From an uncultured Treponema sp. (GTDB lineage Bacteria; Spirochaetota; Spirochaetia; Treponematales; Treponemataceae): a stretch of DNA of 64,000 bases. Under the pieces are notes generated by a model, which did no database searches, was not told the origin of the DNA, and worked only from the letters and a program-made list of their open reading frames with translations. Location: contig CAMCRZ010000004.1 in the NCBI GenBank assembly GCA_945877425.1, positions 1-64,000 of the forward strand. Reading direction: 5' to 3'. Positions 1 to 64,000 of the stretch are shown in pieces. The translations under genes and the position numbers were made by a program. Positions within the stretch are counted from its first letter, which is position 1, and each line of letters starts with the position of its first letter.

Positions 1-1
1 T

Positions 2-226
2 TTTGGTCATTTCAGCCTGTCACGGAGTGGCGATTTTCTACTGGCACTAACAAAAGACGGAATTATGCCAGCAGAAAATCAATGGGTGCTAGTATATGAT
101 GGTAGCTATACAGTATGTAATTATCATTCTTATGCGCCTATCAAATGGCTTGATAATTATGAGAATGAAGTGTATGAGGGCGCCATTATCGCTTGGTGTG
201 AGATACCGAAATATATGGAGGAGTAA
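2..226 (+). CDS. DUF551-like small phage protein, 5' end missing
   Basis: An open frame runs from the window edge to TAA at 224-226, giving 74 residues with no stop. The visible part has the pattern MPAENQWVLVYDG, then a tyrosine/histidine stretch, then AWCEIPK near the end. This resembles small DUF551-type proteins common in phage early regions (known of the family: unknown function). An ATG at 65 could be an internal start, but the reading frame continues upstream, so the gene is probably cut by the window. The similarity is judged by eye only. Confidence 0.5.
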   Translation, partial: FGHFSLSRSGDFLLALTKDGIMPAENQWVLVYDGSYTVCNYHSYAPIKWLDNYENEVYEGAIIAWCEIPKYMEE

Positions 227-228
227 CT

Positions 229-288
229 ATGTTCGAGAAAGAAGCAGAGAAATATGCAGATTGGTTTTGGGGAGACAATGAAAAATGA
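229..288 (+). CDS. 19-residue peptide, unknown
   Basis: The frame starts at ATG 229 behind a strong GGAGGAG ribosome site and reads MFEKEAEKYADWFWGDNEK. Its stop overlaps the ATG of the next small gene in an ATGA arrangement, which suggests translational coupling. It is very short and no family is recognised. The good ribosome site and coupling are the only support. Confidence 0.35.
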   Translation: MFEKEAEKYADWFWGDNEK

Positions 289-401
289 TAGTAACGATTA
301 TCTGTTTTATTTTCCTGGGGTTATTTGTGGTAACCGCTATACGGTTAGTCTTATTTTTCCTTCTAGCAATAGTTGTAGAAATGTTGGAGCAAGCGAATTA
401 A
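285..401 (+). CDS. 38-residue single-span membrane peptide
   Basis: The frame begins inside the ATGA that ends the preceding peptide. It is almost wholly hydrophobic for about 30 residues (IICFIFLGLFVVTAI, then an arginine, then LVLFFLLAIVV) and ends in a short polar tail. This predicts one or two membrane passes. It sits in a run of tiny accessory phage genes. The function is unknown. Confidence 0.4.
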   Translation: MIVTIICFIFLGLFVVTAIRLVLFFLLAIVVEMLEQAN

Positions 402-411
402 GAGGTATTGT

Positions 412-615
412 ATGAAAATCGAGCAAAATACTGAACTTATGAAAATGGCTTACAAGTATCAGCAGCTTACAGACAAATTAAAAAAGGCTTGCGGCCTTCA
501 TACCCTAGAAGTAGATATTGATACCGAAGGAGTGAAACGCGCTTTATTGGAAATTGAAAACGCCATACCTGGTGATATTTGCGCGGTTATTCAACTTGAA
601 AGAGGTATTAAATAA
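412..615 (+). CDS. small phage protein, unknown
   Basis: A 67-residue charged protein starts at ATG 412 behind an AAGAGG ribosome site. The N-terminal half looks helical (MKIEQNTELMKMAYKYQQL) and the C-terminal half looks like a small alpha/beta unit. It lies between the membrane peptide and a cysteine-rich gene in the same direction. I do not recognise a family. Confidence 0.5.
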   Translation: MKIEQNTELMKMAYKYQQLTDKLKKACGLHTLEVDIDTEGVKRALLEIENAIPGDICAVIQLERGIK

Positions 616-635
616 AAAAATGGGAGGCGGAGAAT

Positions 636-905
636 GTGAAGACAAACAACGACAAGGCGGTAATATGCTTGTGTTGGAAAACAAAGAAGAAGTGTTTTAC
701 CAACTACAAGAATTGCCTAAAGTTTGCCCGGCGGGTGGAAAAGAACAACACCTTGCGGAGCAAGCGTTACGGCAGTGATTGCGGACGGAATCTACCGAAG
801 ACCGCGCAAAGAGAAATGTCGTTATACAAGAGGTGCAAGGCGATTTATGTTTGCAAGTATTGCGGTTTTTACCACTTTTCAAGCATAAACCTTAAAAACA
901 AATGA
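636..905 (+). CDS. cysteine-rich zinc-ribbon-like phage protein
   Basis: The chosen start is GTG 636 because a strong GGGAGGCGG ribosome site lies just before it; the ATG two bases upstream reads straight into a stop. The 89-residue product is very basic and has several cysteines. It ends in a CKAIYVCKYCGFYHFSS motif, the usual C-x(n)-CxxC-GxxH pattern of small phage zinc ribbons. It may bind nucleic acid, but this is inference from composition. Confidence 0.6.
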   Translation: MKTNNDKAVICLCWKTKKKCFTNYKNCLKFARRVEKNNTLRSKRYGSDCGRNLPKTAQREMSLYKRCKAIYVCKYCGFYHFSSINLKNK

Positions 906-997
906 CACCTTGAAAATACGGCAATTACAGAGTAAAATTAAAGTAAGAAGAAAACCTTTATTATTTACAGTTCTTAGAGTTAGGATTCTTAATCTTA

Positions 998-1020
998 ACA
1001 TCATTTCTGAACAATGATGT
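998..1020 (+). other. stem-loop upstream of small gene
   Basis: The arms ACATCATT and AATGATGT form an 8-bp perfect stem with a 7-base loop. It lies 17 bases before the next gene's start. There is no T-run after it, so it is not an intrinsic terminator. It may be an operator or a leader structure. Confidence 0.4.
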
Positions 1021-1037
1021 AGTTATGGGTGGGGAAA

Positions 1038-1340
1038 ATGAAACGCCAATATGACTATATCCTTGAGTATCTTAAAAACAAAACTGAATCAAAGTTTACA
1101 GGTGCAATCCGTATCAGTTACGAAAAAGGAAAAGTTGTCTTGCTGAATGAAGCAAGTTCTTTTGAAATTGAGACTGACGAGATGAACGAAAGCAATCTTG
1201 AAAAAATCTTTCGCGAAACTCTTTCAGATTCTTTTTTTGGCTATATAGTCATAGAGTTTAAGGACGGCGTAAAGTCGCGCTATGGATTCTCGCGCTCTTA
1301 TCGCGGAGACGACCTAAAAAAAATTTTGGGGCAGATGTAA
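1038..1340 (+). CDS. small phage protein upstream of terminase, unknown
   Basis: I choose ATG 1038 (100 residues) over GTG 1029, because the GGGTGGGG ribosome site precedes 1038. The middle reads GAIRISYEKGKVVLLNEASS, a beta-hairpin pattern like those in small DUF2292-type or related phage proteins, but the match is weak. The gene runs directly into the next cysteine-rich gene, with one stop and then ATG, and so belongs to the packaging operon. Confidence 0.5.
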   Translation: MKRQYDYILEYLKNKTESKFTGAIRISYEKGKVVLLNEASSFEIETDEMNESNLEKIFRETLSDSFFGYIVIEFKDGVKSRYGFSRSYRGDDLKKILGQM

Positions 1341-1544
1341 ATGCAGAAGTGCCAAAATTGCGGGGCGGAAGTAAAATACATTGCCGGCGGATTCCAAAAG
1401 GTGTATATATGCGACCCTACGCGCGTAAGCGCGGTAACGGACAACGGACACCTTTTTCAAGGTTACATACTTCATGTATGCAAGGATAACAAAGATTCTG
1501 ATTCAGAAGAGAGTGGAATAAATGAACAGTCAAAACAATGTTGA
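1341..1544 (+). CDS. small zinc-binding phage protein
   Basis: The 67-residue product begins MQKCQNCGAEVKYIAGG and has further cysteine and histidine residues near position 45. This gives a CxxC...HxC set able to bind one zinc ion. It abuts the gene before it and overlaps the terminase small-subunit gene by 23 bases, so translation is probably coupled. Such cysteine-pair proteins are common just before terminases. The role is unknown. Confidence 0.6.
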   Translation: MQKCQNCGAEVKYIAGGFQKVYICDPTRVSAVTDNGHLFQGYILHVCKDNKDSDSEESGINEQSKQC

Positions 1545-2346
1545 TAATGAAGTTATTGCGGAAGAAGAAAACAATACAAAGAAAACTACTCAAAGAAAAT
1601 CTACAAAACGAACAGAAAAGAAATTACTTGCCACCCTTTATGAAGTAAATCCAAAAACAAAAAGAAAAGTTGAAGTTGATATAAATGACGGCTCTATTGA
1701 TTGGAAAAATGTAAAAGAAGACCGCGCAAGGCTTTATTGTTTCTACTACACTCTTGCCGGCGCACCTTCTTATCATAATTCCGCTGAATCATACAGAATG
1801 ACAGGAACTAAATGTAAGGATTCACAGGTTCTTGCGGTTGCAGCTTTTAAGTTTAGGCAGAAACACCCGGAAATAACTCAATTCATATCAGATTTTGAAG
1901 AAAATATTATAAAAGTTAATTTAAAAGAGGCACGCAACGCCGTTTTACAGATGAAAATGAAACAGGCGTTTATGAATCCTAAACAATTCTTACAGACAAA
2001 GACTATAAACACTAAAGACGGTTTGAGTTTTCAAGTTCTCGACATTAAAAACATTGAGGATATTTCTGACGAAGACGCAATTACATATTTGAGTGGATTC
2101 CAGGCAGTAGGAAGAGAAGGACGCATTGTATACTTGCCTATTGATAAGCAGAAAGTTCAAAGTGAGATTCTTGCGCTTACTAAACCGGAAGGAGACGATA
2201 AGGACGGCATGGAAATAGAAACTACCGCCGAAATCATTAAGGGTAATTTACAAGTAAAAACAAAGGTTATAAAAAACAATTCAGACATTGCGGAACTTTC
2301 GGACTTGCGGACTGAAAACACGGCAGAACGCGCAGAGGAAGACTAA
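1522..2346 (+). CDS. probable terminase small subunit
   Basis: This 274-residue protein is assigned mainly by position, four bases before the large terminase gene. It has a lysine-rich disordered N-terminus, a helical central region with an AESYRMTGTK turn that could be the DNA-binding helix-turn-helix, and an acidic tail. In tailed phages the small subunit binds the packaging site and presents DNA to the large subunit. The length fits Mu-like and T4-like small terminases. No catalytic motif is expected. Confidence 0.55.
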   Translation: MNSQNNVDNEVIAEEENNTKKTTQRKSTKRTEKKLLATLYEVNPKTKRKVEVDINDGSIDWKNVKEDRARLYCFYYTLAGAPSYHNSAESYRMTGTKCKDSQVLAVAAFKFRQKHPEITQFISDFEENIIKVNLKEARNAVLQMKMKQAFMNPKQFLQTKTINTKDGLSFQVLDIKNIEDISDEDAITYLSGFQAVGREGRIVYLPIDKQKVQSEILALTKPEGDDKDGMEIETTAEIIKGNLQVKTKVIKNNSDIAELSDLRTENTAERAEED

Positions 2347-2349
2347 ACA

Positions 2350-3951
2350 ATGGACTTATGGACACCGGAAGAAAAACTCAATTATGTTTACGCCTTTATG
2401 AAATACAATAATCAAGATGTTATTCTTGATTTTTGGCAAGACGATTTTATTATGAATCGTTCGCGTTTTATTTCCTTGCTTAAATCTCGACAGACAGGCT
2501 TTTCTTTTGTCGTAGCAATAAAAGGACTTGTAAAGGCTTTAGACCCGGCTAGAACGAAATACACAAAGCAGTTTGTTTCATACAATGAAGATGACGCGCA
2601 AGAAAAAATAAGATACGCGCGCGAGTTCTATGAATCTATTCCGGACAGATACAAAAAGAAGCTGATTCACTCAACGGCTACAATGTTAGAGTTTGAGGAC
2701 ATCGGCGGTAAAACAACAAGCCGTTTAATCAGTTTGCCATGCAGACCGCCACGCGGTAAAAACGGCGATGTGTGTTTAGACGAGTTTGCAATTTATTTAC
2801 CGCGCCTTTCAAATGAGATTTATACCGCAGCGTCATTCTGTACATTGCGCCGTGGTTGTATTGAAGTCGGCTCTACTCCACTTGGTACAATCGGCAAGTT
2901 TTATGAGATATGCACGGATAAAGAAAAATACCCTAACTTTGACCGCTATTTTGTTCCCTGGTGGTATGCAAAAGTAATGTGTAAGGACGTAAAAACCGCC
3001 GTACAGATTGCGAAGGATATGCAGACAGAAGAGCGCGTTATGACATTCGGAACAGACCGCCTTATTGATATTTACAGAAACTCAACTCTTGAAGACTTTC
3101 AACAGGAATGTGAGTGCAGCTTTATTGATTCAGCAAGCAGTTATATTTCACTTGAATTGATTTTCAGTAATACACCTGGCAAGCGTGAGTGTGATGTTCC
3201 GGCAGATTCTGTAAGCGATGAAGAATATTTTTCAGAGGAAAGCAATACAGGAATAAGCATTAAAGCGTATAAAGATGTAGACGACCTTATAGCAAATTAT
3301 AAGCCGGAAGTTCACGGCTCACCTTTATTTTTGGGTTACGATGTCGGCAGAACGCATGACGCGACCGCTTTTTATATTATCGGTATGACGAAGGACGGCA
3401 AGAAACGAAGTGTTTTAAGATGTGAAATGAGAAACACGGAGTTTGAAACTCAAAAAGGCGCGTTTTGTAAACTTTATGATAATTTGCCTATTTATCGCGG
3501 CGCAATGGATAAAACAGGAATGGGCGCGAGTATTTACGAAGCTCTACAAAAACGATACGGCGACCGTATAGAAGGCGTTACCTTTACGGCGCAGTCAAAA
3601 GAGCAACTTGCAATGAGCGTAAAGTTTGGACTTGAAAAACAAGAGTTTTTGCTTGAAAACGACCGTGATTTTCATTCACAGATTCACAGTATCAAGAGAA
3701 CGGCAACGGTAGGCGGATTCAGATATGACGCTGAACGCAACGAAAAAGGACACGCCGATAGTTTTTGGGCGTGGGCGTTGGCTAATTATGCGGCCGAAGG
3801 AAAAAACAGAGTTATAAACTTTTACGACCAATGGGCAAAAAACAAAAGGCAGAGTTCTGAAATTATTCTCACCCAGGAACACGAAGGCAGCAGAGCAAGG
3901 CGCGGTAAGAGTTTACAAAGCGTCTTAAATCATTACAACAGAAGGCGGTAA
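2350..3951 (+). CDS. terminase large subunit (ATPase-nuclease)
   Basis: This is the packaging motor of 533 residues. The P-loop is the variant SRQTGFSF near residue 45, with no lysine at the usual place, as in Mu gp28-type terminases. Walker B is DVCLDEFAIY near residue 140. The C-terminal RNase H-like nuclease shows its acidic residues in FLGYDVGRTHDAT, GAMDKTGMG and GHADSFWAWALA. The motor translocates DNA into the prohead and cuts it. It sits between the small terminase and portal genes, as usual. Confidence in the family is high; the closest relative cannot be named without a search. Confidence 0.9.
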   Translation: MDLWTPEEKLNYVYAFMKYNNQDVILDFWQDDFIMNRSRFISLLKSRQTGFSFVVAIKGLVKALDPARTKYTKQFVSYNEDDAQEKIRYAREFYESIPDRYKKKLIHSTATMLEFEDIGGKTTSRLISLPCRPPRGKNGDVCLDEFAIYLPRLSNEIYTAASFCTLRRGCIEVGSTPLGTIGKFYEICTDKEKYPNFDRYFVPWWYAKVMCKDVKTAVQIAKDMQTEERVMTFGTDRLIDIYRNSTLEDFQQECECSFIDSASSYISLELIFSNTPGKRECDVPADSVSDEEYFSEESNTGISIKAYKDVDDLIANYKPEVHGSPLFLGYDVGRTHDATAFYIIGMTKDGKKRSVLRCEMRNTEFETQKGAFCKLYDNLPIYRGAMDKTGMGASIYEALQKRYGDRIEGVTFTAQSKEQLAMSVKFGLEKQEFLLENDRDFHSQIHSIKRTATVGGFRYDAERNEKGHADSFWAWALANYAAEGKNRVINFYDQWAKNKRQSSEIILTQEHEGSRARRGKSLQSVLNHYNRRR

Positions 3952-3991
3952 CAGTCGGTTTTGCGATTTTAAGGCAAGATTATTCTTAATC

Positions 3992-4020
3992 TTGAAAGAA
4001 TGGCAAAGGTATAATAATAT
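3992..4020 (+). promoter_or_regulatory. probable sigma70-type promoter before portal gene
   Basis: TTGAAA at 3992-3997 is followed after 17 bases by TAATAT at 4015-4020, inside an AT-rich TATAATAATATATA run. It lies in the 160-base gap between terminase and portal. The leader then holds an 8-bp hairpin (TTTTCTAT / ATAGAAAA) before the portal ribosome site. Confidence 0.5.
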
Positions 4021-4111
4021 ATAGGCAAGAAGAAAAATCTCTTTTAATCTGTTTTTCTATTCTGAACCATAGAAAAGCAAGTACGCAATTTATGTACAAA
4101 GGGGTTTTTCT

Positions 4112-5764
4112 ATGTTTTTTCCACAGATAGATTCAAATGTAAAACCGGTAAACTTAAAGCGCGAAATACAGAAACTTGAAAACAATCACAAGAGATTTCA
4201 GAATAATTCTACATACTTCCATGAGACAAAGACAGGTTTTCAGAGCGCATATTTTGACCCATATCTAAACGTACAAAATCAGTATGGCAACTTGCGAACG
4301 GCTGACAGAATGTTAAATCGCGAAGTAGACCCTTGGACGCTCCGCCGTGTTGCAAAAAAAGCCTGGATAATCAATATCTGTATCAAAAATGTACAGGATA
4401 GAATCAGACCATTCTTAAAGCCTTCCACAAACCGCAATTTTCGCGGTTTTGTAATTCATAAGGTTGGAGAAGATGTTATCAGTGCGGCCGGTAAAACTTC
4501 AAAAGAGAGAACGGCTATTGAAAAGTTCTTGATGAATTGCGGAACTGACAAGGATTCAGACAGAGACGATTTTCAGAGTTACTGTATTAAACTTATCCGC
4601 GATGTTCTTGAAATTGACGAAGGCGCAACAGAAATTGCATATACAAAAGGCGGTAAACCTTACGCTTTTTTTGCGGTGGACGGAGCAACAATCGAAAAAG
4701 TATTGCCCGGACAAAACAATCCTTACAACATCAAGTATGTGCAGTTAATCAATAACATTCCACAGGCATTTTTTCCGGAAGGAACGATGATTTTTGATTG
4801 TCTCAACCCTCGCTCCGATGTCCGATTCTCATTTTACGGATATTCACCGGTAGAACAGGCAATAGACCTTATCACCGCGTCAATAAACACTTTGATTTAT
4901 AATGCCGGATTCTTTACGGAAAATAAACTTCCTCGCGGTATGCTCTTACTTGACGGCAACGCTAGTCAAGAGACAGTTGAGGAAATGGAAGATTATCTTA
5001 CAGATATTATGAGCGGTTCGCCTTCAAATCAGTGGCGCGTACCTATCGTACCCGCCGGAAGTGGTAACGGTGAAAACAACTCTATCAAATGGGTGCAGCT
5101 TGGCGGAACAAACAAGGAAATGGAATATCAGAATTGGCTTGATTTCCTTATGTCCTCTATTGTTGCCCTTTTCGGCTCTTCCATTGATGAACTTGGATTG
5201 CACTCGCAGAAGTCTCAACCGGTATTTGAGCATAATAGCGCGCCGGAAATTGAAGCGTCAAAATCTTTGGTTTTAGGAAACATTCTCGGCTATTTGCAGA
5301 AACATATAAACAAGATTCTTGAAATTGTTTACCCAGGCTATGAGTTTGAGTTTGTCGGATATGAAAGAGACGACCCTAAGCAAATGGTAGACCTTGCAAA
5401 GGCTGAACTTGAATCTTACAAGACGCTGAATGAAGTCCGCAAGGAAAAGGGATTGAAACCTCTTGAAGGAAAATGGGCGGACGAATGTCCGGCAAATCCA
5501 CAGTTTACACAGATGTACCAGGCCGCAAGCGCACAGGAAGGCGGCGGAATGGAAGATATGGGAGACATGGACGGCGGAGCAAGTTTTGAAGGTGAAAGCG
5601 AAACCGAAATCGGAGCGGACGACAACGCAGAATCAAATGTTGATGAAAACGCATGGAATGAAATAGACAACGGCGGAGAAAAGCAAGAAGAAAACACCGT
5701 AGAAGGTAACGAAGAAAAGCCGGTTGAAAAATCGCTTGTAAACGCAATTACAATCAATCTTTAA
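4112..5764 (+). CDS. phage portal protein
   Basis: This 550-residue protein follows the terminase and precedes the MuF-type gene, the standard portal position. The body contains the portal-like stretch YGYSPVEQAIDLI, the helical LYNAGFFTENKLPRG segment and an SSIDELG region after it. Residues after about 460 form an acidic, Gly/Met-rich low-complexity tail. The portal forms the dodecameric ring through which DNA enters and leaves and to which the tail attaches. The start is ATG 4112, eight bases after GGGG of a modest ribosome site. The family is clear, the subfamily not. Confidence 0.85.
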   Translation: MFFPQIDSNVKPVNLKREIQKLENNHKRFQNNSTYFHETKTGFQSAYFDPYLNVQNQYGNLRTADRMLNREVDPWTLRRVAKKAWIINICIKNVQDRIRPFLKPSTNRNFRGFVIHKVGEDVISAAGKTSKERTAIEKFLMNCGTDKDSDRDDFQSYCIKLIRDVLEIDEGATEIAYTKGGKPYAFFAVDGATIEKVLPGQNNPYNIKYVQLINNIPQAFFPEGTMIFDCLNPRSDVRFSFYGYSPVEQAIDLITASINTLIYNAGFFTENKLPRGMLLLDGNASQETVEEMEDYLTDIMSGSPSNQWRVPIVPAGSGNGENNSIKWVQLGGTNKEMEYQNWLDFLMSSIVALFGSSIDELGLHSQKSQPVFEHNSAPEIEASKSLVLGNILGYLQKHINKILEIVYPGYEFEFVGYERDDPKQMVDLAKAELESYKTLNEVRKEKGLKPLEGKWADECPANPQFTQMYQAASAQEGGGMEDMGDMDGGASFEGESETEIGADDNAESNVDENAWNEIDNGGEKQEENTVEGNEEKPVEKSLVNAITINL

Positions 5765-5788
5765 GTAGATTTTTAGGACACAAACGGT

Positions 5789-7030
5789 ATGGATATTCAA
5801 ATAAACTTGACTGACATCACAGAAAACAATGCCGAAGAAAAATATAACGCGCTTGAAAAGGCGTTATGCGGTGAAAAGATTGTTTCTGTAAACAAGTCAA
5901 TGCAGAACATTAAAGAAATGAACTACTCTTCTTTAAGTCTTAATATCCGTGGAATGACACCATTAAACCGTATTACCAAAATAAACAAGGCTTTACGGAG
6001 CGCGAGTTTATCTTTGGGTGTTCCTACAAAATCGGCTAAAGGCGAAGGATTCTCTTTTAAGGCACAAGAAGAACTTACCGACAAATGGGCAAAGTTTTTC
6101 TCAAACCTTGTAAATAATACATATAATTTTGTCATTGATTATTTTAATCTTCCAAAAATAACCGTGATGTCAAAAGCGGTAAATCTTACCTGGAAGGGCA
6201 AAGTTTTATACTCACCGGAAAGCGGAGAGCCTATCACTCAAAAAGAATGGGATTTTTTCGTAAAGAATCTTGAAAAGTTCCTAAACCGCAATGTCTCAAA
6301 TGCAGCTGAAAAAATTGTTTTAGACAGTAAAGCACTAGGACATATTCTTGACCGTATGCTTAAAACAAACACTCTTGAAAACATTAAAAAACAGAATCTT
6401 GAATCGCTTAAATACAACGGAAAATCTTTTGATTGGATTGCTGATTCTGTAAAGAACATGAAAAACGCTTTTGGAGAAAGTCTTACACGACCGGAACAGG
6501 CGCGTATTACAGTTATTCAGCAGTCCGCAGCTGAAAAGATTACGCGGATTTCTGATTCAATGAAAAGCGAAGTAAAGCAGATTCTTATTGACGGCGTTAT
6601 AGACCATAAGAGCAAGTCGCAAGTCTCACAGGCACTTTTTGACAAAATGGTGAACTATAACCGCGATTTTCAAAGAGTTGCAGACACAGAAATACAAAAA
6701 ACATTCAACAATTCTTTTATCCGTGAAGAAGTCCATAACGCAGCAGAAGGCGAAAAAGTCTATTTTGAGCGCGTTGAAGTCATAGACGGCAACACTTGCC
6801 CTTACTGTAAAAAGATAAACGGCAAGATTGCAGTATGGAGCAATACGCCACTTGCAAGCGGAGTGGTAAAAGACGAATACGCAGACCTGGCTATATGGGA
6901 AGGTAAAGAATGGAACGGCAAGAAACTTGAAAAAATATCAGACGCGCCGGTATCTGTTTGCCACCCTTGGTGTCGCGGAACTTGGATAAGGTGTTATCCG
7001 GAACTTGACGGAAAAAAGCGTAAAGAGTAA
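5789..7030 (+). CDS. MuF / SPP1 gp7-type head morphogenesis protein
   Basis: The 413-residue product ends in the hallmark of the MuF family: RVADTEIQKTFNNSFIREE, then ERVEVIDGNTCPYCKKINGK with paired cysteines, then SVCHPWCRGTWIRCYP. MuF-type proteins are minor capsid proteins made in few copies, often carried inside the head and sometimes injected. It lies directly before the giant polyvalent gene; in many phages that gene is fused to MuF, whereas here it is separate. The N-terminal two thirds is helical and unremarkable. Confidence 0.85.
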   Translation: MDIQINLTDITENNAEEKYNALEKALCGEKIVSVNKSMQNIKEMNYSSLSLNIRGMTPLNRITKINKALRSASLSLGVPTKSAKGEGFSFKAQEELTDKWAKFFSNLVNNTYNFVIDYFNLPKITVMSKAVNLTWKGKVLYSPESGEPITQKEWDFFVKNLEKFLNRNVSNAAEKIVLDSKALGHILDRMLKTNTLENIKKQNLESLKYNGKSFDWIADSVKNMKNAFGESLTRPEQARITVIQQSAAEKITRISDSMKSEVKQILIDGVIDHKSKSQVSQALFDKMVNYNRDFQRVADTEIQKTFNNSFIREEVHNAAEGEKVYFERVEVIDGNTCPYCKKINGKIAVWSNTPLASGVVKDEYADLAIWEGKEWNGKKLEKISDAPVSVCHPWCRGTWIRCYPELDGKKRKE

Positions 7031-7072
7031 CGGAAAATATAAATTAAGAAATAAACAGTTGGAGGTTTATTT

Positions 7073-10000
7073 ATGGCAAAGTTTATTCTTAGATTCAGCA
7101 AGAAAGTATCTGTTGATGATTGGAATACCATAGAAAAAGCATTGTCGCATAAATACCTTAAAAAGATTGCGACAGGCAATCCAAAAAGACCCTGGTATTA
7201 CATCTACAATGAAACTTTCTTAAAGCCTTTTACGGCGTTGAAAGACTTGTTCGGACTTTCGGAGAAACGTATTTCTACCGATTACGAACAGAACAACATC
7301 AAGAAAGACTATGGCGTAGACAAGAAAACTTTTGCGGCTCATGTTTTGGAGTTCTTTACGAACAAAGACAAGTGGAATACCTTATTCAAAAATAAGGCTG
7401 ACCGCGACAAGAACAAAAAGCCGGTTACACAAAAGAAGGTTGAACAGGCGTTCAAAGAAAGAGCGTCTAAAAACGGCGAAAAGGTAAAAGAGCCTAAACG
7501 CATTATCAACCGCTCTCTTATGCGTAAAGTTTGGGAAATATATTCACCGGAAGCAAAGCAGATTCTACAGGCTGAAAAGGACGCTCCAAAAGTAGCAGAG
7601 AGAGAAAGCGAAATTGAAGCTCACGAAAACCGCAGTAATGCTATGCTTGGAAACGATAACGCTAAAAAAAATGGGGGAATAGAAAATGGCGCAGACAATT
7701 CAAATGAAACTGAGCAAGGAAGAATTTCCGAACGTGATACAGGCTTACGGAACGGCGGCCGGACAGATAGCGGCGGAAATGGCTCACAAAATGGGGATTC
7801 AGAATCCAACGGAAGTGGATTTGAACTCGATTCTAATCAATTTGGAGAGCGACTTGGCGGAACAGAATCTTCTGACGGGATTGGAGAATCCGGAGCAGTT
7901 GGAACAGGAAAACGACTGACAAAAGGCGAAATCCTTAAAATCCGCGAAGAAGTAAAGAAACTTCTTGCAACAAAGAAAGATGAAGACTTTACAGAATCAG
8001 ACAAGGCACTTTTAAGGCAGTATGAAGGCGCGGGCGGAACAGGTGAAGAAGGCGCAAGTAATAGCGGTGTTCTTTACGAGTATTACACTCCGCAGAATGT
8101 CATAAATAAAGTTTGGCAGCTTGTAGACAAATACAACCCTCGACAGGATAAGACGGTTATTGAGCCGTCAAGCGGTATTGGACGCTTTGCAGAAGGCAGA
8201 AAAGAGACTTTCACAATGTTTGAACTTGAAGAGGAATCCGCAAGAATCAATCATATTTTGCACCCGGACGCAACGATAAAACAAGGCGCGTTCCAGGAAA
8301 ACTTTATGAACGGCGGAATGTTTGCCGGAAAGAACTTTGAAAAGTTTGATGTTGCCGTAGGAAATCCGCCTTATGGACGATATAGCGGACGATATAAGGG
8401 CAAAGGCGAAGGAAAAGAACACTCGCGCTATGAAGAGTATTTTATTGACCGCACTTTAGACACTTTGAAGGACGGCGGTATTTTGGCTATGGTTGTTCCT
8501 TCCTCATTCTTGCGTAGCGGAAATACAAAGATTAAAGAGAAACTCGAAGGCAAAGGACAGTTACTTGAAGCATGGCGACTTCCTAATGGTACATTCGGAA
8601 CTACCGGCGTAGGAACTGACATTATTGTTATGCGCAAAGGAAAGGGAGAGCCTGGAAGTCTTTCAAGCGATAAGTATTTTGAATCTCACCCGGATTGTAT
8701 TATCGGAACTGAAACAGAAAGAACAGGACGGTTCGGCAATACTGAAAAATATGTGTCTATTGACGGCATGACTATTGAAGAGGCGTTAGATAAGATTAAG
8801 GTTGATTCTATACCGGTTGATAAGAGCGATATTCCTACTGTAAAGGCTGAAATTACAGAAAAGCCGGAATGGGTAGGAAAAACAATGACTGTAAACTTTA
8901 AGACCGGAAGAGTTACGCAGACCGACAAAGACGGTAATGTAAAGGTTTTAAGTGAAGGCAAGAAATCGGCAGCCGAAGAACATAAAAACCGTTCTGACGC
9001 TATGAAGGGAAACAAGAACGCGGAAGGCAAACACGAGATTACATACACAGGTAAACTCATAAGCGCGGAAGAGTTCTCAAAGACTTACGGTGTAGGCGCG
9101 TCAAGTGAAGAAATGGAAGTTTGGAAACACACCGATTACAACGGTGATATTGATATGACTAAACTTTCGGAAGAAGACAAGAAATACATCGAAAATAGCG
9201 GCCGTTATATCAAAAAAAGCAACGGAAACTATGAGAATGTCGTTACTTATGCAAGCGGTAACATTCAAGAGAAACTTGAAGCTCTTGAAGATGATTACAG
9301 AGACGACAAGGAAAATCCGGACTATCTGAAAGCAAAGACAATTCTTGAAGGCGCGTTGCCGGCAAAAAAGAACATCGGAGACTTTACACTCTCACCTATC
9401 GACCATTGGGTAAAAGAATATGATACAGGCGATGAAAAAGAATATTCTTTCAGAGGTGAAACAGTAAAAGGACTTATTGCAGATTTCTTCCGTTGGGCAA
9501 GAGACCCGGAAAACGAATACAGATACGGCAAAAGTCCAATTTCTAAGTATGAAATTCCGGAAGATATTCATTGGAGCGATGTACAAGACTATATTCTCGG
9601 CAAGAAACTTAATGTTTCCGGACAGAGAAATATGGACGAGTTTGTTAAAAAGAATCTCAACATGAGACGCAAAAACTTGCGAAAAATTACCGCTGAAAAA
9701 CTTTTCAACAGATTCTTGAAAGAAGGACTTGATAAGGAATTACAGGATAAACTCGCAAGCGACTATAACAGACAGTACAATGCGACTGTAAATCCGGACT
9801 ATTCAAAAATGCCGGTATTTGTAGACGGTATGTGCGACCATAAGGGAAGTAAAAAGTTTAAACTCTTAAAGCAGCAAATTAAGGGTATTTCCTTCCTTGC
9901 AAGCAAAGGTAGCGGCCTTCTTGCATACGATGTCGGCGTAGGAAAAACCGCGACAGGTATTGTATCAACTGTAAATCAGTTGCAGACCGGAAAGGCAAAA

Positions 10001-12532
10001 CGACCGCTTATTTGTGTACCGTCCGCAGTCTATGAAAATTGGATTCAGTCTATACATGAATTATTCCCAGGACAGGAAGTTGTAGGACTTTCCAATTTAC
10101 GCGGTAAGGCTTTGGAAGAAGCGAAAAAAGGACTTAAAGACGGCGTTTTGTATGTTTGTACTTACGAAGCTCTTGAAAAAATCGGATTCAAGCCAGAGAC
10201 AGAAGACGAACTTTATGAAGATGTAGAGTTTGCAACTGACAATCCGTTTAAGAAGGAATCTAAACGCGACAAGGCACAGGATAACGAGGACAAAGACTTT
10301 ACCGTAGGACAAATGACAAAGACCGAAGGCGATAGCGTAAACCTTGAAGACCTCGGAATAGACCATATCACGGTAGATGAAATACATAACTTCAATCATG
10401 TATTCTCTACTCCACGCATGATTTACGGCAGTAAGGAAGAAGAGGACGCAAACAAAGGCGGTGCGAATGAGTTCCAGGGAATGGGCGGAAGTATTTCAGC
10501 ACAGGCTCAAAAGATGTTTGCTATTACACAGTACATTCAGCGTCATAACAATAACCGCAATGTATTCGGACTTTCGGCAACTCCATTTACAAATAAACCG
10601 GCGGAAGTTTACTCTATTCTTTCGCTTATTGCCCGCAAGCGTTTACAGGAACTTGGCATTTATAACCTTCATCACTTCCTTGAAAAGTTTGCTGATGTGC
10701 AGCTTGATTATGTCGTAGACAGTCATAACAACGTAAAACAAGAAAATGTTATGAAGTCATATAATAATCTTGACGCATTACAGGCGCTTATTGAGGAATA
10801 TATCGACAAGGTTGACGGTGAGGAAGCCGGCGTTATCAGACCGCAGAGAGTAACTAAAACTCCATACTTGCAACAGAACGACTTGCAGAAAGTTATTATC
10901 GGTTGTGAACTTGACCGTATGGCAAACGCAAGCAAGGACGACAAGGGCGGTGTTTTGGTTGCCATGAATAACATGAGACAGGCTATTTTAAGTCCTTCTT
11001 TTGTTGCCCCGGAAAATATCGGACGCTATCAAGAATGGGCAGAAAAGAAAGGCATGAAGTTTGATGTTGAGCAGCTTAAACCGGAAAATTGTGTAGAGAA
11101 CTCACCAAAGTTGAAGTTTGTTTGCGATTCTATTATTGAACAGTGGAAACGCAATAAGACAGTCGGACAGGTTATGTATGTTCCTCGCGGTGTTGAAAAC
11201 TTTAAGTACATTAAGGAATACCTGGTAAAACACGGTTATCCGGAAGACGCAATAGGATTCATGGGTAAAGAAACAGGTAGTCCGGACAAGAGACTTAAAG
11301 AGCGTGAAACTCTCAAAAACGACTTTAACAATGTAGACGGTAAATGCAAGTTGATTATTGGCACTGAATCCATTAAGGAAGGCGTATCTTTGAACGGCAA
11401 CGCAAGCACTATTTACAACTGTATGCTTGGTTGGAATCCGACAGAGGCAACACAGGTTGAAGGTCGTATTTGGAGACAGGGAAATAAACAGGGCGTAACT
11501 GACATTGTTTATCCGCTTATGTATGACACCTTGGACGCTCGACTTTATGAACTTTATGAGCAGAAAAAAGGACGCATTGACGCTATTTTCTCTTACAAAG
11601 GCAATAAGTTGAATGTTGATGATGTGGACGCAAACGAAATGAAGTTCTCGCTTATTAAAGACCCTAAAGTAAGAGCCGGAATGGAAATCGACAGAAGAGC
11701 CGAAGAACTTAAAACAGAAATGCGAATCAACGACACTCAAAGAGACATTTTGCATGACAATAGCAACATCTTTGACCCTATCGAAGAAAATGACGAATAC
11801 AAGTTCATTGAACGCAACATCAAGGCTGAAACCGAAGAAGTAGACAAAGAAACTGTACAGGTAAGAGTTGGCAAAGACGCTATTAAGACGCTCAAAAATA
11901 AAAAAGCAACTCCGGAGCAGAAAGCAAAAGCTGCCGAAGAGTGGCTAAAAGTATCAGAGCGCGGCGGTTTTGGTTGGGGTGTAAACACTGACGAAGATAA
12001 GGCAAAGAACATTGAAAATCTTTTGAAGTGGACTGAAAGCAATCTTGCGGACACAAAAGCAAAATTGAGCAAGAACAAGAAATCTCTTGCAAAGATTAAG
12101 TATCAGCGTCAAAAGCAGATTGAAGGCTTTGAGCAACAGGGAATCCACAACAAAGAGCAGATTGAAGAGCGTATTCAGCAGCTTACACAAAGAAAAATGG
12201 AAATGAGCAACGAATACGACCACCTCAAAGACCATAGAGAAGAACTTGAAAAGAAATACACTGAACTGAACGAAAAGGAAAAACAGAATATTCCTTCTCA
12301 TGAAGAACAGGTTAAGGCTATGGTTGATTCAATTATGAGTACCGCTCGACCTATGGACGAAGTGAAACAGTGGATAATTGAAGGCAGAGAAGCCGGAAAA
12401 ACTAACGCGGAGATTAAGGACGACATAGACCGCAAAATCGGATTGAAGAAGTCTATATCTTTTGCAAAGGATTCTAAAGGCAATTTGCGACTTTATATCC
12501 GTAAAAGCACTTTATTAAAAGCAGAAATGTAG
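7073..12532 (+). CDS. giant methyltransferase-helicase polyvalent protein (DarB-like antirestriction)
   Basis: A single 1819-residue frame starts at ATG 7073 behind TTGGAGG. Residues 20-50 hold an HKYLKKIATGNPKRPWYYIY module also seen in the zeta-like protein. Residues 185-285 are a low-complexity Gly/Ser/Asn linker. An N6-adenine methyltransferase follows, with motif I VIEPSSGIGRF near 362 and catalytic NPPYGRYSG near 428. A superfamily-2 helicase comes next: GVGKTATG near 952, DEIH near 1101, LSATPF near 1166 and QVEGRIWRQGN near 1461. The C-terminus is coiled coil. P1 DarB and related proteins have this plan, ride in the virion and protect entering DNA from restriction. The role here is inferred from that. 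An AM(L/K)GNxNA motif occurs twice, on each side of the methyltransferase. Confidence 0.85.
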   Translation: MAKFILRFSKKVSVDDWNTIEKALSHKYLKKIATGNPKRPWYYIYNETFLKPFTALKDLFGLSEKRISTDYEQNNIKKDYGVDKKTFAAHVLEFFTNKDKWNTLFKNKADRDKNKKPVTQKKVEQAFKERASKNGEKVKEPKRIINRSLMRKVWEIYSPEAKQILQAEKDAPKVAERESEIEAHENRSNAMLGNDNAKKNGGIENGADNSNETEQGRISERDTGLRNGGRTDSGGNGSQNGDSESNGSGFELDSNQFGERLGGTESSDGIGESGAVGTGKRLTKGEILKIREEVKKLLATKKDEDFTESDKALLRQYEGAGGTGEEGASNSGVLYEYYTPQNVINKVWQLVDKYNPRQDKTVIEPSSGIGRFAEGRKETFTMFELEEESARINHILHPDATIKQGAFQENFMNGGMFAGKNFEKFDVAVGNPPYGRYSGRYKGKGEGKEHSRYEEYFIDRTLDTLKDGGILAMVVPSSFLRSGNTKIKEKLEGKGQLLEAWRLPNGTFGTTGVGTDIIVMRKGKGEPGSLSSDKYFESHPDCIIGTETERTGRFGNTEKYVSIDGMTIEEALDKIKVDSIPVDKSDIPTVKAEITEKPEWVGKTMTVNFKTGRVTQTDKDGNVKVLSEGKKSAAEEHKNRSDAMKGNKNAEGKHEITYTGKLISAEEFSKTYGVGASSEEMEVWKHTDYNGDIDMTKLSEEDKKYIENSGRYIKKSNGNYENVVTYASGNIQEKLEALEDDYRDDKENPDYLKAKTILEGALPAKKNIGDFTLSPIDHWVKEYDTGDEKEYSFRGETVKGLIADFFRWARDPENEYRYGKSPISKYEIPEDIHWSDVQDYILGKKLNVSGQRNMDEFVKKNLNMRRKNLRKITAEKLFNRFLKEGLDKELQDKLASDYNRQYNATVNPDYSKMPVFVDGMCDHKGSKKFKLLKQQIKGISFLASKGSGLLAYDVGVGKTATGIVSTVNQLQTGKAKRPLICVPSAVYENWIQSIHELFPGQEVVGLSNLRGKALEEAKKGLKDGVLYVCTYEALEKIGFKPETEDELYEDVEFATDNPFKKESKRDKAQDNEDKDFTVGQMTKTEGDSVNLEDLGIDHITVDEIHNFNHVFSTPRMIYGSKEEEDANKGGANEFQGMGGSISAQAQKMFAITQYIQRHNNNRNVFGLSATPFTNKPAEVYSILSLIARKRLQELGIYNLHHFLEKFADVQLDYVVDSHNNVKQENVMKSYNNLDALQALIEEYIDKVDGEEAGVIRPQRVTKTPYLQQNDLQKVIIGCELDRMANASKDDKGGVLVAMNNMRQAILSPSFVAPENIGRYQEWAEKKGMKFDVEQLKPENCVENSPKLKFVCDSIIEQWKRNKTVGQVMYVPRGVENFKYIKEYLVKHGYPEDAIGFMGKETGSPDKRLKERETLKNDFNNVDGKCKLIIGTESIKEGVSLNGNASTIYNCMLGWNPTEATQVEGRIWRQGNKQGVTDIVYPLMYDTLDARLYELYEQKKGRIDAIFSYKGNKLNVDDVDANEMKFSLIKDPKVRAGMEIDRRAEELKTEMRINDTQRDILHDNSNIFDPIEENDEYKFIERNIKAETEEVDKETVQVRVGKDAIKTLKNKKATPEQKAKAAEEWLKVSERGGFGWGVNTDEDKAKNIENLLKWTESNLADTKAKLSKNKKSLAKIKYQRQKQIEGFEQQGIHNKEQIEERIQQLTQRKMEMSNEYDHLKDHREELEKKYTELNEKEKQNIPSHEEQVKAMVDSIMSTARPMDEVKQWIIEGREAGKTNAEIKDDIDRKIGLKKSISFAKDSKGNLRLYIRKSTLLKAEM
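7686..7919 (+). CDS. possible 77-residue gene nested in the giant ORF
   Basis: In the +1 frame relative to the giant gene, an ORF starts at ATG 7686 with GGGGGAA seven bases before it. The product, beginning MAQTIQMKLSKEEFPNVIQA, has the composition of a folded helical protein. Over exactly this stretch the giant frame reads only Gly/Ser/Asn-rich low complexity, as out-of-frame readings often do. Two explanations are possible: true overprinting, or a giant gene formed when two flanking genes were joined through this small one. A run of eight A's just before it (7664-7671) could allow slippage. Confidence 0.45.
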   Translation: MAQTIQMKLSKEEFPNVIQAYGTAAGQIAAEMAHKMGIQNPTEVDLNSILINLESDLAEQNLLTGLENPEQLEQEND

Positions 12533-12634
12533 TATAATATCGGCAAGCACAATATTAAAACGGTGTTTGCCGTTAAGCAAAGCCGGTTATTCCTAGCATT
12601 GAACCTCTAGGGATAGCCGGCTTTCTTTTTTTTT
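12533..12634 (+). terminator. TATAAT box, paired hairpins and T-run between giant gene and next
   Basis: A TATAAT box at 12533-12538 ends the giant gene and only a weak -35 can be seen. A first hairpin pairs 12541-12550 with 12563-12572. A second, 18-bp hairpin with two G-U pairs joins 12579-12596 to 12607-12624 and runs into a T-rich tract. This is a strong intrinsic terminator, placed just before the ribosome site of the next gene. Confidence 0.75.
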
Positions 12635-12647
12635 CAAGGAAAATGCT

Positions 12648-14714
12648 ATGGACGAGAAATTAGAGTATTTCAAGAAAAAGATTCTTGCACATCTTGACGA
12701 CCTGGAGCAGAAGGAAAACGCAGAGAAGAAAGAACTTAAAAAATCTTTACTTGCGTTTGAAATGACAAGCATTGAAAAAGCCGGCTATCCGGTTGGAACT
12801 ATCCGCGAATGGAAGGGCAAAAAGTACATTAAGGTTGCACCGGGAAAGTGGAAACCGAAGTATGACAGTCATTCACGCGGCGCAAAAATGGCTATTGCGG
12901 CCTTAAAGAAAAAAATTGACGCTTGCACGGATTCAGAAGAACTTATGCAGATTATTCTTGAAAACCGCGACAGATTCAGCGATGAAAACGGCAGACCTTT
13001 ACCTTTCGTAAAAGAACTTTCTGATTATATTTCCGGAAGAAATGACACAATCGAATCAGAAAAGAACGAAAAGAAAGCGACTGATGAAAAAATCAAAAAT
13101 CACTTTGAAGAACAGGCGAAGAAATACGGCGTTGATGTAAATGTCGAAAATGGCATTGTTTCAATTTCCAAAGACGGCAAAAAGTTTTCTCATGCGTTCA
13201 GATATGAGGAAGGCAAAAAAGACGGACACGGCGAAGATTGGAATGACGGAGCGTTCGGAAACCTTATTATTTACGCAAGACAGGAAGGTTTGAAAACTCC
13301 AAAAAAAGAAGAGCCTAAAAACATTGGATTTACTCTTGATGATATACGCCATATCGGAGACGGCAAGGAAACAAAGAAAGTAAACGATATGGAAACGGCA
13401 AAAAATGTCATAAAGCAGATTGCCGAAAAATACGGCGCGACAGAAAAAGGACGCAAGGAACTTTCTGATTTTATCGCGCTGAATATCGGCGGCAGCAATC
13501 CGCTTTATGACAAAATCTATGAAGAGTTCAATATCTCTTATGAAGACCTGGATATGGATTCAGACGCTTGCCATGACTTAATGCTCAATCAGTCTCTAGG
13601 AAAAGACACCAAAGAGCAGAGAGAACAGATTTCAGATTCTAAAAGCGAGTTTGAAGACAATTACAGGCAAATGCTTGAAAATGAAGACGACCGTTACAAA
13701 GAAGATGAAAAAATTAAGCGCGGAAAGGAAATTGACGCTCTTGTGGATAGCAAAGCGAAAGAATACGCAGAAGATTCTTACACAAAACACGCAGCACAGG
13801 ATTCTATCAAGCGTCTTGGAGAAAAGAAACTTACACAATACGCTAATTTGAATGTAAAGGACGATAAAGAGTTTTTAAGCGAATTGAAAAAGAAAATCGC
13901 TGAAACGGAAGAGGAAAACGGCGAGCCGGTAAGTGAATACACAATCGGAACGGCAGTTTGGAATCATTATCACAAAAAATACGCTAAAGAGTTTGCCCAG
14001 GAAAAATTAAAGACAATATATCAAAACGAACAGGACAAGGGCGAAGACATTCCGGTAGATGAAAAAGACATGAGCGAAGCTGAAAATATCATCGGAGCAG
14101 ATGTAAAGCGCATTTTGGAAGGCAGAGACACTTTCGGATATGCAAAACAGGGTCTTGTAGACAAAATAAAGCGTAGAATCCGTAACAATCCGGGTGTAGC
14201 AAGAGCAATGCTTGTTTACATTCAGAAGGAACAGGAAAAAACCGGAAAAAAGGTTTTCACTGACAAACATAGTATTTGGGAAGAACTTCCTAAGTTGAAC
14301 GAAAACGCAAGAAATGCAAAGGCAAACGGCGAAAGTGAAACAAAGACCGGTGTAAGCGGCAATCTTTACGAAGGTGAAGACGGAACAACCGTTGTTGAAA
14401 ACAAGGATTGGGGGCGTTATCAGATTTCCTTCCCTGGAAAGCCGGACGGCGAAACTATCTCAATGCTGAAAAGAAACGGTTTTAAGTGGTCGCCTTCTAC
14501 AAAAACCTGGGTATGTTTTAATACCGCAAATGGTGAATACTCTTTGAAACGCGTTGCTGAAAAACTCGGACTGAAAAAGAATGATGAGGTTAAAAAGTCG
14601 CTTTTTGATTCTCTTGAAGATTCATTCCCATACGATGATGAAATGGATTCAGAGGACGAAATAAAAAAAGCCGTAGCAGATGTATTAGATGAACTTGCAC
14701 AGGGGGATAAATAA
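12648..14714 (+). CDS. 688-residue polyvalent protein with shared N-terminal module
   Basis: The first 135 or so residues, including GYPVGTIREWKGKKYIKVAP and ENRDRFSDENGRPLPFVKEL, match the start of the protein at 26627 almost residue for residue. The rest of the two proteins differs. The centre is charged and helical. Near residues 580-640 is GRYQISFPGKPDGETISMLK followed by NGFKWSPSTKTWVC, a pattern found in large antirestriction-type proteins of phages and plasmids. The shared start may be a tag for loading into the capsid or for injection. That is an inference from its use on otherwise different proteins in one phage. No enzymatic motif is recognised. Confidence 0.6.
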   Translation: MDEKLEYFKKKILAHLDDLEQKENAEKKELKKSLLAFEMTSIEKAGYPVGTIREWKGKKYIKVAPGKWKPKYDSHSRGAKMAIAALKKKIDACTDSEELMQIILENRDRFSDENGRPLPFVKELSDYISGRNDTIESEKNEKKATDEKIKNHFEEQAKKYGVDVNVENGIVSISKDGKKFSHAFRYEEGKKDGHGEDWNDGAFGNLIIYARQEGLKTPKKEEPKNIGFTLDDIRHIGDGKETKKVNDMETAKNVIKQIAEKYGATEKGRKELSDFIALNIGGSNPLYDKIYEEFNISYEDLDMDSDACHDLMLNQSLGKDTKEQREQISDSKSEFEDNYRQMLENEDDRYKEDEKIKRGKEIDALVDSKAKEYAEDSYTKHAAQDSIKRLGEKKLTQYANLNVKDDKEFLSELKKKIAETEEENGEPVSEYTIGTAVWNHYHKKYAKEFAQEKLKTIYQNEQDKGEDIPVDEKDMSEAENIIGADVKRILEGRDTFGYAKQGLVDKIKRRIRNNPGVARAMLVYIQKEQEKTGKKVFTDKHSIWEELPKLNENARNAKANGESETKTGVSGNLYEGEDGTTVVENKDWGRYQISFPGKPDGETISMLKRNGFKWSPSTKTWVCFNTANGEYSLKRVAEKLGLKKNDEVKKSLFDSLEDSFPYDDEMDSEDEIKKAVADVLDELAQGDK

Positions 14715-14715
14715 A

Positions 14716-15978
14716 ATGATTGTTGTAAACAAATCACTGTATGACAAAATGGCGGAGCAGTATAACCTTGAAAAGGCTTTGGGGCATAAGTATATAAAGC
14801 GAGTGCCAAAAAAGTCCGGCAAAGGCTATATCTACTACTATTCAGACGGACACGGCGGACTTGTAGCGGGAAAACCGCCAAAGAACGAAACACCGAAAAA
14901 AGGCGGAGAAAATACCGCCGATTTTGGCGTGAAAGTCGGCGACAAAGTGTCTTTTGAATCAAAAGGCAAAATGCTTGAAGGAATTGTGCGCGGTGGCAAC
15001 AAGGATTCTATCATTATTGACGGAATCGGAGAAGGAAAAGGAGTACGCTATACCGTTCCTGGAAATCAAGTCAAAGAAAAAACAGGTAATGCAGACGGTA
15101 CTATTCCGGCTAAAGTATTCAGCGCAGCCGATTACAAGAAACAGTTTACAGACCCTCTCGCAACAAATGACGAAAACGGCATTAAACACATTCTTGATTC
15201 TTTCGGAGCGGAAGGAAGAGAAATTGCCGAAAAAGCAGCTGAGACAGAAAAGAGAGTTAAAGAAAGCAAGCAGACTATTGACCAATACAGGCTTGAAGGC
15301 GAAGGCGTATTTGCAAAATACACGCCGGAAAGAGAAAGACTTCACAATCAGATTATTGCGTCATTCTTTGAGCCGGATAAGATTCACTCGTCAAAACCGC
15401 CAAAAGGCGAAAAACCTACATTCGTTATGTTCGGCGGACGCGGCGGTAGCGGTAAATCTTGGTTTACAGACAAAGAACGCGCAAAAGCTGCCGGAGTTGA
15501 TGTTATGTTTGATTCTGATAAATATATCATCATTGACGCTGACGCAATCAAAGAAAAACTTAAACCGCCTTATGAAGGTTGGAACGCCGGAGTTGTTCAT
15601 GAGGAATCAAGCGACATCTCAAAAATGGTTATCGACATGGCTAAAAAACTCGGCTTGAACATTATTCTTGACGGCACAATGAGCAATCCGAAAAAAGCCG
15701 TAAAGCAAATGCAAGACTTCAAAAACCTGGGTTACCGCACGGAAGCTCATTATATGTTCTTGCCGGTACAGGAATCCACAAAAAGAGCAATCGGACGCTT
15801 TAAGACAAAGAATAACGATTATAGCGGCCGTTTTGTTCCTCTAAAGAATCTTGTAGGAATGACCGACAATGAACTTGCTTTTGATGAAGTCAAAAACATT
15901 GTTGATGATTGGAGTTTCAGAAGCAACTACAATGTTGAGCGCGGAAAACCGCCGATTCTTGTTTCCAAAAAGGAATAG
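14716..15978 (+). CDS. zeta-toxin-like P-loop kinase, probably injected
   Basis: The start ATG 14716 is preferred over the upstream in-frame codons because GGGGG lies before it. Residues 12-40 carry an HKYIKRVPKKSGKGYIYYY module like the one in the 1819-residue protein. Residues 240-255 contain the P-loop FVMFGGRGGSGKSWF. It is followed by IIDADAIKEKL and LNIILDGTMSNPKKA, the order seen in zeta toxins and related kinases. Zeta toxins phosphorylate UDP-activated sugars and block wall synthesis, but phage polyvalent zeta domains may have other targets. No epsilon-type antitoxin is seen beside it, only a 60-residue protein downstream. The 420-residue length fits an added N-terminal targeting region. 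Confidence 0.75.
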   Translation: MIVVNKSLYDKMAEQYNLEKALGHKYIKRVPKKSGKGYIYYYSDGHGGLVAGKPPKNETPKKGGENTADFGVKVGDKVSFESKGKMLEGIVRGGNKDSIIIDGIGEGKGVRYTVPGNQVKEKTGNADGTIPAKVFSAADYKKQFTDPLATNDENGIKHILDSFGAEGREIAEKAAETEKRVKESKQTIDQYRLEGEGVFAKYTPERERLHNQIIASFFEPDKIHSSKPPKGEKPTFVMFGGRGGSGKSWFTDKERAKAAGVDVMFDSDKYIIIDADAIKEKLKPPYEGWNAGVVHEESSDISKMVIDMAKKLGLNIILDGTMSNPKKAVKQMQDFKNLGYRTEAHYMFLPVQESTKRAIGRFKTKNNDYSGRFVPLKNLVGMTDNELAFDEVKNIVDDWSFRSNYNVERGKPPILVSKKE

Positions 15979-16008
15979 TCGTGTTATACTGTAAGCGAGG
16001 TAAGAGTT

Positions 16009-16191
16009 ATGGAAATGACAATGGAACAGAGCGTAAACGATGTTTACATGACAGAAAAGGAACTGAATAGCAAGTTCGCAGACTTGCCCGAAAATAATCA
16101 GAAACTTTTGCGGCAGATTGCAAAGAATTATGATAAAAAATACCCTGGAAACCTTTCTGACAAGCAGAAGAAGGAAACAGGCTTGAATTAA
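16009..16191 (+). CDS. 60-residue acidic helical protein, unknown
   Basis: The gene starts at ATG 16009 with GAGGTAAG ahead of it. A TATACT box lies at about 15983, so it may have its own promoter. It ends shortly before a clean terminator, and so appears to be a single-gene transcript. The product is polar and helical, with NNQKLLRQIAKNYDKKYPG near the centre. Its place after a zeta-like gene invites an antitoxin idea, but nothing in the sequence supports it directly. Confidence 0.5.
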   Translation: MEMTMEQSVNDVYMTEKELNSKFADLPENNQKLLRQIAKNYDKKYPGNLSDKQKKETGLN

Positions 16192-16221
16192 GCGCACCGC
16201 TACACTTTCTTGTGTAGTCAT

Positions 16222-16250
16222 AGGCTAGGCTCAGTCCTAGCCTTTTTTAT
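16222..16250 (+). terminator. intrinsic terminator
   Basis: AGGCTAGG (16222-16229) pairs perfectly with CCTAGCCT (16236-16243) over a 6-base loop. Six T's follow. A small 6-bp hairpin, CTACAC/GTGTAG, lies just upstream. It ends the 60-residue gene's transcript. Confidence 0.85.
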
Positions 16251-16373
16251 TTTAGGGAAATTAGAGGAAAATAGCGGAAATTTCCCTTAATTTTACTTTC
16301 CGTCTTAAAACGAAAATAGAGCCGATTATTATTTTACTTTTTATGCCGATAATCTTTTAGAGGTAAGAAGAAC

Positions 16374-16763
16374 ATGAGCGAAGAGACAGATGAAATAAAA
16401 AAAGTTGCTCCGATTATTCTTTCGGCGATTGTCGAGAAGGAAATTGCAGCTTTTAATGAGTTAAAGAAGGGCGAGTATGAAAACACCACATGGGCGGAAA
16501 ATATCTCATACCGCATTTATACAAACGGCTTTGACGCTGACGATTATGTTATACGCGATAGCGGTTATTCTGAGTTTTATAAAAATGTTCAGACCGCTAT
16601 TGAGAATCTCAACTTTTTTGACGGCGTAACTATTCAGAAATATAAAGAAATCCTGGAAGAAGAAAACGGCGGTTGTTCAGTAGATGTCATAGACGATATT
16701 TTCTGTAAAATCGTAACGCCTATTTACCCTTCCTTGCCGGACGAAAAGAAAAACAGTTTTTAA
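16374..16763 (+). CDS. 129-residue protein, unknown
   Basis: This is an acidic, mixed helical protein with an AGAGGTAAG ribosome site nine bases before ATG 16374. It stands alone between a terminator and a repeat-rich gap. It has no recognised motif. Features visible are an aromatic-rich middle (SYRIYTNGFDADDYVI) and a late cysteine pair separated by about ten residues. Confidence 0.55.
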   Translation: MSEETDEIKKVAPIILSAIVEKEIAAFNELKKGEYENTTWAENISYRIYTNGFDADDYVIRDSGYSEFYKNVQTAIENLNFFDGVTIQKYKEILEEENGGCSVDVIDDIFCKIVTPIYPSLPDEKKNSF

Positions 16764-16766
16764 TCA

Positions 16767-17024
16767 TCAACTTGCCGTCAACTTGCCGGCAGCTCAATCA
16801 GCAAGTTACAGTCAAATAAAAATCAGTTTTAAGAATTACATTAAAAATAAATCTTATTCCCGACACTTACTCTAAAATATGCCCTAAAACCGCCCTAGGA
16901 TTGCCGTAGGCGCGTTTATTTTGCAAAATCGACAAATTACACGACCGATATAAAACAACCTCATTTTAAGCCGTTTTTGAATTGTTCGGAAATTCCGAAC
17001 AGTTGAAAAGCAAGTTACAGTCAA
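16767..17024. repeat. repeat-rich intergenic region (tandem, direct and inverted repeats)
   Basis: This gap between two accessory genes has three repeat types. TCAACTTGCCG occurs twice in tandem at 16767-16788. GCAAGTTACAGTCAA occurs at 16801-16815 and again at 17010-17024. The palindrome TGTTCGGA-AAT-TCCGAACA lies at 16983-17001. AACTTGC and GCAAGTT are also complementary and can fold together. No gene is seen. The layout suggests protein-binding sites or the edge of an inserted cassette. Confidence 0.6.
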
Positions 17025-17033
17025 GTAAGACAA

Positions 17034-17252
17034 TCAGATAATCGGCTGATTCGTTTCATTGTCTATAAAGCGAATTTCTAAATGCGCGTCCAACGCTCCG
17101 GCAATCTTTTCAAGTTCTGAAATCTTAAAGGAATCATTCTTAAACTTACGGTGTAAGACTTGCGGTAATTGCTCCGTTTTTCTCGCAAGTTCAGCATGAG
17201 ACATCTTGTTTCTTTTGACTAAGCACAAGTCAATGTATTCAGAAATATTCAT
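17034..17252 (-). CDS. small XRE-family repressor
   Basis: The start is placed at ATG 17252 (MNISEYIDLC), because the upstream extension is a hydrophobic AT-rich run with no ribosome site. The 72 residues form a single helix-turn-helix domain, with AELARKTEQLPQVLHRKFKN as the DNA-contact region and ELEKIAGALDAHLEIRFID at the end. It is read away from the LPD29-like gene across a 144-base gap. That gap holds a perfect inverted repeat inside a promoter, so it probably represses that operon and itself. The family is clear; the operator assignment is inference. Confidence 0.8.
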   Translation of the reverse strand: MNISEYIDLCLVKRNKMSHAELARKTEQLPQVLHRKFKNDSFKISELEKIAGALDAHLEIRFIDNETNQPII

Positions 17253-17329
17253 AGCGTAAATTATAAGCATAAATGCGTAGTAAATCAATAAAAAAGATAA
17301 AAAAATAATCATTTATAATTACGATTTTG

Positions 17330-17358
17330 TTGACAATATAAGCAAAAAGGCTTATATT
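17330..17358 (+). promoter_or_regulatory. sigma70 promoter with embedded perfect palindrome operator
   Basis: TTGACA (17330-17335), a 17-base spacer and TATATT (17353-17358) make a near-consensus promoter. AATATAAGC (17335-17343) and GCTTATATT (17350-17358) are a perfect 9-bp inverted repeat spaced by six bases. It fills the space between and including part of the -10. Further ATAAGC copies lie at about 17360 and, in the divergent direction, at about 17266. Binding there by the neighbouring XRE protein would block the promoter. Confidence 0.8.
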
Positions 17359-17396
17359 ATAAGCGTAGGGATACTTCCCGAAGGAGAAGAAAGACT

Positions 17397-18218
17397 ATGC
17401 GCGAAAGAAGTTACAGGTTGGCAGCCGGCGGAGTTTGGAAGGAAAACATTCCGGTAAAATTAGAACGCGGGGCAAGGGTTTACGCTGAATGGGGGTATGG
17501 ATTTTCAGAAAGCGGAACTTTTGCAATCATCAGACAACGCGACAACGGCAATTTGGATATGGTTGAAATCGGCGGGCAAATGAGGCTTGTTTCAAATCAT
17601 GAGCCGATTTACGAAGGTTACTCACAGAGGTTCGGAATTGGAACTTACTTTGACGATAAAGAGCCGGATTTCAGATATTCAGAAAAGGAAATTGCGGACG
17701 CTATCGCGCTTGCGGAAGAAGAGGCAATCAGACTTGAAAATGAACGTCTTGAAAATGAACGGAAGGACAAGGAAACAAAGGAAAAACTCTTGAAAGAGTA
17801 TGACTTCCTGGAACGCGCAGAGCCTTATGATTACGGAAAAATTGCGGCAAAGAACTTACGCACTCTCTTGAAAAAGAAGTTCCCGAAACAGAAGTTCAGC
17901 GTAGCGAAGTCCGGCGGAGCGTATTACGTTAAGTGGACGGACGGCGTAGCAATGACAGAAGTTGAAAAGGTTACAAAGATGTTTTCGGGCGGATATTTTG
18001 ACGGCATGACGGATATGTGGCAAGACGTTAAAAACCTTTTTGGAGAACTTTTCGGAACGATTGATTATTGCTTTGAAGAACGCGAAATATCGGACGAATT
18101 GAGAGACAGGGTTTTTAAGGAATACACCACAGAAAACAACTTTAACCTGGAAGACAAAACAACACTTGAATGTGTATGGCGCGATGTCCGCAAGAGAATC
18201 AACGAGACATCTTACTAA
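17397..18218 (+). CDS. LPD29-domain-like accessory protein
   Basis: This is the first gene of a repressor-controlled cassette, with GAAGGAGAAG before ATG 17397. Residues 1-80 form a beta-rich domain and 100-135 a Glu/Arg-rich helix. Residues 145-215 read KNLRTLLKKKFPKQKFSVAK, then a YYVKWTDG turn, then GGYFDGMTDMW. This matches the general pattern of LPD29-type domains of large polyvalent antirestriction proteins, here standing alone. The function is not established; a role in host takeover or defence evasion is inference. Confidence 0.6.
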   Translation: MRERSYRLAAGGVWKENIPVKLERGARVYAEWGYGFSESGTFAIIRQRDNGNLDMVEIGGQMRLVSNHEPIYEGYSQRFGIGTYFDDKEPDFRYSEKEIADAIALAEEEAIRLENERLENERKDKETKEKLLKEYDFLERAEPYDYGKIAAKNLRTLLKKKFPKQKFSVAKSGGAYYVKWTDGVAMTEVEKVTKMFSGGYFDGMTDMWQDVKNLFGELFGTIDYCFEEREISDELRDRVFKEYTTENNFNLEDKTTLECVWRDVRKRINETSY

Positions 18219-18227
18219 AGCGAAAAA

Positions 18228-18250
18228 AAAGCCGGCAAAAGTCCGGCTTT
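18228..18250 (+). terminator. hairpin between first and second cassette genes
   Basis: AAAGCCGG (18228-18235) pairs with CCGGCTTT (18243-18250) over a 7-base loop. It has no long T-run, so it probably gives partial termination or protects mRNA ends and lowers expression of the downstream cassette genes. Confidence 0.6.
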
Positions 18251-18263
18251 AAGGGGGCATGAC

Positions 18264-18593
18264 ATGAGCGAACTTTGGAAAGCGGTACAAGCGGCGTGGA
18301 ATCCGGAAACGGCTTGCAAGACAAGAAGCGATAGTCTTATTTACATCGGCGATTGTGTAACGGTTGCAAGAGGGCGTAAATTGCCGATTGGAACTACCGG
18401 CAAGGTTTTGAGAATGTTTGAGAATCCTTACGACCCTATCACTTATGACAACGCAAAAGGCGCGCTTGTGTTGCAGACCGCCGGATATGATTGTGAAGCG
18501 ATTCAGTACACAAATGCAAAAGTGCAGCTCGAACTTGAAGACGGAAATAAGGTTTATACATACCTTAGAAATCTTGAAAAGAGAGGGGTGTGA
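18264..18593 (+). CDS. small beta-barrel-like accessory protein
   Basis: The 109-residue protein has YIGDCVTVARGRKLPIGTTG at residues 30-50. This is a KOW/SH3-like turn pattern found in plasmid and phage accessory proteins, often next to antirestriction genes. GGGGG lies eight bases before ATG 18264. It is the second gene of the cassette. The function is unknown. Confidence 0.55.
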   Translation: MSELWKAVQAAWNPETACKTRSDSLIYIGDCVTVARGRKLPIGTTGKVLRMFENPYDPITYDNAKGALVLQTAGYDCEAIQYTNAKVQLELEDGNKVYTYLRNLEKRGV

Positions 18594-18594
18594 T

Positions 18595-18906
18595 ATGTTT
18601 AAGGCAGAACTTGACGGAAAAGAAATTGAAGTAATGCAGCTTGAAGATTGGAAAACAAGCATTGAAAATGATTTTAAGCCGGGAGATTATTTTGACGAGG
18701 GTATATCATGGGATTTAATAAATTGCGTTCCGCCGTTAAACTTTTCTAACGGTTACTTCCAATGCGGAGAGCCACACAGTTATGTAAACGGAAAGCAGAC
18801 TTATCTTACACTTGAAAGAGTGTGCAGAGAGCCGGAAATATGGAAGTTCCTGGGATATTGCCACGCCGGGAAGTATGAAGAGCCACAAGAAGGAGTTACA
18901 AAATGA
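18595..18906 (+). CDS. 103-residue accessory protein, unknown
   Basis: The start is ATG 18595, one base after the previous stop and preceded by GAGAGGGGTG. The longer frame upstream only shadows the preceding gene. The product is acidic and has cysteines at several sites, but these are not in a clear metal-binding pattern. Its last four bases overlap the start of the HD-domain gene, so the two are coupled. Confidence 0.55.
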   Translation: MFKAELDGKEIEVMQLEDWKTSIENDFKPGDYFDEGISWDLINCVPPLNFSNGYFQCGEPHSYVNGKQTYLTLERVCREPEIWKFLGYCHAGKYEEPQEGVTK

Positions 18907-19472
18907 GTTCTAAGATTCAAGAAGCTATAATCTTTGCGACACTTGCGCATGAAGGACAGAAAAGAAAAGGAACAAACATTCCTTACATTGTTCACCCTAT
19001 GGAAGTTATGCAGATTCTTACAGAATGTCATTGCAACGATGATGTCATTATTGCCGGAATACTTCACGACACTTTAGAAGATACAAAAACAAGTCCGGCA
19101 GATATTGAAAACAAGTTCGGTTTGGCGGTGCTGAAACTCGTACAGAGTGAAAGCGAGGATAAATCAAAGACCTGGAAAGAACGCAAACAGGCTACAATAG
19201 ACCAATTAAAGACGACAAGCGCGGAAACAAGAATTATCTGTTTTGCGGACAAACTTTCTAATCTCCGCTCCATGAAAAGAGACCTGGAAGCTATAGGAGT
19301 AGAACTTTGGGATAGATTCAACGCCGGAGTAAGTTCAATAAAGTGGTACTACTCTACTCTTGGAGAGATTTTTAAGAAGATTGAAATAGACGGTTTGTGC
19401 GATTGGAGACAGTCTTATGACCTTTACAATGAATATGAGACGCTTTTAGATTCAGTATTTATGAATACTTGA
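18903..19472 (+). CDS. HD-domain hydrolase, small alarmone hydrolase-like
   Basis: The 189-residue protein has the order of the RelA/SpoT-MESH1 hydrolase fold: AHEGQKRKG near residue 15, PYIVHPMEVM near 28, the HD pair in GILHDTLEDT near 55, and CFADKLSNLRSMKRDL near 108. Those residues bind manganese and the 3'-pyrophosphate in (p)ppGpp hydrolases. There is no synthetase domain, so it would only degrade alarmone. It closes the repressor-controlled cassette. A phage could use it to stop the stringent response or to disarm nucleotide-based signals. The substrate is inferred from the fold only. Confidence 0.75.
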   Translation: MSSKIQEAIIFATLAHEGQKRKGTNIPYIVHPMEVMQILTECHCNDDVIIAGILHDTLEDTKTSPADIENKFGLAVLKLVQSESEDKSKTWKERKQATIDQLKTTSAETRIICFADKLSNLRSMKRDLEAIGVELWDRFNAGVSSIKWYYSTLGEIFKKIEIDGLCDWRQSYDLYNEYETLLDSVFMNT

Positions 19473-19497
19473 CAGATAATATTTTAGATTTTAGAAT
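19469..19497 (+). promoter_or_regulatory. sigma70-type promoter overlapping end of HD gene
   Basis: TTGACA (19469-19474), 17 bases, TAGAAT (19492-19497). The -35 overlaps the stop codon of the HD gene. A second TATAAT lies at 19522-19527 without a clear -35. A long hairpin follows within 60 bases. Confidence 0.65.
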
Positions 19498-19550
19498 GTA
19501 GAAAATAAGAACTTTTTGAATTATAATTCTTACATACGATGTACCTAGAT

Positions 19551-19620
19551 AAAGGTAGTCAAAAAAAGGTTTTTACGCAAGAAATGCGTAGATGTCAATT
19601 TTTTTGGCTGCCTTTTTTAT
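19551..19620 (+). terminator. long hairpin with inner stem before capsid protease gene
   Basis: The stretch 19551-19567 pairs with 19599-19615 (two G-U pairs) around a loop that itself holds an ACGCA/TGCGT stem. A T-run follows. The hairpin ends about 30 bases before the protease/scaffold start. Together with the promoter just upstream it makes a short transcribed unit. Confidence 0.75.
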
Positions 19621-19649
19621 TGCCTTTTTAGGCTTTAGGGGTGCAATCC

Positions 19650-21149
19650 GTGAACGGCGAAGAAAAGTTAAACGACATTTATCTCAACTTACGCTTTAGG
19701 AAATCTAGCGAGCAATCATCATCAGAAATCGGAAAAACAGACGAATACGGCAACTATATTTTTGAAGTTGAGGCAAGCAATGAAAATCTTGACTTGCAGA
19801 ATCAAATTGTATTACAGAACGCCTTGCTTGAAAGTAAGGACAATTTTATAAAGTATGGCGTTATTTCTCACGACCACCAACACCACAAGAAAGACAAGAA
19901 CGGAAATCAGATAACAGATACAAAGAATATTATCGGCGAGCCTATTGATGTAAGGACTGACGGACGCACGACTTATGTTATCGGAAAACTTTACAAAGAT
20001 AACGATGTCGCAAAAGACTACATCAAAATGCTTAAAGACGGCTCTACAAGAGTTCGCGCAAGTATCGGTGGTATTTTTCCGGAAGTTGTCGCAGACGAAG
20101 TAACAGGTGCTGAAAAAGTAATTCATGTTCTTTGGAATGACCTTGCGCTTACCGCGACACCGGTAAATAACACCGTAGGACACGCAACTTTTGTGCGTTC
20201 TATGGATTCAGCGGAGTTTGTAAAGGCTTTATCCGCCGGAATTGGAACAGACCATAGCAATTTTGAAGGCGGCCGTTCTTTTATTCCGGAAAGTGTCGGC
20301 GGAAATACATTAAATACCCTGGAAGAAACTACATCTCTCATTGATAAAAACAAAATTAAGCAGTTAATGACGCAGCTTACAACCGGAAGAATTGGCACAA
20401 AAGAAGAGGCGGAAGCCTATCTTTTAGGACAGGGATTCAATAGCGAACAATCACGGCTTATTGTCCGTGAAATTATAGAACAAGGGGGGCTACTAATGAA
20501 AAGTTCATTTAGTGACCAAATCAAGAAATTGATGAAGTCTTTAAGTGGCGATTCAGAAGATGAAACAAAGAAGGCAGAAGATAAAGAACCTCTTTTTGCC
20601 AACGATGATTCAAATGATGAAGACGACACAATCAACCTCGATAACGAGGAAGATGAAAACGAAGACGATTCAACTTCTGATGACGAAGACGCGGACAATG
20701 AAGATACTGAAAAATCAGTAAAGAAATGCAATAAATCTATGTCCGCCGAAGGCGAAGAGGAAGTTGTTGACGCGACAGTGTTGCTTAAATCGCTCAATGA
20801 CGAACTCGAAAACTTGCGTAAGTCTCAGATTGACATCGGCAATGCCGTTGTTGCCCTTGGCAAAATGGTAGCCAAAGTAAGCGGGGAAAAACTTCCGCCG
20901 AAAGCCGTTAATTTTGCCAAATCTTTGGGAACAAATGCAAGCGGAAAAGTAAACGTTCCAAATGAAGTTCCTACACAGGCAGATTTTGAACGTGTCCAGG
21001 ACGTTCTTATGAAGAGCGTTCAGTCCGGTGAAATTTCTTTGCAGAAATCTTCAATGATTTCATCAGAATTTCAGCGAGCAATGAGAGGAAGCCGTTTAAG
21101 TCCGGAGACTTATAACTTCCTCCTTACAAAAATAAACGGAGGAAAGTAA
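19650..21149 (+). CDS. prohead protease fused to scaffold-like region
   Basis: I prefer GTG 19650, eight bases after AGGGG, to GTG 19641. Residues 25-190 look like an XkdF/S78-type prohead protease: YGVISHDHQHH near 70, then GEPIDVRTDG, then VRASIGGIFPEV near 135 with the serine. From about 290 the protein is helical, with a strongly acidic Asp/Glu/Ser run near 320-360, as in scaffolds. At about residues 195-225 it repeats the motif that starts the capsid protein (KALSAGIGTDHSNF, GGRSFIPE). This would shape and process the prohead. It is followed after one base by the capsid gene. Confidence 0.7.
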   Translation: MNGEEKLNDIYLNLRFRKSSEQSSSEIGKTDEYGNYIFEVEASNENLDLQNQIVLQNALLESKDNFIKYGVISHDHQHHKKDKNGNQITDTKNIIGEPIDVRTDGRTTYVIGKLYKDNDVAKDYIKMLKDGSTRVRASIGGIFPEVVADEVTGAEKVIHVLWNDLALTATPVNNTVGHATFVRSMDSAEFVKALSAGIGTDHSNFEGGRSFIPESVGGNTLNTLEETTSLIDKNKIKQLMTQLTTGRIGTKEEAEAYLLGQGFNSEQSRLIVREIIEQGGLLMKSSFSDQIKKLMKSLSGDSEDETKKAEDKEPLFANDDSNDEDDTINLDNEEDENEDDSTSDDEDADNEDTEKSVKKCNKSMSAEGEEEVVDATVLLKSLNDELENLRKSQIDIGNAVVALGKMVAKVSGEKLPPKAVNFAKSLGTNASGKVNVPNEVPTQADFERVQDVLMKSVQSGEISLQKSSMISSEFQRAMRGSRLSPETYNFLLTKINGGK

Positions 21150-21150
21150 A

Positions 21151-22548
21151 ATGGCTTTTTTCGACAATTCTAACGCACAGAATTATTCAGCCGCCGATGT
21201 TGAAGCTCTCAACAAGGCATTGTCCGCCGGCACAGGAACTGATTCTAGTCAGTTCACAGGCGGACGCGCTCTCATTCCGGAAGATTGTGAACAGGAAACT
21301 TTGAATATCCTTGCACAGTCAAAGGAAGACTGTAAGGTTATGTCTTCTATCAAGACAACAAAGGTTGGCTCAACTGTTCATGAGATGAATCTCCGCGATG
21401 ATGAAGGTGATTACAAACACCTTTCTGTTGTCGAAGGCGATGATTCACCGATTGAAACAAATCAGTCAATCAAGCGCAAGACTTTTGACATGAAGTTCTT
21501 GCAGACAAAACGCGGAATCACTCAGCAGATGATTGCCGCTGAAACTTTCGAGGGCGCACTTGCAAGCGAAAAAATCAGCGGTATCAACACAATCATGAAG
21601 GCTTGTGAATACCTTTGTTTCCACGGCGATTCAGCAGTTGTACCTACTGAATTTGACGGTTTTGAAGCACAGATTCGTAAAGCTGCAAAAGCAGACCAGA
21701 ACATCATCGACCTTCGCGGTGTTTCTATCGGCACATACGGTGAAAAACTGTTTGACGAAATTTCCGGAAACATCTTTGAAAAGGGCGGTTTTGTAGACAA
21801 GACTTTGTTCCCGGCAGTTCTTGCAAAAGACATCAAGGAACTCTTTGCCGACAGAATCCGCTTTGATGTTGCAGACCGCTTTGGCGCATTGCAGCAGTTG
21901 CCGGCTTATCCTACCGCTACAGGTTCAACAATCAAGTTTGTTGGCGAAGGTGCGGGTACTGATAAGTTCTACCATGTCAAAGGTAAGGTAGCAGCCGAAG
22001 GTAACGCTACATTCCGTCCGGCAGCTCCGACAAGCGTAACCGCCTCAGCGACTACACAGACAGGCTCTAAGTTCCTTACGGCTGACGCGGGCGACTACAA
22101 GTACACTGTACACGCTATCAACGCAGCCGGTATTTCAGCCGGAACTGCCGTTGCCGCAGCCGTAACAGTTGCAGCCGGAGAAGGCGTAACTCTTACAATT
22201 ACACCTGGTTCGGGCGTAAAGGCAACAGGTTACATCATTTGTCGTTCAAAGAAAGACGGCGATGAAGTAATGGAAATGGTTCGCGTTGCTGACAGTGGAG
22301 AGGCTACTACAACATTCAAGGACATCAACGAAGAACTCCCTGGAACTGCCTCAATGCTCTTCTTGACTGAAAACAAGATTCAGTCAATCTACAAGTTCGG
22401 ACAGTTAATGCCTGTAAGCACTATCCCTCTCGGAAAGCGCGCAGCTATTGACGAGTTCCTTGTTGCAACTTACGGCGCACTTGAATTGTACGCTCCTAAG
22501 TATTGCGGACTTGTTAAGGGTATCTCTTACAAGGGCGGCCTTTACTGA
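21151..22548 (+). CDS. major capsid protein with Ig/FN3-like insertion
   Basis: The 465-residue protein follows the protease/scaffold gene and is followed by a strong terminator, typical of the main capsid gene. The N-terminus has KALSAGTGTDSSQF and GGRALIPE, then HK97-type sequence such as MKFLQTKRGITQQMIAAETF and FPAVLAKDIKELFADRIRF. Residues 290-395 are Thr/Ala/Ser-rich beta repeats (GDYKYTVHAINAAGISAG) resembling a fibronectin-type or Ig-like domain. They sit inside the capsid fold, and the last 60 residues return to it. Such insertions usually project from the capsid surface. Confidence 0.8.
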   Translation: MAFFDNSNAQNYSAADVEALNKALSAGTGTDSSQFTGGRALIPEDCEQETLNILAQSKEDCKVMSSIKTTKVGSTVHEMNLRDDEGDYKHLSVVEGDDSPIETNQSIKRKTFDMKFLQTKRGITQQMIAAETFEGALASEKISGINTIMKACEYLCFHGDSAVVPTEFDGFEAQIRKAAKADQNIIDLRGVSIGTYGEKLFDEISGNIFEKGGFVDKTLFPAVLAKDIKELFADRIRFDVADRFGALQQLPAYPTATGSTIKFVGEGAGTDKFYHVKGKVAAEGNATFRPAAPTSVTASATTQTGSKFLTADAGDYKYTVHAINAAGISAGTAVAAAVTVAAGEGVTLTITPGSGVKATGYIICRSKKDGDEVMEMVRVADSGEATTTFKDINEELPGTASMLFLTENKIQSIYKFGQLMPVSTIPLGKRAAIDEFLVATYGALELYAPKYCGLVKGISYKGGLY

Positions 22549-22578
22549 TAAGGCAGATGTCGCATAAGACATAAACCG

Positions 22579-22625
22579 AAAAGCACGGTGCGGATATGTT
22601 TTACCGTGCCGTGCTTTTTTCTTTT
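22579..22625 (+). terminator. strong intrinsic terminator after capsid gene
   Basis: A 15-bp stem with two wobble pairs joins 22579-22593 to 22604-22618 and is followed by a long T-rich run. This limits transcription beyond the capsid gene. Confidence 0.9.
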
Positions 22626-22654
22626 TTTTTACAATTTGACAGGAGAAAATGAAA

Positions 22655-23059
22655 ATGGCAAACGCTAAGACTACTAAAAAAACTTCACCAAAAACAGAAA
22701 CAGAAAAGGCAGTTGTCAAAGAAAACTTGACTACTGAAAAGGCGGAAGATTCAGTTGATAAGAAAGACTTAACAACTGAAAACAAAGTGGAATCCGCTCC
22801 GCAGACTGAAACCGTTATTGAAAACAACGGACTTGAACAGACTGTAACAGAAACTCCGCCAAAAACAGAAACAGAAAATAAAGGCGTTGATTTTGACGCT
22901 AAATCATACATTATTACAAATCCGGCAAAAGCAAACAAGAAAGTCCTCGGTTCACGCGGACAGTTGATTGAGTTCGATTCAAACGGCTCGGCAAAAGTTG
23001 ATGTAATTGAAGCTCAACGTTATCAGAAAATACCGGGTTATACAGTAAAGGAATCATAA
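22655..23059 (+). CDS. Thr/Lys/Glu-rich head-associated protein
   Basis: ATG 22655 is nine bases after AGGAG and is preferred to ATG 22649, which is only three bases away. Residues 1-85 are a disordered Lys/Glu/Thr repeat-like region. Residues 90-134 form a compact domain (KKVLGSRGQLIEFDSNGSAK). The gene lies between the capsid and connector genes and so probably encodes a head decoration, joining or accessory protein. No family is recognised. Confidence 0.6.
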   Translation: MANAKTTKKTSPKTETEKAVVKENLTTEKAEDSVDKKDLTTENKVESAPQTETVIENNGLEQTVTETPPKTETENKGVDFDAKSYIITNPAKANKKVLGSRGQLIEFDSNGSAKVDVIEAQRYQKIPGYTVKES

Positions 23060-23060
23060 A

Positions 23061-24191
23061 ATGACAGTAACCGCAGCGAGTGTAAAAGGTAAAATCGTTA
23101 TTACAATCTCTAATGCCGGAAATTATCGGCTTGAAAGAAAACAGTTTGATTCTGATGATTGGCTTGTTTACACCGCTAGCGGTTTTGCCGTTGAATCGGA
23201 AGAAAATCCGGCTATTGCCATAACTACTTGCGATGTCCTGGACGTAAGCAACCTTGTAGAAGGTAAACTTTATCAATACAGGATTGTTGATTTTGATAAA
23301 GAAAATCCGGAAGAATCAGACTATACAACTTCAAGTTTGATTAAATGCGGAGAAACTACGCCTATCGGCTATTCTTTTGAAAACTATCACGCTCCGGAAG
23401 GACAGTGGGGCGAATTGGTAACGCCGGACGACATAAGGTTTACATACCTTTGGGGAACAGATTTTAAGGCTACCAACGGCGCAAGTTATACGGACGCTCA
23501 GATAAGATTCTTTATTAACGCGGCCGTAGAAGAAATTGCGCGTATGCTTGATATAACAATCGTAAAACGAAAAATCCGCTATAACGCCGTAGACAGGAAT
23601 CTAAAAAAAGGAACTGATTACGATGTGGACGAAGCGGTTTACGACTTTAAGTTTTCAAAGATTTCACGCTATGGCGTTATTAAAACGCGCCAAAGACCTA
23701 TTCTTAAACTCCACAAATTAAACCTTTTGAGCCGTTACGCGAATGTAAAGGACTTAAAAGAAACAACTATCGTGGATAAGACAAAGGGTATCTTAAAACT
23801 CATGGAAAGACCGATAAGACCGTCCGACAGAACGTCCGGAATCAGCACGGCTATCGGTATTTACGGCAATCAGACAATAAACGCTCATTTATTCTATGCG
23901 ATTGATTATGATGTCGGTTTTGAGACTTCTGACGATGTTCCGGCAGACTTACGGCAGACTATCGCAAAATACGCGAGCGTACAACTTTTGAACATAATCG
24001 GAGACGGCTTGATGTCGGGATTCTCTTCAAGTTCTTTGAGCATGGACGGACTTTCTGAATCGTTCAGTTCTACACAGTCGGCTACATCGGCTTATTTTGG
24101 AGCGCGTATCAAGGAATATAAAGACGACATAGACAAATACATCAAGGAAAACAAACACAAGTTCGGCTCTATGAATATTGGCTCACTATAA
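23061..24191 (+). CDS. head-tail connector protein with N-terminal beta domain
   Basis: Residues 1-85 are an FN3-like beta domain (KIVITISNAGNYRLERKQF; LVEGKLYQYRIVD). Residues 110 onward match in style the helical phage head-completion/adaptor proteins (FTYLWGTDF, SYTDAQIRFFINAAVEEIAR, then a mixed alpha/beta region). The gene follows the capsid block and is read one base after the preceding gene. It would bridge portal and tail. The assignment rests on position and helical pattern. Confidence 0.6.
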   Translation: MTVTAASVKGKIVITISNAGNYRLERKQFDSDDWLVYTASGFAVESEENPAIAITTCDVLDVSNLVEGKLYQYRIVDFDKENPEESDYTTSSLIKCGETTPIGYSFENYHAPEGQWGELVTPDDIRFTYLWGTDFKATNGASYTDAQIRFFINAAVEEIARMLDITIVKRKIRYNAVDRNLKKGTDYDVDEAVYDFKFSKISRYGVIKTRQRPILKLHKLNLLSRYANVKDLKETTIVDKTKGILKLMERPIRPSDRTSGISTAIGIYGNQTINAHLFYAIDYDVGFETSDDVPADLRQTIAKYASVQLLNIIGDGLMSGFSSSSLSMDGLSESFSSTQSATSAYFGARIKEYKDDIDKYIKENKHKFGSMNIGSL

Positions 24192-24228
24192 AAAACTTAA
24201 ATAAATATCCATAAAGGGGGTAAATGTT

Positions 24229-24432
24229 ATGGAAAAGATTAAGGCGTTCTTTCAGAACAAAATCACTAAGATTGTTGCTTGGCTTGTCCTGGCTCTTGAT
24301 ATTGTAGTTCTCTTTTTGGGAAACGTTACAGAATCAGAGATTGTTGACGGCGTAAAAATGGTTTTTGTCATTATCGCCGGCGTTGCTATGTTCATCGCGT
24401 TTATCTCGGAAAGAGTATCAAAGAAAAAGTAA
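24229..24432 (+). CDS. small two-span membrane protein, holin-like
   Basis: This 67-residue protein has two hydrophobic spans (IVAWLVLALDIVVLFLG and MVFVIIAGVAMFIAFI) flanked by lysines, the general form of small phage holins. It lies far from the lysis genes at 50-52 kb, so a holin role is doubtful. GGGGG precedes ATG 24229. A hairpin terminator follows. Confidence 0.55.
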   Translation: MEKIKAFFQNKITKIVAWLVLALDIVVLFLGNVTESEIVDGVKMVFVIIAGVAMFIAFISERVSKKK

Positions 24433-24437
24433 ATTAT

Positions 24438-24520
24438 AGGCGGAAGTGCGCTCAACTCCATTGAAAGGTTTTCCGAGTTTTTCCCTTTCAATCCTCAAGG
24501 GCGCATTTCCGCCTTTCCTT
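24438..24520 (+). terminator. large nested hairpin
   Basis: A 16-bp stem (24438-24453 with 24499-24514, wobble pairs included) encloses a second stem, ATTGAAAGG with CCTTTCAAT. A T-rich tail follows. It lies between the membrane protein and a cysteine-rich small gene. Confidence 0.7.
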
Positions 24521-24530
24521 AATATTGATT

Positions 24531-24725
24531 ATGAAAACAAAAGTTTGTAAGGACTGTAAATACCTTGCAGTTCTTTATAGAAATAAAGGCGGAATGGAAT
24601 TGTATTGCAATAAGAATGAGCGTTCCATGAATCCGCGACACCTGGAAGGGTGCATAAATTACGAGAGTAAAAGGAATAAGCGTTATGAAACCTTGGGAAC
24701 TTTACGAATATCAAAAGAATCTTGA
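24531..24725 (+). CDS. 64-residue cysteine-rich protein
   Basis: The frame begins at ATG 24531 (MKTKVCKDCKYLAVLY) and has CxxC near the start, YCN in the middle and HLEGCINY later. Such four-cysteine patterns bind one zinc ion in many small phage proteins. It overlaps the start of the lipase-like gene by 41 bases, so the two are probably co-translated. The function is unknown. Confidence 0.6.
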   Translation: MKTKVCKDCKYLAVLYRNKGGMELYCNKNERSMNPRHLEGCINYESKRNKRYETLGTLRISKES

Positions 24726-25311
24726 TTACAAGACAAATACTCTTGATTACGATTGGAGAGTTAAGGTTGAAAATGAAGAGAAGACTATTTATGTTTTTTC
24801 GCAGTTCTCAACTTCAACTTTTGATTGGATTGTAAACTTTCTTTTCTTCTTTATTCCGCAAATACGGCGTTGGTATGTCTACTTTGCTTGTCTTGGTTGG
24901 CAGACCGCCTTTAATTCATGCAAAGGTTTGATGATGAATGAAGTCATGTCGGCTATGAATCTTTTTCCAGGTTACAAAGTTGTTTGTTGCGGACATTCAT
25001 ACGGCGGCGCGGGTTCTGTCTTGGTTGGAATTGAAATATTCTTCCAAACAGGCATAAGACCGGATTTAATCACTTTCGGCGCGCCTAAACCGCTTGTTTT
25101 CTTATTCACAAAACTTATTACACGGCTTTTCTTTAATAAAGTCGTTCAGTATGCGCATAAAGCGGACATTGTTACATATATGCCACCTCTACCCGGCTAT
25201 TGGAATGTAAAGGTTAATAGAATCGGAAAGTTCAGTTTCAAGGCTTTGTTTGACGGCAATACTCACCAATGCTACGGCGACAAGAGCCTTTATGAGGAAG
25301 TGGAATCATGA
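24685..25311 (+). CDS. class 3 lipase-like alpha/beta hydrolase
   Basis: The 208-residue protein contains YKVVCCGHSYGGAGSVLVG near residues 95-113, the nucleophile elbow GHSYG of class 3 lipases. LITFGAPKPL follows near 130, the typical strand after the elbow. HKADIVTYMPPL near 155 supplies an aspartate candidate, and a late histidine in NTHQCYGD could complete the triad. A hydrophobic segment near residues 45-75 may insert in a membrane. It lies among connector genes with its own AAAGGAAT ribosome site. A lipase in a virion could help cross the spirochaete outer membrane; this is inference. Confidence 0.7.
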   Translation: MKPWELYEYQKNLDYKTNTLDYDWRVKVENEEKTIYVFSQFSTSTFDWIVNFLFFFIPQIRRWYVYFACLGWQTAFNSCKGLMMNEVMSAMNLFPGYKVVCCGHSYGGAGSVLVGIEIFFQTGIRPDLITFGAPKPLVFLFTKLITRLFFNKVVQYAHKADIVTYMPPLPGYWNVKVNRIGKFSFKALFDGNTHQCYGDKSLYEEVES

Positions 25312-25442
25312 TTTGGTCTTTCGCTTTGTTCGTTCCAATTTGCGCTTGTTACTGTTTAATTTATTTTCCTAATGTTTGGGCAGAAACTGAAAAAACGCCT
25401 GGACAAGTTAGGGCGAGTTACGGACGCAAAAAGACGAGTTAG
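25308..25442 (+). CDS. 44-residue membrane or secreted peptide
   Basis: The frame starts at ATG 25308, overlapping the lipase stop in ATGA. It has one hydrophobic span with three cysteines (SFALFVPICACYCLIYF) and a polar tail. It could be a lipase partner or a membrane anchor. It is too short for any family call. Confidence 0.45.
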   Translation: MIWSFALFVPICACYCLIYFPNVWAETEKTPGQVRASYGRKKTS

Positions 25443-25463
25443 GACAAGATAGAGAGGTAAGTT

Positions 25464-26630
25464 ATGGGAACAACAGGACTTGGTAAAAACTCACCTGTTA
25501 TTTTAACACTTGGCAAAGAAAATTACGAAGCTCTCATAGACAGACACGGACAGTGGGTGCGTTGGCGAGTTGCAACGAAGTGTCCTTGCGCAACTAAAGG
25601 AAGTCCGGACATTCATTGCCGTATTTGCGGCGGCCGTGGTTACACATATTCATTTCAAAAAAATAAAATTGTTACTCAAACTGTTATGTGCGTAGATTCA
25701 AGCGGTGTTATTGAACTAGATTCAGAATATGAATCATGCAGCTTGAAGAGGGTTTATGACAGTAACGGAAACGAATATCCAAACGCCGAAAAACAAGGCT
25801 TGTATCTCTTGCTGAATAGTTCAGAATTGCCTATAAAAGGCTCTTATGTTACGGCGGTTATGACTGACGCTATTCTACATACGGTTGAATCGGCTGATTG
25901 TGAAAAAATTGGCGCGGGATATTACCGCGTAAAGGGATTGAGAAGCGTAAAAACGAACATTGAAGGCTTGTATCACTCAGTTCCGGGCGACATTGAAAGC
26001 ATAGAAAAGATTATTGACGCTAACGGCGTTGAATATACGGCGAAGGAATTAAGACAGGACACTTTCTACATTGAGCCTACTCTTGATGAAGACGAGGAAG
26101 AAGTAGAAATTGCAGAGCCTTTGACGGTTCAGAATGTGAGTTATTTACCGCCTTTTCTGTTTGTTATTTTGTCGCAGAATCTGAAAGAAGCTGACGAAAA
26201 CTTAGTGCAGAAATTGAACGGAGACGCGGTTTTAACATTTCCTTGGAATTGCGATGTTTCTAATGACGATGTTATTACCGTTTTAAGCGGAACATACACG
26301 CAGAAAGATGTAGTTAAGAAAAAGGACGCTGATTACGATGTAATTGAGGCCTATTTTGTCGATGAAATTGTTTCTTGCGTTGGAACTGAAAGAGAGTATG
26401 TTCCTGGAACTGACTTCATTCTTTGCGGGGCAAACTACATTAAATGGCTTTGCGATGATTGTCCGGAAGACGGCGAAAACTATTCAATTACTTACAGGGT
26501 ATTCCCTACTTACAAGGTTGTTCAGAATATACCGCAGATTCGTACAAGCGAAAATCAGCGTATGCCGAAAAAAGCGGTTATTAAGTTATTAAGCACATAC
26601 GGCGAAAAAACAGGAATTAACAGACAATGA
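25464..26630 (+). CDS. phage head/neck protein with zinc-binding N-terminus
   Basis: The 388-residue protein has a cysteine cluster at residues 40-62 (CPCATKGSPDIHCRICGGRG), a zinc-knuckle pattern seen in phage neck and minor head proteins. The rest is beta-rich with no catalytic motif. It overlaps the next polyvalent gene by four bases. The position between connector and tail genes supports a neck role. The start ATG 25464 has GAGAGGTAAG ahead. Confidence 0.6.
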   Translation: MGTTGLGKNSPVILTLGKENYEALIDRHGQWVRWRVATKCPCATKGSPDIHCRICGGRGYTYSFQKNKIVTQTVMCVDSSGVIELDSEYESCSLKRVYDSNGNEYPNAEKQGLYLLLNSSELPIKGSYVTAVMTDAILHTVESADCEKIGAGYYRVKGLRSVKTNIEGLYHSVPGDIESIEKIIDANGVEYTAKELRQDTFYIEPTLDEDEEEVEIAEPLTVQNVSYLPPFLFVILSQNLKEADENLVQKLNGDAVLTFPWNCDVSNDDVITVLSGTYTQKDVVKKKDADYDVIEAYFVDEIVSCVGTEREYVPGTDFILCGANYIKWLCDDCPEDGENYSITYRVFPTYKVVQNIPQIRTSENQRMPKKAVIKLLSTYGEKTGINRQ

Positions 26631-29266
26631 AAGATTTAGAATACTTCAAAAAGGAACTTATTAAGATTCTCGATAAAAAAGAACGCGAAGAAAAGGCAGA
26701 AATCAAAAAGTCTTTAGCGTTTACTATGGATATGCTCATTGAAAAATCAAGTAGCGGTTATCCTGTTGGCACGATTAGAGAATGGAAAGGTAAGAAATAT
26801 CAGAAAATCGCGCCGGGTAAATGGCGTAGAAAGTATTCAAGCGAAGAAAAAGGAATCCGCATGAGCATTGCGGCCTTAAAAAAGGCTATCGATAAATGCT
26901 CTACTTCACAGGAACTTCTCAACCTGGTGTTGCAGAATCGTGATAGATTTGCAGACGATAACGGCAGACCGTTGCCGATTGTTAAGGAATTGTCGGAATA
27001 TGCAAGTGCAAAGAATGATAAACTCGAAAAACCGAAACTCACATCTAATATGGAAAAAGTCAAAGATGAGGTAAAACATGACGGTGAGTATGTTCTTACA
27101 AAAAATGGAAGTAAAGACTTCGGAGAAATTACGCCCGAAATTGCGAAAAAGATAGGTAGACAGGCGGGTAAAATAAGATTAAGAATCGGCGAACAAAACG
27201 GAACTAAAAACGATTATGGAGAATTACATCTCGAAAGAGACGCTAGATTAAAAGACTTGAATAGTGCGGGTTTTACAAGTGCGAGAGATTTTGCAGAGTT
27301 TGTATGTTCTGATTATGACGCTATTTATCCAAACGGAATGGGTTTAATATTATATAAAAAAGGGAAGAAACACAATCAATTATATATACAATTAACACCT
27401 GTAAACGGAAGTAATGATTTTTACGATGTCAAAACCGGTGTTGCAAGTAACAGGGAACAAATGAAAAATAAAACACCGCTTTGGGTTAATCCAAAAAGCG
27501 GTGTTCTAACATCGGAAAAGGAAAGTGCGCATGACAATCAATCCAAAAATGGATTCCCCTTGCGCGATTTAGCGGGCAATCCCGACAACTCAAATATAGC
27601 GCAGAATAACTCAACTGTCAACAAAAAAATGACTTTTGCGACAGATTTTTGCAAGAGCATTGAAGACCTTACAAACTACGCAAAAGAGAACTACGGCATT
27701 ACAATTAAAAATGAGGATAAAAAAGGCGGTAATACTGAAAAGATTCTCAAATGCTTTGACATTACAGAGCGTTTCATTAAAAAAGTTCCTGGACTTGAAA
27801 AGTATGTAAAGACCATTATTTACGGAAAAATCGACCATAAAACAATGGGTTATTATAATCAAAACGACCGCTTACTGAAAGTCGGTGAATTTGGAGAAGA
27901 TGTTACCGAAGAACAGGTAAGAACAGGCTATTACGGAGAAATGAAACATACCGTAAGGCATGAAATGACACACGCTATTCAGAACATGATTGTAAATGAG
28001 TATTTGTCGGATAAAAAGAAAGAACAGTACGAACAGGCTTTCAAAGAGAGTTTTAGAAACGCTTATTATACCGGCAAGCCTAAAGATATGGCTAAAATAG
28101 CAAACTTCTTTTTACATCGTGTTATCGGCGGACAAGATTTCTTAGCTGCGGCCTTTGATTTGTTCAAAGAGTACAAGGACGGAGATTATTACAGAAGTAT
28201 GTATTCTCAATTTGCTAGAAACCTTGTAAGCGAAAAGATTGTTGATACCGCATTAAGCAACCTTGGAATTGATAAAAAACGCCGTCATTTTTCCCTTAAA
28301 ACGGCAGTTGGGAAGAATGTTGAAGAGTTGAAGGGAGCAACAAAAGAAGTCGCAAGAATTTCAAAATATGCCCTTTCTGAGGACGCTGAATGTATGGCAG
28401 ACGCTATCGCGGACGCTTTGGGAAGTGGAGAAAATGCAGCTCCATTGTCAAAAGAGATTTTGAAGGTTGTAGAAAACATTGTAGGAAGTAAAGGTATTGA
28501 AATGTTGAAATCTATTTATGCAAAGAAAAAGCCTTTGTTTGTGGTTAAAAAGTCTTTTGCTGATAACTTTATGAACAAACGCTCTATTCCTACCTTGCAG
28601 AAATCTATTTTTGTTCGCGGAGATTTTGACGCATACAGAATATCTGACGCAGAACTTAAGGAACATAGTATTTTTGCGAGAACGGAAGACGGCTGCGAAT
28701 ATGACTTGCAGAATCCGACAGAAAACTTTTACTACACTCTTAAAAAGAATCTTGAAAAATCTCTTACATGGAGCGGACACAAGTTACAGGATAGAACTTC
28801 CTGGAACGGCTTAAAAATATCCATTGAGAACAAAAAAGGCTCGGTGCGCCGTGGAGTTGATAAAGACGGACATCAGTGGGCGACAAAAATGCACTTTGAT
28901 TATGGATATATTCGCGGTTCAGAAGGAACAGACGGCGACCATGTAGATTGTTACCTTGGCGACAACATGGACGCAAAGAAGGTTTATATTGTTCATCAGA
29001 ACGACCCGGTAACGCATAAATACGATGAAGATAAGTGTATGCTCGGTTTTGATACTCTAGAAGACGCTAAAAAGGCTTATTTAATGCAGTATGACAGACC
29101 GGGATTTTTAGGCAAAATTGACACAATGGATTTTGACGAGTTCAAAGAGTTTATCTTGCTGAAAAGGAATCACGGAAAAAAGATTATCAAGTCTTATACC
29201 GATTTTGTAAAATCTATCGGAGAAAACTTTGATTTTGAAACTATGCGGAAGGTTTGCATTATATGA
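26627..29266 (+). CDS. polyvalent protein: shared N-module, nuclease-like, metallopeptidase and pyrophosphatase-like domains
   Basis: Residues 1-130 repeat the module at the start of the 688-residue protein (GYPVGTIREWKGKKYQKIAP). Residues 145-300 resemble phage BECR-type nuclease domains (KIRLRIGEQNG, then YGELHLERDARLK, ARDFAEFVCSDYDAIYP). They use more AGA and TTA codons than the neighbours. Near residue 443 is VRHEMTHAIQNM, an HExxH zinc peptidase site. Residues 720-860 contain GYIRGSEGTDGDHVDCYLGD, as in the InPase domains of polyvalent proteins. Such proteins are packaged and injected. Each activity is inferred from motifs. Confidence 0.75.
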   Translation: MKDLEYFKKELIKILDKKEREEKAEIKKSLAFTMDMLIEKSSSGYPVGTIREWKGKKYQKIAPGKWRRKYSSEEKGIRMSIAALKKAIDKCSTSQELLNLVLQNRDRFADDNGRPLPIVKELSEYASAKNDKLEKPKLTSNMEKVKDEVKHDGEYVLTKNGSKDFGEITPEIAKKIGRQAGKIRLRIGEQNGTKNDYGELHLERDARLKDLNSAGFTSARDFAEFVCSDYDAIYPNGMGLILYKKGKKHNQLYIQLTPVNGSNDFYDVKTGVASNREQMKNKTPLWVNPKSGVLTSEKESAHDNQSKNGFPLRDLAGNPDNSNIAQNNSTVNKKMTFATDFCKSIEDLTNYAKENYGITIKNEDKKGGNTEKILKCFDITERFIKKVPGLEKYVKTIIYGKIDHKTMGYYNQNDRLLKVGEFGEDVTEEQVRTGYYGEMKHTVRHEMTHAIQNMIVNEYLSDKKKEQYEQAFKESFRNAYYTGKPKDMAKIANFFLHRVIGGQDFLAAAFDLFKEYKDGDYYRSMYSQFARNLVSEKIVDTALSNLGIDKKRRHFSLKTAVGKNVEELKGATKEVARISKYALSEDAECMADAIADALGSGENAAPLSKEILKVVENIVGSKGIEMLKSIYAKKKPLFVVKKSFADNFMNKRSIPTLQKSIFVRGDFDAYRISDAELKEHSIFARTEDGCEYDLQNPTENFYYTLKKNLEKSLTWSGHKLQDRTSWNGLKISIENKKGSVRRGVDKDGHQWATKMHFDYGYIRGSEGTDGDHVDCYLGDNMDAKKVYIVHQNDPVTHKYDEDKCMLGFDTLEDAKKAYLMQYDRPGFLGKIDTMDFDEFKEFILLKRNHGKKIIKSYTDFVKSIGENFDFETMRKVCII

Positions 29267-30075
29267 TAAAGGCTCAAATTACTTTGGAAAACGATACCAT
29301 AGATTATATCCGCGCAGCTTTGGAGTATTTTTCCGGAAACAACGGCAAAAGCATTGCTCCAAACACCGCAAAGGCGTTTAATCAAGCGACAAGAAGCGTT
29401 CAAAGAGCCTGGCAGAATTGGGCGCGTGGCGGTAGTTTGGACGGAGCTGCCGACATAAAAAGCGCGTCTCCAAAGTTGGCAAGTTCTATTAAAGTAAATC
29501 AAATGAGCGATTTTAGCGCGGAAGTTTATACAGAATCTCCGTATATGTCGCAGATACAGGAAGGACGAAAAGCACAGGATATGAAATTGACATATCCTTT
29601 TGGCAGAAAAAGCCGTGTATCTAAAAAGCGTATTCCATATTTGATTATTCCTTTTAGGTGGGGAACACCTACAAAAAGCGGAATAAACCGCGCTCACATG
29701 GGAAACGCATTGACCCAGGAAGCATATAACATTGTAAGAGCGTTCGCAAAGTCAAAAAGAACAGGCGGAACTCATCTTGAAGAAAACGCAATGGGAATAG
29801 GAATTGAGCGTTCTGAATACGAATGGGGCGACCGTTTTGAATCTGACGACAACATGAACGGCTTGGTAAGTATGTATGAGGAAACAAATCACGGCGGCGG
29901 AAACATCGGCAGTACATACTTTACTTTCCGTGTTATCAGCATGAACAGTAAGCCGGAATCGTGGTGGAAGAAAGCGATTCCGCCAAATGATGTTGTCGGA
30001 GCGTTGGCTAGAGCGACAGAAAAAGAGGTTAATGACCTCTTGCAAGCCGGACTTGAAGCCGACCTTGATATTTAG
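29263..30075 (+). CDS. minor neck/tail protein, HK97 gp10-like
   Basis: ATG 29263 overlaps the previous stop in ATGA. The 270-residue product has SIKVNQMSDFSAEVYTESPY and QEGRKAQDMKLTYPFGRKS, patterns of tail-completion proteins of the HK97 gp10 type, and a C-terminal helix. It lies just before the sheath operon. The family call is tentative. Confidence 0.5.
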   Translation: MIKAQITLENDTIDYIRAALEYFSGNNGKSIAPNTAKAFNQATRSVQRAWQNWARGGSLDGAADIKSASPKLASSIKVNQMSDFSAEVYTESPYMSQIQEGRKAQDMKLTYPFGRKSRVSKKRIPYLIIPFRWGTPTKSGINRAHMGNALTQEAYNIVRAFAKSKRTGGTHLEENAMGIGIERSEYEWGDRFESDDNMNGLVSMYEETNHGGGNIGSTYFTFRVISMNSKPESWWKKAIPPNDVVGALARATEKEVNDLLQAGLEADLDI

Positions 30076-30082
30076 CGCATAA

Positions 30083-30111
30083 TTGACAGTAAGGGGTTTT
30101 GCCTTTATTAT
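30083..30111 (+). promoter_or_regulatory. sigma70 promoter, copy A of a repeated leader
   Basis: TTGACA (30083-30088), 17 bases, TATTAT (30106-30111). The whole block from ATAATTGACAGT through TGTGTCTTATCAA recurs at about 37,010-37,085 with only small changes, upstream of the baseplate genes. Confidence 0.75.
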
Positions 30112-30147
30112 GTTAGAAAGACAATATAATTAGGCGTGTGTCTTATC

Positions 30148-30217
30148 AAAGGCAGCGTAGACAAGTTTATAACGGTTTTGAGCCGTTGTAGATTAGTTTA
30201 CGCTGCCTTTTTTTGTT
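30148..30217 (+). terminator. two-tier hairpin and T-run before tail gene
   Basis: AAAGGCAGCGTA (30148-30159) pairs with TACGCTGCCTTT (30199-30210), and an inner AACGG/CCGTT stem sits at 30171-30187. T's follow, and the next ribosome site is only a few bases downstream. It would stop transcripts from the promoter just upstream unless antiterminated. Confidence 0.8.
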
Positions 30218-30234
30218 TTAAGGAGTGTTTGGTA

Positions 30235-31011
30235 ATGTATGTTTACCTTAACAGAGGTTTAATACTTGAACAGGCTATTTGTTCTCTTTTACATGATTAC
30301 ATCGACACCCTCAATTTATCAAATCTTTACAAAAACTATCATATAGATGTAACAACCGAACACCCTTTTGCGGAACTTTTTGAGCATGAGGGTAAAAACG
30401 CGGCCGACACTTTTCCTTCTATCGTGGTTACGACACAGGAAGACCGAAAAACGCCGGAATTAAGCGAAATGCAGATACAGACAGTCGAAGCGGTAGGAAT
30501 TGACGCAGAAGACCTTGAAGAAATAACAAAGACAAAAGAAACCTATGTAAATAAAAAAGGCGTTAAGAAAACAAGAGATATTCCCGGACTTTGCACTGTT
30601 GTAGATTCTGAAAAGTTGGCGGCGGTTCAATCCGTAATTCAGAGCAAGGGAATGTGTTACGGTTGGAGTTTTAGAACTCGCCGGACTGATTCTATCGGAA
30701 TTGAGATATGGACGACAAACAATCAGTTGAAAAATGAACTTTATGAACAAGTGCGCCTTTTTGTTTTAGGGTATCTTCCTACACTTCTTTCAGCAAGATA
30801 TAAAAGTTTTGACCCTTCCATTTTCGACAAGAGCATTGTAGGACATCGGAGCAACAACTACAACTTTCAATTTGATGTGGCATTGAGCGGTTCACATATA
30901 GAGTTTGATGTAAATTATTGCATTGAGCAACTTGTGTTGAATACGGAACTTGAAACTCTCAATACAAATATTATCACGGAGGCAGAAAACTATGTCAAAG
31001 ACAACGACTGA
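30235..31011 (+). CDS. tail completion-type protein before the sheath
   Basis: The start is ATG 30235 (MYVYLNRGLI), after AAGGAG; the longer upstream frame runs through the hairpin. The 258-residue protein has a mixed alpha/beta pattern with SIVVTTQEDRKTPELSEMQI and WTTNNQLKNELYEQVRLF. Its place before the sheath suits a tail terminator or completion protein. No motif is decisive. Confidence 0.5.
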   Translation: MYVYLNRGLILEQAICSLLHDYIDTLNLSNLYKNYHIDVTTEHPFAELFEHEGKNAADTFPSIVVTTQEDRKTPELSEMQIQTVEAVGIDAEDLEEITKTKETYVNKKGVKKTRDIPGLCTVVDSEKLAAVQSVIQSKGMCYGWSFRTRRTDSIGIEIWTTNNQLKNELYEQVRLFVLGYLPTLLSARYKSFDPSIFDKSIVGHRSNNYNFQFDVALSGSHIEFDVNYCIEQLVLNTELETLNTNIITEAENYVKDND

Positions 31012-31231
31012 CACAGTGGAAACAACCGAAGACACTTCAACTTCTTCTTCAAGTTCTTCTACAACTACGAAGAAGGAAAAGAAGTATACGGTTTACAGGT
31101 ATTTGCAGTTAAGACCGCAGCCGACAGGTTACGGAACTTTGCTGAAAAATCATCATGGCACGGAATTGCACACCCTTGATGAGTGGGACGCTCTCTTGGA
31201 AGTAATTCTCAATCGAAAGGTTAAAAATTAA
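30992..31231 (+). CDS. 79-residue protein with Ser/Thr linker
   Basis: ATG 30992 follows ACGGAGG and overlaps the previous gene by 20 bases. Residues 1-30 are a Ser/Thr-rich disordered tail, and 35-79 form a small domain ending HTLDEWDALLEVILNRKVKN. It directly precedes the sheath gene. The function is unknown. Confidence 0.55.
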   Translation: MSKTTTDTVETTEDTSTSSSSSSTTTKKEKKYTVYRYLQLRPQPTGYGTLLKNHHGTELHTLDEWDALLEVILNRKVKN

Positions 31232-31246
31232 AAAGGGGGCGAACAT

Positions 31247-32968
31247 ATGGGTGTTTCACCGGCAAATTTTACTAGTGCGGGCGCAACTTCTCAGCATTTA
31301 ATTCCTGGTGTTTATTCACGCAGAAACAATGTCGGAGCGGGTTCGGGCGTTTCCACCGGTAACCTTGTCATTATTGGCGCGTCAATGGGCGGCAAACCGC
31401 TTAGTCTTTTGAAGTTTTCCGATGTTGCGGACGCTAAAGAAGGACTTGTAAGCGGAGACTTGCTTGAAGCCGTTGCTCATGCTTTTAATGGCTCAACACA
31501 GTATGTACCACAGTATGTTTATGCAATGCGCGTAAACAATGGTACAAAGGCAAGTAGAACGCTGAAAAGCGGTGCTACAGAAGTTTTGACAATTTCTTCC
31601 GCTGATTGGGGCGTGCATACAAATCAGATTAAAATGTGGTTGCAAGCCGGAACAACAGGAAAGAAAGTAACTGTTTCTTACAAGGGCGAATCTGAAACCG
31701 TAGACAACATTTTGAAGAAGTCATTCTCGATTGTTTACGCCGGCGAAGGAAAAAGCGCAACTTGTACAATCGGTTCAACAGGACTTACTCTCGCGGCTTT
31801 TGACGAACAGAGCGCGCCTATTGCGGACGAAGCTCTTTCCGTTTCATGGGAAGATTGCGAAACTGTAAGCGAACTTGTTTCAAGAATCAATGATACAGGG
31901 TTCTATCTTGCTACATTGATTGATACGACTGAAAATGTCGCAACATCGAAACTTGACCATGTTTCAAATGTTGCTCTCGGCGATACTGCCGTTACTTTCA
32001 ATTCTGATGTACAGGCTCTTATTGACGCACTTTCGGGAATGAACTACATCGGCGATGTTTCACTTGCCGGAACAAGCCGCGTTATGCCGGACGAAGATGT
32101 CGGATATGTGTATTTCACAGGCGGAACTCACGGAACTTATAATGTTGCTGATTATTCAGCAGCTCTCGAAGTTCTTGAAACAGAAGACATTCAGATTATT
32201 TCTACACCTTCCGTAGACGCTGACGTTCATTCTTTGATTTCAGACCATTGTACACAGATGTCTACCGTTTCAAAGAAAATGGAGCGTACATTCATTGTCG
32301 GCATGGCAAGCAGTACGACTATTGCACAGGGCGTTGCGGAAGCAAAAAGCCTTAATACCGAACTTGGTTCGGTTGTTATTACAGGCGCAAACGCAAACAG
32401 TCCTCTTACAGGCAGTGCCGAAGATATTTCTCCGGCTATGCTCGCTTGTAAGGTTGCCGGCGTTGAAAGCAATCTGAATATGAGCGTACCGCTTACAAAT
32501 AAGGTTCTCAAAGTAAACTCATTCAGTAAGAAATACAAGTCTTCTGAATTGGAAGAAATGATTGCCGGCGGTGTAATGCCTTTTGGAGAGAATGAAGAAG
32601 GAAATCTTGTTTGTATTCGCGGCATTACAACATATCAGGGCGACAACCTCATCATGAACGAGCGTTCTATGATTCGTTCTGTTCTTTACATGGACAGAGA
32701 CTTGCGTAAGGCTTTCCACGCCCGCACAGGCACAAATACCGCTCCTTCTGAAAGCGGTGTTATCCAGGTGCTTTTGAACAAGGCGCAGAGTTGGCTTACA
32801 AACGACCTTATCACACAGGACGACAACGGCAACAATGTGTTTGATGTTTCTGTAAGGTTTGACGCAGACAAGACATATCTGACATTCAGTCGTTATGTCC
32901 GCGCTCCAAACAACTTTACATTTATTACCGGTACGAACAAAGTTTACAGTTCTACCGTTGAAATCTAA
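31247..32968 (+). CDS. contractile tail sheath protein
   Basis: The 573-residue protein begins with a short arm containing HLIPGVYSRRN. It has the sheath pattern VYFTGGTHGTYNVADYSAAL in the middle and IRGITTYQGDNLIMNERSMI, then VIQVLLNKAQSWL near the end, as expected for the conserved C-terminal sheath domain. It shows the phage is a myovirus. The sheath contracts to drive the tube through the envelope. It is followed by the tube gene. Confidence 0.9.
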   Translation: MGVSPANFTSAGATSQHLIPGVYSRRNNVGAGSGVSTGNLVIIGASMGGKPLSLLKFSDVADAKEGLVSGDLLEAVAHAFNGSTQYVPQYVYAMRVNNGTKASRTLKSGATEVLTISSADWGVHTNQIKMWLQAGTTGKKVTVSYKGESETVDNILKKSFSIVYAGEGKSATCTIGSTGLTLAAFDEQSAPIADEALSVSWEDCETVSELVSRINDTGFYLATLIDTTENVATSKLDHVSNVALGDTAVTFNSDVQALIDALSGMNYIGDVSLAGTSRVMPDEDVGYVYFTGGTHGTYNVADYSAALEVLETEDIQIISTPSVDADVHSLISDHCTQMSTVSKKMERTFIVGMASSTTIAQGVAEAKSLNTELGSVVITGANANSPLTGSAEDISPAMLACKVAGVESNLNMSVPLTNKVLKVNSFSKKYKSSELEEMIAGGVMPFGENEEGNLVCIRGITTYQGDNLIMNERSMIRSVLYMDRDLRKAFHARTGTNTAPSESGVIQVLLNKAQSWLTNDLITQDDNGNNVFDVSVRFDADKTYLTFSRYVRAPNNFTFITGTNKVYSSTVEI

Positions 32969-32986
32969 CGGAAGGGGGTGTAGACA

Positions 32987-33505
32987 ATGGCTAGTTACAA
33001 TGTACAGGGCGATGTTCTTTTACAGGGAACAAATAACTGGATTCGCGTTGACATGGAAGATGAAAACGGTTCAAATCCGGTAAAAATCGGTTTTGTTCAG
33101 AATTGGAATATCCGTAAAGACTTGCAGACAAATGAAGCTCGAGTTATCGGTGAACTTGTTCCGGTTTCTATTGATGTTACCGGTATTAGCGTTGCCGTAA
33201 ACTTTACCGGCTTTATTCCGACAAAAGAAGTCGCAAGCAAAGGTATCAATGTACGCGGCGGCGGAAATTATTCTGTCAAAGCGTTCAATCCGAAGTGCGA
33301 CAACCTTCTTGGAACAAAAGTTGTTACAAAGATTCCTTACCTGGAAATCTACGATGAAAAGCACGGCAGTGTAATCACTTCCGTACAGTGGCTTACTCCG
33401 TCAAGTTATAGCGATTCCGGCAACGGTTCGGACTATGTTAAGACTGACGCAAGTTTCAAGGCTATCATCAGCGACAACGGCGCGGACTACGAATCACAGA
33501 TTTAA
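32987..33505 (+). CDS. tail tube protein
   Basis: The 172-residue protein lies directly after the sheath and is beta-rich. It contains WIRVDMEDENGSNPVKIGFV near the start, and a tube-like beta-barrel pattern follows. Length and position match myovirus tube proteins. A terminator-like hairpin follows, as often after highly expressed tail genes. Confidence 0.85.
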   Translation: MASYNVQGDVLLQGTNNWIRVDMEDENGSNPVKIGFVQNWNIRKDLQTNEARVIGELVPVSIDVTGISVAVNFTGFIPTKEVASKGINVRGGGNYSVKAFNPKCDNLLGTKVVTKIPYLEIYDEKHGSVITSVQWLTPSSYSDSGNGSDYVKTDASFKAIISDNGADYESQI

Positions 33506-33522
33506 CAGAATCCGTAAAAAAA

Positions 33523-33560
33523 TTACGGCGGAAGGAATTAAAACGCTTTCCGCCGTAACT
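33523..33560 (+). terminator. hairpin after tube gene
   Basis: TTACGGCGGAAGG (33523-33535) pairs with CTTTCCGCCGTAA (33546-33558), with one wobble. Only a weak T-rich stretch follows, so it may attenuate rather than stop transcription. Confidence 0.7.
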
Positions 33561-33586
33561 TTAATTTATTTTAGGAGTAAATCGAA

Positions 33587-34099
33587 ATGGAAATTACAGA
33601 CGAAATCAAAAACGAAGAATATTCAGAAGAAAAACAGAACGACATCTTTTACACTCTTTTGAGCGGAAAGACATACAAAGAAACAGTTGAAACAAGCCGC
33701 GGTAACTTTGTTTTGAAGTTCCCTAAACAGAAAGATTTAATGCAGATTGACAGGCGCGTAGCCTTAATGCGCGGCGGTGTTCCGGCTGAAAGTTTTGACG
33801 CAATCGCAAACTTTAACTTGCAGAAGGTTGCGACACTTGATGTCATGGTTGAGAGCGGCCCGAAGTGGTATGACAACTTGAAGTCAAAGAATCCTAATTT
33901 CTCATGGGGGGATATGCCGGACGGTAACTTTATTGACGAAGTTTACTCGAAAGCCTACACCTTTCGTGCGGAAGTTCAGAGAAAACTTGGCGGAGATGAA
34001 GAAAAAACCGCTGACAAAGTATCTGACGGAGAGAGCGTTCCGGCTGATGTGGACAATGGTTTATTTTCGGGAGTTGCCGGAAAGTCTAAACGAGTATAG
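33587..34099 (+). CDS. tail assembly chaperone, first frame
   Basis: The 170-residue protein between the tube and tape measure genes has an alpha-helical core (FPKQKDLMQIDRRVALMRGG, LQKVATLDVMVESGP). Its C-terminal 30 residues are polar and look unstructured. Position and a second overlapping frame fit the two-protein tail chaperone system, which coats the tape measure during assembly. The likely slip site is the A-run at 34002-34007. Confidence 0.7.
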   Translation: MEITDEIKNEEYSEEKQNDIFYTLLSGKTYKETVETSRGNFVLKFPKQKDLMQIDRRVALMRGGVPAESFDAIANFNLQKVATLDVMVESGPKWYDNLKSKNPNFSWGDMPDGNFIDEVYSKAYTFRAEVQRKLGGDEEKTADKVSDGESVPADVDNGLFSGVAGKSKRV

Positions 34100-34265
34100 C
34101 GAGGACGCATTAGACTTCTTCTTTGAGTTCGCAAATACTTATACGGAAGACAGTATTTTGCACGGATTCTTGAAACAGAAGAAGGCAGAAAGTGAGAAAG
34201 CGGACGAAGAACTTTTGCACGAATTAGGTTATTCGGACAAAGACACTTTGAACATGAACTTGTAG
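34047..34265 (+). CDS. tail assembly chaperone, second frame
   Basis: The frame overlaps the first chaperone by 53 bases and is reached by a +1 or -2 shift. The stretch with real protein character begins MWTMVYFRELPESL at ATG 34047, then DALDFFFEFANTYTEDSILH. No good ribosome site precedes it, which favours a frameshift fusion with the first frame. The frame is open back to 33933, so the A-run at 34002-34007 is inside the allowed window. Confidence 0.6.
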   Translation: MWTMVYFRELPESLNEYSEDALDFFFEFANTYTEDSILHGFLKQKKAESEKADEELLHELGYSDKDTLNMNL

Positions 34266-34270
34266 TTTAC

Positions 34271-34319
34271 AGTCCGTTTCAGTCCTTTATTATTTTCCGG
34301 ACTGATTCGGACTTTTTTA
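34271..34319 (+). terminator. hairpin before tape measure gene
   Basis: AGTCCG...CAGTCC (34271-34285) pairs with GGACTG...CGGACT (34299-34313), with a 2-base internal mismatch. T's follow. Confidence 0.75.
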
Positions 34320-34345
34320 TTATACGGAAATTGTGAGGTTTTATT

Positions 34346-36541
34346 ATGGCAAGAACAAGCCTTGAACTTAACGCAACAGTAACAGGCGTACAGTCGATTC
34401 AGCAGTTAAGCAGCGCATTAAATGAAAGCAAAGAGCGCATGAAAGAGTTTGCCAATATGAGCGAATATGACAAACTGACACAGGAAGCGGCTAATTTCAG
34501 AAACCTTCAAAATGAAATCGCAAAATACAATCAGACTATGGCTCAGTCGGCGCAAGGCGGAAGCTATACCGCCAATGCGTTTAATGCTTATAGAAATAGC
34601 GGTTATGGCGGACAGAATCCTCTTTATGCAAACGCAACGACCGCCAATGCATCAAAAAGCCTGGAACAGAGGATTTCTGACTTAAACAAGACCATTGACG
34701 ACCTTACAGATGAACTTGACGACATCATTGAAAAGAAAGATTATCGCGGAGCAAACAATGTAAGCGCAACAATAAATCAACTTGAATCTGAAAAGAAACG
34801 GCTTGAAATTGAAAAGCAGAGACAGGATTCAGAAGGCAAAGACAGTTCTAAAAATCTCGGTAGATATTTTGGAGTGAGAGAATTTTCACAGATTCTTGGA
34901 GAACTCGGAAACATTGCGCAAGCTGGATTCACTTACAGACAGGACATTGCAAACGGTAATTACCTTGGAGCGGAGACAAGACAGGCGACATCGGTTGCAA
35001 GTAGTGTCTCAAGCATGGTAACCGGAGCGGGCGCGATGATTGCGCTTGCAAATCCTCTTATCGGCGGTATTATTGCCGGACTTGGAGCTGCCGGAAATGC
35101 GGCGGCAAATTATTTCAAGGGATTGAGCGAGACGGAAATTGCAGAAGGCAACGCTTATATGCAGCCTTTTGCTCAAAAATACGGCGCGTTCAGAATGTTC
35201 AACAACCCTGGAGCAAGTTACCATCTTAACCGTGAAGACGCTAACAGTTTTTATAGAAGAGCCTACGAAGCGTCAAAAGGAACAGGACTTGATACTGACG
35301 AAATGCTTGCGCAAATGCAGAACGCGGCTATTTACGGCTTGGGAGAAAAAGCAAGCCTTAATCTTGTAGCAAATAGCGCGAAGTGGGTTCAAGAGACCGG
35401 CGCGGACATGAACGCCTTGATGAAATTGCAAGGAACGGCAAGCCGTTATGGTTTAGGCGATAATGTCATTCAAAACGCCTTTGGCGGACTTATTGCGAGC
35501 GGTATGGGAAGAGGACAGTTTAACGAGTTCTTACAGGGATTGCAGAGCGTTATTGAGGACGGCATTTCAAACGGTTATATCACTTCTACCGAAGATGTAA
35601 CAAGAAACCTCACTATGTATGCACGACTTTCTGACAACAATCCTTTATGGCAAGGACAGAACGGCGCGAGAATGTTTACACAGATGAACAATAACCTTGC
35701 ACAGGCTACAAGTTTGAGCGACACAAACTCGGCTCTTGTGTTCAGCGCATTGAACAAAGGCGGTTCTTATGTTGACACAATGGAAGCCATAGAAAAAGGC
35801 TTGAACGACAAAGACGCTTTTGGAAAGATTTTCAGCACTTTCATGCAGTCGGAAGGCGGAAACTATGAAGGCGTTATTGAGCGTTTGCGCGCTACCTACG
35901 GCTTGAACTATACCCAGGCAAAACAGGTGTTTGCAATGGGTAATAAACTTGGTTCAGCCGGATATAAACAGGCAGACTTTGAAAGAGACATTAAGGCAAA
36001 CGGCATTACTCCGAATGCAGAAACTGAACAGACTATTTGGAAAGACGTAGAAAACGACCTTAAAAACTCTATGCAGCTTATCGGCATGGGAAGGTGGGAG
36101 CAGAATCTTGAAGAACTGAAAAACCTTGCAGCCGAAGAACGAGGGCGCGGACTTGAAACGGCAAAAGAAACAGGTAATACTAACGCGCTTACTGACGCTA
36201 TGAAAGCAAACGGTTCAGCAAATCGTAGTGCAAGAGAAGAACTAAAAAAATCTATAACTTACAGTTCAATGCTTAAAGAACTTGAAGATAAAAACTCTGT
36301 TTATGCTGATGTTTTGTATACAGAACTTGGTGCGGCGGCCTTCTCTTCAAAATATGGAGACAAAGACCCTAATATGGCTGGACATTCTGAATATAGTGAC
36401 ATCTTAAAGAAGATGATTGATACAGGTGCTATGCCGGGAATTGCAGAGACAAATAAAGATGTATTAGCGGAAACTTTCCAAAAGGCACTAGAACAGGCGT
36501 TCGAAAATGGTACAGTTGTGTTTACGACATCAACATATTAA
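34346..36541 (+). CDS. tail tape measure protein
   Basis: The 731-residue protein has an N-terminal helical coiled-coil region (LEQRISDLNKTIDDLTDELD), then a hydrophobic Gly/Ala-rich block near 215-255 (IALANPLIGGIIAGLGAAGN). A long helical body follows, the usual tape measure layout. At about 0.15 nm per residue it would set a tail near 110 nm, a rough inference. It ends close to a reverse-strand gene with unlike composition. Confidence 0.85.
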   Translation: MARTSLELNATVTGVQSIQQLSSALNESKERMKEFANMSEYDKLTQEAANFRNLQNEIAKYNQTMAQSAQGGSYTANAFNAYRNSGYGGQNPLYANATTANASKSLEQRISDLNKTIDDLTDELDDIIEKKDYRGANNVSATINQLESEKKRLEIEKQRQDSEGKDSSKNLGRYFGVREFSQILGELGNIAQAGFTYRQDIANGNYLGAETRQATSVASSVSSMVTGAGAMIALANPLIGGIIAGLGAAGNAAANYFKGLSETEIAEGNAYMQPFAQKYGAFRMFNNPGASYHLNREDANSFYRRAYEASKGTGLDTDEMLAQMQNAAIYGLGEKASLNLVANSAKWVQETGADMNALMKLQGTASRYGLGDNVIQNAFGGLIASGMGRGQFNEFLQGLQSVIEDGISNGYITSTEDVTRNLTMYARLSDNNPLWQGQNGARMFTQMNNNLAQATSLSDTNSALVFSALNKGGSYVDTMEAIEKGLNDKDAFGKIFSTFMQSEGGNYEGVIERLRATYGLNYTQAKQVFAMGNKLGSAGYKQADFERDIKANGITPNAETEQTIWKDVENDLKNSMQLIGMGRWEQNLEELKNLAAEERGRGLETAKETGNTNALTDAMKANGSANRSAREELKKSITYSSMLKELEDKNSVYADVLYTELGAAAFSSKYGDKDPNMAGHSEYSDILKKMIDTGAMPGIAETNKDVLAETFQKALEQAFENGTVVFTTSTY

Positions 36542-36562
36542 AGCAAGTAGTTATAATACAAT

Positions 36563-36913
36563 TCAAATTATAAACTGACCTTCTGATTGTTCAACTTTGT
36601 CATATCTGTCATAGATGTAAGTGATAAAATCGCTCCAACTTGATAAATATGTCGATTCATCTTTTGCAGAAAAAACATATCTGTCTAATTCTGAATCATT
36701 CAAAACAAGTTGAACAGTCAAATTGTGCCAGGTTGTTATATAGCCTTGTGAATTCTTCACAAATCCATGTTTCAGAAAGTTTTCGTTGGAACATGGCTCT
36801 TTCTGATTGTAGACATCGACAATAAAATCAATGAGCGGTTCTTTTTTCGGCTTGGCGAAAGTAGAAACGGCAACGAATAAAATTAAGATTACGGCAAAAA
36901 TTTTCTTTTTCAT
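36563..36913 (-). CDS. secreted moron protein
   Basis: This 116-residue gene is read against the flanking tail genes and is AT-rich. It begins with a clear signal peptide (MKKKIFAVILILFVAVSTFA, likely cut after TFA) and continues as a small exported domain. It sits exactly between tape measure and baseplate genes with its own promoter, the definition of a moron. It may act in the lysogen's periplasm or surface, for instance in superinfection exclusion. No family is recognised. Confidence 0.65.
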   Translation of the reverse strand: MKKKIFAVILILFVAVSTFAKPKKEPLIDFIVDVYNQKEPCSNENFLKHGFVKNSQGYITTWHNLTVQLVLNDSELDRYVFSAKDESTYLSSWSDFITYIYDRYDKVEQSEGQFII

Positions 36914-36956
36914 ATTTCACCTATCTGTCTAAATAATAACACGAAAAGTATAAAAA

Positions 36957-36991
36957 TGTAAACATTTTGCTTATAATTTAATATGTTTACA
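36957..36991. promoter_or_regulatory. inverted repeat at moron promoter
   Basis: TGTAAACAT (36957-36965) and ATGTTTACA (36983-36991) are a perfect 9-bp inverted repeat spaced by 17. Read on the minus strand, the repeat contains a TTTACA -35, and a TTATTA box follows 17 bases later, before the moron start. A regulator could bind here. Confidence 0.6.
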
Positions 36992-37015
36992 GATTCCGGT
37001 AAAGGCTATGTATAA

Positions 37016-37044
37016 TTGACAGTTAAGGGTTTTGGTTTTATTAT
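37016..37044 (+). promoter_or_regulatory. sigma70 promoter, copy B of the repeated leader
   Basis: TTGACA (37016-37021), 17 bases, TATTAT (37039-37044). The sequence around it repeats the 30,083 promoter and its leader. Confidence 0.75.
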
Positions 37045-37087
37045 TAGAATAGACTTTACGAAATAACAGGCGGTGTGTCTTATCAAG

Positions 37088-37155
37088 GGCAGCCGAAAGA
37101 TTTTAAGTTACGCTGAAATTATGCGTTTCTTGAAGTTTTTCGGCTGCCTTTTTTT
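37088..37155 (+). terminator. two-tier hairpin and T-run before baseplate genes
   Basis: GGCAGCCGAAA (37088-37098) pairs with TTTCGGCTGCC (37138-37148). A short ACGC/GCGT stem lies inside. A run of T's follows directly and the next gene begins about 25 bases later. It has the same plan as the hairpin at 30148 but a different stem sequence. Confidence 0.8.
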
Positions 37156-37179
37156 TGTTTAAGGGGGTTGTCATAAAAA

Positions 37180-38862
37180 ATGAATGTAAATCAGACAGTT
37201 ATACAATCTCCAAATCCTAAAGTAATCATTAAAAGGCTTAAAATTACAAACGCCGGCAAAACAAAGACAGACTATGACGAAATAACAAAAATAGCCATTG
37301 AACTTATAAATTCCGGCATTACAGGGCCTGACGCACGGCGCGCCTGGCTTGCGGTAAGACACCCTACTGTAAGTTATGAAACTGTTAGGGCGAAAATCAA
37401 CAGTGTCGACGGAAAAGTTGAATTGTTTGAAAAAACGGAAGTTCCCGAAGAGCCTATTTATGGCACTGACGAAGATACAAAACTGACCTTTTCCCTTGAC
37501 AAGCAAACTCAATTACAGTCTTATCAGTTTTCTCTTTCAAAAAGCGATGTAAACGGCTCTTTTTCCCTCACTTTTTTTCCGGATAAAATCGGAGAGCAGA
37601 CGCTTTTTGACAAGATTCAGATTCTCGACATTGTGGAGATTTACGAAAACCGCATTGAAAACGGTTCAAGCCTTTTAAGCGCGTTCAATCCTAGCAGAAG
37701 AAAAAACAATCCGGTTTTTATCGGCATTGTAAAAAGCAAGAAATATGTCGCACAGGTTACGGACGGCGGCATTGTAAGAAGATTGCAAGTTAGCGGTATT
37801 TCAGCAGCCGGACTTATCTCACAGTTTTATTTAAATCTTGATTCTACCGCAATGATTCTTACAAAACAGATAAAAGAAACTACAAACTTACGAACTAAAC
37901 TCACCGCCGAAATAGCCGGAGAAAACAAGCCTATTAAAGATGTAATAACAAAGGCTTGGGATTTCTTTTGCAATCTTGCGGAAACAAACGGCACGGTCGC
38001 GATAAAAAGTCTTATTGATAGCACAAATATAGGCGGTGTTTTTGATTGCGACACCTCTAAGATTTATTACCCTTTTGCAAACCTTGCTTTAGGCGAACAG
38101 ACACAGGATTTTTACAGTCTTATAGGCGGACTTACGCCCGAGCCGATTTATGAAAGATTCGCGACTATGGACTATGACAGTGGCAAAATGAAAATCGTTA
38201 TCCGTCAAGTTCCGTTCCGTGATGAAGGAGCTGCGGACGTTTACCAAAATAGCAAGGGTAAATCTGTAAATTGGAACGGCGTGTTTAACCGTGATTTACG
38301 GAGCAATGAAGTAAAGGCTATAGACTTGACTGTTTCTGACAAGGAAGTTTACACGGTATTTTTCTCATATCTGAACGGCTATCCGATTGAAAACGACAAA
38401 CTTATGAAGCTGATTGCCCTTGAAGACGAAAAGGGAAATCCAATGCTGACTTTTGACGACAAGAAATATCAGACTTACGGATATAGACCGCTGATTGCGA
38501 CATTCAACGGTTACGACAAATCAAAAAAGGCTAACGACAAGAACACAGAAGATAACCTTGCAAAAATAAATAAAAATATGCGCGAATGGTTCGGAAACCT
38601 TGACCGCATGATGAACGGTTCAATCACTCTTGCCATGACTTATAACGATGATAGACCGATTATGCCGGGAGAAGTTATCGGCTTTTTGGGCGGACAGTTT
38701 TATGTAGAAGGCATAAGTCATTCCTGGAACTACGGACAAAGCGGAGACATCAACCTTTCTGTTTCTCGCGGCGGTGATTATGACAAGGGCGGAAAGTTCC
38801 ACCCATTCAACGGCATAAGCGAGAAAATAAATCTTTTGGAGAATAAAAAGGAGAAGGCTTAA
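37180..38862 (+). CDS. baseplate hub-type protein
   Basis: This 560-residue protein is the first of the baseplate genes. Its centre has GNPVFIG-like hub pattern (RRKNNPVFIGIVKSKKYVAQ), and the C-terminal part contains RPIMPGEVIGFLGGQFYVEG and INLSVSRGGDY, as in gpD / gp27-like hubs. The hub links tube to spike. The first 90 residues look like a separate helical region. The assignment relies on position before the gpV-like spike. Confidence 0.65.
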   Translation: MNVNQTVIQSPNPKVIIKRLKITNAGKTKTDYDEITKIAIELINSGITGPDARRAWLAVRHPTVSYETVRAKINSVDGKVELFEKTEVPEEPIYGTDEDTKLTFSLDKQTQLQSYQFSLSKSDVNGSFSLTFFPDKIGEQTLFDKIQILDIVEIYENRIENGSSLLSAFNPSRRKNNPVFIGIVKSKKYVAQVTDGGIVRRLQVSGISAAGLISQFYLNLDSTAMILTKQIKETTNLRTKLTAEIAGENKPIKDVITKAWDFFCNLAETNGTVAIKSLIDSTNIGGVFDCDTSKIYYPFANLALGEQTQDFYSLIGGLTPEPIYERFATMDYDSGKMKIVIRQVPFRDEGAADVYQNSKGKSVNWNGVFNRDLRSNEVKAIDLTVSDKEVYTVFFSYLNGYPIENDKLMKLIALEDEKGNPMLTFDDKKYQTYGYRPLIATFNGYDKSKKANDKNTEDNLAKINKNMREWFGNLDRMMNGSITLAMTYNDDRPIMPGEVIGFLGGQFYVEGISHSWNYGQSGDINLSVSRGGDYDKGGKFHPFNGISEKINLLENKKEKA

Positions 38863-39698
38863 TGGGCGGCATAAACATCTTTATGAATAAAAAACAAAGC
38901 GCACCTCAAAGAACGCCGTTCAGAACTTCCACGCCTTTTGACCATAGAAACGGCTTTTTTGGAGCGGTTACCGAAGTTCACCCGGAAACAAATACTGTTC
39001 ATGTTGTTACGGACACAGGTATTGAACTTATGAATGTCGAAGTGGCAAGTCAACAGTGGGTTACATACAAAAAGGACGGAAAACCGCAGCTTACAGGAGA
39101 AAGAAACCTTCCACCGGTGGGAACTTATGTTTATTGCGTCATGCCAAACGGCACTTATGACGATTGTTTTGTTTTGTGTTCAATGTTCTCAACCGCGTCA
39201 ATACATAAAGATTACATGGCGGACGATGAAGACACGGCGAATACAAGACTTTGCCAGGAAAATGGCGGTTGGCTGAAAACAACAGACATTCGCACCGGAA
39301 CGAAGGTTATTAAGAACAAACCGGAAAACGAGACAATCAAGATTGAAATTGACCAGGAATCGGAAGGCGAAGAAAAAGCGACTATAACGATTCACGGCAA
39401 TGTCGTAACCGTTTCTAAGGACGGCATAGAAATTAAAACAGACGGAAAAGTAAGTTTTACGGCTGACAAAGACCTTGAACTTAATGTAAGCGGAAACGCG
39501 ACAATTAAATGCGATAAAGACGCAAGCATTGAAGCTCAGAATGTAACCGTAAAATCATCGGTAAAAACGGAGATTAAGGGCGGACAAGTTAAACTTGCCG
39601 GCACTGTTGCGCCGACAGGTTCGGGGGCGTTATGCGGCCTTCCTTCCTGTCTTTTCACCGGCGCGCCTCATGTAGGCGACACTTCATTGAACGCATAA
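38862..39698 (+). CDS. baseplate spike (gpV-like)
   Basis: Residues 25-115 form an OB-type domain (HRNGFFGAVTEVHPETNTVH; ERNLPPVGTYVYCVMPNG). Residues 165-245 form a beta-helix of short repeats (ATITIHGNVVTVSKDGIEIK, then KDLELNVSGNATIKCDKDAS). This is the layout of the Mu gp45/P2 gpV spikes that puncture the outer membrane. It overlaps the hub gene by one base. Confidence 0.8.
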   Translation: MGGINIFMNKKQSAPQRTPFRTSTPFDHRNGFFGAVTEVHPETNTVHVVTDTGIELMNVEVASQQWVTYKKDGKPQLTGERNLPPVGTYVYCVMPNGTYDDCFVLCSMFSTASIHKDYMADDEDTANTRLCQENGGWLKTTDIRTGTKVIKNKPENETIKIEIDQESEGEEKATITIHGNVVTVSKDGIEIKTDGKVSFTADKDLELNVSGNATIKCDKDASIEAQNVTVKSSVKTEIKGGQVKLAGTVAPTGSGALCGLPSCLFTGAPHVGDTSLNA

Positions 39699-39710
39699 AG
39701 GATATTGATT

Positions 39711-39947
39711 ATGGCGATGAATGGAACGGCATTAGGCGACAGAATAGCGGCAATTATTACCGCCTCTGACGCGCCGGCAGAAGCTAAACAACAGATAAAA
39801 ACTCTTTGGGAAAAGATAGGAGCGGAAATTGTAAAGGAAGTAAAGAACGCTGAAATTACCATACCGTCCGGAAGTGTAATCATAAGCGTTGCCGGACAAG
39901 CGACAGGAACGCCGAATCCTTCTCCTATTTCTAATGATATTTCATAG
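39711..39947 (+). CDS. small baseplate-associated protein
   Basis: ATG 39711 follows AAAGGA and is preferred to the TTG two codons earlier. The 78-residue product (NGTALGDRIAAIITASDAPA ... LWEKIGAEIVKEV) matches in style small proteins found between spike and wedge genes in many myoviruses. The function is unknown. Confidence 0.65.
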   Translation: MAMNGTALGDRIAAIITASDAPAEAKQQIKTLWEKIGAEIVKEVKNAEITIPSGSVIISVAGQATGTPNPSPISNDIS

Positions 39948-39960
39948 GGGATTTTGAATT

Positions 39961-41964
39961 ATGGGAATACCAAATTTAAAATATTTCAAAAAGTCTTATA
40001 TGCTCGAATTTCTGAAAGGAGAAAAAGTTGAAAATGTATTCACTTTTTCAATTCCGCCGGAAGGAGAAGATTACGATTTTTCACAGAGACTTACCGAAAC
40101 AAAAACTTTCGGCGGTTCTGTATTTGATAGATATGGAAATGACACAATCAAAATCAATTTGAGCGGAACTACAGGAAACGAAGATAAAAAAATCATTTAC
40201 CGTGGATTTATTAAACCGCCTTTGTATCTCAACGGCGAAAAAGAGATATGGGAACTCCAAAAGGTTATTGAGGAATGGCACGATTTAAGTTCTGACACAG
40301 ACGGAACTGAAAAGACAATTTATCTTTATGACCTTTCTAAAACAAACATCGTTGATTTTGTGAAGATAAGCAGCGGCAAAACTCCGGCGACAAGGAATTA
40401 TTGGCAAGTTTTCATTAAGGACTTGAAAATCAAGCGTTCAAGTTCAAAGCCTAATTATTACAACTATTCTCTTGAAATGTTCGGACTTGTAAAAGAAAAG
40501 ACAAAACAAGGCACATGGTTTTCTTCTATTTCTGACGCAGCAAGCGCATTTACACAGGCAATGAATATCGTAGAAGGTGTAATGAGTTATACAGAAATGG
40601 CTATAGCGGCGGTTCAATCATGCACTAATGCAGTCGCAAGGGTAAAAAAAGCCTATGAAGCGTTTCAAAACATGAGTGATAGCGGAAAACTTCTTTCTGT
40701 TATGGGAATGACTGATAGCGCGACAAGAATATTAACAGGCAATTCAAGCAACACTTTTTACAACGCTACAAAAGACTGTTTAGCGATTGCAGACCAATGC
40801 AAGGGTATTTTCCGCGCTGATTATCAAGACAATTCTCAACACTCAAAGTCTCAAGATACAAGTTATTTTACTGTTTCTTTTGAAACTAACGGCGGAAGCC
40901 ATATAAACTCACAGAAAATAGAATACTCAAAGACGGCGAAAACTCCGGAAGAGCCTACGAAAAACAAATACTCTTTTGCCGGTTGGTATTCTGACGCGCA
41001 GCTTACAACCGTATTTGATTTTAACACTCCAATAACCGAAGACACTACGCTTTATGCAAAATGGGTTCAGACAGTCGCAACGGTTACTTTCAACTCAAAG
41101 AACGGCTCACGAGTGGCAAGCCAGGAAGTAACAATCGGAGAAAAAGCGACAGTTCCTACCGCTCCGACAAGAAACGGTTACATCTTCAAAGAGTGGTGTA
41201 CAGATTATGCGGCCACACAGTCTTATGACTTTGAAACTCCGGTAACAGGCGACATGACACTCTATGCGGCCTGGACTACCGTAGCAGTGGTTACATTCAA
41301 TGCAAACGGCGGAAGCGCGGTTGAATCGCAGACTGTTCAAATTAACGGAAAAGCGGTTTATCCGATAACGCCTACACGCGAGAATTACACCTTCTCTTGT
41401 TGGTGTTCTGATTCAAGCCTTGCAACCGTATTTGATTTTAACACTCCAATAACCGAAGACACTACGCTTTATGCAAAATGGGTGCAGATTTCCAATACCG
41501 TTACATTCAGAAGTAACGGCGGTTCAAGCGTTTCAAGTCAAGATGTAATGATTGGTTCATACGCGACAGAGCCGGAAGCTCCGACAAAAGAAGGTTTTGA
41601 CTTTGTTTATTGGTGTGATGATGTGGAATGTACAAATGAGTTCCATTTCAATATAACGCCGGTAACAGGAGCATTGACGCTTTATGCAAAATGGAGCGCA
41701 AAGGAAATAACGGTAACATTCGACAGTAACGGCGGTAGTTCGGTTGAATCACAGGTTATCGGTTATGGCGACAGAGCGGTATTCCCGGAGATTCCGGTTA
41801 AAGAAAACGCCGTGTTTGTCATGTGGGAAAAGGCGGAAGAAGTAGATTCCGGAGAGAAGGACGAAAACAATCAGCCTATTATGACTACGGTTTACAGTGA
41901 GTTTGATTTTGCTGATGAACTTACCGAAGACATAACTCTCTATGCTAAATGGTTTGGAGCGTAA
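39961..41964 (+). CDS. baseplate/tail protein with five InlB-type repeats
   Basis: Residues 1-185 form a phage baseplate-type domain, followed by a helical region to about 300. From residue 305 come five repeats of about 70 residues with the pattern VTFxxNGGSxVxSQ ... TLYAKW, the Listeria-Bacteroides (InlB B-repeat/Flg_new) type. Such repeats are surface adhesin-like stalks. Two of the repeats share 61 identical bases at 41006-41066 and 41423-41483, so copying was recent. The repeats may contact the host surface or lengthen a side structure. Confidence 0.75.
   Translation: MGIPNLKYFKKSYMLEFLKGEKVENVFTFSIPPEGEDYDFSQRLTETKTFGGSVFDRYGNDTIKINLSGTTGNEDKKIIYRGFIKPPLYLNGEKEIWELQKVIEEWHDLSSDTDGTEKTIYLYDLSKTNIVDFVKISSGKTPATRNYWQVFIKDLKIKRSSSKPNYYNYSLEMFGLVKEKTKQGTWFSSISDAASAFTQAMNIVEGVMSYTEMAIAAVQSCTNAVARVKKAYEAFQNMSDSGKLLSVMGMTDSATRILTGNSSNTFYNATKDCLAIADQCKGIFRADYQDNSQHSKSQDTSYFTVSFETNGGSHINSQKIEYSKTAKTPEEPTKNKYSFAGWYSDAQLTTVFDFNTPITEDTTLYAKWVQTVATVTFNSKNGSRVASQEVTIGEKATVPTAPTRNGYIFKEWCTDYAATQSYDFETPVTGDMTLYAAWTTVAVVTFNANGGSAVESQTVQINGKAVYPITPTRENYTFSCWCSDSSLATVFDFNTPITEDTTLYAKWVQISNTVTFRSNGGSSVSSQDVMIGSYATEPEAPTKEGFDFVYWCDDVECTNEFHFNITPVTGALTLYAKWSAKEITVTFDSNGGSSVESQVIGYGDRAVFPEIPVKENAVFVMWEKAEEVDSGEKDENNQPIMTTVYSEFDFADELTEDITLYAKWFGA
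41006..41483 (+). repeat. 61-bp perfect direct repeat within the InlB-type repeats
   Basis: Positions 41006-41066 and 41423-41483 are identical and 417 bases (139 codons) apart. The repeat covers the TVFDFNTPITEDTTLYAKWV end of the first and third protein repeats. It allows gain or loss of two repeat units by recombination. Confidence 0.85.
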
Positions 41965-41969
41965 ATAAA

Positions 41970-42701
41970 ATGACTGAAAACGATAAATACGACATTCTGA
42001 CCGACAACATTTCTCTTATGATTGACAATGCTTGCAAAATGGTTGCGAAAGCAAAGGAAAAGCAAGGCAATGTGAAGACAGTTGTTTATGTAGACAATGA
42101 AGGCAATGACGCGGTGGCTTATGTATATGATTTTTCAGTTTATACCTGGAAAAGCACTGATACTTTTGACAAGTTGGCGCGTGATTATCTTGGAGACGCG
42201 AGCCTTGGAACAATCATTGCCTATTTTAATGAAATTGCGGTGGAAAGCGCGGTTGAAAGCGGAACTAAAATCAAGATTCCGATTCTGACTGAAACTCCGG
42301 CTAATCAGAACAACATGATTTATGCCGTACCGGAACTACAGGACAATTACGGCGTAGACATAGCGATAAATGACGAAGGGGATTTTGATATTGCCGGCGG
42401 TGATTTTGGAACTGTAAGCGGAACAGACAACCTTGCACAGGCTATCGGCTTACGGCTTTCAACAGACAGAAAGAACAGAATCCGGCTGAACGCATACGGA
42501 ATTAAAAACACAATCGGCGACCCTATGGCGGTGAAATCTTACCTTACTTCTTCTATCGAACAAACGATTGAAGTAGACCCGCGCATTAAGGAAGTTGAAG
42601 AAATATCATACGAGACAAAAAACGGCGGCGATGATATTCAGATTGATGTTACATACATGGATATAAACGGCAAGACCGGAAGCTATAAAGGAGAATTGTA
42701 A
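41970..42701 (+). CDS. LysM-type plus gp25-like baseplate wedge protein
   Basis: The start is ATG 41970, six bases after the previous stop. Residues 55-110 are LysM-like (STDTFDKLARDYLGDASLGT, IKIPIL), and residues 125-240 match the gp25/Mu gp46 wedge pattern (DIAINDEGDFDIAGGDFGTV; RLSTDRKNRIRLNAYGI). Joining the two in one protein is notable, since the LysM-like unit is usually separate. It is followed after one base by the gpJ gene. Confidence 0.75.
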   Translation: MTENDKYDILTDNISLMIDNACKMVAKAKEKQGNVKTVVYVDNEGNDAVAYVYDFSVYTWKSTDTFDKLARDYLGDASLGTIIAYFNEIAVESAVESGTKIKIPILTETPANQNNMIYAVPELQDNYGVDIAINDEGDFDIAGGDFGTVSGTDNLAQAIGLRLSTDRKNRIRLNAYGIKNTIGDPMAVKSYLTSSIEQTIEVDPRIKEVEEISYETKNGGDDIQIDVTYMDINGKTGSYKGEL

Positions 42702-42702
42702 A

Positions 42703-43785
42703 ATGGCACAGATACGGCGATACGATGAAATTATGGAGAGCGCAAAGGCTAACATGATAGCCAAACAGGATAAACTTACGGACTTTAACGAAGGTTCGAT
42801 TATCCACACTATCCTTGATACGGTAGCGCGGCTTGTAGAACGCGCTTATGTCGCTATCAGACAGGGGTACAATGAACTTTTGGCACTCCTTCCATATTCA
42901 CTCTTTGGTTTTGAGCGAAAGGAAGGTCTTTACGCAAGCGGAACAGTTGTTTTTTCGCGTAATTCAGCAATCGGCACTAATACCGTTATTCCGAAAGGAA
43001 CTATTGTAAGCGGTGGCGGTTACACTTTTGTAACAACAGTTGCCGGACAGATTGCAGCTGATGAGGTTAATTCGGACGAAATAAGCGTTACGGCAAGTGA
43101 GGTTGGAAGCGGTTCTAACATTGCGGCCGGCATTATTGATTCTATTGATTCAGTCGTTCCGGCTGATGTCGTGAAGGTAACAAACAACGATGTTTTTACA
43201 GGCGGTACAGATGTAGAAACGGACGCAGATTATGAAGAAAGATTCAAAATAATGATTAACGGACTTTCCGGCACAAACTCTTACGCTATCCGTAGCGCAG
43301 CTTTGAGCGTGAATGCCGTGCGTTCAGTTTCTTATCAGAATCATAAACCGCCGTTGAACGACATTTATAATGCGAGTATTTATGTTGATGACGGCAGCGG
43401 AAACGCAAGCGCGGACACTTTGGACGCAGTAAGAAAAGCCATTGAGGGAGACGGAACGGAAGAAAATCCCGGACACCTTGCACCTGGAATAAATATCCGC
43501 GTACTTGCTCCGACAAGCGTTCCGGTCGATGTTTCAATGAATGTTCTTGTTTCAAATGCTGACATTGAAGACGCTCAGACAGAAATTACAAGAGTTATTA
43601 CAGAATACATCAACGGCAAGTGTATCGGAGAGAGCGTTGTTTTGTCGGAACTTATAACAAAGGTTATGGCTTTGAATTATGTTGCTGACTGTACAATTAT
43701 CAGTCCGGTGTCAAATGTAGAGCCTTCTATCAATCAGATTTGCCGTGTAGGTGAAATTACATTGAATATTACAGAGGAAGAATAA
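42703..43785 (+). CDS. baseplate assembly protein J (Mu gp47-like)
   Basis: The 360-residue protein begins with the helical SIIHTILDTVARLVERAYVA, then VPKGTI-like IPKGTIVSGGGYTFVT, then GGTDVETDADYEERFKIMIN. These are the landmarks of gpJ/gp47 wedge proteins. These link wedge and hub in contractile tails. The place after the gp25-like gene is standard. Confidence 0.85.
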   Translation: MAQIRRYDEIMESAKANMIAKQDKLTDFNEGSIIHTILDTVARLVERAYVAIRQGYNELLALLPYSLFGFERKEGLYASGTVVFSRNSAIGTNTVIPKGTIVSGGGYTFVTTVAGQIAADEVNSDEISVTASEVGSGSNIAAGIIDSIDSVVPADVVKVTNNDVFTGGTDVETDADYEERFKIMINGLSGTNSYAIRSAALSVNAVRSVSYQNHKPPLNDIYNASIYVDDGSGNASADTLDAVRKAIEGDGTEENPGHLAPGINIRVLAPTSVPVDVSMNVLVSNADIEDAQTEITRVITEYINGKCIGESVVLSELITKVMALNYVADCTIISPVSNVEPSINQICRVGEITLNITEEE

Positions 43786-43790
43786 TAGTT

Positions 43791-45089
43791 ATGGCAGTAA
43801 ACACAGTCGGTGATTTTATAAAAAGCGTTTTTCCTACTCTTATAAACAAAAAAAAGAGCGTTTTTTCAGCCTTGTTTGCGAACGATTCAAAAACAGGAAC
43901 GATAGAAACGATTTTCAATGAACTTGAAGAGACCAGGAAAGTATGGGAAATAGATAGCGCGAACATCTACAATCAGACTGGAGAGCAGCTTGAAAAAACA
44001 CTCGCCTTGTTTTCTGTTTTGGAGCGCGTCAATTCAGACACAGACCATACGATTTTAGCGCGTCTTAGACTTCTTTTTTACCGCAACGGCGATAAAGTAT
44101 GGGGCGACAAGTGGAACATTCTCAATCTGTTTAAGACATTCTTCAATAGTGAGAATGTTTGGCTTATAAACAATACGGACGATGAAAACTTGCTTATAAA
44201 CGGCGACTTTGAGAATCAAGACGCATGGGTTCTTACAGACGGCGCAAGTTATGAGCGCGAAGCGAGGTTTGAAGGAACGACAGGTATTCTTTTCAATTCT
44301 TCCGGAACTTTGGAACAGACTGTAAATGTAAACGCAAAAACCGTTTATTTTTTACACTTCTTTTTGAAGGGGAATGTAAGGGTAAAAATAACGGACAATA
44401 ACGGTCGCTATTGGATTCCGGAAGGCTATACCGGAGCATGGGGCAACACGGAGCATTGGACTTCTTTTGCAAGTAATGATTGGTGCAACCGTTCCATGTT
44501 CTTTATAAACGACAGTCGCGTTTCAAGCGTTACGGTTACTTTTGGATATGAGACAGGGCATTTCGGTTTTGTTGATTATGTACGCTTGAACAAGAAAACA
44601 AAAGCGTCAACTTTCAGTCTTATTGCAGTTTTTGAGGGAACTACAACAGATGATACGGCTAATCTTGCACCTGGAACAAACGACCCTATTGTGGCGCATG
44701 ATTATGACCACATGATGTATGGCTCACCGGGCAACGCAGACGCAACACAGGACGCACAGGGGGTAAGTTATCTTGATGATGAAAATACGGCGGCGATAAC
44801 GGAAGATGTGTCGCCTACGGTTCACGGCGGAAACAGTGATGTCGAGCCTATGGAAGGTTACGACAATATGACTTATTTGGACGAACAGAAGGCTCTTGCG
44901 CCGGATAGTCCGGTAGGTTATGACGGACACAAAACCGTGGACTACGAGAAAATGTCGTACTTTGACAACGCTTTTCTTTTTGGCAGAGGCGGATTGAAAG
45001 AGTTGTATCAAGGAATAATGGATATAGTTCAACCGGCGGGAGTTACTTCCTTCATTGAATTATTAACTAGGGAAACTGATGTTCAGTAA
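43791..45089 (+). CDS. tail protein I-like wedge with carbohydrate-binding-like insertion
   Basis: Residues 1-125 and 395-432 resemble the gpI/gp48 type (VWEIDSANIYNQTGEQLEKT ... WNILNLFKTFF). Residues 130-265 form a beta-sandwich like CBM4/9-type modules (LLINGDFENQDAWVLTDGAS; RYWIPEGYTGAWGN; FGFVDYVRLNKK). Residues 285-390 have three or four copies of a D-x-MxY motif. The binding-type insertion may help fix the tail fibre or touch glycan. It directly precedes the DGR target gene. Confidence 0.65.
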   Translation: MAVNTVGDFIKSVFPTLINKKKSVFSALFANDSKTGTIETIFNELEETRKVWEIDSANIYNQTGEQLEKTLALFSVLERVNSDTDHTILARLRLLFYRNGDKVWGDKWNILNLFKTFFNSENVWLINNTDDENLLINGDFENQDAWVLTDGASYEREARFEGTTGILFNSSGTLEQTVNVNAKTVYFLHFFLKGNVRVKITDNNGRYWIPEGYTGAWGNTEHWTSFASNDWCNRSMFFINDSRVSSVTVTFGYETGHFGFVDYVRLNKKTKASTFSLIAVFEGTTTDDTANLAPGTNDPIVAHDYDHMMYGSPGNADATQDAQGVSYLDDENTAAITEDVSPTVHGGNSDVEPMEGYDNMTYLDEQKALAPDSPVGYDGHKTVDYEKMSYFDNAFLFGRGGLKELYQGIMDIVQPAGVTSFIELLTRETDVQ

Positions 45090-45115
45090 ATCATTTTATT
45101 AAGGAGATAAAAGTA

Positions 45116-47635
45116 ATGGCTAACTTTAAGACCGCTATTGCAGCGGAAAATGAAATCTTAAAAGCAACAGATGTTACTTTTGGCTACGATTCGGCAATAG
45201 ATAATATTGCCGTAGCGATGTTGGCGGTGTTGTCCGGAGCGGATAACAATTTTGTTATTGGCGGCAAGGTAACGCCTTATGGTAATGGCGGCTTGAATGT
45301 TTCTATCGCGCCTATTTTCTCTTTGAATGTGGCAAAAGAAAGCGTTGTCGCAGAAACAGAGATTACAGAGCCGGTAAGTTTTGAGGAAGCTGATTCTTCT
45401 CTTGACCGCATTGATATTGTGGAGGTGCGCGCGAAAGAAACTACCTACGATGTACAGACACGCGCTATCAATGACCCTACAAGCGGTACAAAATCATACC
45501 AGGAAATGGCAACTAAAAAGAAAATTACTCTTGAAGTTGTCGTAAAGAAGGGTTCAAACGGTTCAGCAAGCGCGCCGGCGACAGATAGCGGATTCGTAAA
45601 GATTGCGGAAGTTATCATTCCGGCGGGAACTACAAACATTACCGAAGAATTGATTAAGAACATCACCGCAAGAAAAAGCGGTGTTGAAAATGAAGATTGG
45701 ACGGCTGACAAGGATAAGACATTCAACCCTGGTTATCTTTCCGAAATCTTCTACAATTTCCTTGTTGCTCACAATGAGGACGGAAGCCATAAAAACAAGG
45801 TTATTAAATCAAATAACATTGACTTTGGAACAGGTTCGGCACAGGTTAAGGGTTCTGATATTCCTTCCGCAAGCAGTCTTACAATTCACGGCACGGACTA
45901 CGATTCACAGACAAGTCTTACCGCTCTTGTAAGCGCGCTTGTAGCCAATGTAAACGCGCTTTACGGCTATTCAAACGACATTCTTTCAAGATTCTCATTT
46001 ATTGAAGATTTGCCGGTGGCTTGTTCAACCGAAAATATTGATGTGGTTACAGGCGGCCCGGCTACTATTGACGGCATTGTGGTATCAGAAGGACAGTTGG
46101 TTTTCTTGAAAAATCAGACCAACGCAAAGGAAAACGGACTTTGGGAAGTTCAGTCCGGAGCATGGAACAGATATACAGGTTATACCGCTGACAACTCCAT
46201 GACACACAAGTTTATTGTCATTACCGCCGGAACTACAAATAAGGGCAAGATTTTCTACCTTAACGGTGATTCTTACACCTTGGGAACAAGCGAACTCAAT
46301 TTTGTTGAAAGCAAACTTTCCTACAACCTTTTGCCTTTTACATTTATGGTTCGCGACAAGTTTGGACGCGCTAAAGTCGCAGCTCCAAAAGACGAAGACG
46401 ACATCGCGCGTTATTATGAAGTTCACCGCGAACTTGCAAGAAATAGCGGAACAAATGGCGTTGGTTTTCCATTCGGTAAAGAGCGTTTCTTGACTTTTGA
46501 TTTTGCGGACAGTGCGCATAAGTCATTGAAAATCAAAAAAGACACTCATCTCCGACTTGACATCATTGCAGACGGCGTAACAGAAAAGCGTTGGTTCGAT
46601 GTAGACGCAGATACAGTATTCGATGTATCAACAGATATGCAGACCGCGGCTGACGCAAGTTCTACAAGAACAGGACAGTTAAACGGACGCGATTACTTTG
46701 TTTACCTTGTGCCGGAAGGAACAGGCGTTAAACTTGTTGTTTCTTGCAATTCAACATATCCTAACGATATTGACGCAAATTACAATGCAAACAACACACG
46801 CAAAATCGGACAGTTCTCTACATTGTGCGTAGACGCGGGCGATTCTTTACAGGGAAAAATTGCAGCAGCTCCGGGAACAGAGACCGTCGGCGGAAAGTAT
46901 TTGCTCAAACAGTATGACGCTGACGATGAAGACGGATTCTACGACTTCTATAACAAAAACATTGTTTCCGTTACAACAGGAACTTACTACGATGTTCTTG
47001 TCGTAGAACACCCGCTTGCCGGTTTCAAAGCCGGAGACATCTTGCCTGAATCTGTATGGTGTTTGTCTTTTAGACCTCATTCAGACGGCGCGGGAATGGT
47101 TTATGATGTAGACACTGACATTGCAGCCGACATTTACTTGCAGAGCGGTAAAGGAAAGTTGACATCAAGCGTTTACGGCGGAACAATCACCGATAAAAGA
47201 CCTCAGCAGAATCACCAGGACGACATGAGACAGGTAAGAAAGCGTCTTTTGTTTGATAACGAGTTTGCAAGCATTGCAAGCGGTTCTAACGAAGGCACTA
47301 ACATCTACGGTTCAGCAGACCCTGGAACTACCGGCGGACACAAAGATACCGCTAAAAGACGCATGATTTCCTTTATCGGTTGTGAAGACTGTTGCGGCGC
47401 TATGTGGCAGTGGGCAGAAGATTGCGGCCCGGCGGGCGGAAGTGGAGCTTCTGTATATGACGGACAGGGCAACTTCGGTAAGATGTATGGAACTTGCTAT
47501 GGCTTGCTTTTCGGCGGTGCTTGGAATTTTGCGGCGGGTTGCGGTTCTCGCAGTTGCGATGCGGTTAGTGCGCGGTCGGGTGCGGATGACAATCTCGGCG
47601 GACGCGGTGCGAGCCGAGTTGTCCGCAGAGCGTAA
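45116..47635 (+). CDS. DGR target: receptor-binding tail protein with C-type-lectin-like tip
   Basis: The 839-residue protein ends the tail operon. The N-terminal 400 residues are beta-rich fibre-like sequence. The last 120 or so residues have the C-lectin/formylglycine-type pattern used by DGR targets: ISFIGCEDCCGAMWQWAEDC, then the variable segment from residue 796 (GLLFGGAWNF) to about 832, and a short tail. VR codons sit where the template has AAT. Diversified sites would be at the ligand surface. It would recognise the host receptor; the receptor is unknown. Confidence 0.9.
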   Translation: MANFKTAIAAENEILKATDVTFGYDSAIDNIAVAMLAVLSGADNNFVIGGKVTPYGNGGLNVSIAPIFSLNVAKESVVAETEITEPVSFEEADSSLDRIDIVEVRAKETTYDVQTRAINDPTSGTKSYQEMATKKKITLEVVVKKGSNGSASAPATDSGFVKIAEVIIPAGTTNITEELIKNITARKSGVENEDWTADKDKTFNPGYLSEIFYNFLVAHNEDGSHKNKVIKSNNIDFGTGSAQVKGSDIPSASSLTIHGTDYDSQTSLTALVSALVANVNALYGYSNDILSRFSFIEDLPVACSTENIDVVTGGPATIDGIVVSEGQLVFLKNQTNAKENGLWEVQSGAWNRYTGYTADNSMTHKFIVITAGTTNKGKIFYLNGDSYTLGTSELNFVESKLSYNLLPFTFMVRDKFGRAKVAAPKDEDDIARYYEVHRELARNSGTNGVGFPFGKERFLTFDFADSAHKSLKIKKDTHLRLDIIADGVTEKRWFDVDADTVFDVSTDMQTAADASSTRTGQLNGRDYFVYLVPEGTGVKLVVSCNSTYPNDIDANYNANNTRKIGQFSTLCVDAGDSLQGKIAAAPGTETVGGKYLLKQYDADDEDGFYDFYNKNIVSVTTGTYYDVLVVEHPLAGFKAGDILPESVWCLSFRPHSDGAGMVYDVDTDIAADIYLQSGKGKLTSSVYGGTITDKRPQQNHQDDMRQVRKRLLFDNEFASIASGSNEGTNIYGSADPGTTGGHKDTAKRRMISFIGCEDCCGAMWQWAEDCGPAGGSGASVYDGQGNFGKMYGTCYGLLFGGAWNFAAGCGSRSCDAVSARSGADDNLGGRGASRVVRRA
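47500..47612 (+). repeat. DGR variable repeat (VR)
   Basis: This 113-base repeat at the 3' end of the tail-protein gene aligns without gaps to the template at 47776-47888. Fifteen differences fall at template adenines (VR positions 47519, 47520, 47528, 47529, 47537, 47538, 47558, 47564, 47565, 47568, 47579, 47580, 47582, 47585, 47594). One is C-to-T at 47555. The last 18 bases are identical and GC-rich, the expected initiation-of-homing end. Confidence 0.95.
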
Positions 47636-47714
47636 ACCGTCAATCGTTACTCGGACGCAAAATTGGAGACAGAATCCTAAGTGTGTTTGAGTAGCGGTTT
47701 TGTAGTGGAAATAT

Positions 47715-47746
47715 CCTTATTGCGGAGCGACAGTTCCGCAATAAGG
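47715..47746 (+). other. perfect 12-bp hairpin between VR and TR
   Basis: CCTTATTGCGGA (47715-47726) pairs fully with TCCGCAATAAGG (47735-47746) over an 8-base loop. DGRs often need a hairpin or cruciform after VR for efficient target recognition. This one lies about 100 bases past VR, farther than in the best-known case. It could also be an ordinary transcript-end structure, though no T-run follows. Confidence 0.7.
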
Positions 47747-47775
47747 TTAATATTTTAGGTTAAGGGTTGAATTAT

Positions 47776-47888
47776 TGGCTTGCTTTTCGGCGGTAATTGG
47801 AATAATGCGGCGAATTGCGGTTCTCGCAGTCGCAATGCGAATAATGCGCGGTCGAATACGAATGACAATATCGGCGGACGCGGTGCGA
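47776..47888 (+). repeat. DGR template repeat (TR)
   Basis: The TR keeps an open frame matching VR and holds ten AAT codons, eight of which are changed in VR. AAT is the usual DGR template codon, because adenine mutagenesis of it cannot create a stop. About 160 bases separate it from the RT start, a spacer length similar to that needed for cDNA synthesis in the model DGR. The gap from 47636 to 48048 holds no gene, only the hairpins and the TR. Confidence 0.95.
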
Positions 47889-47949
47889 TACGGAATATGT
47901 CAATGTAAACTCCTATACAGGTGCGACAACTCCGGCTGAATCCTTGACC

Positions 47950-48035
47950 TTGGCGGAACGCCAAAACACAAAAAGGAGTGGTAGGACAGTTAGTAGCCTG
48001 AAACGGCAAATATTGCCCTATCAATATTTTTTTTT
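47950..48035 (+). terminator. hairpins and T-run between TR and RT
   Basis: TTGGCG/CGCCAA (47950-47964) is a small stem. AATATTG (48009-48015) pairs with CAATATT (48022-48028) and runs into nine T's, just before the RT ribosome site TTAGGA. It may set the 3' end of the template RNA and lower RT expression. Confidence 0.65.
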
Positions 48036-48048
48036 AGGAATTGAAAAA

Positions 48049-49056
48049 ATGAAGTCTTACGGTGGAAATTTATTTGAATCCATAGTAGAAAAAGACAATT
48101 TTATAGTCGCGCAAAAGTTATCGAGACAGGGAAAATCGAACAGAAAAGAAATTAAGATTTTTGAAGCGAATCTTGATAAAAACCTGGAAGAAGTTCGGCA
48201 GCTTGTTATAGACAAAAAGTTTCATACGGCAAAATACAGAAGCAAGAAGATATTTGAGCCAAAAGAAAGAATCATTTACATCTTGCCATACGCTCCGGAT
48301 AGGATTGTGCAACACGCAATTATGAATATCTTAGTTCCTTACATGGAAAGGATGTTTATTGCTGACAGTTACGCTTGCATTACAGGGAGAGGACAAACTA
48401 GAGCAAGTTTAAGAACTATGCAAGCGGTAAGAAGAAATAAGTATTGCTTAAAATGCGATATTCACCACTTTTACCCTTCTATCAATCAGAATATTTTATC
48501 ACAGATGTATCATAAAAAGTTTAGAGACAAGGACTTTTTATATCTAATGGACGACATTATTTTTAGTTTTCCCGGCGGTTATAACTGTCCTATTGGCAAT
48601 TATACAAGCCAATGGAACGGCAATTTTTACCTCACTCCGCTTGACGAATTTTGCAAGCATGAATTGAAAATAAAAGATTATATACGTTATTGCGATGATT
48701 TCTTATTATTTGGAGATGATAAGTCTTATTTGCATGAGTGCAGAAAGCGCATTGAGGATTTTATTGGAAAATATGAATTGACGTATTCAAAGGCTGACGT
48801 ATTCAGTGTAAAGCAAGGTATTGATTTTTGCGGTTACCGGCATTTTGACAATTATATTTTATTGCGAAAATCTACCGCGAAAAAAGAAATAAAACGCTTA
48901 AAAGAACTTCCTGGAGAGTTTGAAAGCGGTTTAATTACAAAGGATAAAATGCGCTCTACAATCGACAGTATGATAGGTTGGCAGAAACACGCCAATACTC
49001 ATAACTTACAGATTGCAACGGACATAGATTTTATAAGGAGAAAATATTGTGCTTAA
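48049..49056 (+). CDS. DGR reverse transcriptase
   Basis: I choose ATG 48049, with TTAGGA 14 bases before it, over the TTG at 47944; this gives 335 residues, typical for DGR enzymes. Landmarks are LKCDIHHFYPSI near residue 136, the DGR-type motif IGNYTSQWNGNFYL near 182, and the catalytic IRYCDDFLLFG near 214. The SQ in the second motif separates DGR RTs from group II intron and retron enzymes. No maturase or endonuclease domain follows. It copies the TR RNA into error-prone cDNA that replaces VR. The stop overlaps the next gene. Confidence 0.95.
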   Translation: MKSYGGNLFESIVEKDNFIVAQKLSRQGKSNRKEIKIFEANLDKNLEEVRQLVIDKKFHTAKYRSKKIFEPKERIIYILPYAPDRIVQHAIMNILVPYMERMFIADSYACITGRGQTRASLRTMQAVRRNKYCLKCDIHHFYPSINQNILSQMYHKKFRDKDFLYLMDDIIFSFPGGYNCPIGNYTSQWNGNFYLTPLDEFCKHELKIKDYIRYCDDFLLFGDDKSYLHECRKRIEDFIGKYELTYSKADVFSVKQGIDFCGYRHFDNYILLRKSTAKKEIKRLKELPGEFESGLITKDKMRSTIDSMIGWQKHANTHNLQIATDIDFIRRKYCA

Positions 49057-49348
49057 ATTCAGCGAGTTTGTAGAAGATGATGAAAAACCTATTGAAGGTG
49101 AGAAAGTCTCAATTACCAACATTTTGAACAAGGAAATTGTCATAACAAAATACAAAGTCCGAAATTCAAAATATAAAGACCGTTGCGACAAATGCGCCAC
49201 GGTTCAGTTTTACGAAGAATCTGACGAAAGAAAACGTATTTTCTTTACAGGTAGCGCGGTTATTATTGAGCAGCTTGAAAAATATGGCGAAAAAATACCG
49301 TTTATGACTACCGTAACGAAGATTGATAAATATTTTACTTTAACATAA
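49049..49348 (+). CDS. small OB-fold-like protein coupled to the RT
   Basis: GTG 49049 follows AAGGAG and overlaps the end of the RT gene. The 99-residue product has KDRCDKCATVQFYEESDERK with a CxxC, then FFTGSAVIIEQLEKYGEKIP and VTKIDKYFTL. This is a beta-rich pattern found in small single-strand-binding-like phage proteins. It could hold cDNA or template RNA. It is not similar by eye to the helical Avd. The role in the DGR is an inference from coupling. Confidence 0.6.
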   Translation: MLKFSEFVEDDEKPIEGEKVSITNILNKEIVITKYKVRNSKYKDRCDKCATVQFYEESDERKRIFFTGSAVIIEQLEKYGEKIPFMTTVTKIDKYFTLT

Positions 49349-49367
49349 TTAAAGGGAGTAAATAATT

Positions 49368-49682
49368 ATGAGAGGTTTTCCAACAGTATTTGCGACAAAA
49401 CAGGATTACATAAACTGTATGTCTATGTACCCGGAAGAAACAAAAAGAGCATTAAGACGGTTGCTTGCAGACCGTTTTAATTGGGAAAAGGTAAAGGAAC
49501 TTTCCTCAAAAAGCAAGGGCAAGGAAGATTCTACCCATGCAATAATCGCACAGGAAAGGACTGACGAAAAAACAGGCGAAAAAATTGAATATTTCGTGCA
49601 GCTTGAAAAGAAAGAGGATTCAAATGCACGTCTTTTTCAACTTGGTTTTACCGTAAAGGAAGTGGAAGGACTTATAAAATAA
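49368..49682 (+). CDS. 104-residue DGR-adjacent protein
   Basis: ATG 49368 follows AAGGGAG. The product begins MRGFPTVFATKQDYINCMSM, then has DRFNWEKVKELSSKSKGKED and ends LFQLGFTVKEVEGLIK. I recall similar proteins near DGR reverse transcriptases but cannot confirm this. It closes the RT operon before a new promoter. Confidence 0.55.
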   Translation: MRGFPTVFATKQDYINCMSMYPEETKRALRRLLADRFNWEKVKELSSKSKGKEDSTHAIIAQERTDEKTGEKIEYFVQLEKKEDSNARLFQLGFTVKEVEGLIK

Positions 49683-49688
49683 GGTTTA

Positions 49689-49717
49689 TTTACACGGCAA
49701 AAGGGATAGTGTATAAT
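49689..49717 (+). promoter_or_regulatory. sigma70-type promoter before lysis-region genes
   Basis: TTTACA (49689-49694), 17 bases, TATAAT (49712-49717), beginning seven bases after the DGR operon's stop. A hairpin with T-run follows within 90 bases. Confidence 0.75.
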
Positions 49718-49753
49718 AAAATTATAAAATACAAGGTGTTAAATATCAATTTA

Positions 49754-49795
49754 AGCCGGTGTGAAGGTTGTTTGACTTTCCGCCGGCTTTTTTTA
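49754..49795 (+). terminator. hairpin and T-run before lysis-region genes
   Basis: AAGCCGGTG pairs with CGCCGGCTT (one wobble) and an inner GAAGG/CTTTC stem extends it. Seven T's follow. The next ribosome site, CGGAAGGAA, lies directly after. Confidence 0.8.
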
Positions 49796-49817
49796 TGCGC
49801 GCCGGAAGGAATACAAA

Positions 49818-50627
49818 ATGACAGATTTTATCACTAATTCAAGTCCTATAAATCTTATTATCGTAGGCGTTTTTTTGTTACTTATAATTTTCACTGTCGT
49901 CAAGGCTATAAAAGAATTGACACTTAAAGTCGGAAGTAACACACTCTCTTTTTCAAGCAAGAAAACACAGAACGACATCGTAAAGGTTGTCACTGATTAT
50001 GCTGATTTCAAATACAAGATTAAAGACGAACAGGCGGAAGGAATCAACGATTTGCACGAACAGGCAAAACGAGTTGTCGCAGTTCAGTTAGACCAATATA
50101 TCCGCCGTCTAACAAGTGATTATATTTCCATGCTTAGAGATACAAATAATGACACAAATATTACAGTCAATGTTTTCTCTCTCATGGTGCAGTTACTTTA
50201 CAACAAAATGTATAAGTTTTGCATGGATATTTATGAAAAAAATCATCTAAAAGATAAGACTGATATTGAACTAAAAGAACTTGCAGACATGGACTATATA
50301 CGGCTTTCTGACATTTTCCGTGAGTTTATGCGGGTAAATTGGTTTGATGAACTTGGAGACTATGAGCCGTTGCATAAAGTATGTGTAGGTGAAGAGCAGT
50401 TTGTCAAAAGTCTTGTCTTGCAGATTCTTACATCATTCCGCGATTTGAGCCGGCAAAAGTATGACCTTATTAACACTATAAATGACATTGATTGTAAAGT
50501 TAGAGAAAAGGTTCAATCTACCGGCAGCTTGCCAATAAACGCAATTTCAATTCTTTCAGATTTATACATTCCAGGAACAGGCTTAAACATGAACAGTGTA
50601 GAAAATTGGCTGAATATAACTAAATAA
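49818..50627 (+). CDS. membrane-anchored helical protein, unknown
   Basis: The 269-residue protein has one N-terminal span (INLIIVGVFLLLIIFTVVKA) and a long helical soluble domain with few special features. It begins the block before the holin-like gene. It could be a lysis regulator or superinfection factor. No family is recognised. Confidence 0.6.
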   Translation: MTDFITNSSPINLIIVGVFLLLIIFTVVKAIKELTLKVGSNTLSFSSKKTQNDIVKVVTDYADFKYKIKDEQAEGINDLHEQAKRVVAVQLDQYIRRLTSDYISMLRDTNNDTNITVNVFSLMVQLLYNKMYKFCMDIYEKNHLKDKTDIELKELADMDYIRLSDIFREFMRVNWFDELGDYEPLHKVCVGEEQFVKSLVLQILTSFRDLSRQKYDLINTINDIDCKVREKVQSTGSLPINAISILSDLYIPGTGLNMNSVENWLNITK

Positions 50628-50645
50628 ACAAGGGAGAAAAACGCT

Positions 50646-50999
50646 ATGGACGGAGAATCAACTACAAAATCTTACGAAGAATACGCAGAAGAAGAAAAGA
50701 AAGTTACTGAAAGCGCAGAAACTTCAAAAAAAACTGTCTCAACAAAAAAGAAGACAGGAAAGGCAAAAATCACATCTTTAATCGCACAGGCTTTAGCGGC
50801 AGTATGGATTGGACTTTGGAACTCTTTACAGTTTGCAAATATGCTTAAAACCGGCACTCACATTGAAGTAACGGACATTATTTTTTCCGGACTTTCGATT
50901 GCAGCTTGTTTCAGTCCGGTTTATTTCTCAATGATTATGGATAAAATCAAAAACATTCGTTTTGGCGACAAAAACGAAAATATAGAAATGGAACAGTAA
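50646..50999 (+). CDS. holin-like membrane protein
   Basis: The 117-residue protein has a charged Lys/Glu-rich N-terminus of 45 residues, then two hydrophobic spans (IAQALAAVWIGLWNSLQFAN; IIFSGLSIAACFSPVYFSMI) and a charged tail. This is a common holin form, and it lies directly before the candidate endolysin. GGGAGAAAAACGC precedes ATG 50646. Confidence 0.6.
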   Translation: MDGESTTKSYEEYAEEEKKVTESAETSKKTVSTKKKTGKAKITSLIAQALAAVWIGLWNSLQFANMLKTGTHIEVTDIIFSGLSIAACFSPVYFSMIMDKIKNIRFGDKNENIEMEQ

Positions 51000-51016
51000 T
51001 TTTATAGGGAGAAATT

Positions 51017-51433
51017 ATGCTGAGTAAACAGTTGATTGCAAAGAGAATCGGCGCAAGTGGTTGTTACTTCTTGTCTATCGTGTATCTTTGCGAAAAAAGA
51101 ACAGGGAAACAGATTGATGTTATCGCTCTTTACGACAAGGCTCTTTCTAGCGGTTGGATTGAATCAGATTGTTACATGGCAAAACCGGCTGATATGATTG
51201 CCTATCTTTTGGGAATTGACGCAAAAAGAGTTGATGTCCGCCATGAGACATTGAACTACAAGCCAAAGTCAAACGAAATGGAGATTACACGCTACGAAAA
51301 TCGCGCAACAGGAACTACTTACGCTCATTTTGTTTGTACAAAAGACGGCGCGGTAATTTACGACCCTTACGGAGCAAGTTCTACCGTTACGAACGGAAAA
51401 CCGGTTTCAAAAAGAATCATCACGATAAAATAA
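51017..51433 (+). CDS. C39-like cysteine peptidase, candidate endolysin
   Basis: The 138-residue protein has a papain-like order: RIGASGCYFLSIVYLCEK with the cysteine near residue 14, then YAHFVCTKDGAVIYDPYG with His near 110 and Asp near 121. This Cys...His...Asp triad fits bacteriocin-type (C39) and related peptidases. DUF261 proteins of Borrelia plasmids look similar as far as I remember. It lies between the holin-like and spanin-like genes, so cutting peptidoglycan is plausible. The substrate is inferred. Confidence 0.6.
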   Translation: MLSKQLIAKRIGASGCYFLSIVYLCEKRTGKQIDVIALYDKALSSGWIESDCYMAKPADMIAYLLGIDAKRVDVRHETLNYKPKSNEMEITRYENRATGTTYAHFVCTKDGAVIYDPYGASSTVTNGKPVSKRIITIK

Positions 51434-51446
51434 CGAGGGAAGGTGT

Positions 51447-52190
51447 ATGAAATGGCAACTTTCAAAAAAATACTTTTGTGGATTTGTATTGTTCTGTTTG
51501 TTCTTATTGCCGGTTTTTTCGGCGGTTGGAAATATGAAGAATACAGAATCAGAAGAAACGGTGAACAGTCAGCAGCCGAACTTAAAACTAAACTTGAACT
51601 TGCAGAATCTAAACTTGCAGAGCTTCAATCCGAACATGACGCTATTTTGCAGCTTGCCGGAAAACAACGAGAGCAGCTTGATTCAATCCGCGACATCATC
51701 AACGAATCTAAGTCAATCACTTCAAAGCATGAAGACGAACTTAGAGATATTGACGCAACAATTACAGATATTGAAAGGACAGTCCAAAGAATCACAGAAG
51801 ACTTCACAAAGATACAAAGAATTGTGGAATCAAGCGGAACAAAAGGTAAATGAACTTACCGAAACAAATAATTCTTTGATTGCGGCCTTGGAATCAAATA
51901 AGGAAGATACATCGGTTATAGAACAACTTTTTGGGGAACTGTATTCAGATTATCAAAATCTTGTTCTTGCAAAAGAGAGCCTGGAACTAAGGGTAAAGGC
52001 TCAAAAGAAAGTAAAACAAACCGCTTATATCACTTCCGGGGCGGTTACCGTTACCGGTTTAGGGTTGTGGTTTTGCGGAGACGCAATAGACAATCAAGCG
52101 ATGAAGGATATAGGTATAGGACTTACTTTCGGCGGCGGTATTCCGCTTTTATCTATTTCAATAACGGATTTAATCAGTCGTTTCCGTTGA
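51447..52190 (+). CDS. overprinted second frame, possible o-spanin-like or helical membrane protein
   Basis: ATG 51447, five bases before the spanin start, opens a frame of 247 residues. It begins with a signal-peptide-like stretch (MKWQLSKKYFCGFVLFCLFL, then PVFSA), passes a low-complexity Asn/Leu region while overlapping the spanin, and continues 337 bases past it as a helical protein with two late hydrophobic segments. The true start may instead be internal, for example ATG 51729. The 3' half is certainly coding; the 5' half may be a shadow. Confidence 0.5.
   Translation: MKWQLSKKYFCGFVLFCLFLLPVFSAVGNMKNTESEETVNSQQPNLKLNLNLQNLNLQSFNPNMTLFCSLPENNESSLIQSATSSTNLSQSLQSMKTNLEILTQQLQILKGQSKESQKTSQRYKELWNQAEQKVNELTETNNSLIAALESNKEDTSVIEQLFGELYSDYQNLVLAKESLELRVKAQKKVKQTAYITSGAVTVTGLGLWFCGDAIDNQAMKDIGIGLTFGGGIPLLSISITDLISRFR
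51452..51853 (+). CDS. i-spanin-like coiled-coil membrane protein
   Basis: ATG 51452 is eight bases after GAAGG and is preferred to GTG 51443. The 133-residue protein has an N-terminal span (ILLWICIVLFVLIAGFFGG) and a long coiled coil (LAESKLAELQSEHDAI...). This is the layout of inner-membrane spanin subunits. It follows the candidate endolysin. A second frame overlaps it entirely. Confidence 0.65.
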   Translation: MATFKKILLWICIVLFVLIAGFFGGWKYEEYRIRRNGEQSAAELKTKLELAESKLAELQSEHDAILQLAGKQREQLDSIRDIINESKSITSKHEDELRDIDATITDIERTVQRITEDFTKIQRIVESSGTKGK

Positions 52191-52517
52191 TATAGCGTTA
52201 TAAACCGCTTCAATAATCTTTTTTTTATTTTCGGGCAGTTTTGCGATTTTATACGCAAGACTGTCTTTTTTTGTGTCTATTCCTTCATAAGTTCCAAAGA
52301 TTAGATATTCTGTAGTAACATCAAGACATTTTGCAATTTTTACGGCAATGTCGGCTCTAGGAATTGTGCCGGTTGCCTTCCAGGTGCTTATACCGTTGGC
52401 GGAAAATCCTATACGTTCGGCAAGTTCAGCCTTTTGCATTTTCTTTTCATTCAGAAGTCTTTCAAGTCTATCGGCAAAAGTTTCATAATCAGTTAAATAG
52501 TTTTCTTTTTCTTTCAT
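52170..52517 (-). CDS. cI-like phage repressor
   Basis: The 115-residue protein has an N-terminal helix-turn-helix domain (KKMQKAELAERIGFSANGIS, then TWKATGTIPRADIAVKIAKC). A short C-terminal helical part follows (ENKKKIIEAVYNAISTETTD). It lacks a Ser/Lys self-cleavage domain. It is read against the lysis genes, overlapping the last by 21 bases, and next to the transposase. The arrangement fits the prophage maintenance repressor. A minus-strand AAGACA-17-TACAAT promoter lies just upstream. Confidence 0.75.
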   Translation of the reverse strand: MKEKENYLTDYETFADRLERLLNEKKMQKAELAERIGFSANGISTWKATGTIPRADIAVKIAKCLDVTTEYLIFGTYEGIDTKKDSLAYKIAKLPENKKKIIEAVYNAISTETTD

Positions 52518-52581
52518 AGTGGACGCTCACTCTACATTGTATCAGAAATAAAACAAAATGTCTTAATTTTGATAAGGCTTA

Positions 52582-52610
52582 TTGATTAAATCGGATATAC
52601 GATATATATT
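52582..52610 (+). promoter_or_regulatory. plus-strand promoter in repressor-transposase gap
   Basis: TTGATT (52582-52587), 17 bases, TATATT (52605-52610). Around it GATAAGG occurs twice and CTTATC once, and ATAAGGCTTAT is palindromic. These could be repressor sites. No plus-strand gene follows, only the RNA-like unit below. Confidence 0.65.
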
Positions 52611-52616
52611 ATATAA

Positions 52617-52705
52617 AGGTTCTTATCTAAGAATTGATAAGGGTTTTTCTTCTTACTTTATCCGCCTTGCAATGGGTCAGACTTTGCGGGGCGGATTCTT
52701 TTTTT
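52617..52705 (+). ncRNA. candidate small RNA with strong terminator
   Basis: About 90 bases downstream of the promoter contain a CTTATC/GATAAG hairpin (52622-52641). A 13-bp terminator stem with two wobbles follows (52660-52672 with 52684-52696), then a T-run. It touches the 3' end of the convergently read transposase gene. No open frame of note lies inside. It may regulate the transposase or lysogeny. Confidence 0.55.
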
Positions 52706-53960
52706 ATGAAGCGTGTTCGTGAATCTCCTTGTACATATAATCATAGATTATGTTTTCAAGAACTTGTGGAGCAGTTGCAGAAAGTTCATGCAGACCGCTC
52801 ATTACTTCCACCTGGTAATTCTTGCCTTTATACAGATACCATAAACCGCGTTCATTGATACATAACTCACCAACAATGCCGTACCGTTCAATTCCTACAA
52901 CCTTTAATTTCAAACCTTTGAAACTAATGCAGCCGTTTTTAAGGATTGTTCTTTTTTCCTTTACGCAAAGGATATTGTCGAGATTCATTTCTTCCGGAAT
53001 GGCACGGAAAACAGGAATATTACTTACCGGAGTTTTTGCAAAATGGAAATTGTAATAGTTTATAAACTCATTCTGTATGTATCTGTTTGCGCCTTCTATT
53101 GTCTTTATTCCTCGCTTTTTAAGTTCGTTTACTAAACGCCCTTGAACTGTCTCCCACGCCCTCTCAATCTTGCCTTTTGCTTGCGGTGATTGCGCAAGGT
53201 GTAATTTTACATTCAATTCGCTATTCATCACTTCCCATAAAGGCTTTTTCTTTTCTGTTCCGGCAAGTTGTTCTTCTATCGTTAATGTTGTTTGCTCTTT
53301 GTAATTATTGTGAAAAACAGGTGATTTATCGGAATAATCTTCAAGTTCTATGCCGTAATTTTTAAGCACTTGCCGGCGACATTCAATATAACCGTACCTA
53401 CATTCAAACTCAGTCATATACATTCCGACAAAGGTTGAGGTTGAATCATCAAGCGCGCCGTGAAGTGAGTAATACCTGGTGTCGCCCGCCCATAAAAACC
53501 ACTGAAAAGGCGTTGCGTCCCATTGTATAAGTTCTCCAAAGTGTTTTCGGCGAAAACGGATTCTTTTTACAGGCTTTCTATCAACTTTATGCTTTTCCGG
53601 TGATTCTATGCCGGCGGCCGTCAAAATATCATATACGGTTCTGTACGAAAGTTTAATGTCGTAGATTTCTTCTAATTCGTCTCTCCAATAAGCGAAGTTT
53701 ATAGGATTTGTCTCATAATCATTTTCTTTCAAGTATTGCTCAACTACAAAACGGCGCGTCTCGTCCGAAACGGCGTTATAGGCTTTTTTTCCGCAGTGTC
53801 CGTGAATAAAAAGTTTGTCGCCTTCTTTTTCGTATCTTTTGCGGAGTATAGAGAATCTTTCCGGAGTGTAATTACAGGCTTTTGCGGCTATGACATTTTG
53901 CAGCTTGCCTTCTTTTACCAACTTGTAATTTTTTTTAAACTCTTCTACACTACATTTCAT
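52704..53960 (-). CDS. DDE transposase/integrase (rve type) at prophage edge
   Basis: ATG 53960 is preferred to GTG 53969 because AAGG lies eight bases before it, giving 418 residues. The N-terminus is a helix-turn-helix region. The DDE residues appear in GELIQWDATPFQWF, LHGALDDSTSTF and SPQAKGKIERAWETVQG. The protein type matches ISNCY-like transposases. I could not find terminal inverted repeats close to the gene, so it may be the phage's own recombinase rather than an IS. It is the last phage-like gene before host genes. Confidence 0.75.
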   Translation of the reverse strand: MKCSVEEFKKNYKLVKEGKLQNVIAAKACNYTPERFSILRKRYEKEGDKLFIHGHCGKKAYNAVSDETRRFVVEQYLKENDYETNPINFAYWRDELEEIYDIKLSYRTVYDILTAAGIESPEKHKVDRKPVKRIRFRRKHFGELIQWDATPFQWFLWAGDTRYYSLHGALDDSTSTFVGMYMTEFECRYGYIECRRQVLKNYGIELEDYSDKSPVFHNNYKEQTTLTIEEQLAGTEKKKPLWEVMNSELNVKLHLAQSPQAKGKIERAWETVQGRLVNELKKRGIKTIEGANRYIQNEFINYYNFHFAKTPVSNIPVFRAIPEEMNLDNILCVKEKRTILKNGCISFKGLKLKVVGIERYGIVGELCINERGLWYLYKGKNYQVEVMSGLHELSATAPQVLENIIYDYMYKEIHEHAS

Positions 53961-54099
53961 TGGACGCACCTTCTATTTTCATTGTCGGTAAGAAATAAGC
54001 GGACATTAAGAAAATATTTCCGTACAAATGTACTACGAAACTTAGCAAGATAAAAAATTATTTGCATTTATTTTTTAGAAAAGTATTGACACTTGAAAA
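53961..54099. other. probable right prophage-host boundary region
   Basis: Between the transposase start and the end of the host M23 gene lies an AT-rich 139 bases without a gene. It includes TAAGAAATA and TAAGAAAATA near-repeats at about 53990-54010. The switch from phage-type to host-type genes occurs here. The attachment site cannot be located without the left end. Confidence 0.5.
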
Positions 54100-55008
54100 T
54101 CAGTTGTAGTCTTTTAAATATAACTGGGGATTTTCAGGCTTGCCATTATTTTTTATTTCAAAGTGAAGGTGAGGACCTGTTGTAAGACCTGTAAGGCCTA
54201 CTTCTCCAATTTTTTGTCCGCCGCTTACAACTTGATTTTTTTCAACCGTTATTTTTCCAAGATGAGCGTAAAGGCTTGTCATTCCGTTGCTGTGGGAAAT
54301 AACAACGCATTTTCCGTAAATTTCATCATTCTGCAAAATAGATTTAACCGTACCGCTTTTACAGGCAAAAACAGCAGAACCTAAAGGAGAAGCCATGTCT
54401 ATTCCGTTGTGGAATTTCCATTTTCCGCTTATAGGGCTTACTCTCATTCCAAATGCTGAAGTTAAGACGCTTTTTTCCAAAGGCAGTTTCATTCCGTTTA
54501 CAAGAAAGTAAGTTCTGTCTGCAGGTGAAAATTTTGCGCCGCTGAAAAAAGCAAAGTCTTTCCCGTTTACATTGTAAATTTCAGCATTGTCTTTTAAAGC
54601 TTCGGAATATTCGCTGTAAAGTAAAAAATCAATTGAAGTTTCAGGTTCAAGGCTTACAAAAAGTCCTGATGCAGTTGGAAGGAATAATTTTTTTCCGTTT
54701 AAGTTCTGGCTGTTTTCCTGTATGGAATTGACTGTTGCAATTGTGTCGTAGGGAATGCAGCATCTAGCCGCTACTGTCTGAAGTGTATCTTTTTCGGTGC
54801 AGGTGTAAGTGTAAAAGTAAGGAACAACTTTTTTCCCTGAAGAAAATGTTTTGTTGCTTGACTCAACATCCTGAATGTACTGCTGGAAGAGAGGATTTTT
54901 ATAGGAAAGTTCCCTGATTTCAGGATATTCTTTGCAAAAAACTTTAGAGTTAAAAAGGAAAATAAAAAGTAAAAATTGTAATTTAAAAACAGTTGATTTT
55001 AAGTGCAT
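54100..55008 (-). CDS. LysM-M23 peptidase, exported
   Basis: This host gene of 302 residues has an N-terminal signal region (KLQFLLFIFLFNSKVFC). A LysM-like unit lies near residues 65-110 (YTCTEKDTLQTVAARCCIPY), and a C-terminal M23 domain at 185-300 shows KFHNGIDMAS and TTGPHLHFEI, the zinc ligands. It would cut or bind peptidoglycan in the periplasm. It is the first host gene right of the prophage. Confidence 0.85.
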   Translation of the reverse strand: MHLKSTVFKLQFLLFIFLFNSKVFCKEYPEIRELSYKNPLFQQYIQDVESSNKTFSSGKKVVPYFYTYTCTEKDTLQTVAARCCIPYDTIATVNSIQENSQNLNGKKLFLPTASGLFVSLEPETSIDFLLYSEYSEALKDNAEIYNVNGKDFAFFSGAKFSPADRTYFLVNGMKLPLEKSVLTSAFGMRVSPISGKWKFHNGIDMASPLGSAVFACKSGTVKSILQNDEIYGKCVVISHSNGMTSLYAHLGKITVEKNQVVSGGQKIGEVGLTGLTTGPHLHFEIKNNGKPENPQLYLKDYN

Positions 55009-55043
55009 AAAAAAAACAGACTTCAGCGGAAAACTAAAGTCTG
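55009..55043 (-). terminator. terminator of ferredoxin gene (minus strand)
   Basis: The arms CAGACTT (55017-55023) and AAGTCTG (55037-55043) pair. Read on the minus strand, eight T's follow. It lies just after the ferredoxin stop. Confidence 0.85.
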
Positions 55044-55058
55044 TAGTAAAAGTTAATC

Positions 55059-55229
55059 TTACTCTTCAGAAATAGCAGAAACAGGGCAAACTGAAGCACA
55101 AGCACCGCAACTTACGCAAGTGTCAGCTGCAATTTCTCTTCTGCCGTCTTTTTCACTGATAGCACTTGAAGGACATTCTCCTTCGCATGCTCCGCAGTTA
55201 ATACATTCTGATGAAATTGTGTATGCCAT
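55059..55229 (-). CDS. 2x[4Fe-4S] ferredoxin
   Basis: The start is ATG 55229 behind AAGAGGAA, giving 56 residues. Two cluster motifs are complete: CINCGACEGEC...P and CVSCGACASVC...P. It is a clostridial-type ferredoxin, an electron carrier of anaerobes. It is a single-gene unit. Confidence 0.95.
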   Translation of the reverse strand: MAYTISSECINCGACEGECPSSAISEKDGRREIAADTCVSCGACASVCPVSAISEE

Positions 55230-55354
55230 AATATTCCTCTTAATAAAAAGTATTACGGAAAGTTTATCATAGAAAATGTTTAATATCAAGGAAAAAGTTA
55301 AATCTGAAACGGAAATTCAGCATGACAGGCTTTTGTGTGAATAATCCATGAATT

Positions 55355-58057
55355 TTACCGTTTGCCTTTTTTCCAGTTTGCTGTGTCAAAAATATTGTCT
55401 TTTACAGTGTACCATTCATTTTCTTTAATTGAAAAAGTATTTAAACCGTGCTGATCCGGCGACCAGGTGGAATTTGTCGTTACTACAGCACCTTTTTCTT
55501 TTTTTATGGAATCTGTCATAAGGTTTCCCGTATAAGGGTTTACCGGGTTTTCCACAAGATCTTGCAGCAGGAGCAGGGGAACGTCCGCATTGGTCATAAA
55601 GGTGGTGTCGGTTTTTATCTCTCCTTGCGCATCAAAATCCTTGACCAAAAGCATGGGGTTCAGGTGATCCATACAGAAACCGTCGCTGAGTTTTCCGTTG
55701 TACAGTTTTTTTACAACCTCGTCTTTACCTATTCCGTGGTCTGCTGCGATTATGATTCTGGTGTTGTCATAGACGCCCTGTTCCTTGAGAAGGTTTATCC
55801 ATTTGCCAATCAGCTTAAAGGCAGCCACATTTGCACTGTAGCCGGAAAACTTTGCAAATTCTCCTGTTCCTTTGCCTGTAATCTTTGTTGCCGGTTCGTA
55901 ATCCGGCGGATTAAGTTCAAAGCCTGAATGAGTGCTGTCGTTCGTTATGTTCAAAAATGAAGGTTTGTCGCTGGTAAAATCCGTAAGCTGAGTCAAAAAG
56001 TAAAGGGCGGAGTAGTAGTCGATAAAGCCCTGAATGTCGCCGCTTTCTTCGTCAGTGTTCCACCATTTTGAATCGTCATATATTGCATCTCTAAAAAGAG
56101 CCGGGCTTATTCTGAAAAAACTAACCCATAGCATATTCCTTTTTATGGAAGAACTTACCAAGTTTTCCTTTACCTTGTCCCTGTTCAAATCCATCCAAAG
56201 TCCTGTGTAGGTGTGTTCCAGAGAAAGGGGAGTTACGTTTTTCATTCCATCAAAGATACTCATGTCTGGAATCCACTGGTAGTTTGCCCATGAGGTGTCG
56301 GTAATAGTTACATTATAGTCCAGCTGTTCACCAAAAATTTTAGGCAGAACTTTCAGTGCTTCGTTGTTTTTTGTAAGTTTAGAAACATCTTTTCGTTTGT
56401 TAAACTCTTCAGGAGTATATTCGTATCCTCCAAAAAGCGGCGGTGCTCCAATAATTGTGTGTCCTCCGTAGGAAATGGTATTCGGATAGTAAGTGAAACC
56501 TGTGTATATGTCTTTTAAAGTTGGATCTTCTTCCAAAATCGAATTAAAAAAAGCACTTTCGCTTCGGTCCAGCATAAACAGAACCACGTTTTTCTGGTTT
56601 TTTGAAAGATGAAGTACAGGGCTTAACTCTTGTGCAGATTTAGGATTGTAAGTGAGCGAAATTTCATTGTAAGATTTTTTTATGCTGTTTGAATAAAGAA
56701 TTCCTGCTACCAATAGTGAAATACAGGAAATTCCTGAAATCCACTGTAATATTTTAGCACATTTGAACTTTATAACTAACAAAGAAACTGCAACTAGAAG
56801 AATTAAAACTGCAAGATTTAAAACCATCATAAACGGTGGAACCCTTCCGGCTATGTTTTCAGAAAAAGTCAGCATCCTTGTTAAAGTTCCGTAGCGTCCA
56901 ACAAAAACAAAGGTGTTTACCAGGGCACCTAAAAAAAGTGCAAATGAAAGGGCAGAAAAGACTGTCTGAATTCTTTTGTTGAAGAGAAAGTACAGAAAAG
57001 CAGGCCACACAAGAAAAAGACCGCAGGACTGCATTAAAGTGGTGGTTATAAAACAGAGAGGAGAGCCTAACCCGTCGATGTCAAAAAACTCTATTACGGA
57101 AGAACTTATTATGCTTGAGGGAATAAAAAGCCCCGTAAGAAGGAACAGTCCTGCCGCAGAAGAAAAAAAGAGCAGTCCTCTTGATTTTGAATTGTTAAGA
57201 AGAGGCAGCATCAGTCCGTCAATCAGTCGGGAAACTACTCGAACAAAAAGAGGAGTCAGCAGGATAAAGGAGATGACCACTGTCATCAAAAGCCTTCGCT
57301 TAAAGCTTCCTGGATGCAGGAACAGAAGGTAAAAGTCGCAGAACAGGATGGCAGCACAGATACAGGCAAAAAATACCTTCAGCGGATTTTTTAGTTTCAT
57401 AAAGATGTTTTTTGTAAGGGAGAATACCTGATTCAGTGTCCAGTAAAGCACAAGTCCGCTAGGTGAATCGTAAAGCACTACCAGAAAAACCGCCGCCATT
57501 ATGTAAACTTGAAGTTTTTCTCTCAGAGAGTGTCCTTTCGTGTAAACAAAGCCGGAAGCACAGTTTATAAGCGTCATCAGAATAGGAAGCACGTTTATCG
57601 TAAAAGGGCCTACTGTAAAAAGTCCATCGTTTTTTCCTAAATCAGAAAGTATAAAAAAAGATTTTCCCTGTAAAAGTGAAAGATGGCTTAAGTAAGAATA
57701 GGCTGCCAGAAAAAAAGGAATCTGAATCAAAAGGCTAAAACTTGACCTAAGTGCCATAAGTGGATGATAGTGATTCTGACGGTAAAAAGTTGTAAGAATC
57801 ATATATTGCTCATCGCCTTTGAAAAACTTTTTAATTCGCTTTACACCAGGTTCCATTTGCTTTTGAATATCACGTTCTAAATCTGTCCATTTTTCTGCAA
57901 CAATATAAAGAGGAAGGCACATTATAGTAACGGCAAGACTTACACCTAAAATTGCTGCTCCAGGATTTTTAAACACGTGGAAAAAAAGTGAAAAAGAAAA
58001 TTCTATAATCTGCTTTAGAGGATAAATGAGAAAGTTAAATAATAAATCTAAAATCAC
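55355..58057 (-). CDS. YidC-like membrane domain fused to sulfatase/phosphoglycerol-transferase-like domain
   Basis: Residues 1-225 match YidC/Oxa1 insertases: LLIQIPFFLAAYSYLSHL near 108, then ILSDLGKNDGLFTVGPF, and GLVLYWTLNQVFSLTKN near 205. More spans follow to about 455. Residues 480-890 form an alkaline-phosphatase-superfamily domain: NVVLFMLDRSESAFFNS, a likely nucleophile in SYGGHTIIGAPPLFGGYEYT, and IIAADHGIGKDE. Such domains transfer phosphoglycerol or similar groups on the outer leaflet. It is ten bases after the glycerophosphotransferase-like gene, in one operon. The insertase activity may be lost or re-used. Confidence 0.8.
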   Translation of the reverse strand: MILDLLFNFLIYPLKQIIEFSFSLFFHVFKNPGAAILGVSLAVTIMCLPLYIVAEKWTDLERDIQKQMEPGVKRIKKFFKGDEQYMILTTFYRQNHYHPLMALRSSFSLLIQIPFFLAAYSYLSHLSLLQGKSFFILSDLGKNDGLFTVGPFTINVLPILMTLINCASGFVYTKGHSLREKLQVYIMAAVFLVVLYDSPSGLVLYWTLNQVFSLTKNIFMKLKNPLKVFFACICAAILFCDFYLLFLHPGSFKRRLLMTVVISFILLTPLFVRVVSRLIDGLMLPLLNNSKSRGLLFFSSAAGLFLLTGLFIPSSIISSSVIEFFDIDGLGSPLCFITTTLMQSCGLFLVWPAFLYFLFNKRIQTVFSALSFALFLGALVNTFVFVGRYGTLTRMLTFSENIAGRVPPFMMVLNLAVLILLVAVSLLVIKFKCAKILQWISGISCISLLVAGILYSNSIKKSYNEISLTYNPKSAQELSPVLHLSKNQKNVVLFMLDRSESAFFNSILEEDPTLKDIYTGFTYYPNTISYGGHTIIGAPPLFGGYEYTPEEFNKRKDVSKLTKNNEALKVLPKIFGEQLDYNVTITDTSWANYQWIPDMSIFDGMKNVTPLSLEHTYTGLWMDLNRDKVKENLVSSSIKRNMLWVSFFRISPALFRDAIYDDSKWWNTDEESGDIQGFIDYYSALYFLTQLTDFTSDKPSFLNITNDSTHSGFELNPPDYEPATKITGKGTGEFAKFSGYSANVAAFKLIGKWINLLKEQGVYDNTRIIIAADHGIGKDEVVKKLYNGKLSDGFCMDHLNPMLLVKDFDAQGEIKTDTTFMTNADVPLLLLQDLVENPVNPYTGNLMTDSIKKEKGAVVTTNSTWSPDQHGLNTFSIKENEWYTVKDNIFDTANWKKGKR

Positions 58058-58067
58058 AAAATTGCTC

Positions 58068-59291
58068 CTATTGTTCCATAGTTTTTATCATAAAGTCGGC
58101 AGTTCGTTTTCCGGCTTCTCCAATGTACATCCATGCTTCTTCTCTTGCTTTTTTGCGGGCTGCTGCCAGTTCTGGGGAATCACTTGCATTTTGGATTACA
58201 TTTTTTATGTTGGCAAAGTCTTTTTCTTCTATTTTTATGCCGATTTTTCTGACAGTTTCAAACTGCCATATTTCGTGATTCATATCGTAGGCATCGTAGG
58301 GGCCTAATTCCATTTCAGCATTTGCGTACATTACAGGTTTGTCGCACAGGAAAGTGTAGTCCCAGATTATGCCGGAAAAGTCCGTAATCATGATATCTGC
58401 TTTTTTGAGTGAATAAAAGTTGTCCCGGTTTGAATCCCATTCAACGTTTGGAACATCTTTGTATGCTTCTTCCAGTTCCTGCAACATCTGCGCTTCCGAG
58501 ATTTTTGACTGGGGATGAGGACGGATGATGATTTTCCAGCCGGTTTTTGCCAGCGGATCCAGGAGTTTTTTTCCGTAAAGAGAGAGAAGAGCGGACTTTC
58601 CCCATGAAGGAGAAACAAGAACCGTAAACTGATGGTTTTCTTCAGATGGAATTTCTTCCATTTTTTTTCTGAATACATCAAGGTAGGTACAGCCAACTGT
58701 AACCAGCTGTTTTTCAGGAAGTTTTCTCTGCCTTTCCATTTCTCTTATGTCCGTAAACTGATAGTCGCCGGTACACAAAATCGAGTCGAAGTAGTCTATG
58801 CCGAAAAGACGGTACATTGTAGGGTCGCCGGGAGAGTGAAAGATGTGAGAATAGTGCTTTACGTTCTTGCTTCTCTTAAGCTGATATACCTGAAGCCCCG
58901 GAGTGGTCATAAGAACAAAGCCTGCCGAAAGCATGTTGAGTTTTGCATAGGCCTTGTTTCCTTCGCCGATAACTTCCGGCTTTACGAACTGGTATTTTTC
59001 TTCAAAAACAGGATCCTTTTCGTTTGCAGCATAATAGGTGATTTCAATTCCCCGCCTTTCAAATTCATCCAGAACAGGCTTGAATACATTCCAGTAACGC
59101 TTGTCCTCTGAATAGATTACGTATTTTTTGTAGGCTTTGTCTAACTTCTGACCTTTGCCACCTGTTAAAAAGAGTTTGAGTTTAAGCCAGAATGCCTTTG
59201 CCAGGAAAAAAAGCGTTGCACAGGCACCAATCAAAATTGAAAAAAGCATGGATCCTGTGCCTGGGTCAATGTAAAGCGGTAAAAATGTCAT
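58068..59291 (-). CDS. CDP-glycerol glycerophosphotransferase-like protein
   Basis: The 407-residue protein has an N-terminal membrane segment (GSMLFSILIGACATLFFLAK) and then the TagF-type GT-B-like domain. It includes FHSPGDPTMYRLFGIDYFDS near 150, LVSPSWGKSALLSLYG near 225, IIRPHPQSKISEAQ near 255 and DIMITDFSGIIWDYTF near 310. These enzymes add glycerol phosphate units from CDP-glycerol. With its neighbours it suggests decoration of a surface polymer. The substrate here is inferred from the family. Confidence 0.8.
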   Translation of the reverse strand: MTFLPLYIDPGTGSMLFSILIGACATLFFLAKAFWLKLKLFLTGGKGQKLDKAYKKYVIYSEDKRYWNVFKPVLDEFERRGIEITYYAANEKDPVFEEKYQFVKPEVIGEGNKAYAKLNMLSAGFVLMTTPGLQVYQLKRSKNVKHYSHIFHSPGDPTMYRLFGIDYFDSILCTGDYQFTDIREMERQRKLPEKQLVTVGCTYLDVFRKKMEEIPSEENHQFTVLVSPSWGKSALLSLYGKKLLDPLAKTGWKIIIRPHPQSKISEAQMLQELEEAYKDVPNVEWDSNRDNFYSLKKADIMITDFSGIIWDYTFLCDKPVMYANAEMELGPYDAYDMNHEIWQFETVRKIGIKIEEKDFANIKNVIQNASDSPELAAARKKAREEAWMYIGEAGKRTADFMIKTMEQ

Positions 59292-59408
59292 AACGTAACT
59301 TGTAAACTGCCTTCTAAAACTTTAGCCGACTGTTATCTCCTTAAAAAAAAATTACAGCCCCAAATATTGTAAATTTGGAACTGCATAGAAAAATCAGTTT
59401 AAATAGTC

Positions 59409-61379
59409 TTATTCTGCACAGAACTTTTTTATAAGCTCCAGAACTTTGTTCATGTCCTCTTTTGGTGCAATTGTAATGCGCATGGAAAGGTGTCCTCCTT
59501 CTGTCCAGAGCCTTACCAGATATCCGTTTTCTGCCAAATTGTCCTTTAAAGCCTGCACATCGATGGAATCGTCAAAGTGAATGAAGATGAAATTTGCAGC
59601 AGAATCAAAGGCTTTTATTCCCTTTATCTTGTTGATTTCGGAAATAAAATCGTCTTTAAGGTTGATTATTTCTTTCGTAAGGTTTGAATAATATTTTTTG
59701 TCCTTTAGGGCTGCAATACAAACTTTGCGTCCAATGTTCGAAGTTCTGAAAGGGTTTAAGTCCAGCTTGAAAACCTGTTTTGCCATAGGAGTACATAGAC
59801 CGTAACCAAGGCGGATTCCTGCAAGACCGTAGAGTTTTGAGAAAGTACGGCAGAATACCACATTGTTGTAGGCATTTAAAAGGTATTTTGCATCGTAGGT
59901 TAATGTTGAAAATCCCAGATATGCTTCGTCTACAATTACAAGGGAAGAAGGATTTTCTTTTATGATTTTTTCCAAATCAGAGCGGCTTATAACTGCTCCA
60001 GTAGGATTGTGCGGTGTGGTTATTACGATGATTCTTGGTTTTACCTTTTTTGCAGTCTGAAGAAGCCCATTTGTGTCAAACTCGTAGGAGTCGGTTCCTG
60101 GCACTACGTTGTAGTAAGCGGCCTTTGCATGACGAAGTTCGCAGACAGATTTGTAGTAGTTCCAGGCAGGAGCAGAAATCAGTACAGTGTCGTCTTTGTT
60201 TAGTACGATTGTCATAATTGTCTTTATTACATCGGAAGAACCAGAATGAATGAAAATTGAGTCGGTTGAAAGTTCTGTAAGTTTTGAAATTTCTACCGCC
60301 AAATCGTCTTCTCTGGTTAAATCGTAAAGATACAAATCTTCCATGGAAGCGTTCTGAAGGGTTTTTAGACATTCCGGGCTTGGACCGAAAAGATTTTCGT
60401 TTACGTGCATGCGGCCTTTAAGCTGTTCTGTTGCAACGACGGAGTACTGCTTTATGTCGGAATAGTTTGAAAGGTAGCTGATTCTCTGGGTTGAATTTAT
60501 CAGTTCGTCTTCCTGAAAAAACTGGTCGATGAAGTCCTTGAAGTTAGGGTAGAACTGAAGGATATCCTCTGTGGTGTCGAATTCCTTACATTCAGCATCG
60601 TCATAGCGCTTTATCTTCATTAAGAGTTCTGTAATGTGCTTTATCTGAAAGTCGTCCCAGAGCATGTATTTCATTTCCGGGTCGTAGTATTCCTTTACCA
60701 TAAGGTCTACGAATTTTTTAGAGAAACTTTTTGAAAAGAAAGCTTCGCCAATTGTGTACCAGGCTTTTTCTCCGCCTTTTTTTACTTCCGTCATGTAGCC
60801 CCGGTTGTCTAGAGATTTTACGCAGTATTCGTTGCAGAATTCGTCGGAATAAAGACAGGCATAATAGGAGTCGTATACATAGTCCCTGAATACGTTATGG
60901 GCAAACCAGTTGTCCGAGCAACACACGTAGGAAGATTTTATGTAGTCCTTTGCTGCGTAGAGAGATGACATATTGTTTTTTTCTTCCCACTCGTTATTGT
61001 CGATTACAATCAGTTCCGGGTATTTTTTTGCCATTTCGTAATAGCGTTCCTTGAGGTAACCGACTACAAGAACAATTTCCTTTATGCCGGCATCGTGGAG
61101 CTGCTTTATCTGCCGTTCAACCATGGTGTCGCCTTTTATTTCAAAAAGACCCTTTGGAAGATAGTTTGAAAGAGGCATGCAACGTCTTGAACGACCGGCA
61201 GCCATGATGATTGCGTTGTCTACCTTGTACGGAGAAAGGGCTTCCATACCTTCGTCTGTAACTTTTCCGTTTTTTACCCAGCCCGCTTTTTCACAGGCAA
61301 GAACCGTATCTTTGCTGAAGGCTGCCGTATCTTCTTTGCGTCGGGTTGCCATAAGATAGTCAAATTCAACTTCAGTCAT
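59409..61379 (-). CDS. cytidylyltransferase-aminotransferase fusion (PntC-like)
   Basis: Residues 1-50 are an N-terminal winged-helix-like extension. Residues 52-290 form the nucleotidyltransferase: NAIIMAAGRSRRCMPLSNYL, PKGLFEIKGDTMVERQI, and CSDNWFAHNVF. The sequence is closer in style to phosphonyl-tailoring PntC enzymes than to LicC. Residues 320-655 are a class I/II aminotransferase with HNPTGAVISR, IVDEAYLGF and the PLP lysine in FSKLYGLAGIRLGYG. Such fusions in treponemes activate 2-aminoethylphosphonate as a CMP derivative. No phosphonate mutase gene is in the window, so a phosphocholine-like substrate cannot be excluded. Confidence 0.75.
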   Translation of the reverse strand: MTEVEFDYLMATRRKEDTAAFSKDTVLACEKAGWVKNGKVTDEGMEALSPYKVDNAIIMAAGRSRRCMPLSNYLPKGLFEIKGDTMVERQIKQLHDAGIKEIVLVVGYLKERYYEMAKKYPELIVIDNNEWEEKNNMSSLYAAKDYIKSSYVCCSDNWFAHNVFRDYVYDSYYACLYSDEFCNEYCVKSLDNRGYMTEVKKGGEKAWYTIGEAFFSKSFSKKFVDLMVKEYYDPEMKYMLWDDFQIKHITELLMKIKRYDDAECKEFDTTEDILQFYPNFKDFIDQFFQEDELINSTQRISYLSNYSDIKQYSVVATEQLKGRMHVNENLFGPSPECLKTLQNASMEDLYLYDLTREDDLAVEISKLTELSTDSIFIHSGSSDVIKTIMTIVLNKDDTVLISAPAWNYYKSVCELRHAKAAYYNVVPGTDSYEFDTNGLLQTAKKVKPRIIVITTPHNPTGAVISRSDLEKIIKENPSSLVIVDEAYLGFSTLTYDAKYLLNAYNNVVFCRTFSKLYGLAGIRLGYGLCTPMAKQVFKLDLNPFRTSNIGRKVCIAALKDKKYYSNLTKEIINLKDDFISEINKIKGIKAFDSAANFIFIHFDDSIDVQALKDNLAENGYLVRLWTEGGHLSMRITIAPKEDMNKVLELIKKFCAE

Positions 61380-61512
61380 CTTAATCTCCTAAAAAAAGCC
61401 TGCTGTACAGACCTTTAAAAATTGTTTTGCAAAATAATATTTTCTATGCTAAATTTTTGCTTCACTATAATGTAAATGTTTTTAACTTGCAATAGATACA
61501 ACTCTATGGGTA

Positions 61513-62445
61513 TTAACTGATAGCAGACCAAAGCATGCGATTGTCTTTTACTTCAAAACTAACAAGACTGCGTTTTTCCATATTGCTTAAGTATGAGCGT
61601 AAAGTTGTTCCAATTAAAATATACTGGCCGGTTTTCATTTTAATTCCCGAATAGTCAGCAATTTCCTTTAAAAGTTCTTCGCTGGTCATAGGCTTTTTCC
61701 GCAGAAGCTTTAAAATCAAAAATTCAGTTTCAAGGGTAACAATTAAATTCATTTCGGCAATAGCGTGAATGTTTGAAGGAAGGTAAACGTCGCCGTGTCC
61801 GGGAATGTAAAAGTCACTGTAAGTATTTTCTATTTCAGTAACAGATTTCCTGAACAATTCCTGATCATACATAAAAGGAATCCAGAACTTTTTTAGAAGA
61901 GTCATGCCGAAAAATCCGTCGCCTAAGAAAAATGTCTTTTTTCCGTCGTCTTTATCAGTTACAAGAATTCCTGTCTGATCAAAAAAATGTCCCGGCAGCG
62001 GAATGAATTCAAACTTTATATTTGAAAATTCAACAGGCTTTTCGCCAATGTATCTGTCAGGGAAAACGCTTTCCAGATTTACAAAAGTATCATTTTTAAT
62101 TTCTTCAATAGGATTTCCGCCCCAATACATGTAGGCTACTGCAGCTGGATTTTGCAGGAAAGAAGATTCAGTTTTAGTACACCAGATCTGAGCATCAAGA
62201 TTATTTTTAAGGTAAGAGTTTCCGCCGCTGTGATCAGCATGAGAATGAGTGTTTATAACTGCAATTATTTTCTTTGAAGGACAGATTTTTTCTGCACAGT
62301 CGGCAATCATTTTTCCGTCCTGAGCATTTACTCCTGAGTCTATGATAAAAAGACCCTTATCCGTTTCAACAAAACCGATGTTTGTAGTGTGCCTGATTAT
62401 TCCCACAGAAGTTGAAAGCTTTTTAAAATTGTCTATTGTAATCAT
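61513..62445 (-). CDS. MBL-fold metallo-hydrolase
   Basis: The 310-residue protein has the HxHxDH motif in INTHSHADHSGGNSYL near residue 67, later IPLPGHFFDQTG, GDGFFGMT and YIPGHGDVYLP. These supply the two-metal site. A C-terminal 80-residue winged-helix-like part follows (KPMTSEELLKEIADYSGIKM). It is a single gene. The substrate is unknown. Confidence 0.85.
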   Translation of the reverse strand: MITIDNFKKLSTSVGIIRHTTNIGFVETDKGLFIIDSGVNAQDGKMIADCAEKICPSKKIIAVINTHSHADHSGGNSYLKNNLDAQIWCTKTESSFLQNPAAVAYMYWGGNPIEEIKNDTFVNLESVFPDRYIGEKPVEFSNIKFEFIPLPGHFFDQTGILVTDKDDGKKTFFLGDGFFGMTLLKKFWIPFMYDQELFRKSVTEIENTYSDFYIPGHGDVYLPSNIHAIAEMNLIVTLETEFLILKLLRKKPMTSEELLKEIADYSGIKMKTGQYILIGTTLRSYLSNMEKRSLVSFEVKDNRMLWSAIS

Positions 62446-62484
62446 AGTAAAATCTTATTCAAAAAGTGTGGTTTTTTCAACTAA

Positions 62485-62523
62485 AACAAAAGCCCTGCAA
62501 GCAGCGTTTTCTGTTTACAGGGC
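62485..62523 (-). terminator. terminator of GreA-like gene (minus strand)
   Basis: GCCCTGCAA (62492-62500) pairs with TTACAGGGC (62515-62523), with one wobble. On the minus strand a T-rich run follows. It lies just past the GreA-like stop. Confidence 0.8.
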
Positions 62524-62550
62524 ATTATTTACAAAACTGACTTTATGAAA

Positions 62551-64000
62551 TCAGAACTTTGCAGCAACAATAGATTTTACAGTGTAATCGTTTGGTCTGC
62601 CGTTAATTTCAAATTTCTTAGTTTCTCCAACTTTAATGTCAAGAAGATTGTCGCCTAAAGCTGAAAGGTAAGAAATAATTCCTTCGTCAGGGTTTGATTC
62701 CCAAGGACCAAGAATAGTCTTAACTTCTTCCTGATTTGTAATGTTGTTGAAAAGCGTAACTGTTGTTCCGAATGAAACGTAAGAAGTAGAAACTGTAGTA
62801 GGATCGAAAACAACTGCCTTTGAAATTTCTTCCTTAAGTTTTCCAAGAATACTGTTCATGCGTGCCTGAGCTTCTTTTGCAGAAGTATATTCAGCATTTT
62901 CCCTAAGGTCGCCTTTTGCCTTTGCTTCAGCAACTTCTTTTGCAATTTTTGGAAGTTCAACTTTTTCAAGATTTTCAGCTTCCTGTCGCTTAATGTCAAA
63001 CATTTTTGCCGTAACGAGAAGGCCTTTTGGTGCTTCCTGCTTAAGTTCAGCTTCCTGGAATTTGTAATCAGGATACTTTTTGATAATGCCGTTTCTAAGT
63101 AAAGTCTTGTACTTTGATTCAAGTTCCTTAAGGTCGTTAATCATAGTGTACATTCTTGTAATCATTTCCATGCTGTTGGAAAGCATAAAGTTAAGTACAG
63201 GAATTTCTGCTTCTGAATTTGCTGTTTTTGAGCCGAAGAGAAGGGCAGTTGCATCTTTTACAGTTTTCTTGTTGTCTACAGTGTTTACTGAATTTTTGAT
63301 TTCACGGTAACAGAGCGACATAATGTTTACGAGAGTAACAAACTGCTTTTCATCTGAAATGCCGGCGTTTTTAAACCATTCTTCGTTTCTGCATTCCTTT
63401 ACAAAGAAAGTAATTGTGTCGCGGTAGTTGCGGTAATCATTAAATGCATTCTGAACAAAACGGATAACTTTTTCTGTCTTGCCGCTGTTGTTAAGTTCAT
63501 CAATCATTTCCTTTTTGCGTGCAACCGGGAAAATGGCAAGATACTGTTCGTCCCAGTCAGGAAGTTTTCTGATGTAAGTTTCAACAAATTCTTTTTTAAG
63601 GTTTGTAGATTTTCCGTCTTTAAGGTTTACGTAAATTTCCTTAGGATTTTTAATTGCCCTGTACATTTCTTCAAATGAATACTTGATTGGGTTTTCAAGA
63701 GTAGAAATTTCATTTGTAAACTTTGTAACGAGCATATAAGCTGCAACTGTCTGTTCTGTTGCAGTAGAAGACTTAACGTAATTTGTAAAGAATTTGTACA
63801 TATCAAGGAACTGTTCGCTTGAAGGATCAAATTCGTCAAGGTTTTTGTAGCGCATGAGGATTTCAAGTTTAGGGAAGAATTCTTTTTCTGCACCGAATTC
63901 CTTTGCAAGACGATCTGTTATTTTAAGTTCCTTGTCATTTACAACGTAAATCTTAATGTCTTTCGGGTTAACGGAGAATTTTGAATCAGGACTTTTTAAG
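62551..64000 (-). CDS. greA: GreA/GreB-type factor with long N-terminal extension, 5' end missing
   Basis: The frame is open to the window edge beyond the internal ATG at 63855, so it is truncated. The visible C-terminal 170 residues are a GreA domain: AKEVAEAKAKGDLRENAEYT (the coiled-coil tip with the acidic residues), then VSFGTTVTLFNNITNQEEVK and a TSIVGxxE-like GPWESNPDEGIISYLSALGD. Upstream are several hundred residues of helical sequence. Treponemes carry such extended GreA. It rescues stalled RNA polymerase. Confidence 0.85.
   Translation of the reverse strand, partial: LKSPDSKFSVNPKDIKIYVVNDKELKITDRLAKEFGAEKEFFPKLEILMRYKNLDEFDPSSEQFLDMYKFFTNYVKSSTATEQTVAAYMLVTKFTNEISTLENPIKYSFEEMYRAIKNPKEIYVNLKDGKSTNLKKEFVETYIRKLPDWDEQYLAIFPVARKKEMIDELNNSGKTEKVIRFVQNAFNDYRNYRDTITFFVKECRNEEWFKNAGISDEKQFVTLVNIMSLCYREIKNSVNTVDNKKTVKDATALLFGSKTANSEAEIPVLNFMLSNSMEMITRMYTMINDLKELESKYKTLLRNGIIKKYPDYKFQEAELKQEAPKGLLVTAKMFDIKRQEAENLEKVELPKIAKEVAEAKAKGDLRENAEYTSAKEAQARMNSILGKLKEEISKAVVFDPTTVSTSYVSFGTTVTLFNNITNQEEVKTILGPWESNPDEGIISYLSALGDNLLDIKVGETKKFEINGRPNDYTVKSIVAAKF

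What the first reader, a model, noticed from the sequence alone, without database searches (positions are those of the whole stretch)
12648..27030. About 130-residue module shared by two different polyvalent proteins
The proteins at 12648 and 26627 are nearly the same over their first 130 residues (GYPVGTIREWKGKKY..APGKW, ENRDRF.D.NGRPLP.VKELS.Y) and then unrelated. The genes lie 14 kb apart in one phage. This looks like a second capsid-loading or ejection domain, distinct from the HKY tag, although both have a lysine/tyrosine-rich basic core.
Basis: partly seen in the sequence, partly recalled or inferred. Interest (0 to 1): 0.7.

Follow-up and report, generated by a model that had tools for sequence, protein, structure and literature searches.

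The report
Shared head-loading module with cleavage sites
Several different proteins that this Treponema phage probably packs into its head and injects begin with the same short module, which looks like a removable loading ticket cut off by the phage's own head-assembly protease.

Summary
The 688-aa (12648) and 879-aa (26627) proteins share about 140 N-terminal residues (60% identity, E 6e-47) and nothing beyond. The module has an N-terminal helix, a flexible linker with phi-x-K-[SAG] sites, a basic three-strand "GTIREWKGKKY..APGKW" tag and a helical domain. The site before the tag is in 39 of 39 aligned copies. The same motif lies at the mature start of the SPO1-type capsid protein this phage encodes (a deposited mature staphylococcal homologue begins exactly after its VVK). 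It is dense in SPO1-type scaffolds and enriched in head, not tail, proteins. Of module contigs of at least 27 kb, 18 of 19 encode that capsid protein. Partners are injected-effector domains (ddrB-ParB, InPase, PBECR, ART, zeta toxin). The InPase cargo keeps the site at its start as it moves between the MuF head protein and module proteins. Best reading: a mobile prohead-loading and maturation module, whose propeptide is removed by the prohead protease, leaving a basic tag on the cargo. The HKY tag follows the same plan (14 of 14). Cleavage, packaging and ejection are inferred, not shown. New variant of a known kind (T4 internal proteins, giant-phage head propeptides).

The parts
12648..13064 (+). 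module copy 1, residues 1-139 of the 688-aa protein
   Evidence: AF2 model
12648..12779 (+). predicted propeptide of copy 1 (helix 3-38 running into a low-confidence linker 29-44)
   Evidence: removal is inferred
12741..12746 (+). predicted prohead-protease site 1, LKK32|S33
   Evidence: a further site upstream of site 2 is in 34 of 39 rows
12777..12782 (+). predicted prohead-protease site 2, IEK44|A45
   Evidence: phi-x-K-[SAG] in 39 of 39 rows
12780..12869 (+). basic tag AGYPVGTIREWKGKKYIKVAPGKWKPKYDS (net charge +6), three-strand beta meander (residues 52-70)
12870..13064 (+). helical domain of copy 1 (helices 77-138)
13065..14714 (+). cargo body of the 688-aa protein; residues 565-640 match a PHROG annotated primase; predicted C-terminal sites VKK650|S and IKK674|A
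26627..27037 (+). module copy 2, residues 1-137 of the 879-aa protein, sites IKK28|S and IEK40|S
27656..28510 (+). putative zinc-peptidase region (HEMTH motif seen by eye; no Pfam match), between predicted sites FCK343|S and MLK628|S
   Evidence: motif recalled
28760..29191 (+). InPase cargo cassette (PF18823, E 2.5e-45), between predicted sites LEK711|S and IIK855|S
19641..21149 (+). prohead protease fused to a scaffold-like tail; five phi-x-K-[SA]-phi sites
   Evidence: PHROG 1028 head maturation protease E 1.9e-12; Foldseek top rows T4 gp21 and herpes proteases, weak
21151..22548 (+). SPO1-type major capsid protein, predicted site LNK22|A23
5789..7030 (+). MuF-type minor head protein; in relatives it carries the InPase cassette; four sites
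7073..12532 (+). 1819-aa methylase-helicase polyvalent protein with HKY tag after IEK22|A
14689..15978 (+). zeta-toxin protein with HKY tag after VNK15|S and LEK29|A

Best explanation
The module is a mobile prohead-loading and maturation unit for cargo proteins. Its N-terminal helix and linker act as a removable propeptide that brings the cargo into the prohead. The phage's prohead protease (19641) then cuts at phi-x-K|[SAG] in the linker, at the same kind of site as in its capsid and scaffold proteins. The mature cargo keeps a new N-terminus made of a short basic, aromatic beta-tag plus a small helical domain, and is ejected with the DNA. Shown here: the architecture, the conserved sites, their link to SPO1-type capsid genes, and the exchange of effector domains. 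Inferred: cleavage, packaging, which part does the targeting, and ejection. I think the tag holds the cargo to DNA or to the inner head and the propeptide does the targeting, but that split is a guess.
For: (1) Site 2 is phi-x-K-[SAG] in 39 of 39 aligned modules, always 5-8 residues before the GT of the tag; 34 of 39 have a further site upstream. In a broader non-redundant set including distant tag-only copies, 46 of 49 have it against 10.7% at random places (one miss, L065, is a wrong regex start and shows the site). (2) The motif is the mature start of the homologous capsid protein: 5lii (463 aa) reads ..VVK-SFQTGYG.. and the 439-aa chain 9row_B begins at SFQTGYG. L-x-K-[AS]-L is kept in the capsid protein in 20 of 21 by regex, and in the 21st by eye. 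(3) SPO1 scaffold gp3.3 has 11 such sites in 244 aa. (4) phi.K[SA]phi observed/shuffled: window module proteins 11/1.4, head proteins 11/1.7; relatives' module proteins 35/6.3, head 61/6.9; tail 7/3.4 and 3/3.3; host 5/3.9; R, T/N and E controls near 1. (5) In 41 complete module proteins the sites sit at the ends: 48 in the first 100 residues (5.6 shuffled) and 17 in the last 60 (2.1 shuffled, maximum 6 in 500). (6) SPO1-type capsid gene in 19 of 28 module contigs (16 of 17 of at least 27 kb) and 3 of 3 further ones. (7) Partners over 43 proteins: ddrB-ParB 8, InPase 4, LPD1 4, LPD3 3, PBECR2 3, PBECR3 3, and others. (8) InPase starts at phi-x-K|SLT in 12 of 14 carriers, on MuF or on module proteins. 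(9) AF2 puts residues 29-44, which hold site 1 and end at K44, below pLDDT 50.
Against: No virion proteomics or cleavage data exist for this phage. The motif was first noticed in these very proteins, so the counts on them are partly post hoc; the PDB chain start, the SPO1 scaffold and the C-terminal excess are the independent checks. Outside the module region the excess is not specific: 45 against 25.6 expected, but the reversed motif gives 47 against 25.6. The reversed motif is also raised, less, in relatives' module (14/6.5) and head (13/7.1) proteins. HKY proteins show no significant bulk excess (4/1.7 and 6/3.9). The window's tail proteins lean the same way (7/3.4, p 0.06). A PDB sequence start is where depositors began the chain; I did not read how it was determined. 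The module was not found in SPO1, Fi4S2 or Dolphis, so it is not needed in such phages. The AF2 model is moderate (mean pLDDT 77, pTM 0.52).
Confidence: 0.7

Rival explanations
1. Packaging only: the module binds scaffold or capsid and carries the cargo in, and the K-[SAG] residues are structural, not cut.
For: K44 and the tag are at a fixed distance, as expected if they form one folded surface. Head location and partners fit equally well.
Against: The same motif in unrelated proteins (capsid N-arm, scaffold, protease N-terminus, HKY proteins, InPase boundaries) points to a shared enzyme, not a shared fold. AF2 shows no ordered structure at 29-44.
Confidence: 0.12
2. The module acts after injection, in the host cell (for example oligomerisation, membrane or nucleoid binding of effectors), and has nothing to do with loading.
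For: The tag is basic (+6 to +8) and stays on the mature protein; partner domains are effectors.
Against: It would not explain the invariant head-type cleavage motif at a fixed place before the tag, nor the tight link to one capsid type.
Confidence: 0.1
3. The shared 5' ends are a recombination hot spot that lets cargo genes swap; the encoded protein part is incidental.
For: Different C-terminal partners follow the same front end.
Against: Third codon positions are unrelated (38% identical) while protein identity is 61%. Copies group by subfamily across phages in the tree, so they are kept as proteins.
Confidence: 0.03
4. Processing is done by the zincin-like peptidase domains of the polyvalent proteins themselves, as proposed by Iyer et al. 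2017, not by the prohead protease.
For: HExxH motifs lie in 26627 and in partners in L004, L005, L008 and L009; the proposal was read in PMC5512222 section 8.
Against: The sites match the capsid and scaffold motif and are present in carriers with no such peptidase (the 688-aa protein, HKY proteins, MuF).
Confidence: 0.05

Closest known systems
T4 internal proteins (IPI-III, Alt) with a capsid targeting sequence removed by gp21
   Same: Short N-terminal stretch, removed by the prohead protease at a hydrophobic-x-charged residue site; cargo injected with DNA (from passages of PMC9024508 and PMC10052503; gp21 site recalled).
   Different: The site ends in K, not E; the module adds a tag and a helical domain kept on the cargo; it is shared by large multidomain effectors; no sequence match found.
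SPN3US/phiKZ head and inner-body proteins with propeptides
   Same: Propeptides with several motif copies cut by one prohead protease; propeptides tend to leave the head (passages of PMC10052503).
   Different: A-x-E motif there; long propeptides of 111-254 residues as well as two short ones.
Phage P1 Dar proteins (DarB capsid targeting signal)
   Same: N-terminal 30 residues of DarB are enough to carry a reporter into the capsid (PMC9024508 section 31).
   Different: The authors found no common sequence among Dar N-termini; here one module is shared by two to three cargo genes per phage.
Polyvalent proteins of Iyer et al. 2017
   Same: Same cargo domains (ddrB-ParB, InPase, LPD, PBECR, ART) and the same idea of packaging near late genes (PMC5512222: abstract, passages, sections 8 and 23).
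   Different: The words targeting signal, signal peptide and propeptide do not occur in its text; processing is assigned there to zincin-like or assemblin-like peptidases.
SPO1/Twort-type capsid, scaffold and protease system
   Same: Capsid protein homology, the L-x-K-[AS] site and scaffolds full of K-S sites.
   Different: In the window the protease and scaffold are one protein; SPO1, Fi4S2 and Dolphis gave no module match.

Membership tests
Prohead-protease-processed internal head proteins | encoded among head genes | tested here: met
   between MuF and protease, and next to a head/neck gene (25464)
Prohead-protease-processed internal head proteins | N-terminal stretch ends at the phage's own prohead-protease site | tested here: met
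   sequence level only: 39 of 39 rows; the site consensus is taken from a homologous mature capsid chain and scaffolds
Prohead-protease-processed internal head proteins | cleavage seen in heads | not testable with these tools
   no proteomics
Prohead-protease-processed internal head proteins | present in virions and injected | not testable with these tools
   no virion data
T4 IP capsid targeting sequence family | sequence relation to a known targeting sequence | tested here: inconclusive
   no PHROG or Pfam match, but such short signals are poorly covered
Polyvalent proteins | two or more disparate activity domains in one chain near virion genes | tested here: met
   26627: InPase by Pfam plus an HExxH region seen by eye; L060 2130 aa: PBECR2, LPD1, ddrB-ParB
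   invariant columns are K44, G50, W55, G57, K62, G78, F110
T4 gp21/herpes assemblin-type protease (19641) | fold | tested here: inconclusive
   top Foldseek rows are 5jbl (T4 gp21, E 0.06, probability 0.85) with herpes proteases below; model mean pLDDT 57.5
SPO1-type capsid protein (21151) | sequence homology | tested here: met
   PHROG 752 major head protein E 2e-61; PDB 9vel Gp6.1 E 4.7e-24

The most novel reading that the evidence does not exclude
These phages run a head-based polyprotein system. Injected effectors are interchangeable cassettes bounded by sites of the prohead protease, loaded through one of two exchangeable front ends (this module or the HKY tag) and trimmed or split inside the prohead, so that each piece leaves with a new N-terminal basic tag. 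Single chains with two full modules (L008, L009, L060, L063, L069) and the site-bounded InPase cassette on MuF, module and other proteins would be direct traces of it.
Probability: 0.45. Interest if true: 0.85.

Novelty: new variant of a known kind. Interest (0 to 1): 0.72.

Why it matters
How large multidomain effectors get into phage heads is largely open; for P1 only one protein's signal is mapped and no common signal was found. A shared module with a predictable cut site lets one predict the head cargo of uncultured phages from sequence, explains how effector domains can be swapped between carriers, and offers a K-specific loading tag for putting chosen proteins into SPO1-type heads.

Tried and rejected
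Rejected: an enzyme function for the module (no catalytic set); recent duplication or gene conversion; a general spread of sites through the cargo bodies: outside the module the excess equals that of the reversed motif, so I claim sites at the ends, not throughout. The cluster of four sites between residues 628 and 711 of the 879-aa protein is a single-protein, after-the-fact observation.

Fold comparison: Foldseek found no PDB match at E 0.001 or better for the module model (best 1.2), and one unnamed viral homologue in BFVD. The VIA second look gave Z up to 6.2 against helical proteins, which its note calls common. This does not show that the fold is new.

Led nowhere: tblastn of the module in 50,697 phage records, no match; papers on Treponema phage cargo; papers giving the SPO1 or staphylococcal capsid cut site. 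I found no report of this module in searches, which cover open-licence PMC only.

InPase control: in 6 isolate records, the SPO1-type-capsid phage PHB04 shows K-A sites near both ends (LLKA 16 residues before the match, MIKA after it); Pbunavirus Ab27, FEC19, Maja and Vibrio 1.031 show none upstream; Tenacibaculum Larrie has an IKKA upstream that may be chance. I did not test the capsid type of the last five one by one.

Full report
Observation. They align over residues 5-147 and 4-148 at 60% identity, E 6e-47, with nothing real after that. The window is the start of contig C4 of a 2.4-Mb assembly whose relatives are Treponema. The genes run TerL (2350), portal (4112), MuF (5789), a methylase-helicase protein (7073), module protein 1 (12648), a zeta-toxin protein (14689), prohead protease (19641), capsid protein (21151), neck genes, module protein 2 (26627), then sheath and tail.

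Family. Scans found the module in viral contigs (4 loci, 40), in genome contigs (3 loci), in 7 of 195 genomes drawn from the family and 6 of 296 from the phylum (own genome counted in both). Phages carry one to three module genes each. In L008, L009, L060, L063 and L069 one chain holds two modules. In L060 the order is module, PBECR2, LPD1, module, ddrB-ParB. The tag alone, without the helical domain, recurs in more distant phages such as L006, L084, L085, L087 and L088.

Anatomy. In a 39-row alignment the invariant columns are K44, G50, W55, G57, K62, G78 and F110. AlphaFold2 (39 rows, mean pLDDT 77, pTM 0.52) gives a helix 3-38, a stretch 29-44 below pLDDT 50, three strands at 52-70, and helices 77-138. 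The tag is basic, +6 and +8 in the two window copies. Site 2, phi-x-K-[SAG], is in 39 of 39 rows, with 5-8 residues from K to the GT of the tag; 34 of 39 rows have a further phi-x-K-[SA] site upstream.

Why I call it a cleavage site. The window's capsid protein is of SPO1 type. In the staphylococcal homologue, the full-length chain 5lii reads VVK-SFQTGYG, and the 439-residue chain 9row_B begins at SFQTGYG. That is where the depositors start the chain; I did not see how it was determined. The L-x-K-[AS]-L motif is kept in capsid homologues: 20 of 21 by the regex, the 21st (L070) shows LAKAL beyond the regex range. The SPO1 scaffold has 11 sites in 244 residues. In the protease, K21 is invariant in 11 of 11 rows, with D78, H79 and S141. 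Its model's best PDB rows are T4 gp21 and, lower, herpes proteases, but the scores are weak.

Counts. phi.K[SA]phi observed/shuffled is 11/1.4 in the two window module proteins, 11/1.7 in four head proteins, 35/6.3 in nine module proteins of relatives and 61/6.9 in 14 head proteins of relatives. Tail proteins give 7/3.4 and 3/3.3, host proteins 5/3.9, other phage proteins 4/3.1. HKY proteins give 4/1.7 and 6/3.9, not significant. Controls with R, T/N or E in place of K or S/A stay near 1, while the reversed motif is raised about twofold in relatives (14/6.5 and 13/7.1). By position, 41 complete module proteins hold 48 sites in the first 100 residues (5.6 shuffled), 17 in the last 60 (2.1 shuffled) and 51 in the 26,621 residues between (1.9 per 1000, reversed motif 1.3). 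Outside the module the excess is not specific: 45 against 25.6, reversed 47 against 25.6. So the ends are marked and the bodies are largely spared.

Link to one capsid type. Of 28 module records searched, chosen from the 40 loci and earlier ones to avoid duplicates, 19 hold the SPO1-type capsid gene. Among those of at least 27 kb it is 16 of 17; the exception, G232 (39 kb), has its module gene near the contig end. Three further records found with the tag all hold it. In the earlier set it was 5 of 7. As background, 454 of 50,697 isolate records match this capsid protein; that is not the same collection, and module records are related to each other.

Cargo. Over 43 module proteins Pfam gives ddrB-ParB 8, InPase 4, LPD1 4, LPD3 3, PBECR3 3, PBECR2 3, DUF5661 3, and single zeta toxin, poly-A polymerase head, sigma-70 region 2 and ART domains. 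InPase sits on module protein 26627 in the window but on the MuF head protein in L028, L029, L031 and L032. Of 14 distinct InPase carriers, 13 pass the site regex near the domain start; 12 read phi-x-K-SLT. Several also have a K-S or K-A site just after the domain, and L063 ends with GKMLK.

HKY tag. Of 14 distinct HKY-like tags found by regex, 14 have phi-x-K-[SAG] just upstream. The two tags are different sequences on the same plan: site, then a short basic aromatic stretch.

History. In a maximum-likelihood tree of 39 modules, copies group by subfamily across phages where resolved (for example L004:2170 with L005:5572, L071:11100, L075, L077 and L080), though 15 of 36 inner branches are unresolved. 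Together with saturated third positions this says old duplications kept by selection.

Mechanism and confidence. I think the propeptide brings the cargo into the prohead, the protease removes it, and the tag stays on (0.7). Loading, cutting and ejection are inferred from the anatomy and from T4, giant-phage and P1 precedents (PMC10052503 and PMC9024508 passages, PMC9024508 section 31, PMC5512222 sections 8 and 23). Which part targets is open: HKY proteins lack the helix, so the tag itself could be the ticket.

Noticed in passing
window 45116-49056: Diversity-generating retroelement: Mtd-like target protein (PF21916), reverse transcriptase (PF00078) and a 113-nt repeat pair (47500-47612, 47776-47888); 15 of 16 differences fall on A of the template copy.
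   Followed up: partly
L028:3540-7259 and L029:3298-6915: Insertions that look like inteins in the MuF-InPase head proteins of two relatives; Pfam supports L028 (intein splicing E 3.2e-8, below the curated cut-off; LAGLIDADG), L029 by eye only.
   Followed up: partly
window 20217-20300 against 21211-21300, approximate; also G041, G044, G045 and others: The start of the mature capsid protein (KALSAGxGTDxSxFxGGRxLIPE) is repeated in the middle of the protease-scaffold protein, right after the protease domain. Purpose unknown; it may be a mimic of the capsid N-arm.
   Followed up: partly
window 7073-12532; L009 5643-9857; L029 6929-11155: Another short repeated motif, NRSxAMLGNxNAxK, recurs inside large cargo proteins; NPNHDxxGRFTFG occurs near the start of the L029 MuF protein.
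   Followed up: no
G078 (L041, L045, L048): One single-contig relative carries three module loci; two read 354 aa and one 559 aa, as if truncated or interrupted.
   Followed up: no
L008 and L009: Nearly the same phage in a MAG labelled Bacilli and one labelled Treponema, both from horse faeces; probably a binning or naming matter.
   Followed up: no
L025 (G039:164-634): Terminase gene of a near-identical phage contig has an in-frame TGA near its start.
   Followed up: no

Follow-up and report, generated by a model that had tools for sequence, protein, structure and literature searches.

The locus described here raises the question of which helper protein, if any, serves a phage-borne diversity-generating retroelement (DGR) that has neither Avd nor an HRDC protein beside its reverse transcriptase (RT). 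In the one DGR whose biochemistry has been worked out in detail, Avd is indispensable, and the mutagenesis of adenines has been explained by RT and Avd acting together. Our reading, to which we give a probability of about 0.8, is that the window (the whole 64-kb stretch of DNA analysed) contains a complete DGR in a contractile-tailed spirochaete prophage, in which a small OB-like protein is used instead of Avd or HRDC.

The cassette and its setting

The components of the locus are as follows.

45116..47635, + strand: DGR target gene, 839 aa, Mtd-like putative receptor-binding tail protein (Pfam, PHROG and solved-structure profile matches)
47500..47612, + strand: variable repeat, VR (direct-repeat detection; TR/VR difference count)
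47715..47746, + strand: strong hairpin between the target gene and TR (folding z -7.1; 0/200 shuffles as stable)
47776..47888, + strand: template repeat, TR (direct-repeat detection; TR/VR difference count)
47915..48040, + strand: conserved, structured RNA in the TR-RT spacer (covariation and covariance model), with a helix (47930-47933/47975-47978), a hairpin (47950-47954/47960-47964) and a long hairpin (47981-47990/48012-48021)
48049..49056, + strand: DGR reverse transcriptase, 335 aa (IGNYTSQ, YCDD; profile and structure-database matches)
49049..49348, + strand: OB-like candidate DGR helper, 99 aa, GTG start (family A3, AF2 model, association tests, RT fusion, purifying selection)

TR and VR form a 113-nt direct repeat of 86% identity that aligns without gaps, and 15 of the 16 differences between them fall on the TR adenines, which occupy 26 of its 113 positions (hypergeometric p = 6.1e-11). 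The changes from TR to VR are ten A>G, three A>T and two A>C, plus one C>T; eight of the ten AAT codons are altered, and the final 18 bases, ending GGCGGACGCGGTGCGA, are the same in both copies and provide a GC-rich 3' end. The repeat length, the gapless alignment, the 15 adenine sites among 16 differences, the altered AAT codons and the identical GC-rich 3' end had been listed in a preliminary description of this DNA and were recovered on recounting. A window-wide search revealed this one repeat pair and a genome-wide search no third copy, and the adenine bias recurs in most relatives. A short inverted repeat at the VR end (47594-47630) folds weakly, being equalled by 7 of 200 shuffles, and the related loci L025 and L028 lack it; we therefore do not claim a cis hairpin there. 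The preliminary description had placed the element at 47500-49056; the parts within that interval stand, but the extent does not, as the element continues past 49056 with the ORF at 49049-49348. The OB-like gene and the structured RNA had both been missed in that first reading of the locus.

The VR encodes the C-terminus of the target protein, which matches Pfam Mtd_2nd (E 9e-8), the tail protein family phrog_11262 (E 5e-38) and the solved Mtd structures 1yu0-1yu4/2iou (E 1e-20); the last match reaches through the C-terminal lectin domain, so that the VR forms the 3' terminal part of a gene of the C-type-lectin-like kind. In an AF2 prediction (13 alignment rows) the lectin part has a pLDDT of 20-40 and the domain is not modelled, so the evidence for its fold is that of the sequence profile. 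The profile matches show the target to be homologous to Mtd, the tropism protein of the Bordetella phage, and this homology, together with the position of the gene after the baseplate genes, supports the earlier suggestion that the 839-residue protein is the receptor-binding tip, variation of which would allow the phage to switch host or receptor. The hairpin downstream probably terminates transcription of the target gene.

Genes for a phage head, sheath and baseplate lie on one contig with chromosomal genes, although the left end of the prophage is at the contig edge, and the genome contains three FlaA genes; the DGR is thus located in a spirochaete prophage, as had been supposed, here one with a contractile tail. 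A second, HRDC-bearing DGR is present on contig C7 of the same genome, and the contrast previously drawn to the chromosomal DGR of treponemes is upheld and can be observed within this one genome.

The OB-like protein and the spacer RNA

The start of the OB-like ORF overlaps the end of the RT gene by 8 nt. The AF2 model of its product (pLDDT 90) has the order beta-beta-beta-alpha-beta-beta with OB strand order, and structural Z scores of 5-7, the best VIA Z being 6.9; Foldseek with this model gave no PDB match below E 0.1, and a sequence search of the family against the PDB gave nothing significant. An OB fold is therefore a prediction, and nucleic-acid binding is a guess from topology, since the OB call comes from a predicted model with a Z of 6.9 at best and no PDB match. 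Avd is basic, unlike the OB-like proteins, which have pI values of 5.2-9.3 and are not clearly so. The protein may have been mentioned earlier, by Wu et al. in 2018, whose helper without a Pfam family could be this one.

The A3 alignment is too diverse for a pattern scan and single family members were used as queries. The family is found in 26 loci besides the window, every one of them a DGR locus, and is absent from all 39 of the other RT loci, which lie outside the clade. Whole genomes carry one OB copy per DGR, and in 987 genomes each OB match sits in a DGR or a DGR remnant; among 35 viral loci found through OB alone, RT adjoins it in 33 and the other two resemble decayed cassettes. The only contexts found are beside or fused to RTs of the window's clade, in the archaeal virus ANMV-1, or in decayed cassettes, and the family is common to cassettes of this kinship across many viruses of bacteria and archaea. 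The OB gene is under purifying selection (dN/dS mostly 0.03-0.12 in measurable pairs), and the distances between OB proteins are correlated with those between their RTs (r 0.62, 0/5000). In the BFVD database the OB model matches viral RT proteins, hinting at further fusions; the one candidate examined, the crAss-like cr7_1, in which the RT runs past its catalytic part, lacks an OB match, and the fusion claim is accordingly limited to locus L056.

The spacer RNA has 44 compensatory cells compared with 14.5 +/- 2.9 after shuffling, and its covariance model, R1, matches the same position in independent loci; Rfam has no match anywhere in the window. The RT start is most likely ATG 48049 (335 aa) rather than TTG 47944 (370 aa), because the additional 5' stretch covers this conserved RNA and close homologues also start at the later position.

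Searches for the known helpers bAvd, HRDC and MutS_I, which covered ANMV-1, Methanosarcinales virus vir525 and the window's genome whole, found none of them in the viral records (the phage and its relatives), an absence that counts for little where such records are fragmentary. The Avd model NF033474 matched nothing anywhere and was therefore replaced by PF22296 (bAvd), which is positive in BPP-1 and other control DGRs; it finds no bAvd in the window's genome or the clade's virus records. HRDC is absent from the clade's virus records, and its matches in the window's genome lie on contig C15 and in the C7 DGR. A single bAvd match is present in the MAG of L050, on a different contig.

Alternatively, this could be an ordinary BPP-1-type DGR in which the OB-like ORF hitchhikes as a phage gene, perhaps one of the tail module or one for a single-strand-binding protein, and has no role in mutagenesis, an Avd equivalent being supplied by the host or not needed. 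Conservation of OB beside RT could come from a shared tail module; in many loci the cassette is accompanied by another small ORF (49368-49682, ~104 aa), which resembles a tail-module passenger, and clade member L053 keeps the spacer RNA, RT and target without OB. However, OB is retained without the 104-aa ORF or with other neighbours (L031, L032, L034-L037, L050 and ANMV-1), switches to the upstream side of RT, the place of Avd, in L038, L057 and L121, is fused to RT in L056, and is not found outside DGR contexts; moreover, the host genome lacks bAvd. We regard the hitchhiker explanation as unlikely. The 104-aa ORF itself is missing behind RT in the six loci L031, L032 and L034-L037 and was therefore dropped as a DGR part. 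The OB-like protein, preferred here as the helper, belongs to a family restricted to DGR contexts and naturally fused to an RT in L056; a covarying RNA is present and the known helpers are absent.

Activity and the reverse transcriptase

Far from being invariant in related prophages, a prospect raised in the preliminary description, the VR varies and the TR is constant between near-identical relatives, whose contigs are 99.2-99.95% identical outside the VR. L028 and L039 differ at 14 of 24 VR positions corresponding to TR adenines, 1/89 other VR positions, 0/113 in TR and 77/11881 elsewhere; the values for L126 and L127 are 17/26, 1/88, 0/114 and 2/4372. The DGR is thus active in relatives, with turnover almost only at TR adenine sites; the nearest of these have ~75% RT identity to the window's phage, for which one VR sequence is known.

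With this single sequence, the cassette could also be decayed and inactive in this prophage, its VR the frozen product of past rounds. One of the 16 TR/VR differences falls outside the adenines, the VR is shared by some near-identical pairs (L036/L037 and L149/L152), and the family includes decayed cassettes (L116, L118). Against this, the RT and OB frames are open, the catalytic motifs, the TR and the IMH-like ends show no damage, and the DGR is active in close relatives. We consider decay quite improbable, and to judge by its intact features the window's cassette is apparently working.

The RT carries the previously reported motifs, with IGNYTSQ fitting the DGR-lineage pattern (I/V/L)GxxxSQ, and YCDD; it matches phrog_1423 (E 4e-97) and groups in an RT tree among RTs that have TR/VR pairs. 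The suggestion that it might instead cluster with group II intron or retron enzymes finds no echo among solved structures, where the nearest is 8ub7 (a 328-aa 'Reverse transcriptase', 176 bits, which we take to be the BPP-1 DGR RT) and the best group II RT scores 75 bits. That the RT is a group II intron, retron or defence enzyme beside a chance repeat can be dismissed, as the top NCBIfam models, group_II_RT_mat and retron St85, score well below their cut-offs (86.5 against 300 and 54.4 against 235), IGNYTSQ is a DGR-type motif 4, and neither 8ub7 as best solved relative nor an adenine bias (p 6e-11) repeated in most relatives fits such an origin. The RT is a DGR-type enzyme. The original identification as a DGR is upheld by the TR/VR pair, the RT family and motif, the Mtd-like target and the VR-only, adenine-only variation between near-identical relatives, and the VR-TR-RT part is a further case of an already known DGR kind.

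Proposed mechanism and relationship to known systems

In the mechanism we envisage, TR and the structured spacer behind it would be transcribed, and the RT would make cDNA from TR, with misincorporation at its adenines. The identical GC-rich 3' end would guide this cDNA to the VR, which it would replace at the 3' end of the Mtd-like gene, and progeny phages would therefore bear different receptor-binding surfaces. We infer that the OB-like protein, whose gene starts where that of the RT ends, is needed for DGR function and serves instead of Avd or HRDC; it may bind to the spacer RNA, to the cDNA as it is being made or to the RT, and may take Avd's place in priming or homing.

We accordingly propose an Avd-less, OB-helper type of DGR. 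The odds seem to us about even that this type is widespread among viruses of bacteria and archaea and that in it both Avd and HRDC are replaced by an OB-like protein, which may bind single strands, is in some cases fused to RT and acts together with a conserved spacer RNA. Mutagenic retrohoming would then have one more biochemical solution, not previously described as such. If so, apparently active Avd-less DGRs with a different, even RT-fused partner would reveal the helper's real contribution, and the RT-OB fusion may give laboratories a more compact tool for targeted mutagenesis, with RT and helper in a single chain. Because the host carries both a chromosomal HRDC-type and a phage OB-type DGR, the two could be compared in one cell.

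The Bordetella phage BPP-1 DGR (mtd / avd / TR / brt, NC_005357) shares with the window the target(VR)-TR-RT order, adenine-directed differences, a TR-RT spacer, a homologous RT and the Mtd homologue as target. It differs in having avd between mtd and TR (bAvd E 2e-37), whereas the window has no avd and an OB-like ORF behind RT; R1 does not match the BPP-1 spacer. The Treponema denticola chromosomal DGR (TvpA; PMC4891356) is likewise an adenine-directed system in a spirochaete host; there the HRDC helper is encoded between TR and RT, the targets are numerous lipoproteins and the locus has no phage genes (PMC4891356). The window's cassette, in contrast, has no HRDC protein in the TR-RT interval or next to these parts. 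The phage lineages among the DGRs that Roux et al. described in 2021 (PMC8144416), with a tree of six clades, resemble it in being virus-encoded and acting on tail proteins, and virus-encoded DGRs were found there to be active in nature; the words 'accessory' and 'avd' are absent from the main text of that paper.

The archaeal viruses ANMV-1 (KP703175; PMC4372165) and vir525 (BK063673) differ from the window in their hosts, and the ANMV-1 RT lies outside the clade on a long branch, with no clear R1 spacer RNA. A figure of the ANMV-1 paper marks an Avd ORF in the cassette; according to a legend in that paper, Avd-like ORFs between RT and target were marked by size and pI, not the ORF behind RT (PMC4372165). 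Like the window, both viruses lack bAvd and have an Mtd-like target and an RT followed directly by an OB-like ORF (AJP62065.1 and DBA35194.1, each annotated 'hypothetical protein'), and under the proposed type these unannotated genes gain a testable role.

A diversity-generating retroelement in a spirochaete prophage

The preliminary description of this region proposed a diversity-generating retroelement (DGR) comprising a variable repeat (VR), a template repeat (TR) and a reverse transcriptase (RT), acting on a phage tail protein, and its observations on the sequence are borne out. The components in the window are:

47500-47612, VR
47776-47888, TR
47915-48040, structured RNA between TR and RT (covariation, covariance model)
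49049-49348, OB-like open reading frame of 99 aa, overlapping the RT stop

The repeats align without gaps over 113 bases exactly as claimed, with 15 of 16 differences at TR adenines (p = 6e-11, TR having 26 adenines). Changes in VR fall in eight of ten AAT codons, the GC-rich 3' ends are identical, and a search of the genome gave no third copy of the repeat. The RT contains IGNYTSQ and YCDD motifs and matches phrog_1423 (4e-97); ATG 48049 (335 aa) is a likelier start codon than TTG 47944, because close homologues start at the former and the preceding stretch is conserved RNA. The closest solved structure is 8ub7 (1e-50), which we take from its 328-aa length and its name to be the DGR enzyme of Bordetella phage BPP-1. 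Its score of 176 bits, where a group II RT reaches 75 bits, agrees with the proposed DGR enzyme rather than a group II one, and scores with the NCBIfam group II and retron models are far under their cut-offs. The 839-residue VR-containing product is a tail protein, matching Pfam Mtd_2nd and the tail protein family phrog_11262, and its profile match to solved BPP-1 major tropism determinant structures (1e-20) extends through the C-terminal lectin domain. A phage DGR acting on an Mtd-like tail protein is of a kind already known.

The target gene follows a Baseplate_J gene, with terminase, portal, capsid and contractile sheath genes upstream. A gene from about 52.7 kb, which has no Pfam match and which we read as transposase-like, is followed by chromosomal M23 peptidase, glycerophosphotransferase and GreA/GreB genes. 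Because phage and chromosomal genes are on one 131-kb contig, the element is a prophage, its left end falling outside the contig; misassembly of the metagenome bin is possible. Three FlaA genes support the spirochaete host of the prophage. We also note a protein of 1819 aa whose sequence suggests a fused methyltransferase/helicase (7073-12532) and a protein with tandem FxxNGGSxVxSQxV-type repeats (39961-41964).

An OB-like candidate helper gene

The 99-aa reading frame has no match in Pfam or NCBIfam, and its sole match is phrog_19665, annotated 'unknown function'. A small reading frame lies near the RT, usually directly behind it, in all viral RT relatives down to 55% identity. A confident AlphaFold2 model from 12 homologues (pLDDT 90) has its strands ordered as in an OB fold, and PDB matches at Z 5-7, including OB domains of the RuvBL2 insert, SSB, Teb1, LEF-3 and POT1, are no more than suggestive of this predicted fold. 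The OB domain is joined in frame to the RT C-terminus in locus L056, and in L038, L057 and L121 the gene is upstream of the RT, the Avd position of other DGRs. Its dN/dS is 0.03-0.12 in most pairs with measurable dS (0.37 in one pair). RT and OB distances are correlated (r 0.62; 0 of 5000 permutations as high), which shared ancestry alone could explain. A further observation is a reading frame of about 104 aa and unknown function following the OB gene (49368-49682), possibly a tail-module gene, which is also present in many, though not all, distant DGR phages (L051, L053, L054, L059, L076, L118, L140).

The OB family profile matches 26 fetched loci and the window, DGR loci in every case. In a tree of 65 RTs the window falls inside a 25-member clade (support 100/99) in which 23 members have the OB gene; of the remaining two, L058 breaks off 147 nt after the RT gene, and L053 is a true absence. 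Outside the clade the gene occurs in this tree only in the archaeal virus ANMV-1, and its distribution takes 4 label changes, compared with a shuffled mean of 19.9. Whole genomes contain the family once per DGR of the clade and nowhere else. Searching viral contigs with OB alone gave 35 loci, 33 with an adjoining RT and two with a DGR-type target upstream and the RT missing. Among 987 genomes searched regardless of RT there were six matches, three being genomes used as centres and the new ones lying by an intact RT, by an RT decayed alongside OB, and in a remnant. In the deletion remnant at L118 (3906-4729, minus strand) a VR-like LLGGNWSNGA is joined directly to the C-terminal half of OB and the RT is gone.

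Spacer RNA and variation among relatives

The spacer RNA contains a CUCC/GGAG helix, a UUGGC-GGAA-GCCAA hairpin and a ten-pair hairpin with a GUA(G) motif in its loop. Covariation is strong: both sides have changed in 44 cells, where shuffles give 14.5 +/- 2.9. Pairing holds in 90.8% of cells and drops to 56% or less when partners are slid. A covariance model from twelve loci recovers the RNA at the equivalent position in ten independent loci of the clade (E <= 6e-10) and in 18 of 22 loci identified by means of OB; the RNA has no match in Rfam. The BPP-1 spacer gives no match with the model, whereas an Avd-type spirochaete DGR from a same-order genome (L006, 1368-1483) gives a weak hit in the corresponding position (E 4e-5, 24 bits). 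The RNA may therefore have arisen before the OB clade and its helper.

Rather than being invariant, VRs of near-identical relatives differ almost only at A-templated sites, showing that the DGR is active in relatives of the window prophage. L028 and L039 share one TR sequence and agree at 99.2% of positions over 12.1 kb, but differ at 14 of 24 A-templated VR positions, 1 of 89 other VR positions and 77 of 11,881 positions elsewhere. The corresponding differences between L126 and L127 are 17/26, 1/88 and 2/4,372 (TR, 0/114), and between L146 and L148, close relatives of an archaeal virus, 18/36 and 0/80 (TR, 0/116). Some pairs (L036/L037, L149/L152) have the same VR. Among other observations, the L039 VR (5438-5556) has a 6-base in-frame insertion relative to its own TR within a repeated GCGAAT/ACGAAT stretch, which could be RT slippage; L033 (261-1563) is a multi-target phage DGR with one TR and at least three tandem VRs upstream, mostly with adenine changes; and L030 has a second Mtd-like gene downstream.

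Comparison with known DGR systems

The helper bAvd (PF22296) is detected in BPP-1 and Avd-type control loci, and was not found in the genome of the window or in the clade virus records, including the 38-kb ANMV-1 and the 60-kb circular vir525; a few MAGs with clade members have bAvd matches elsewhere in the MAG. These virus records contained neither HRDC nor MutS_I, which PMC10053308 names as the other helpers. According to that paper, a previous survey (reference 12 there) suggested one more helper, which has no Pfam or CDD family. That helper may be the OB family. We presume the survey to be Wu et al. 2018. Literature searches for DGR helpers of OB-fold, oligonucleotide-binding or single-stranded-DNA-binding type gave nothing relevant, and in the literature searched an OB-helper DGR lineage is previously undescribed as such.

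The same genome contains a second, chromosomal HRDC-bearing DGR in addition to the phage DGR, with 27 of 27 differences in its 181-bp repeats at template adenines. Its features on contig C7 are:

2221-7975, whole locus (L119), chromosomal, RT of another clade
2221-3192, minus strand, RT
3346-3526, TR
3566-4099, minus strand, HRDC protein
5171-7975, minus strand, target of 934 aa with an FGE-sulfatase domain
5180-5360, VR

The probable mechanism, by analogy with BPP-1, is that the RT complex would bind the TR-spacer transcript and begin cDNA near the TR 3' end, adenines would be misread during synthesis, and the product would take the place of VR, with the OB-like protein the natural candidate for the position that Avd holds in this process.
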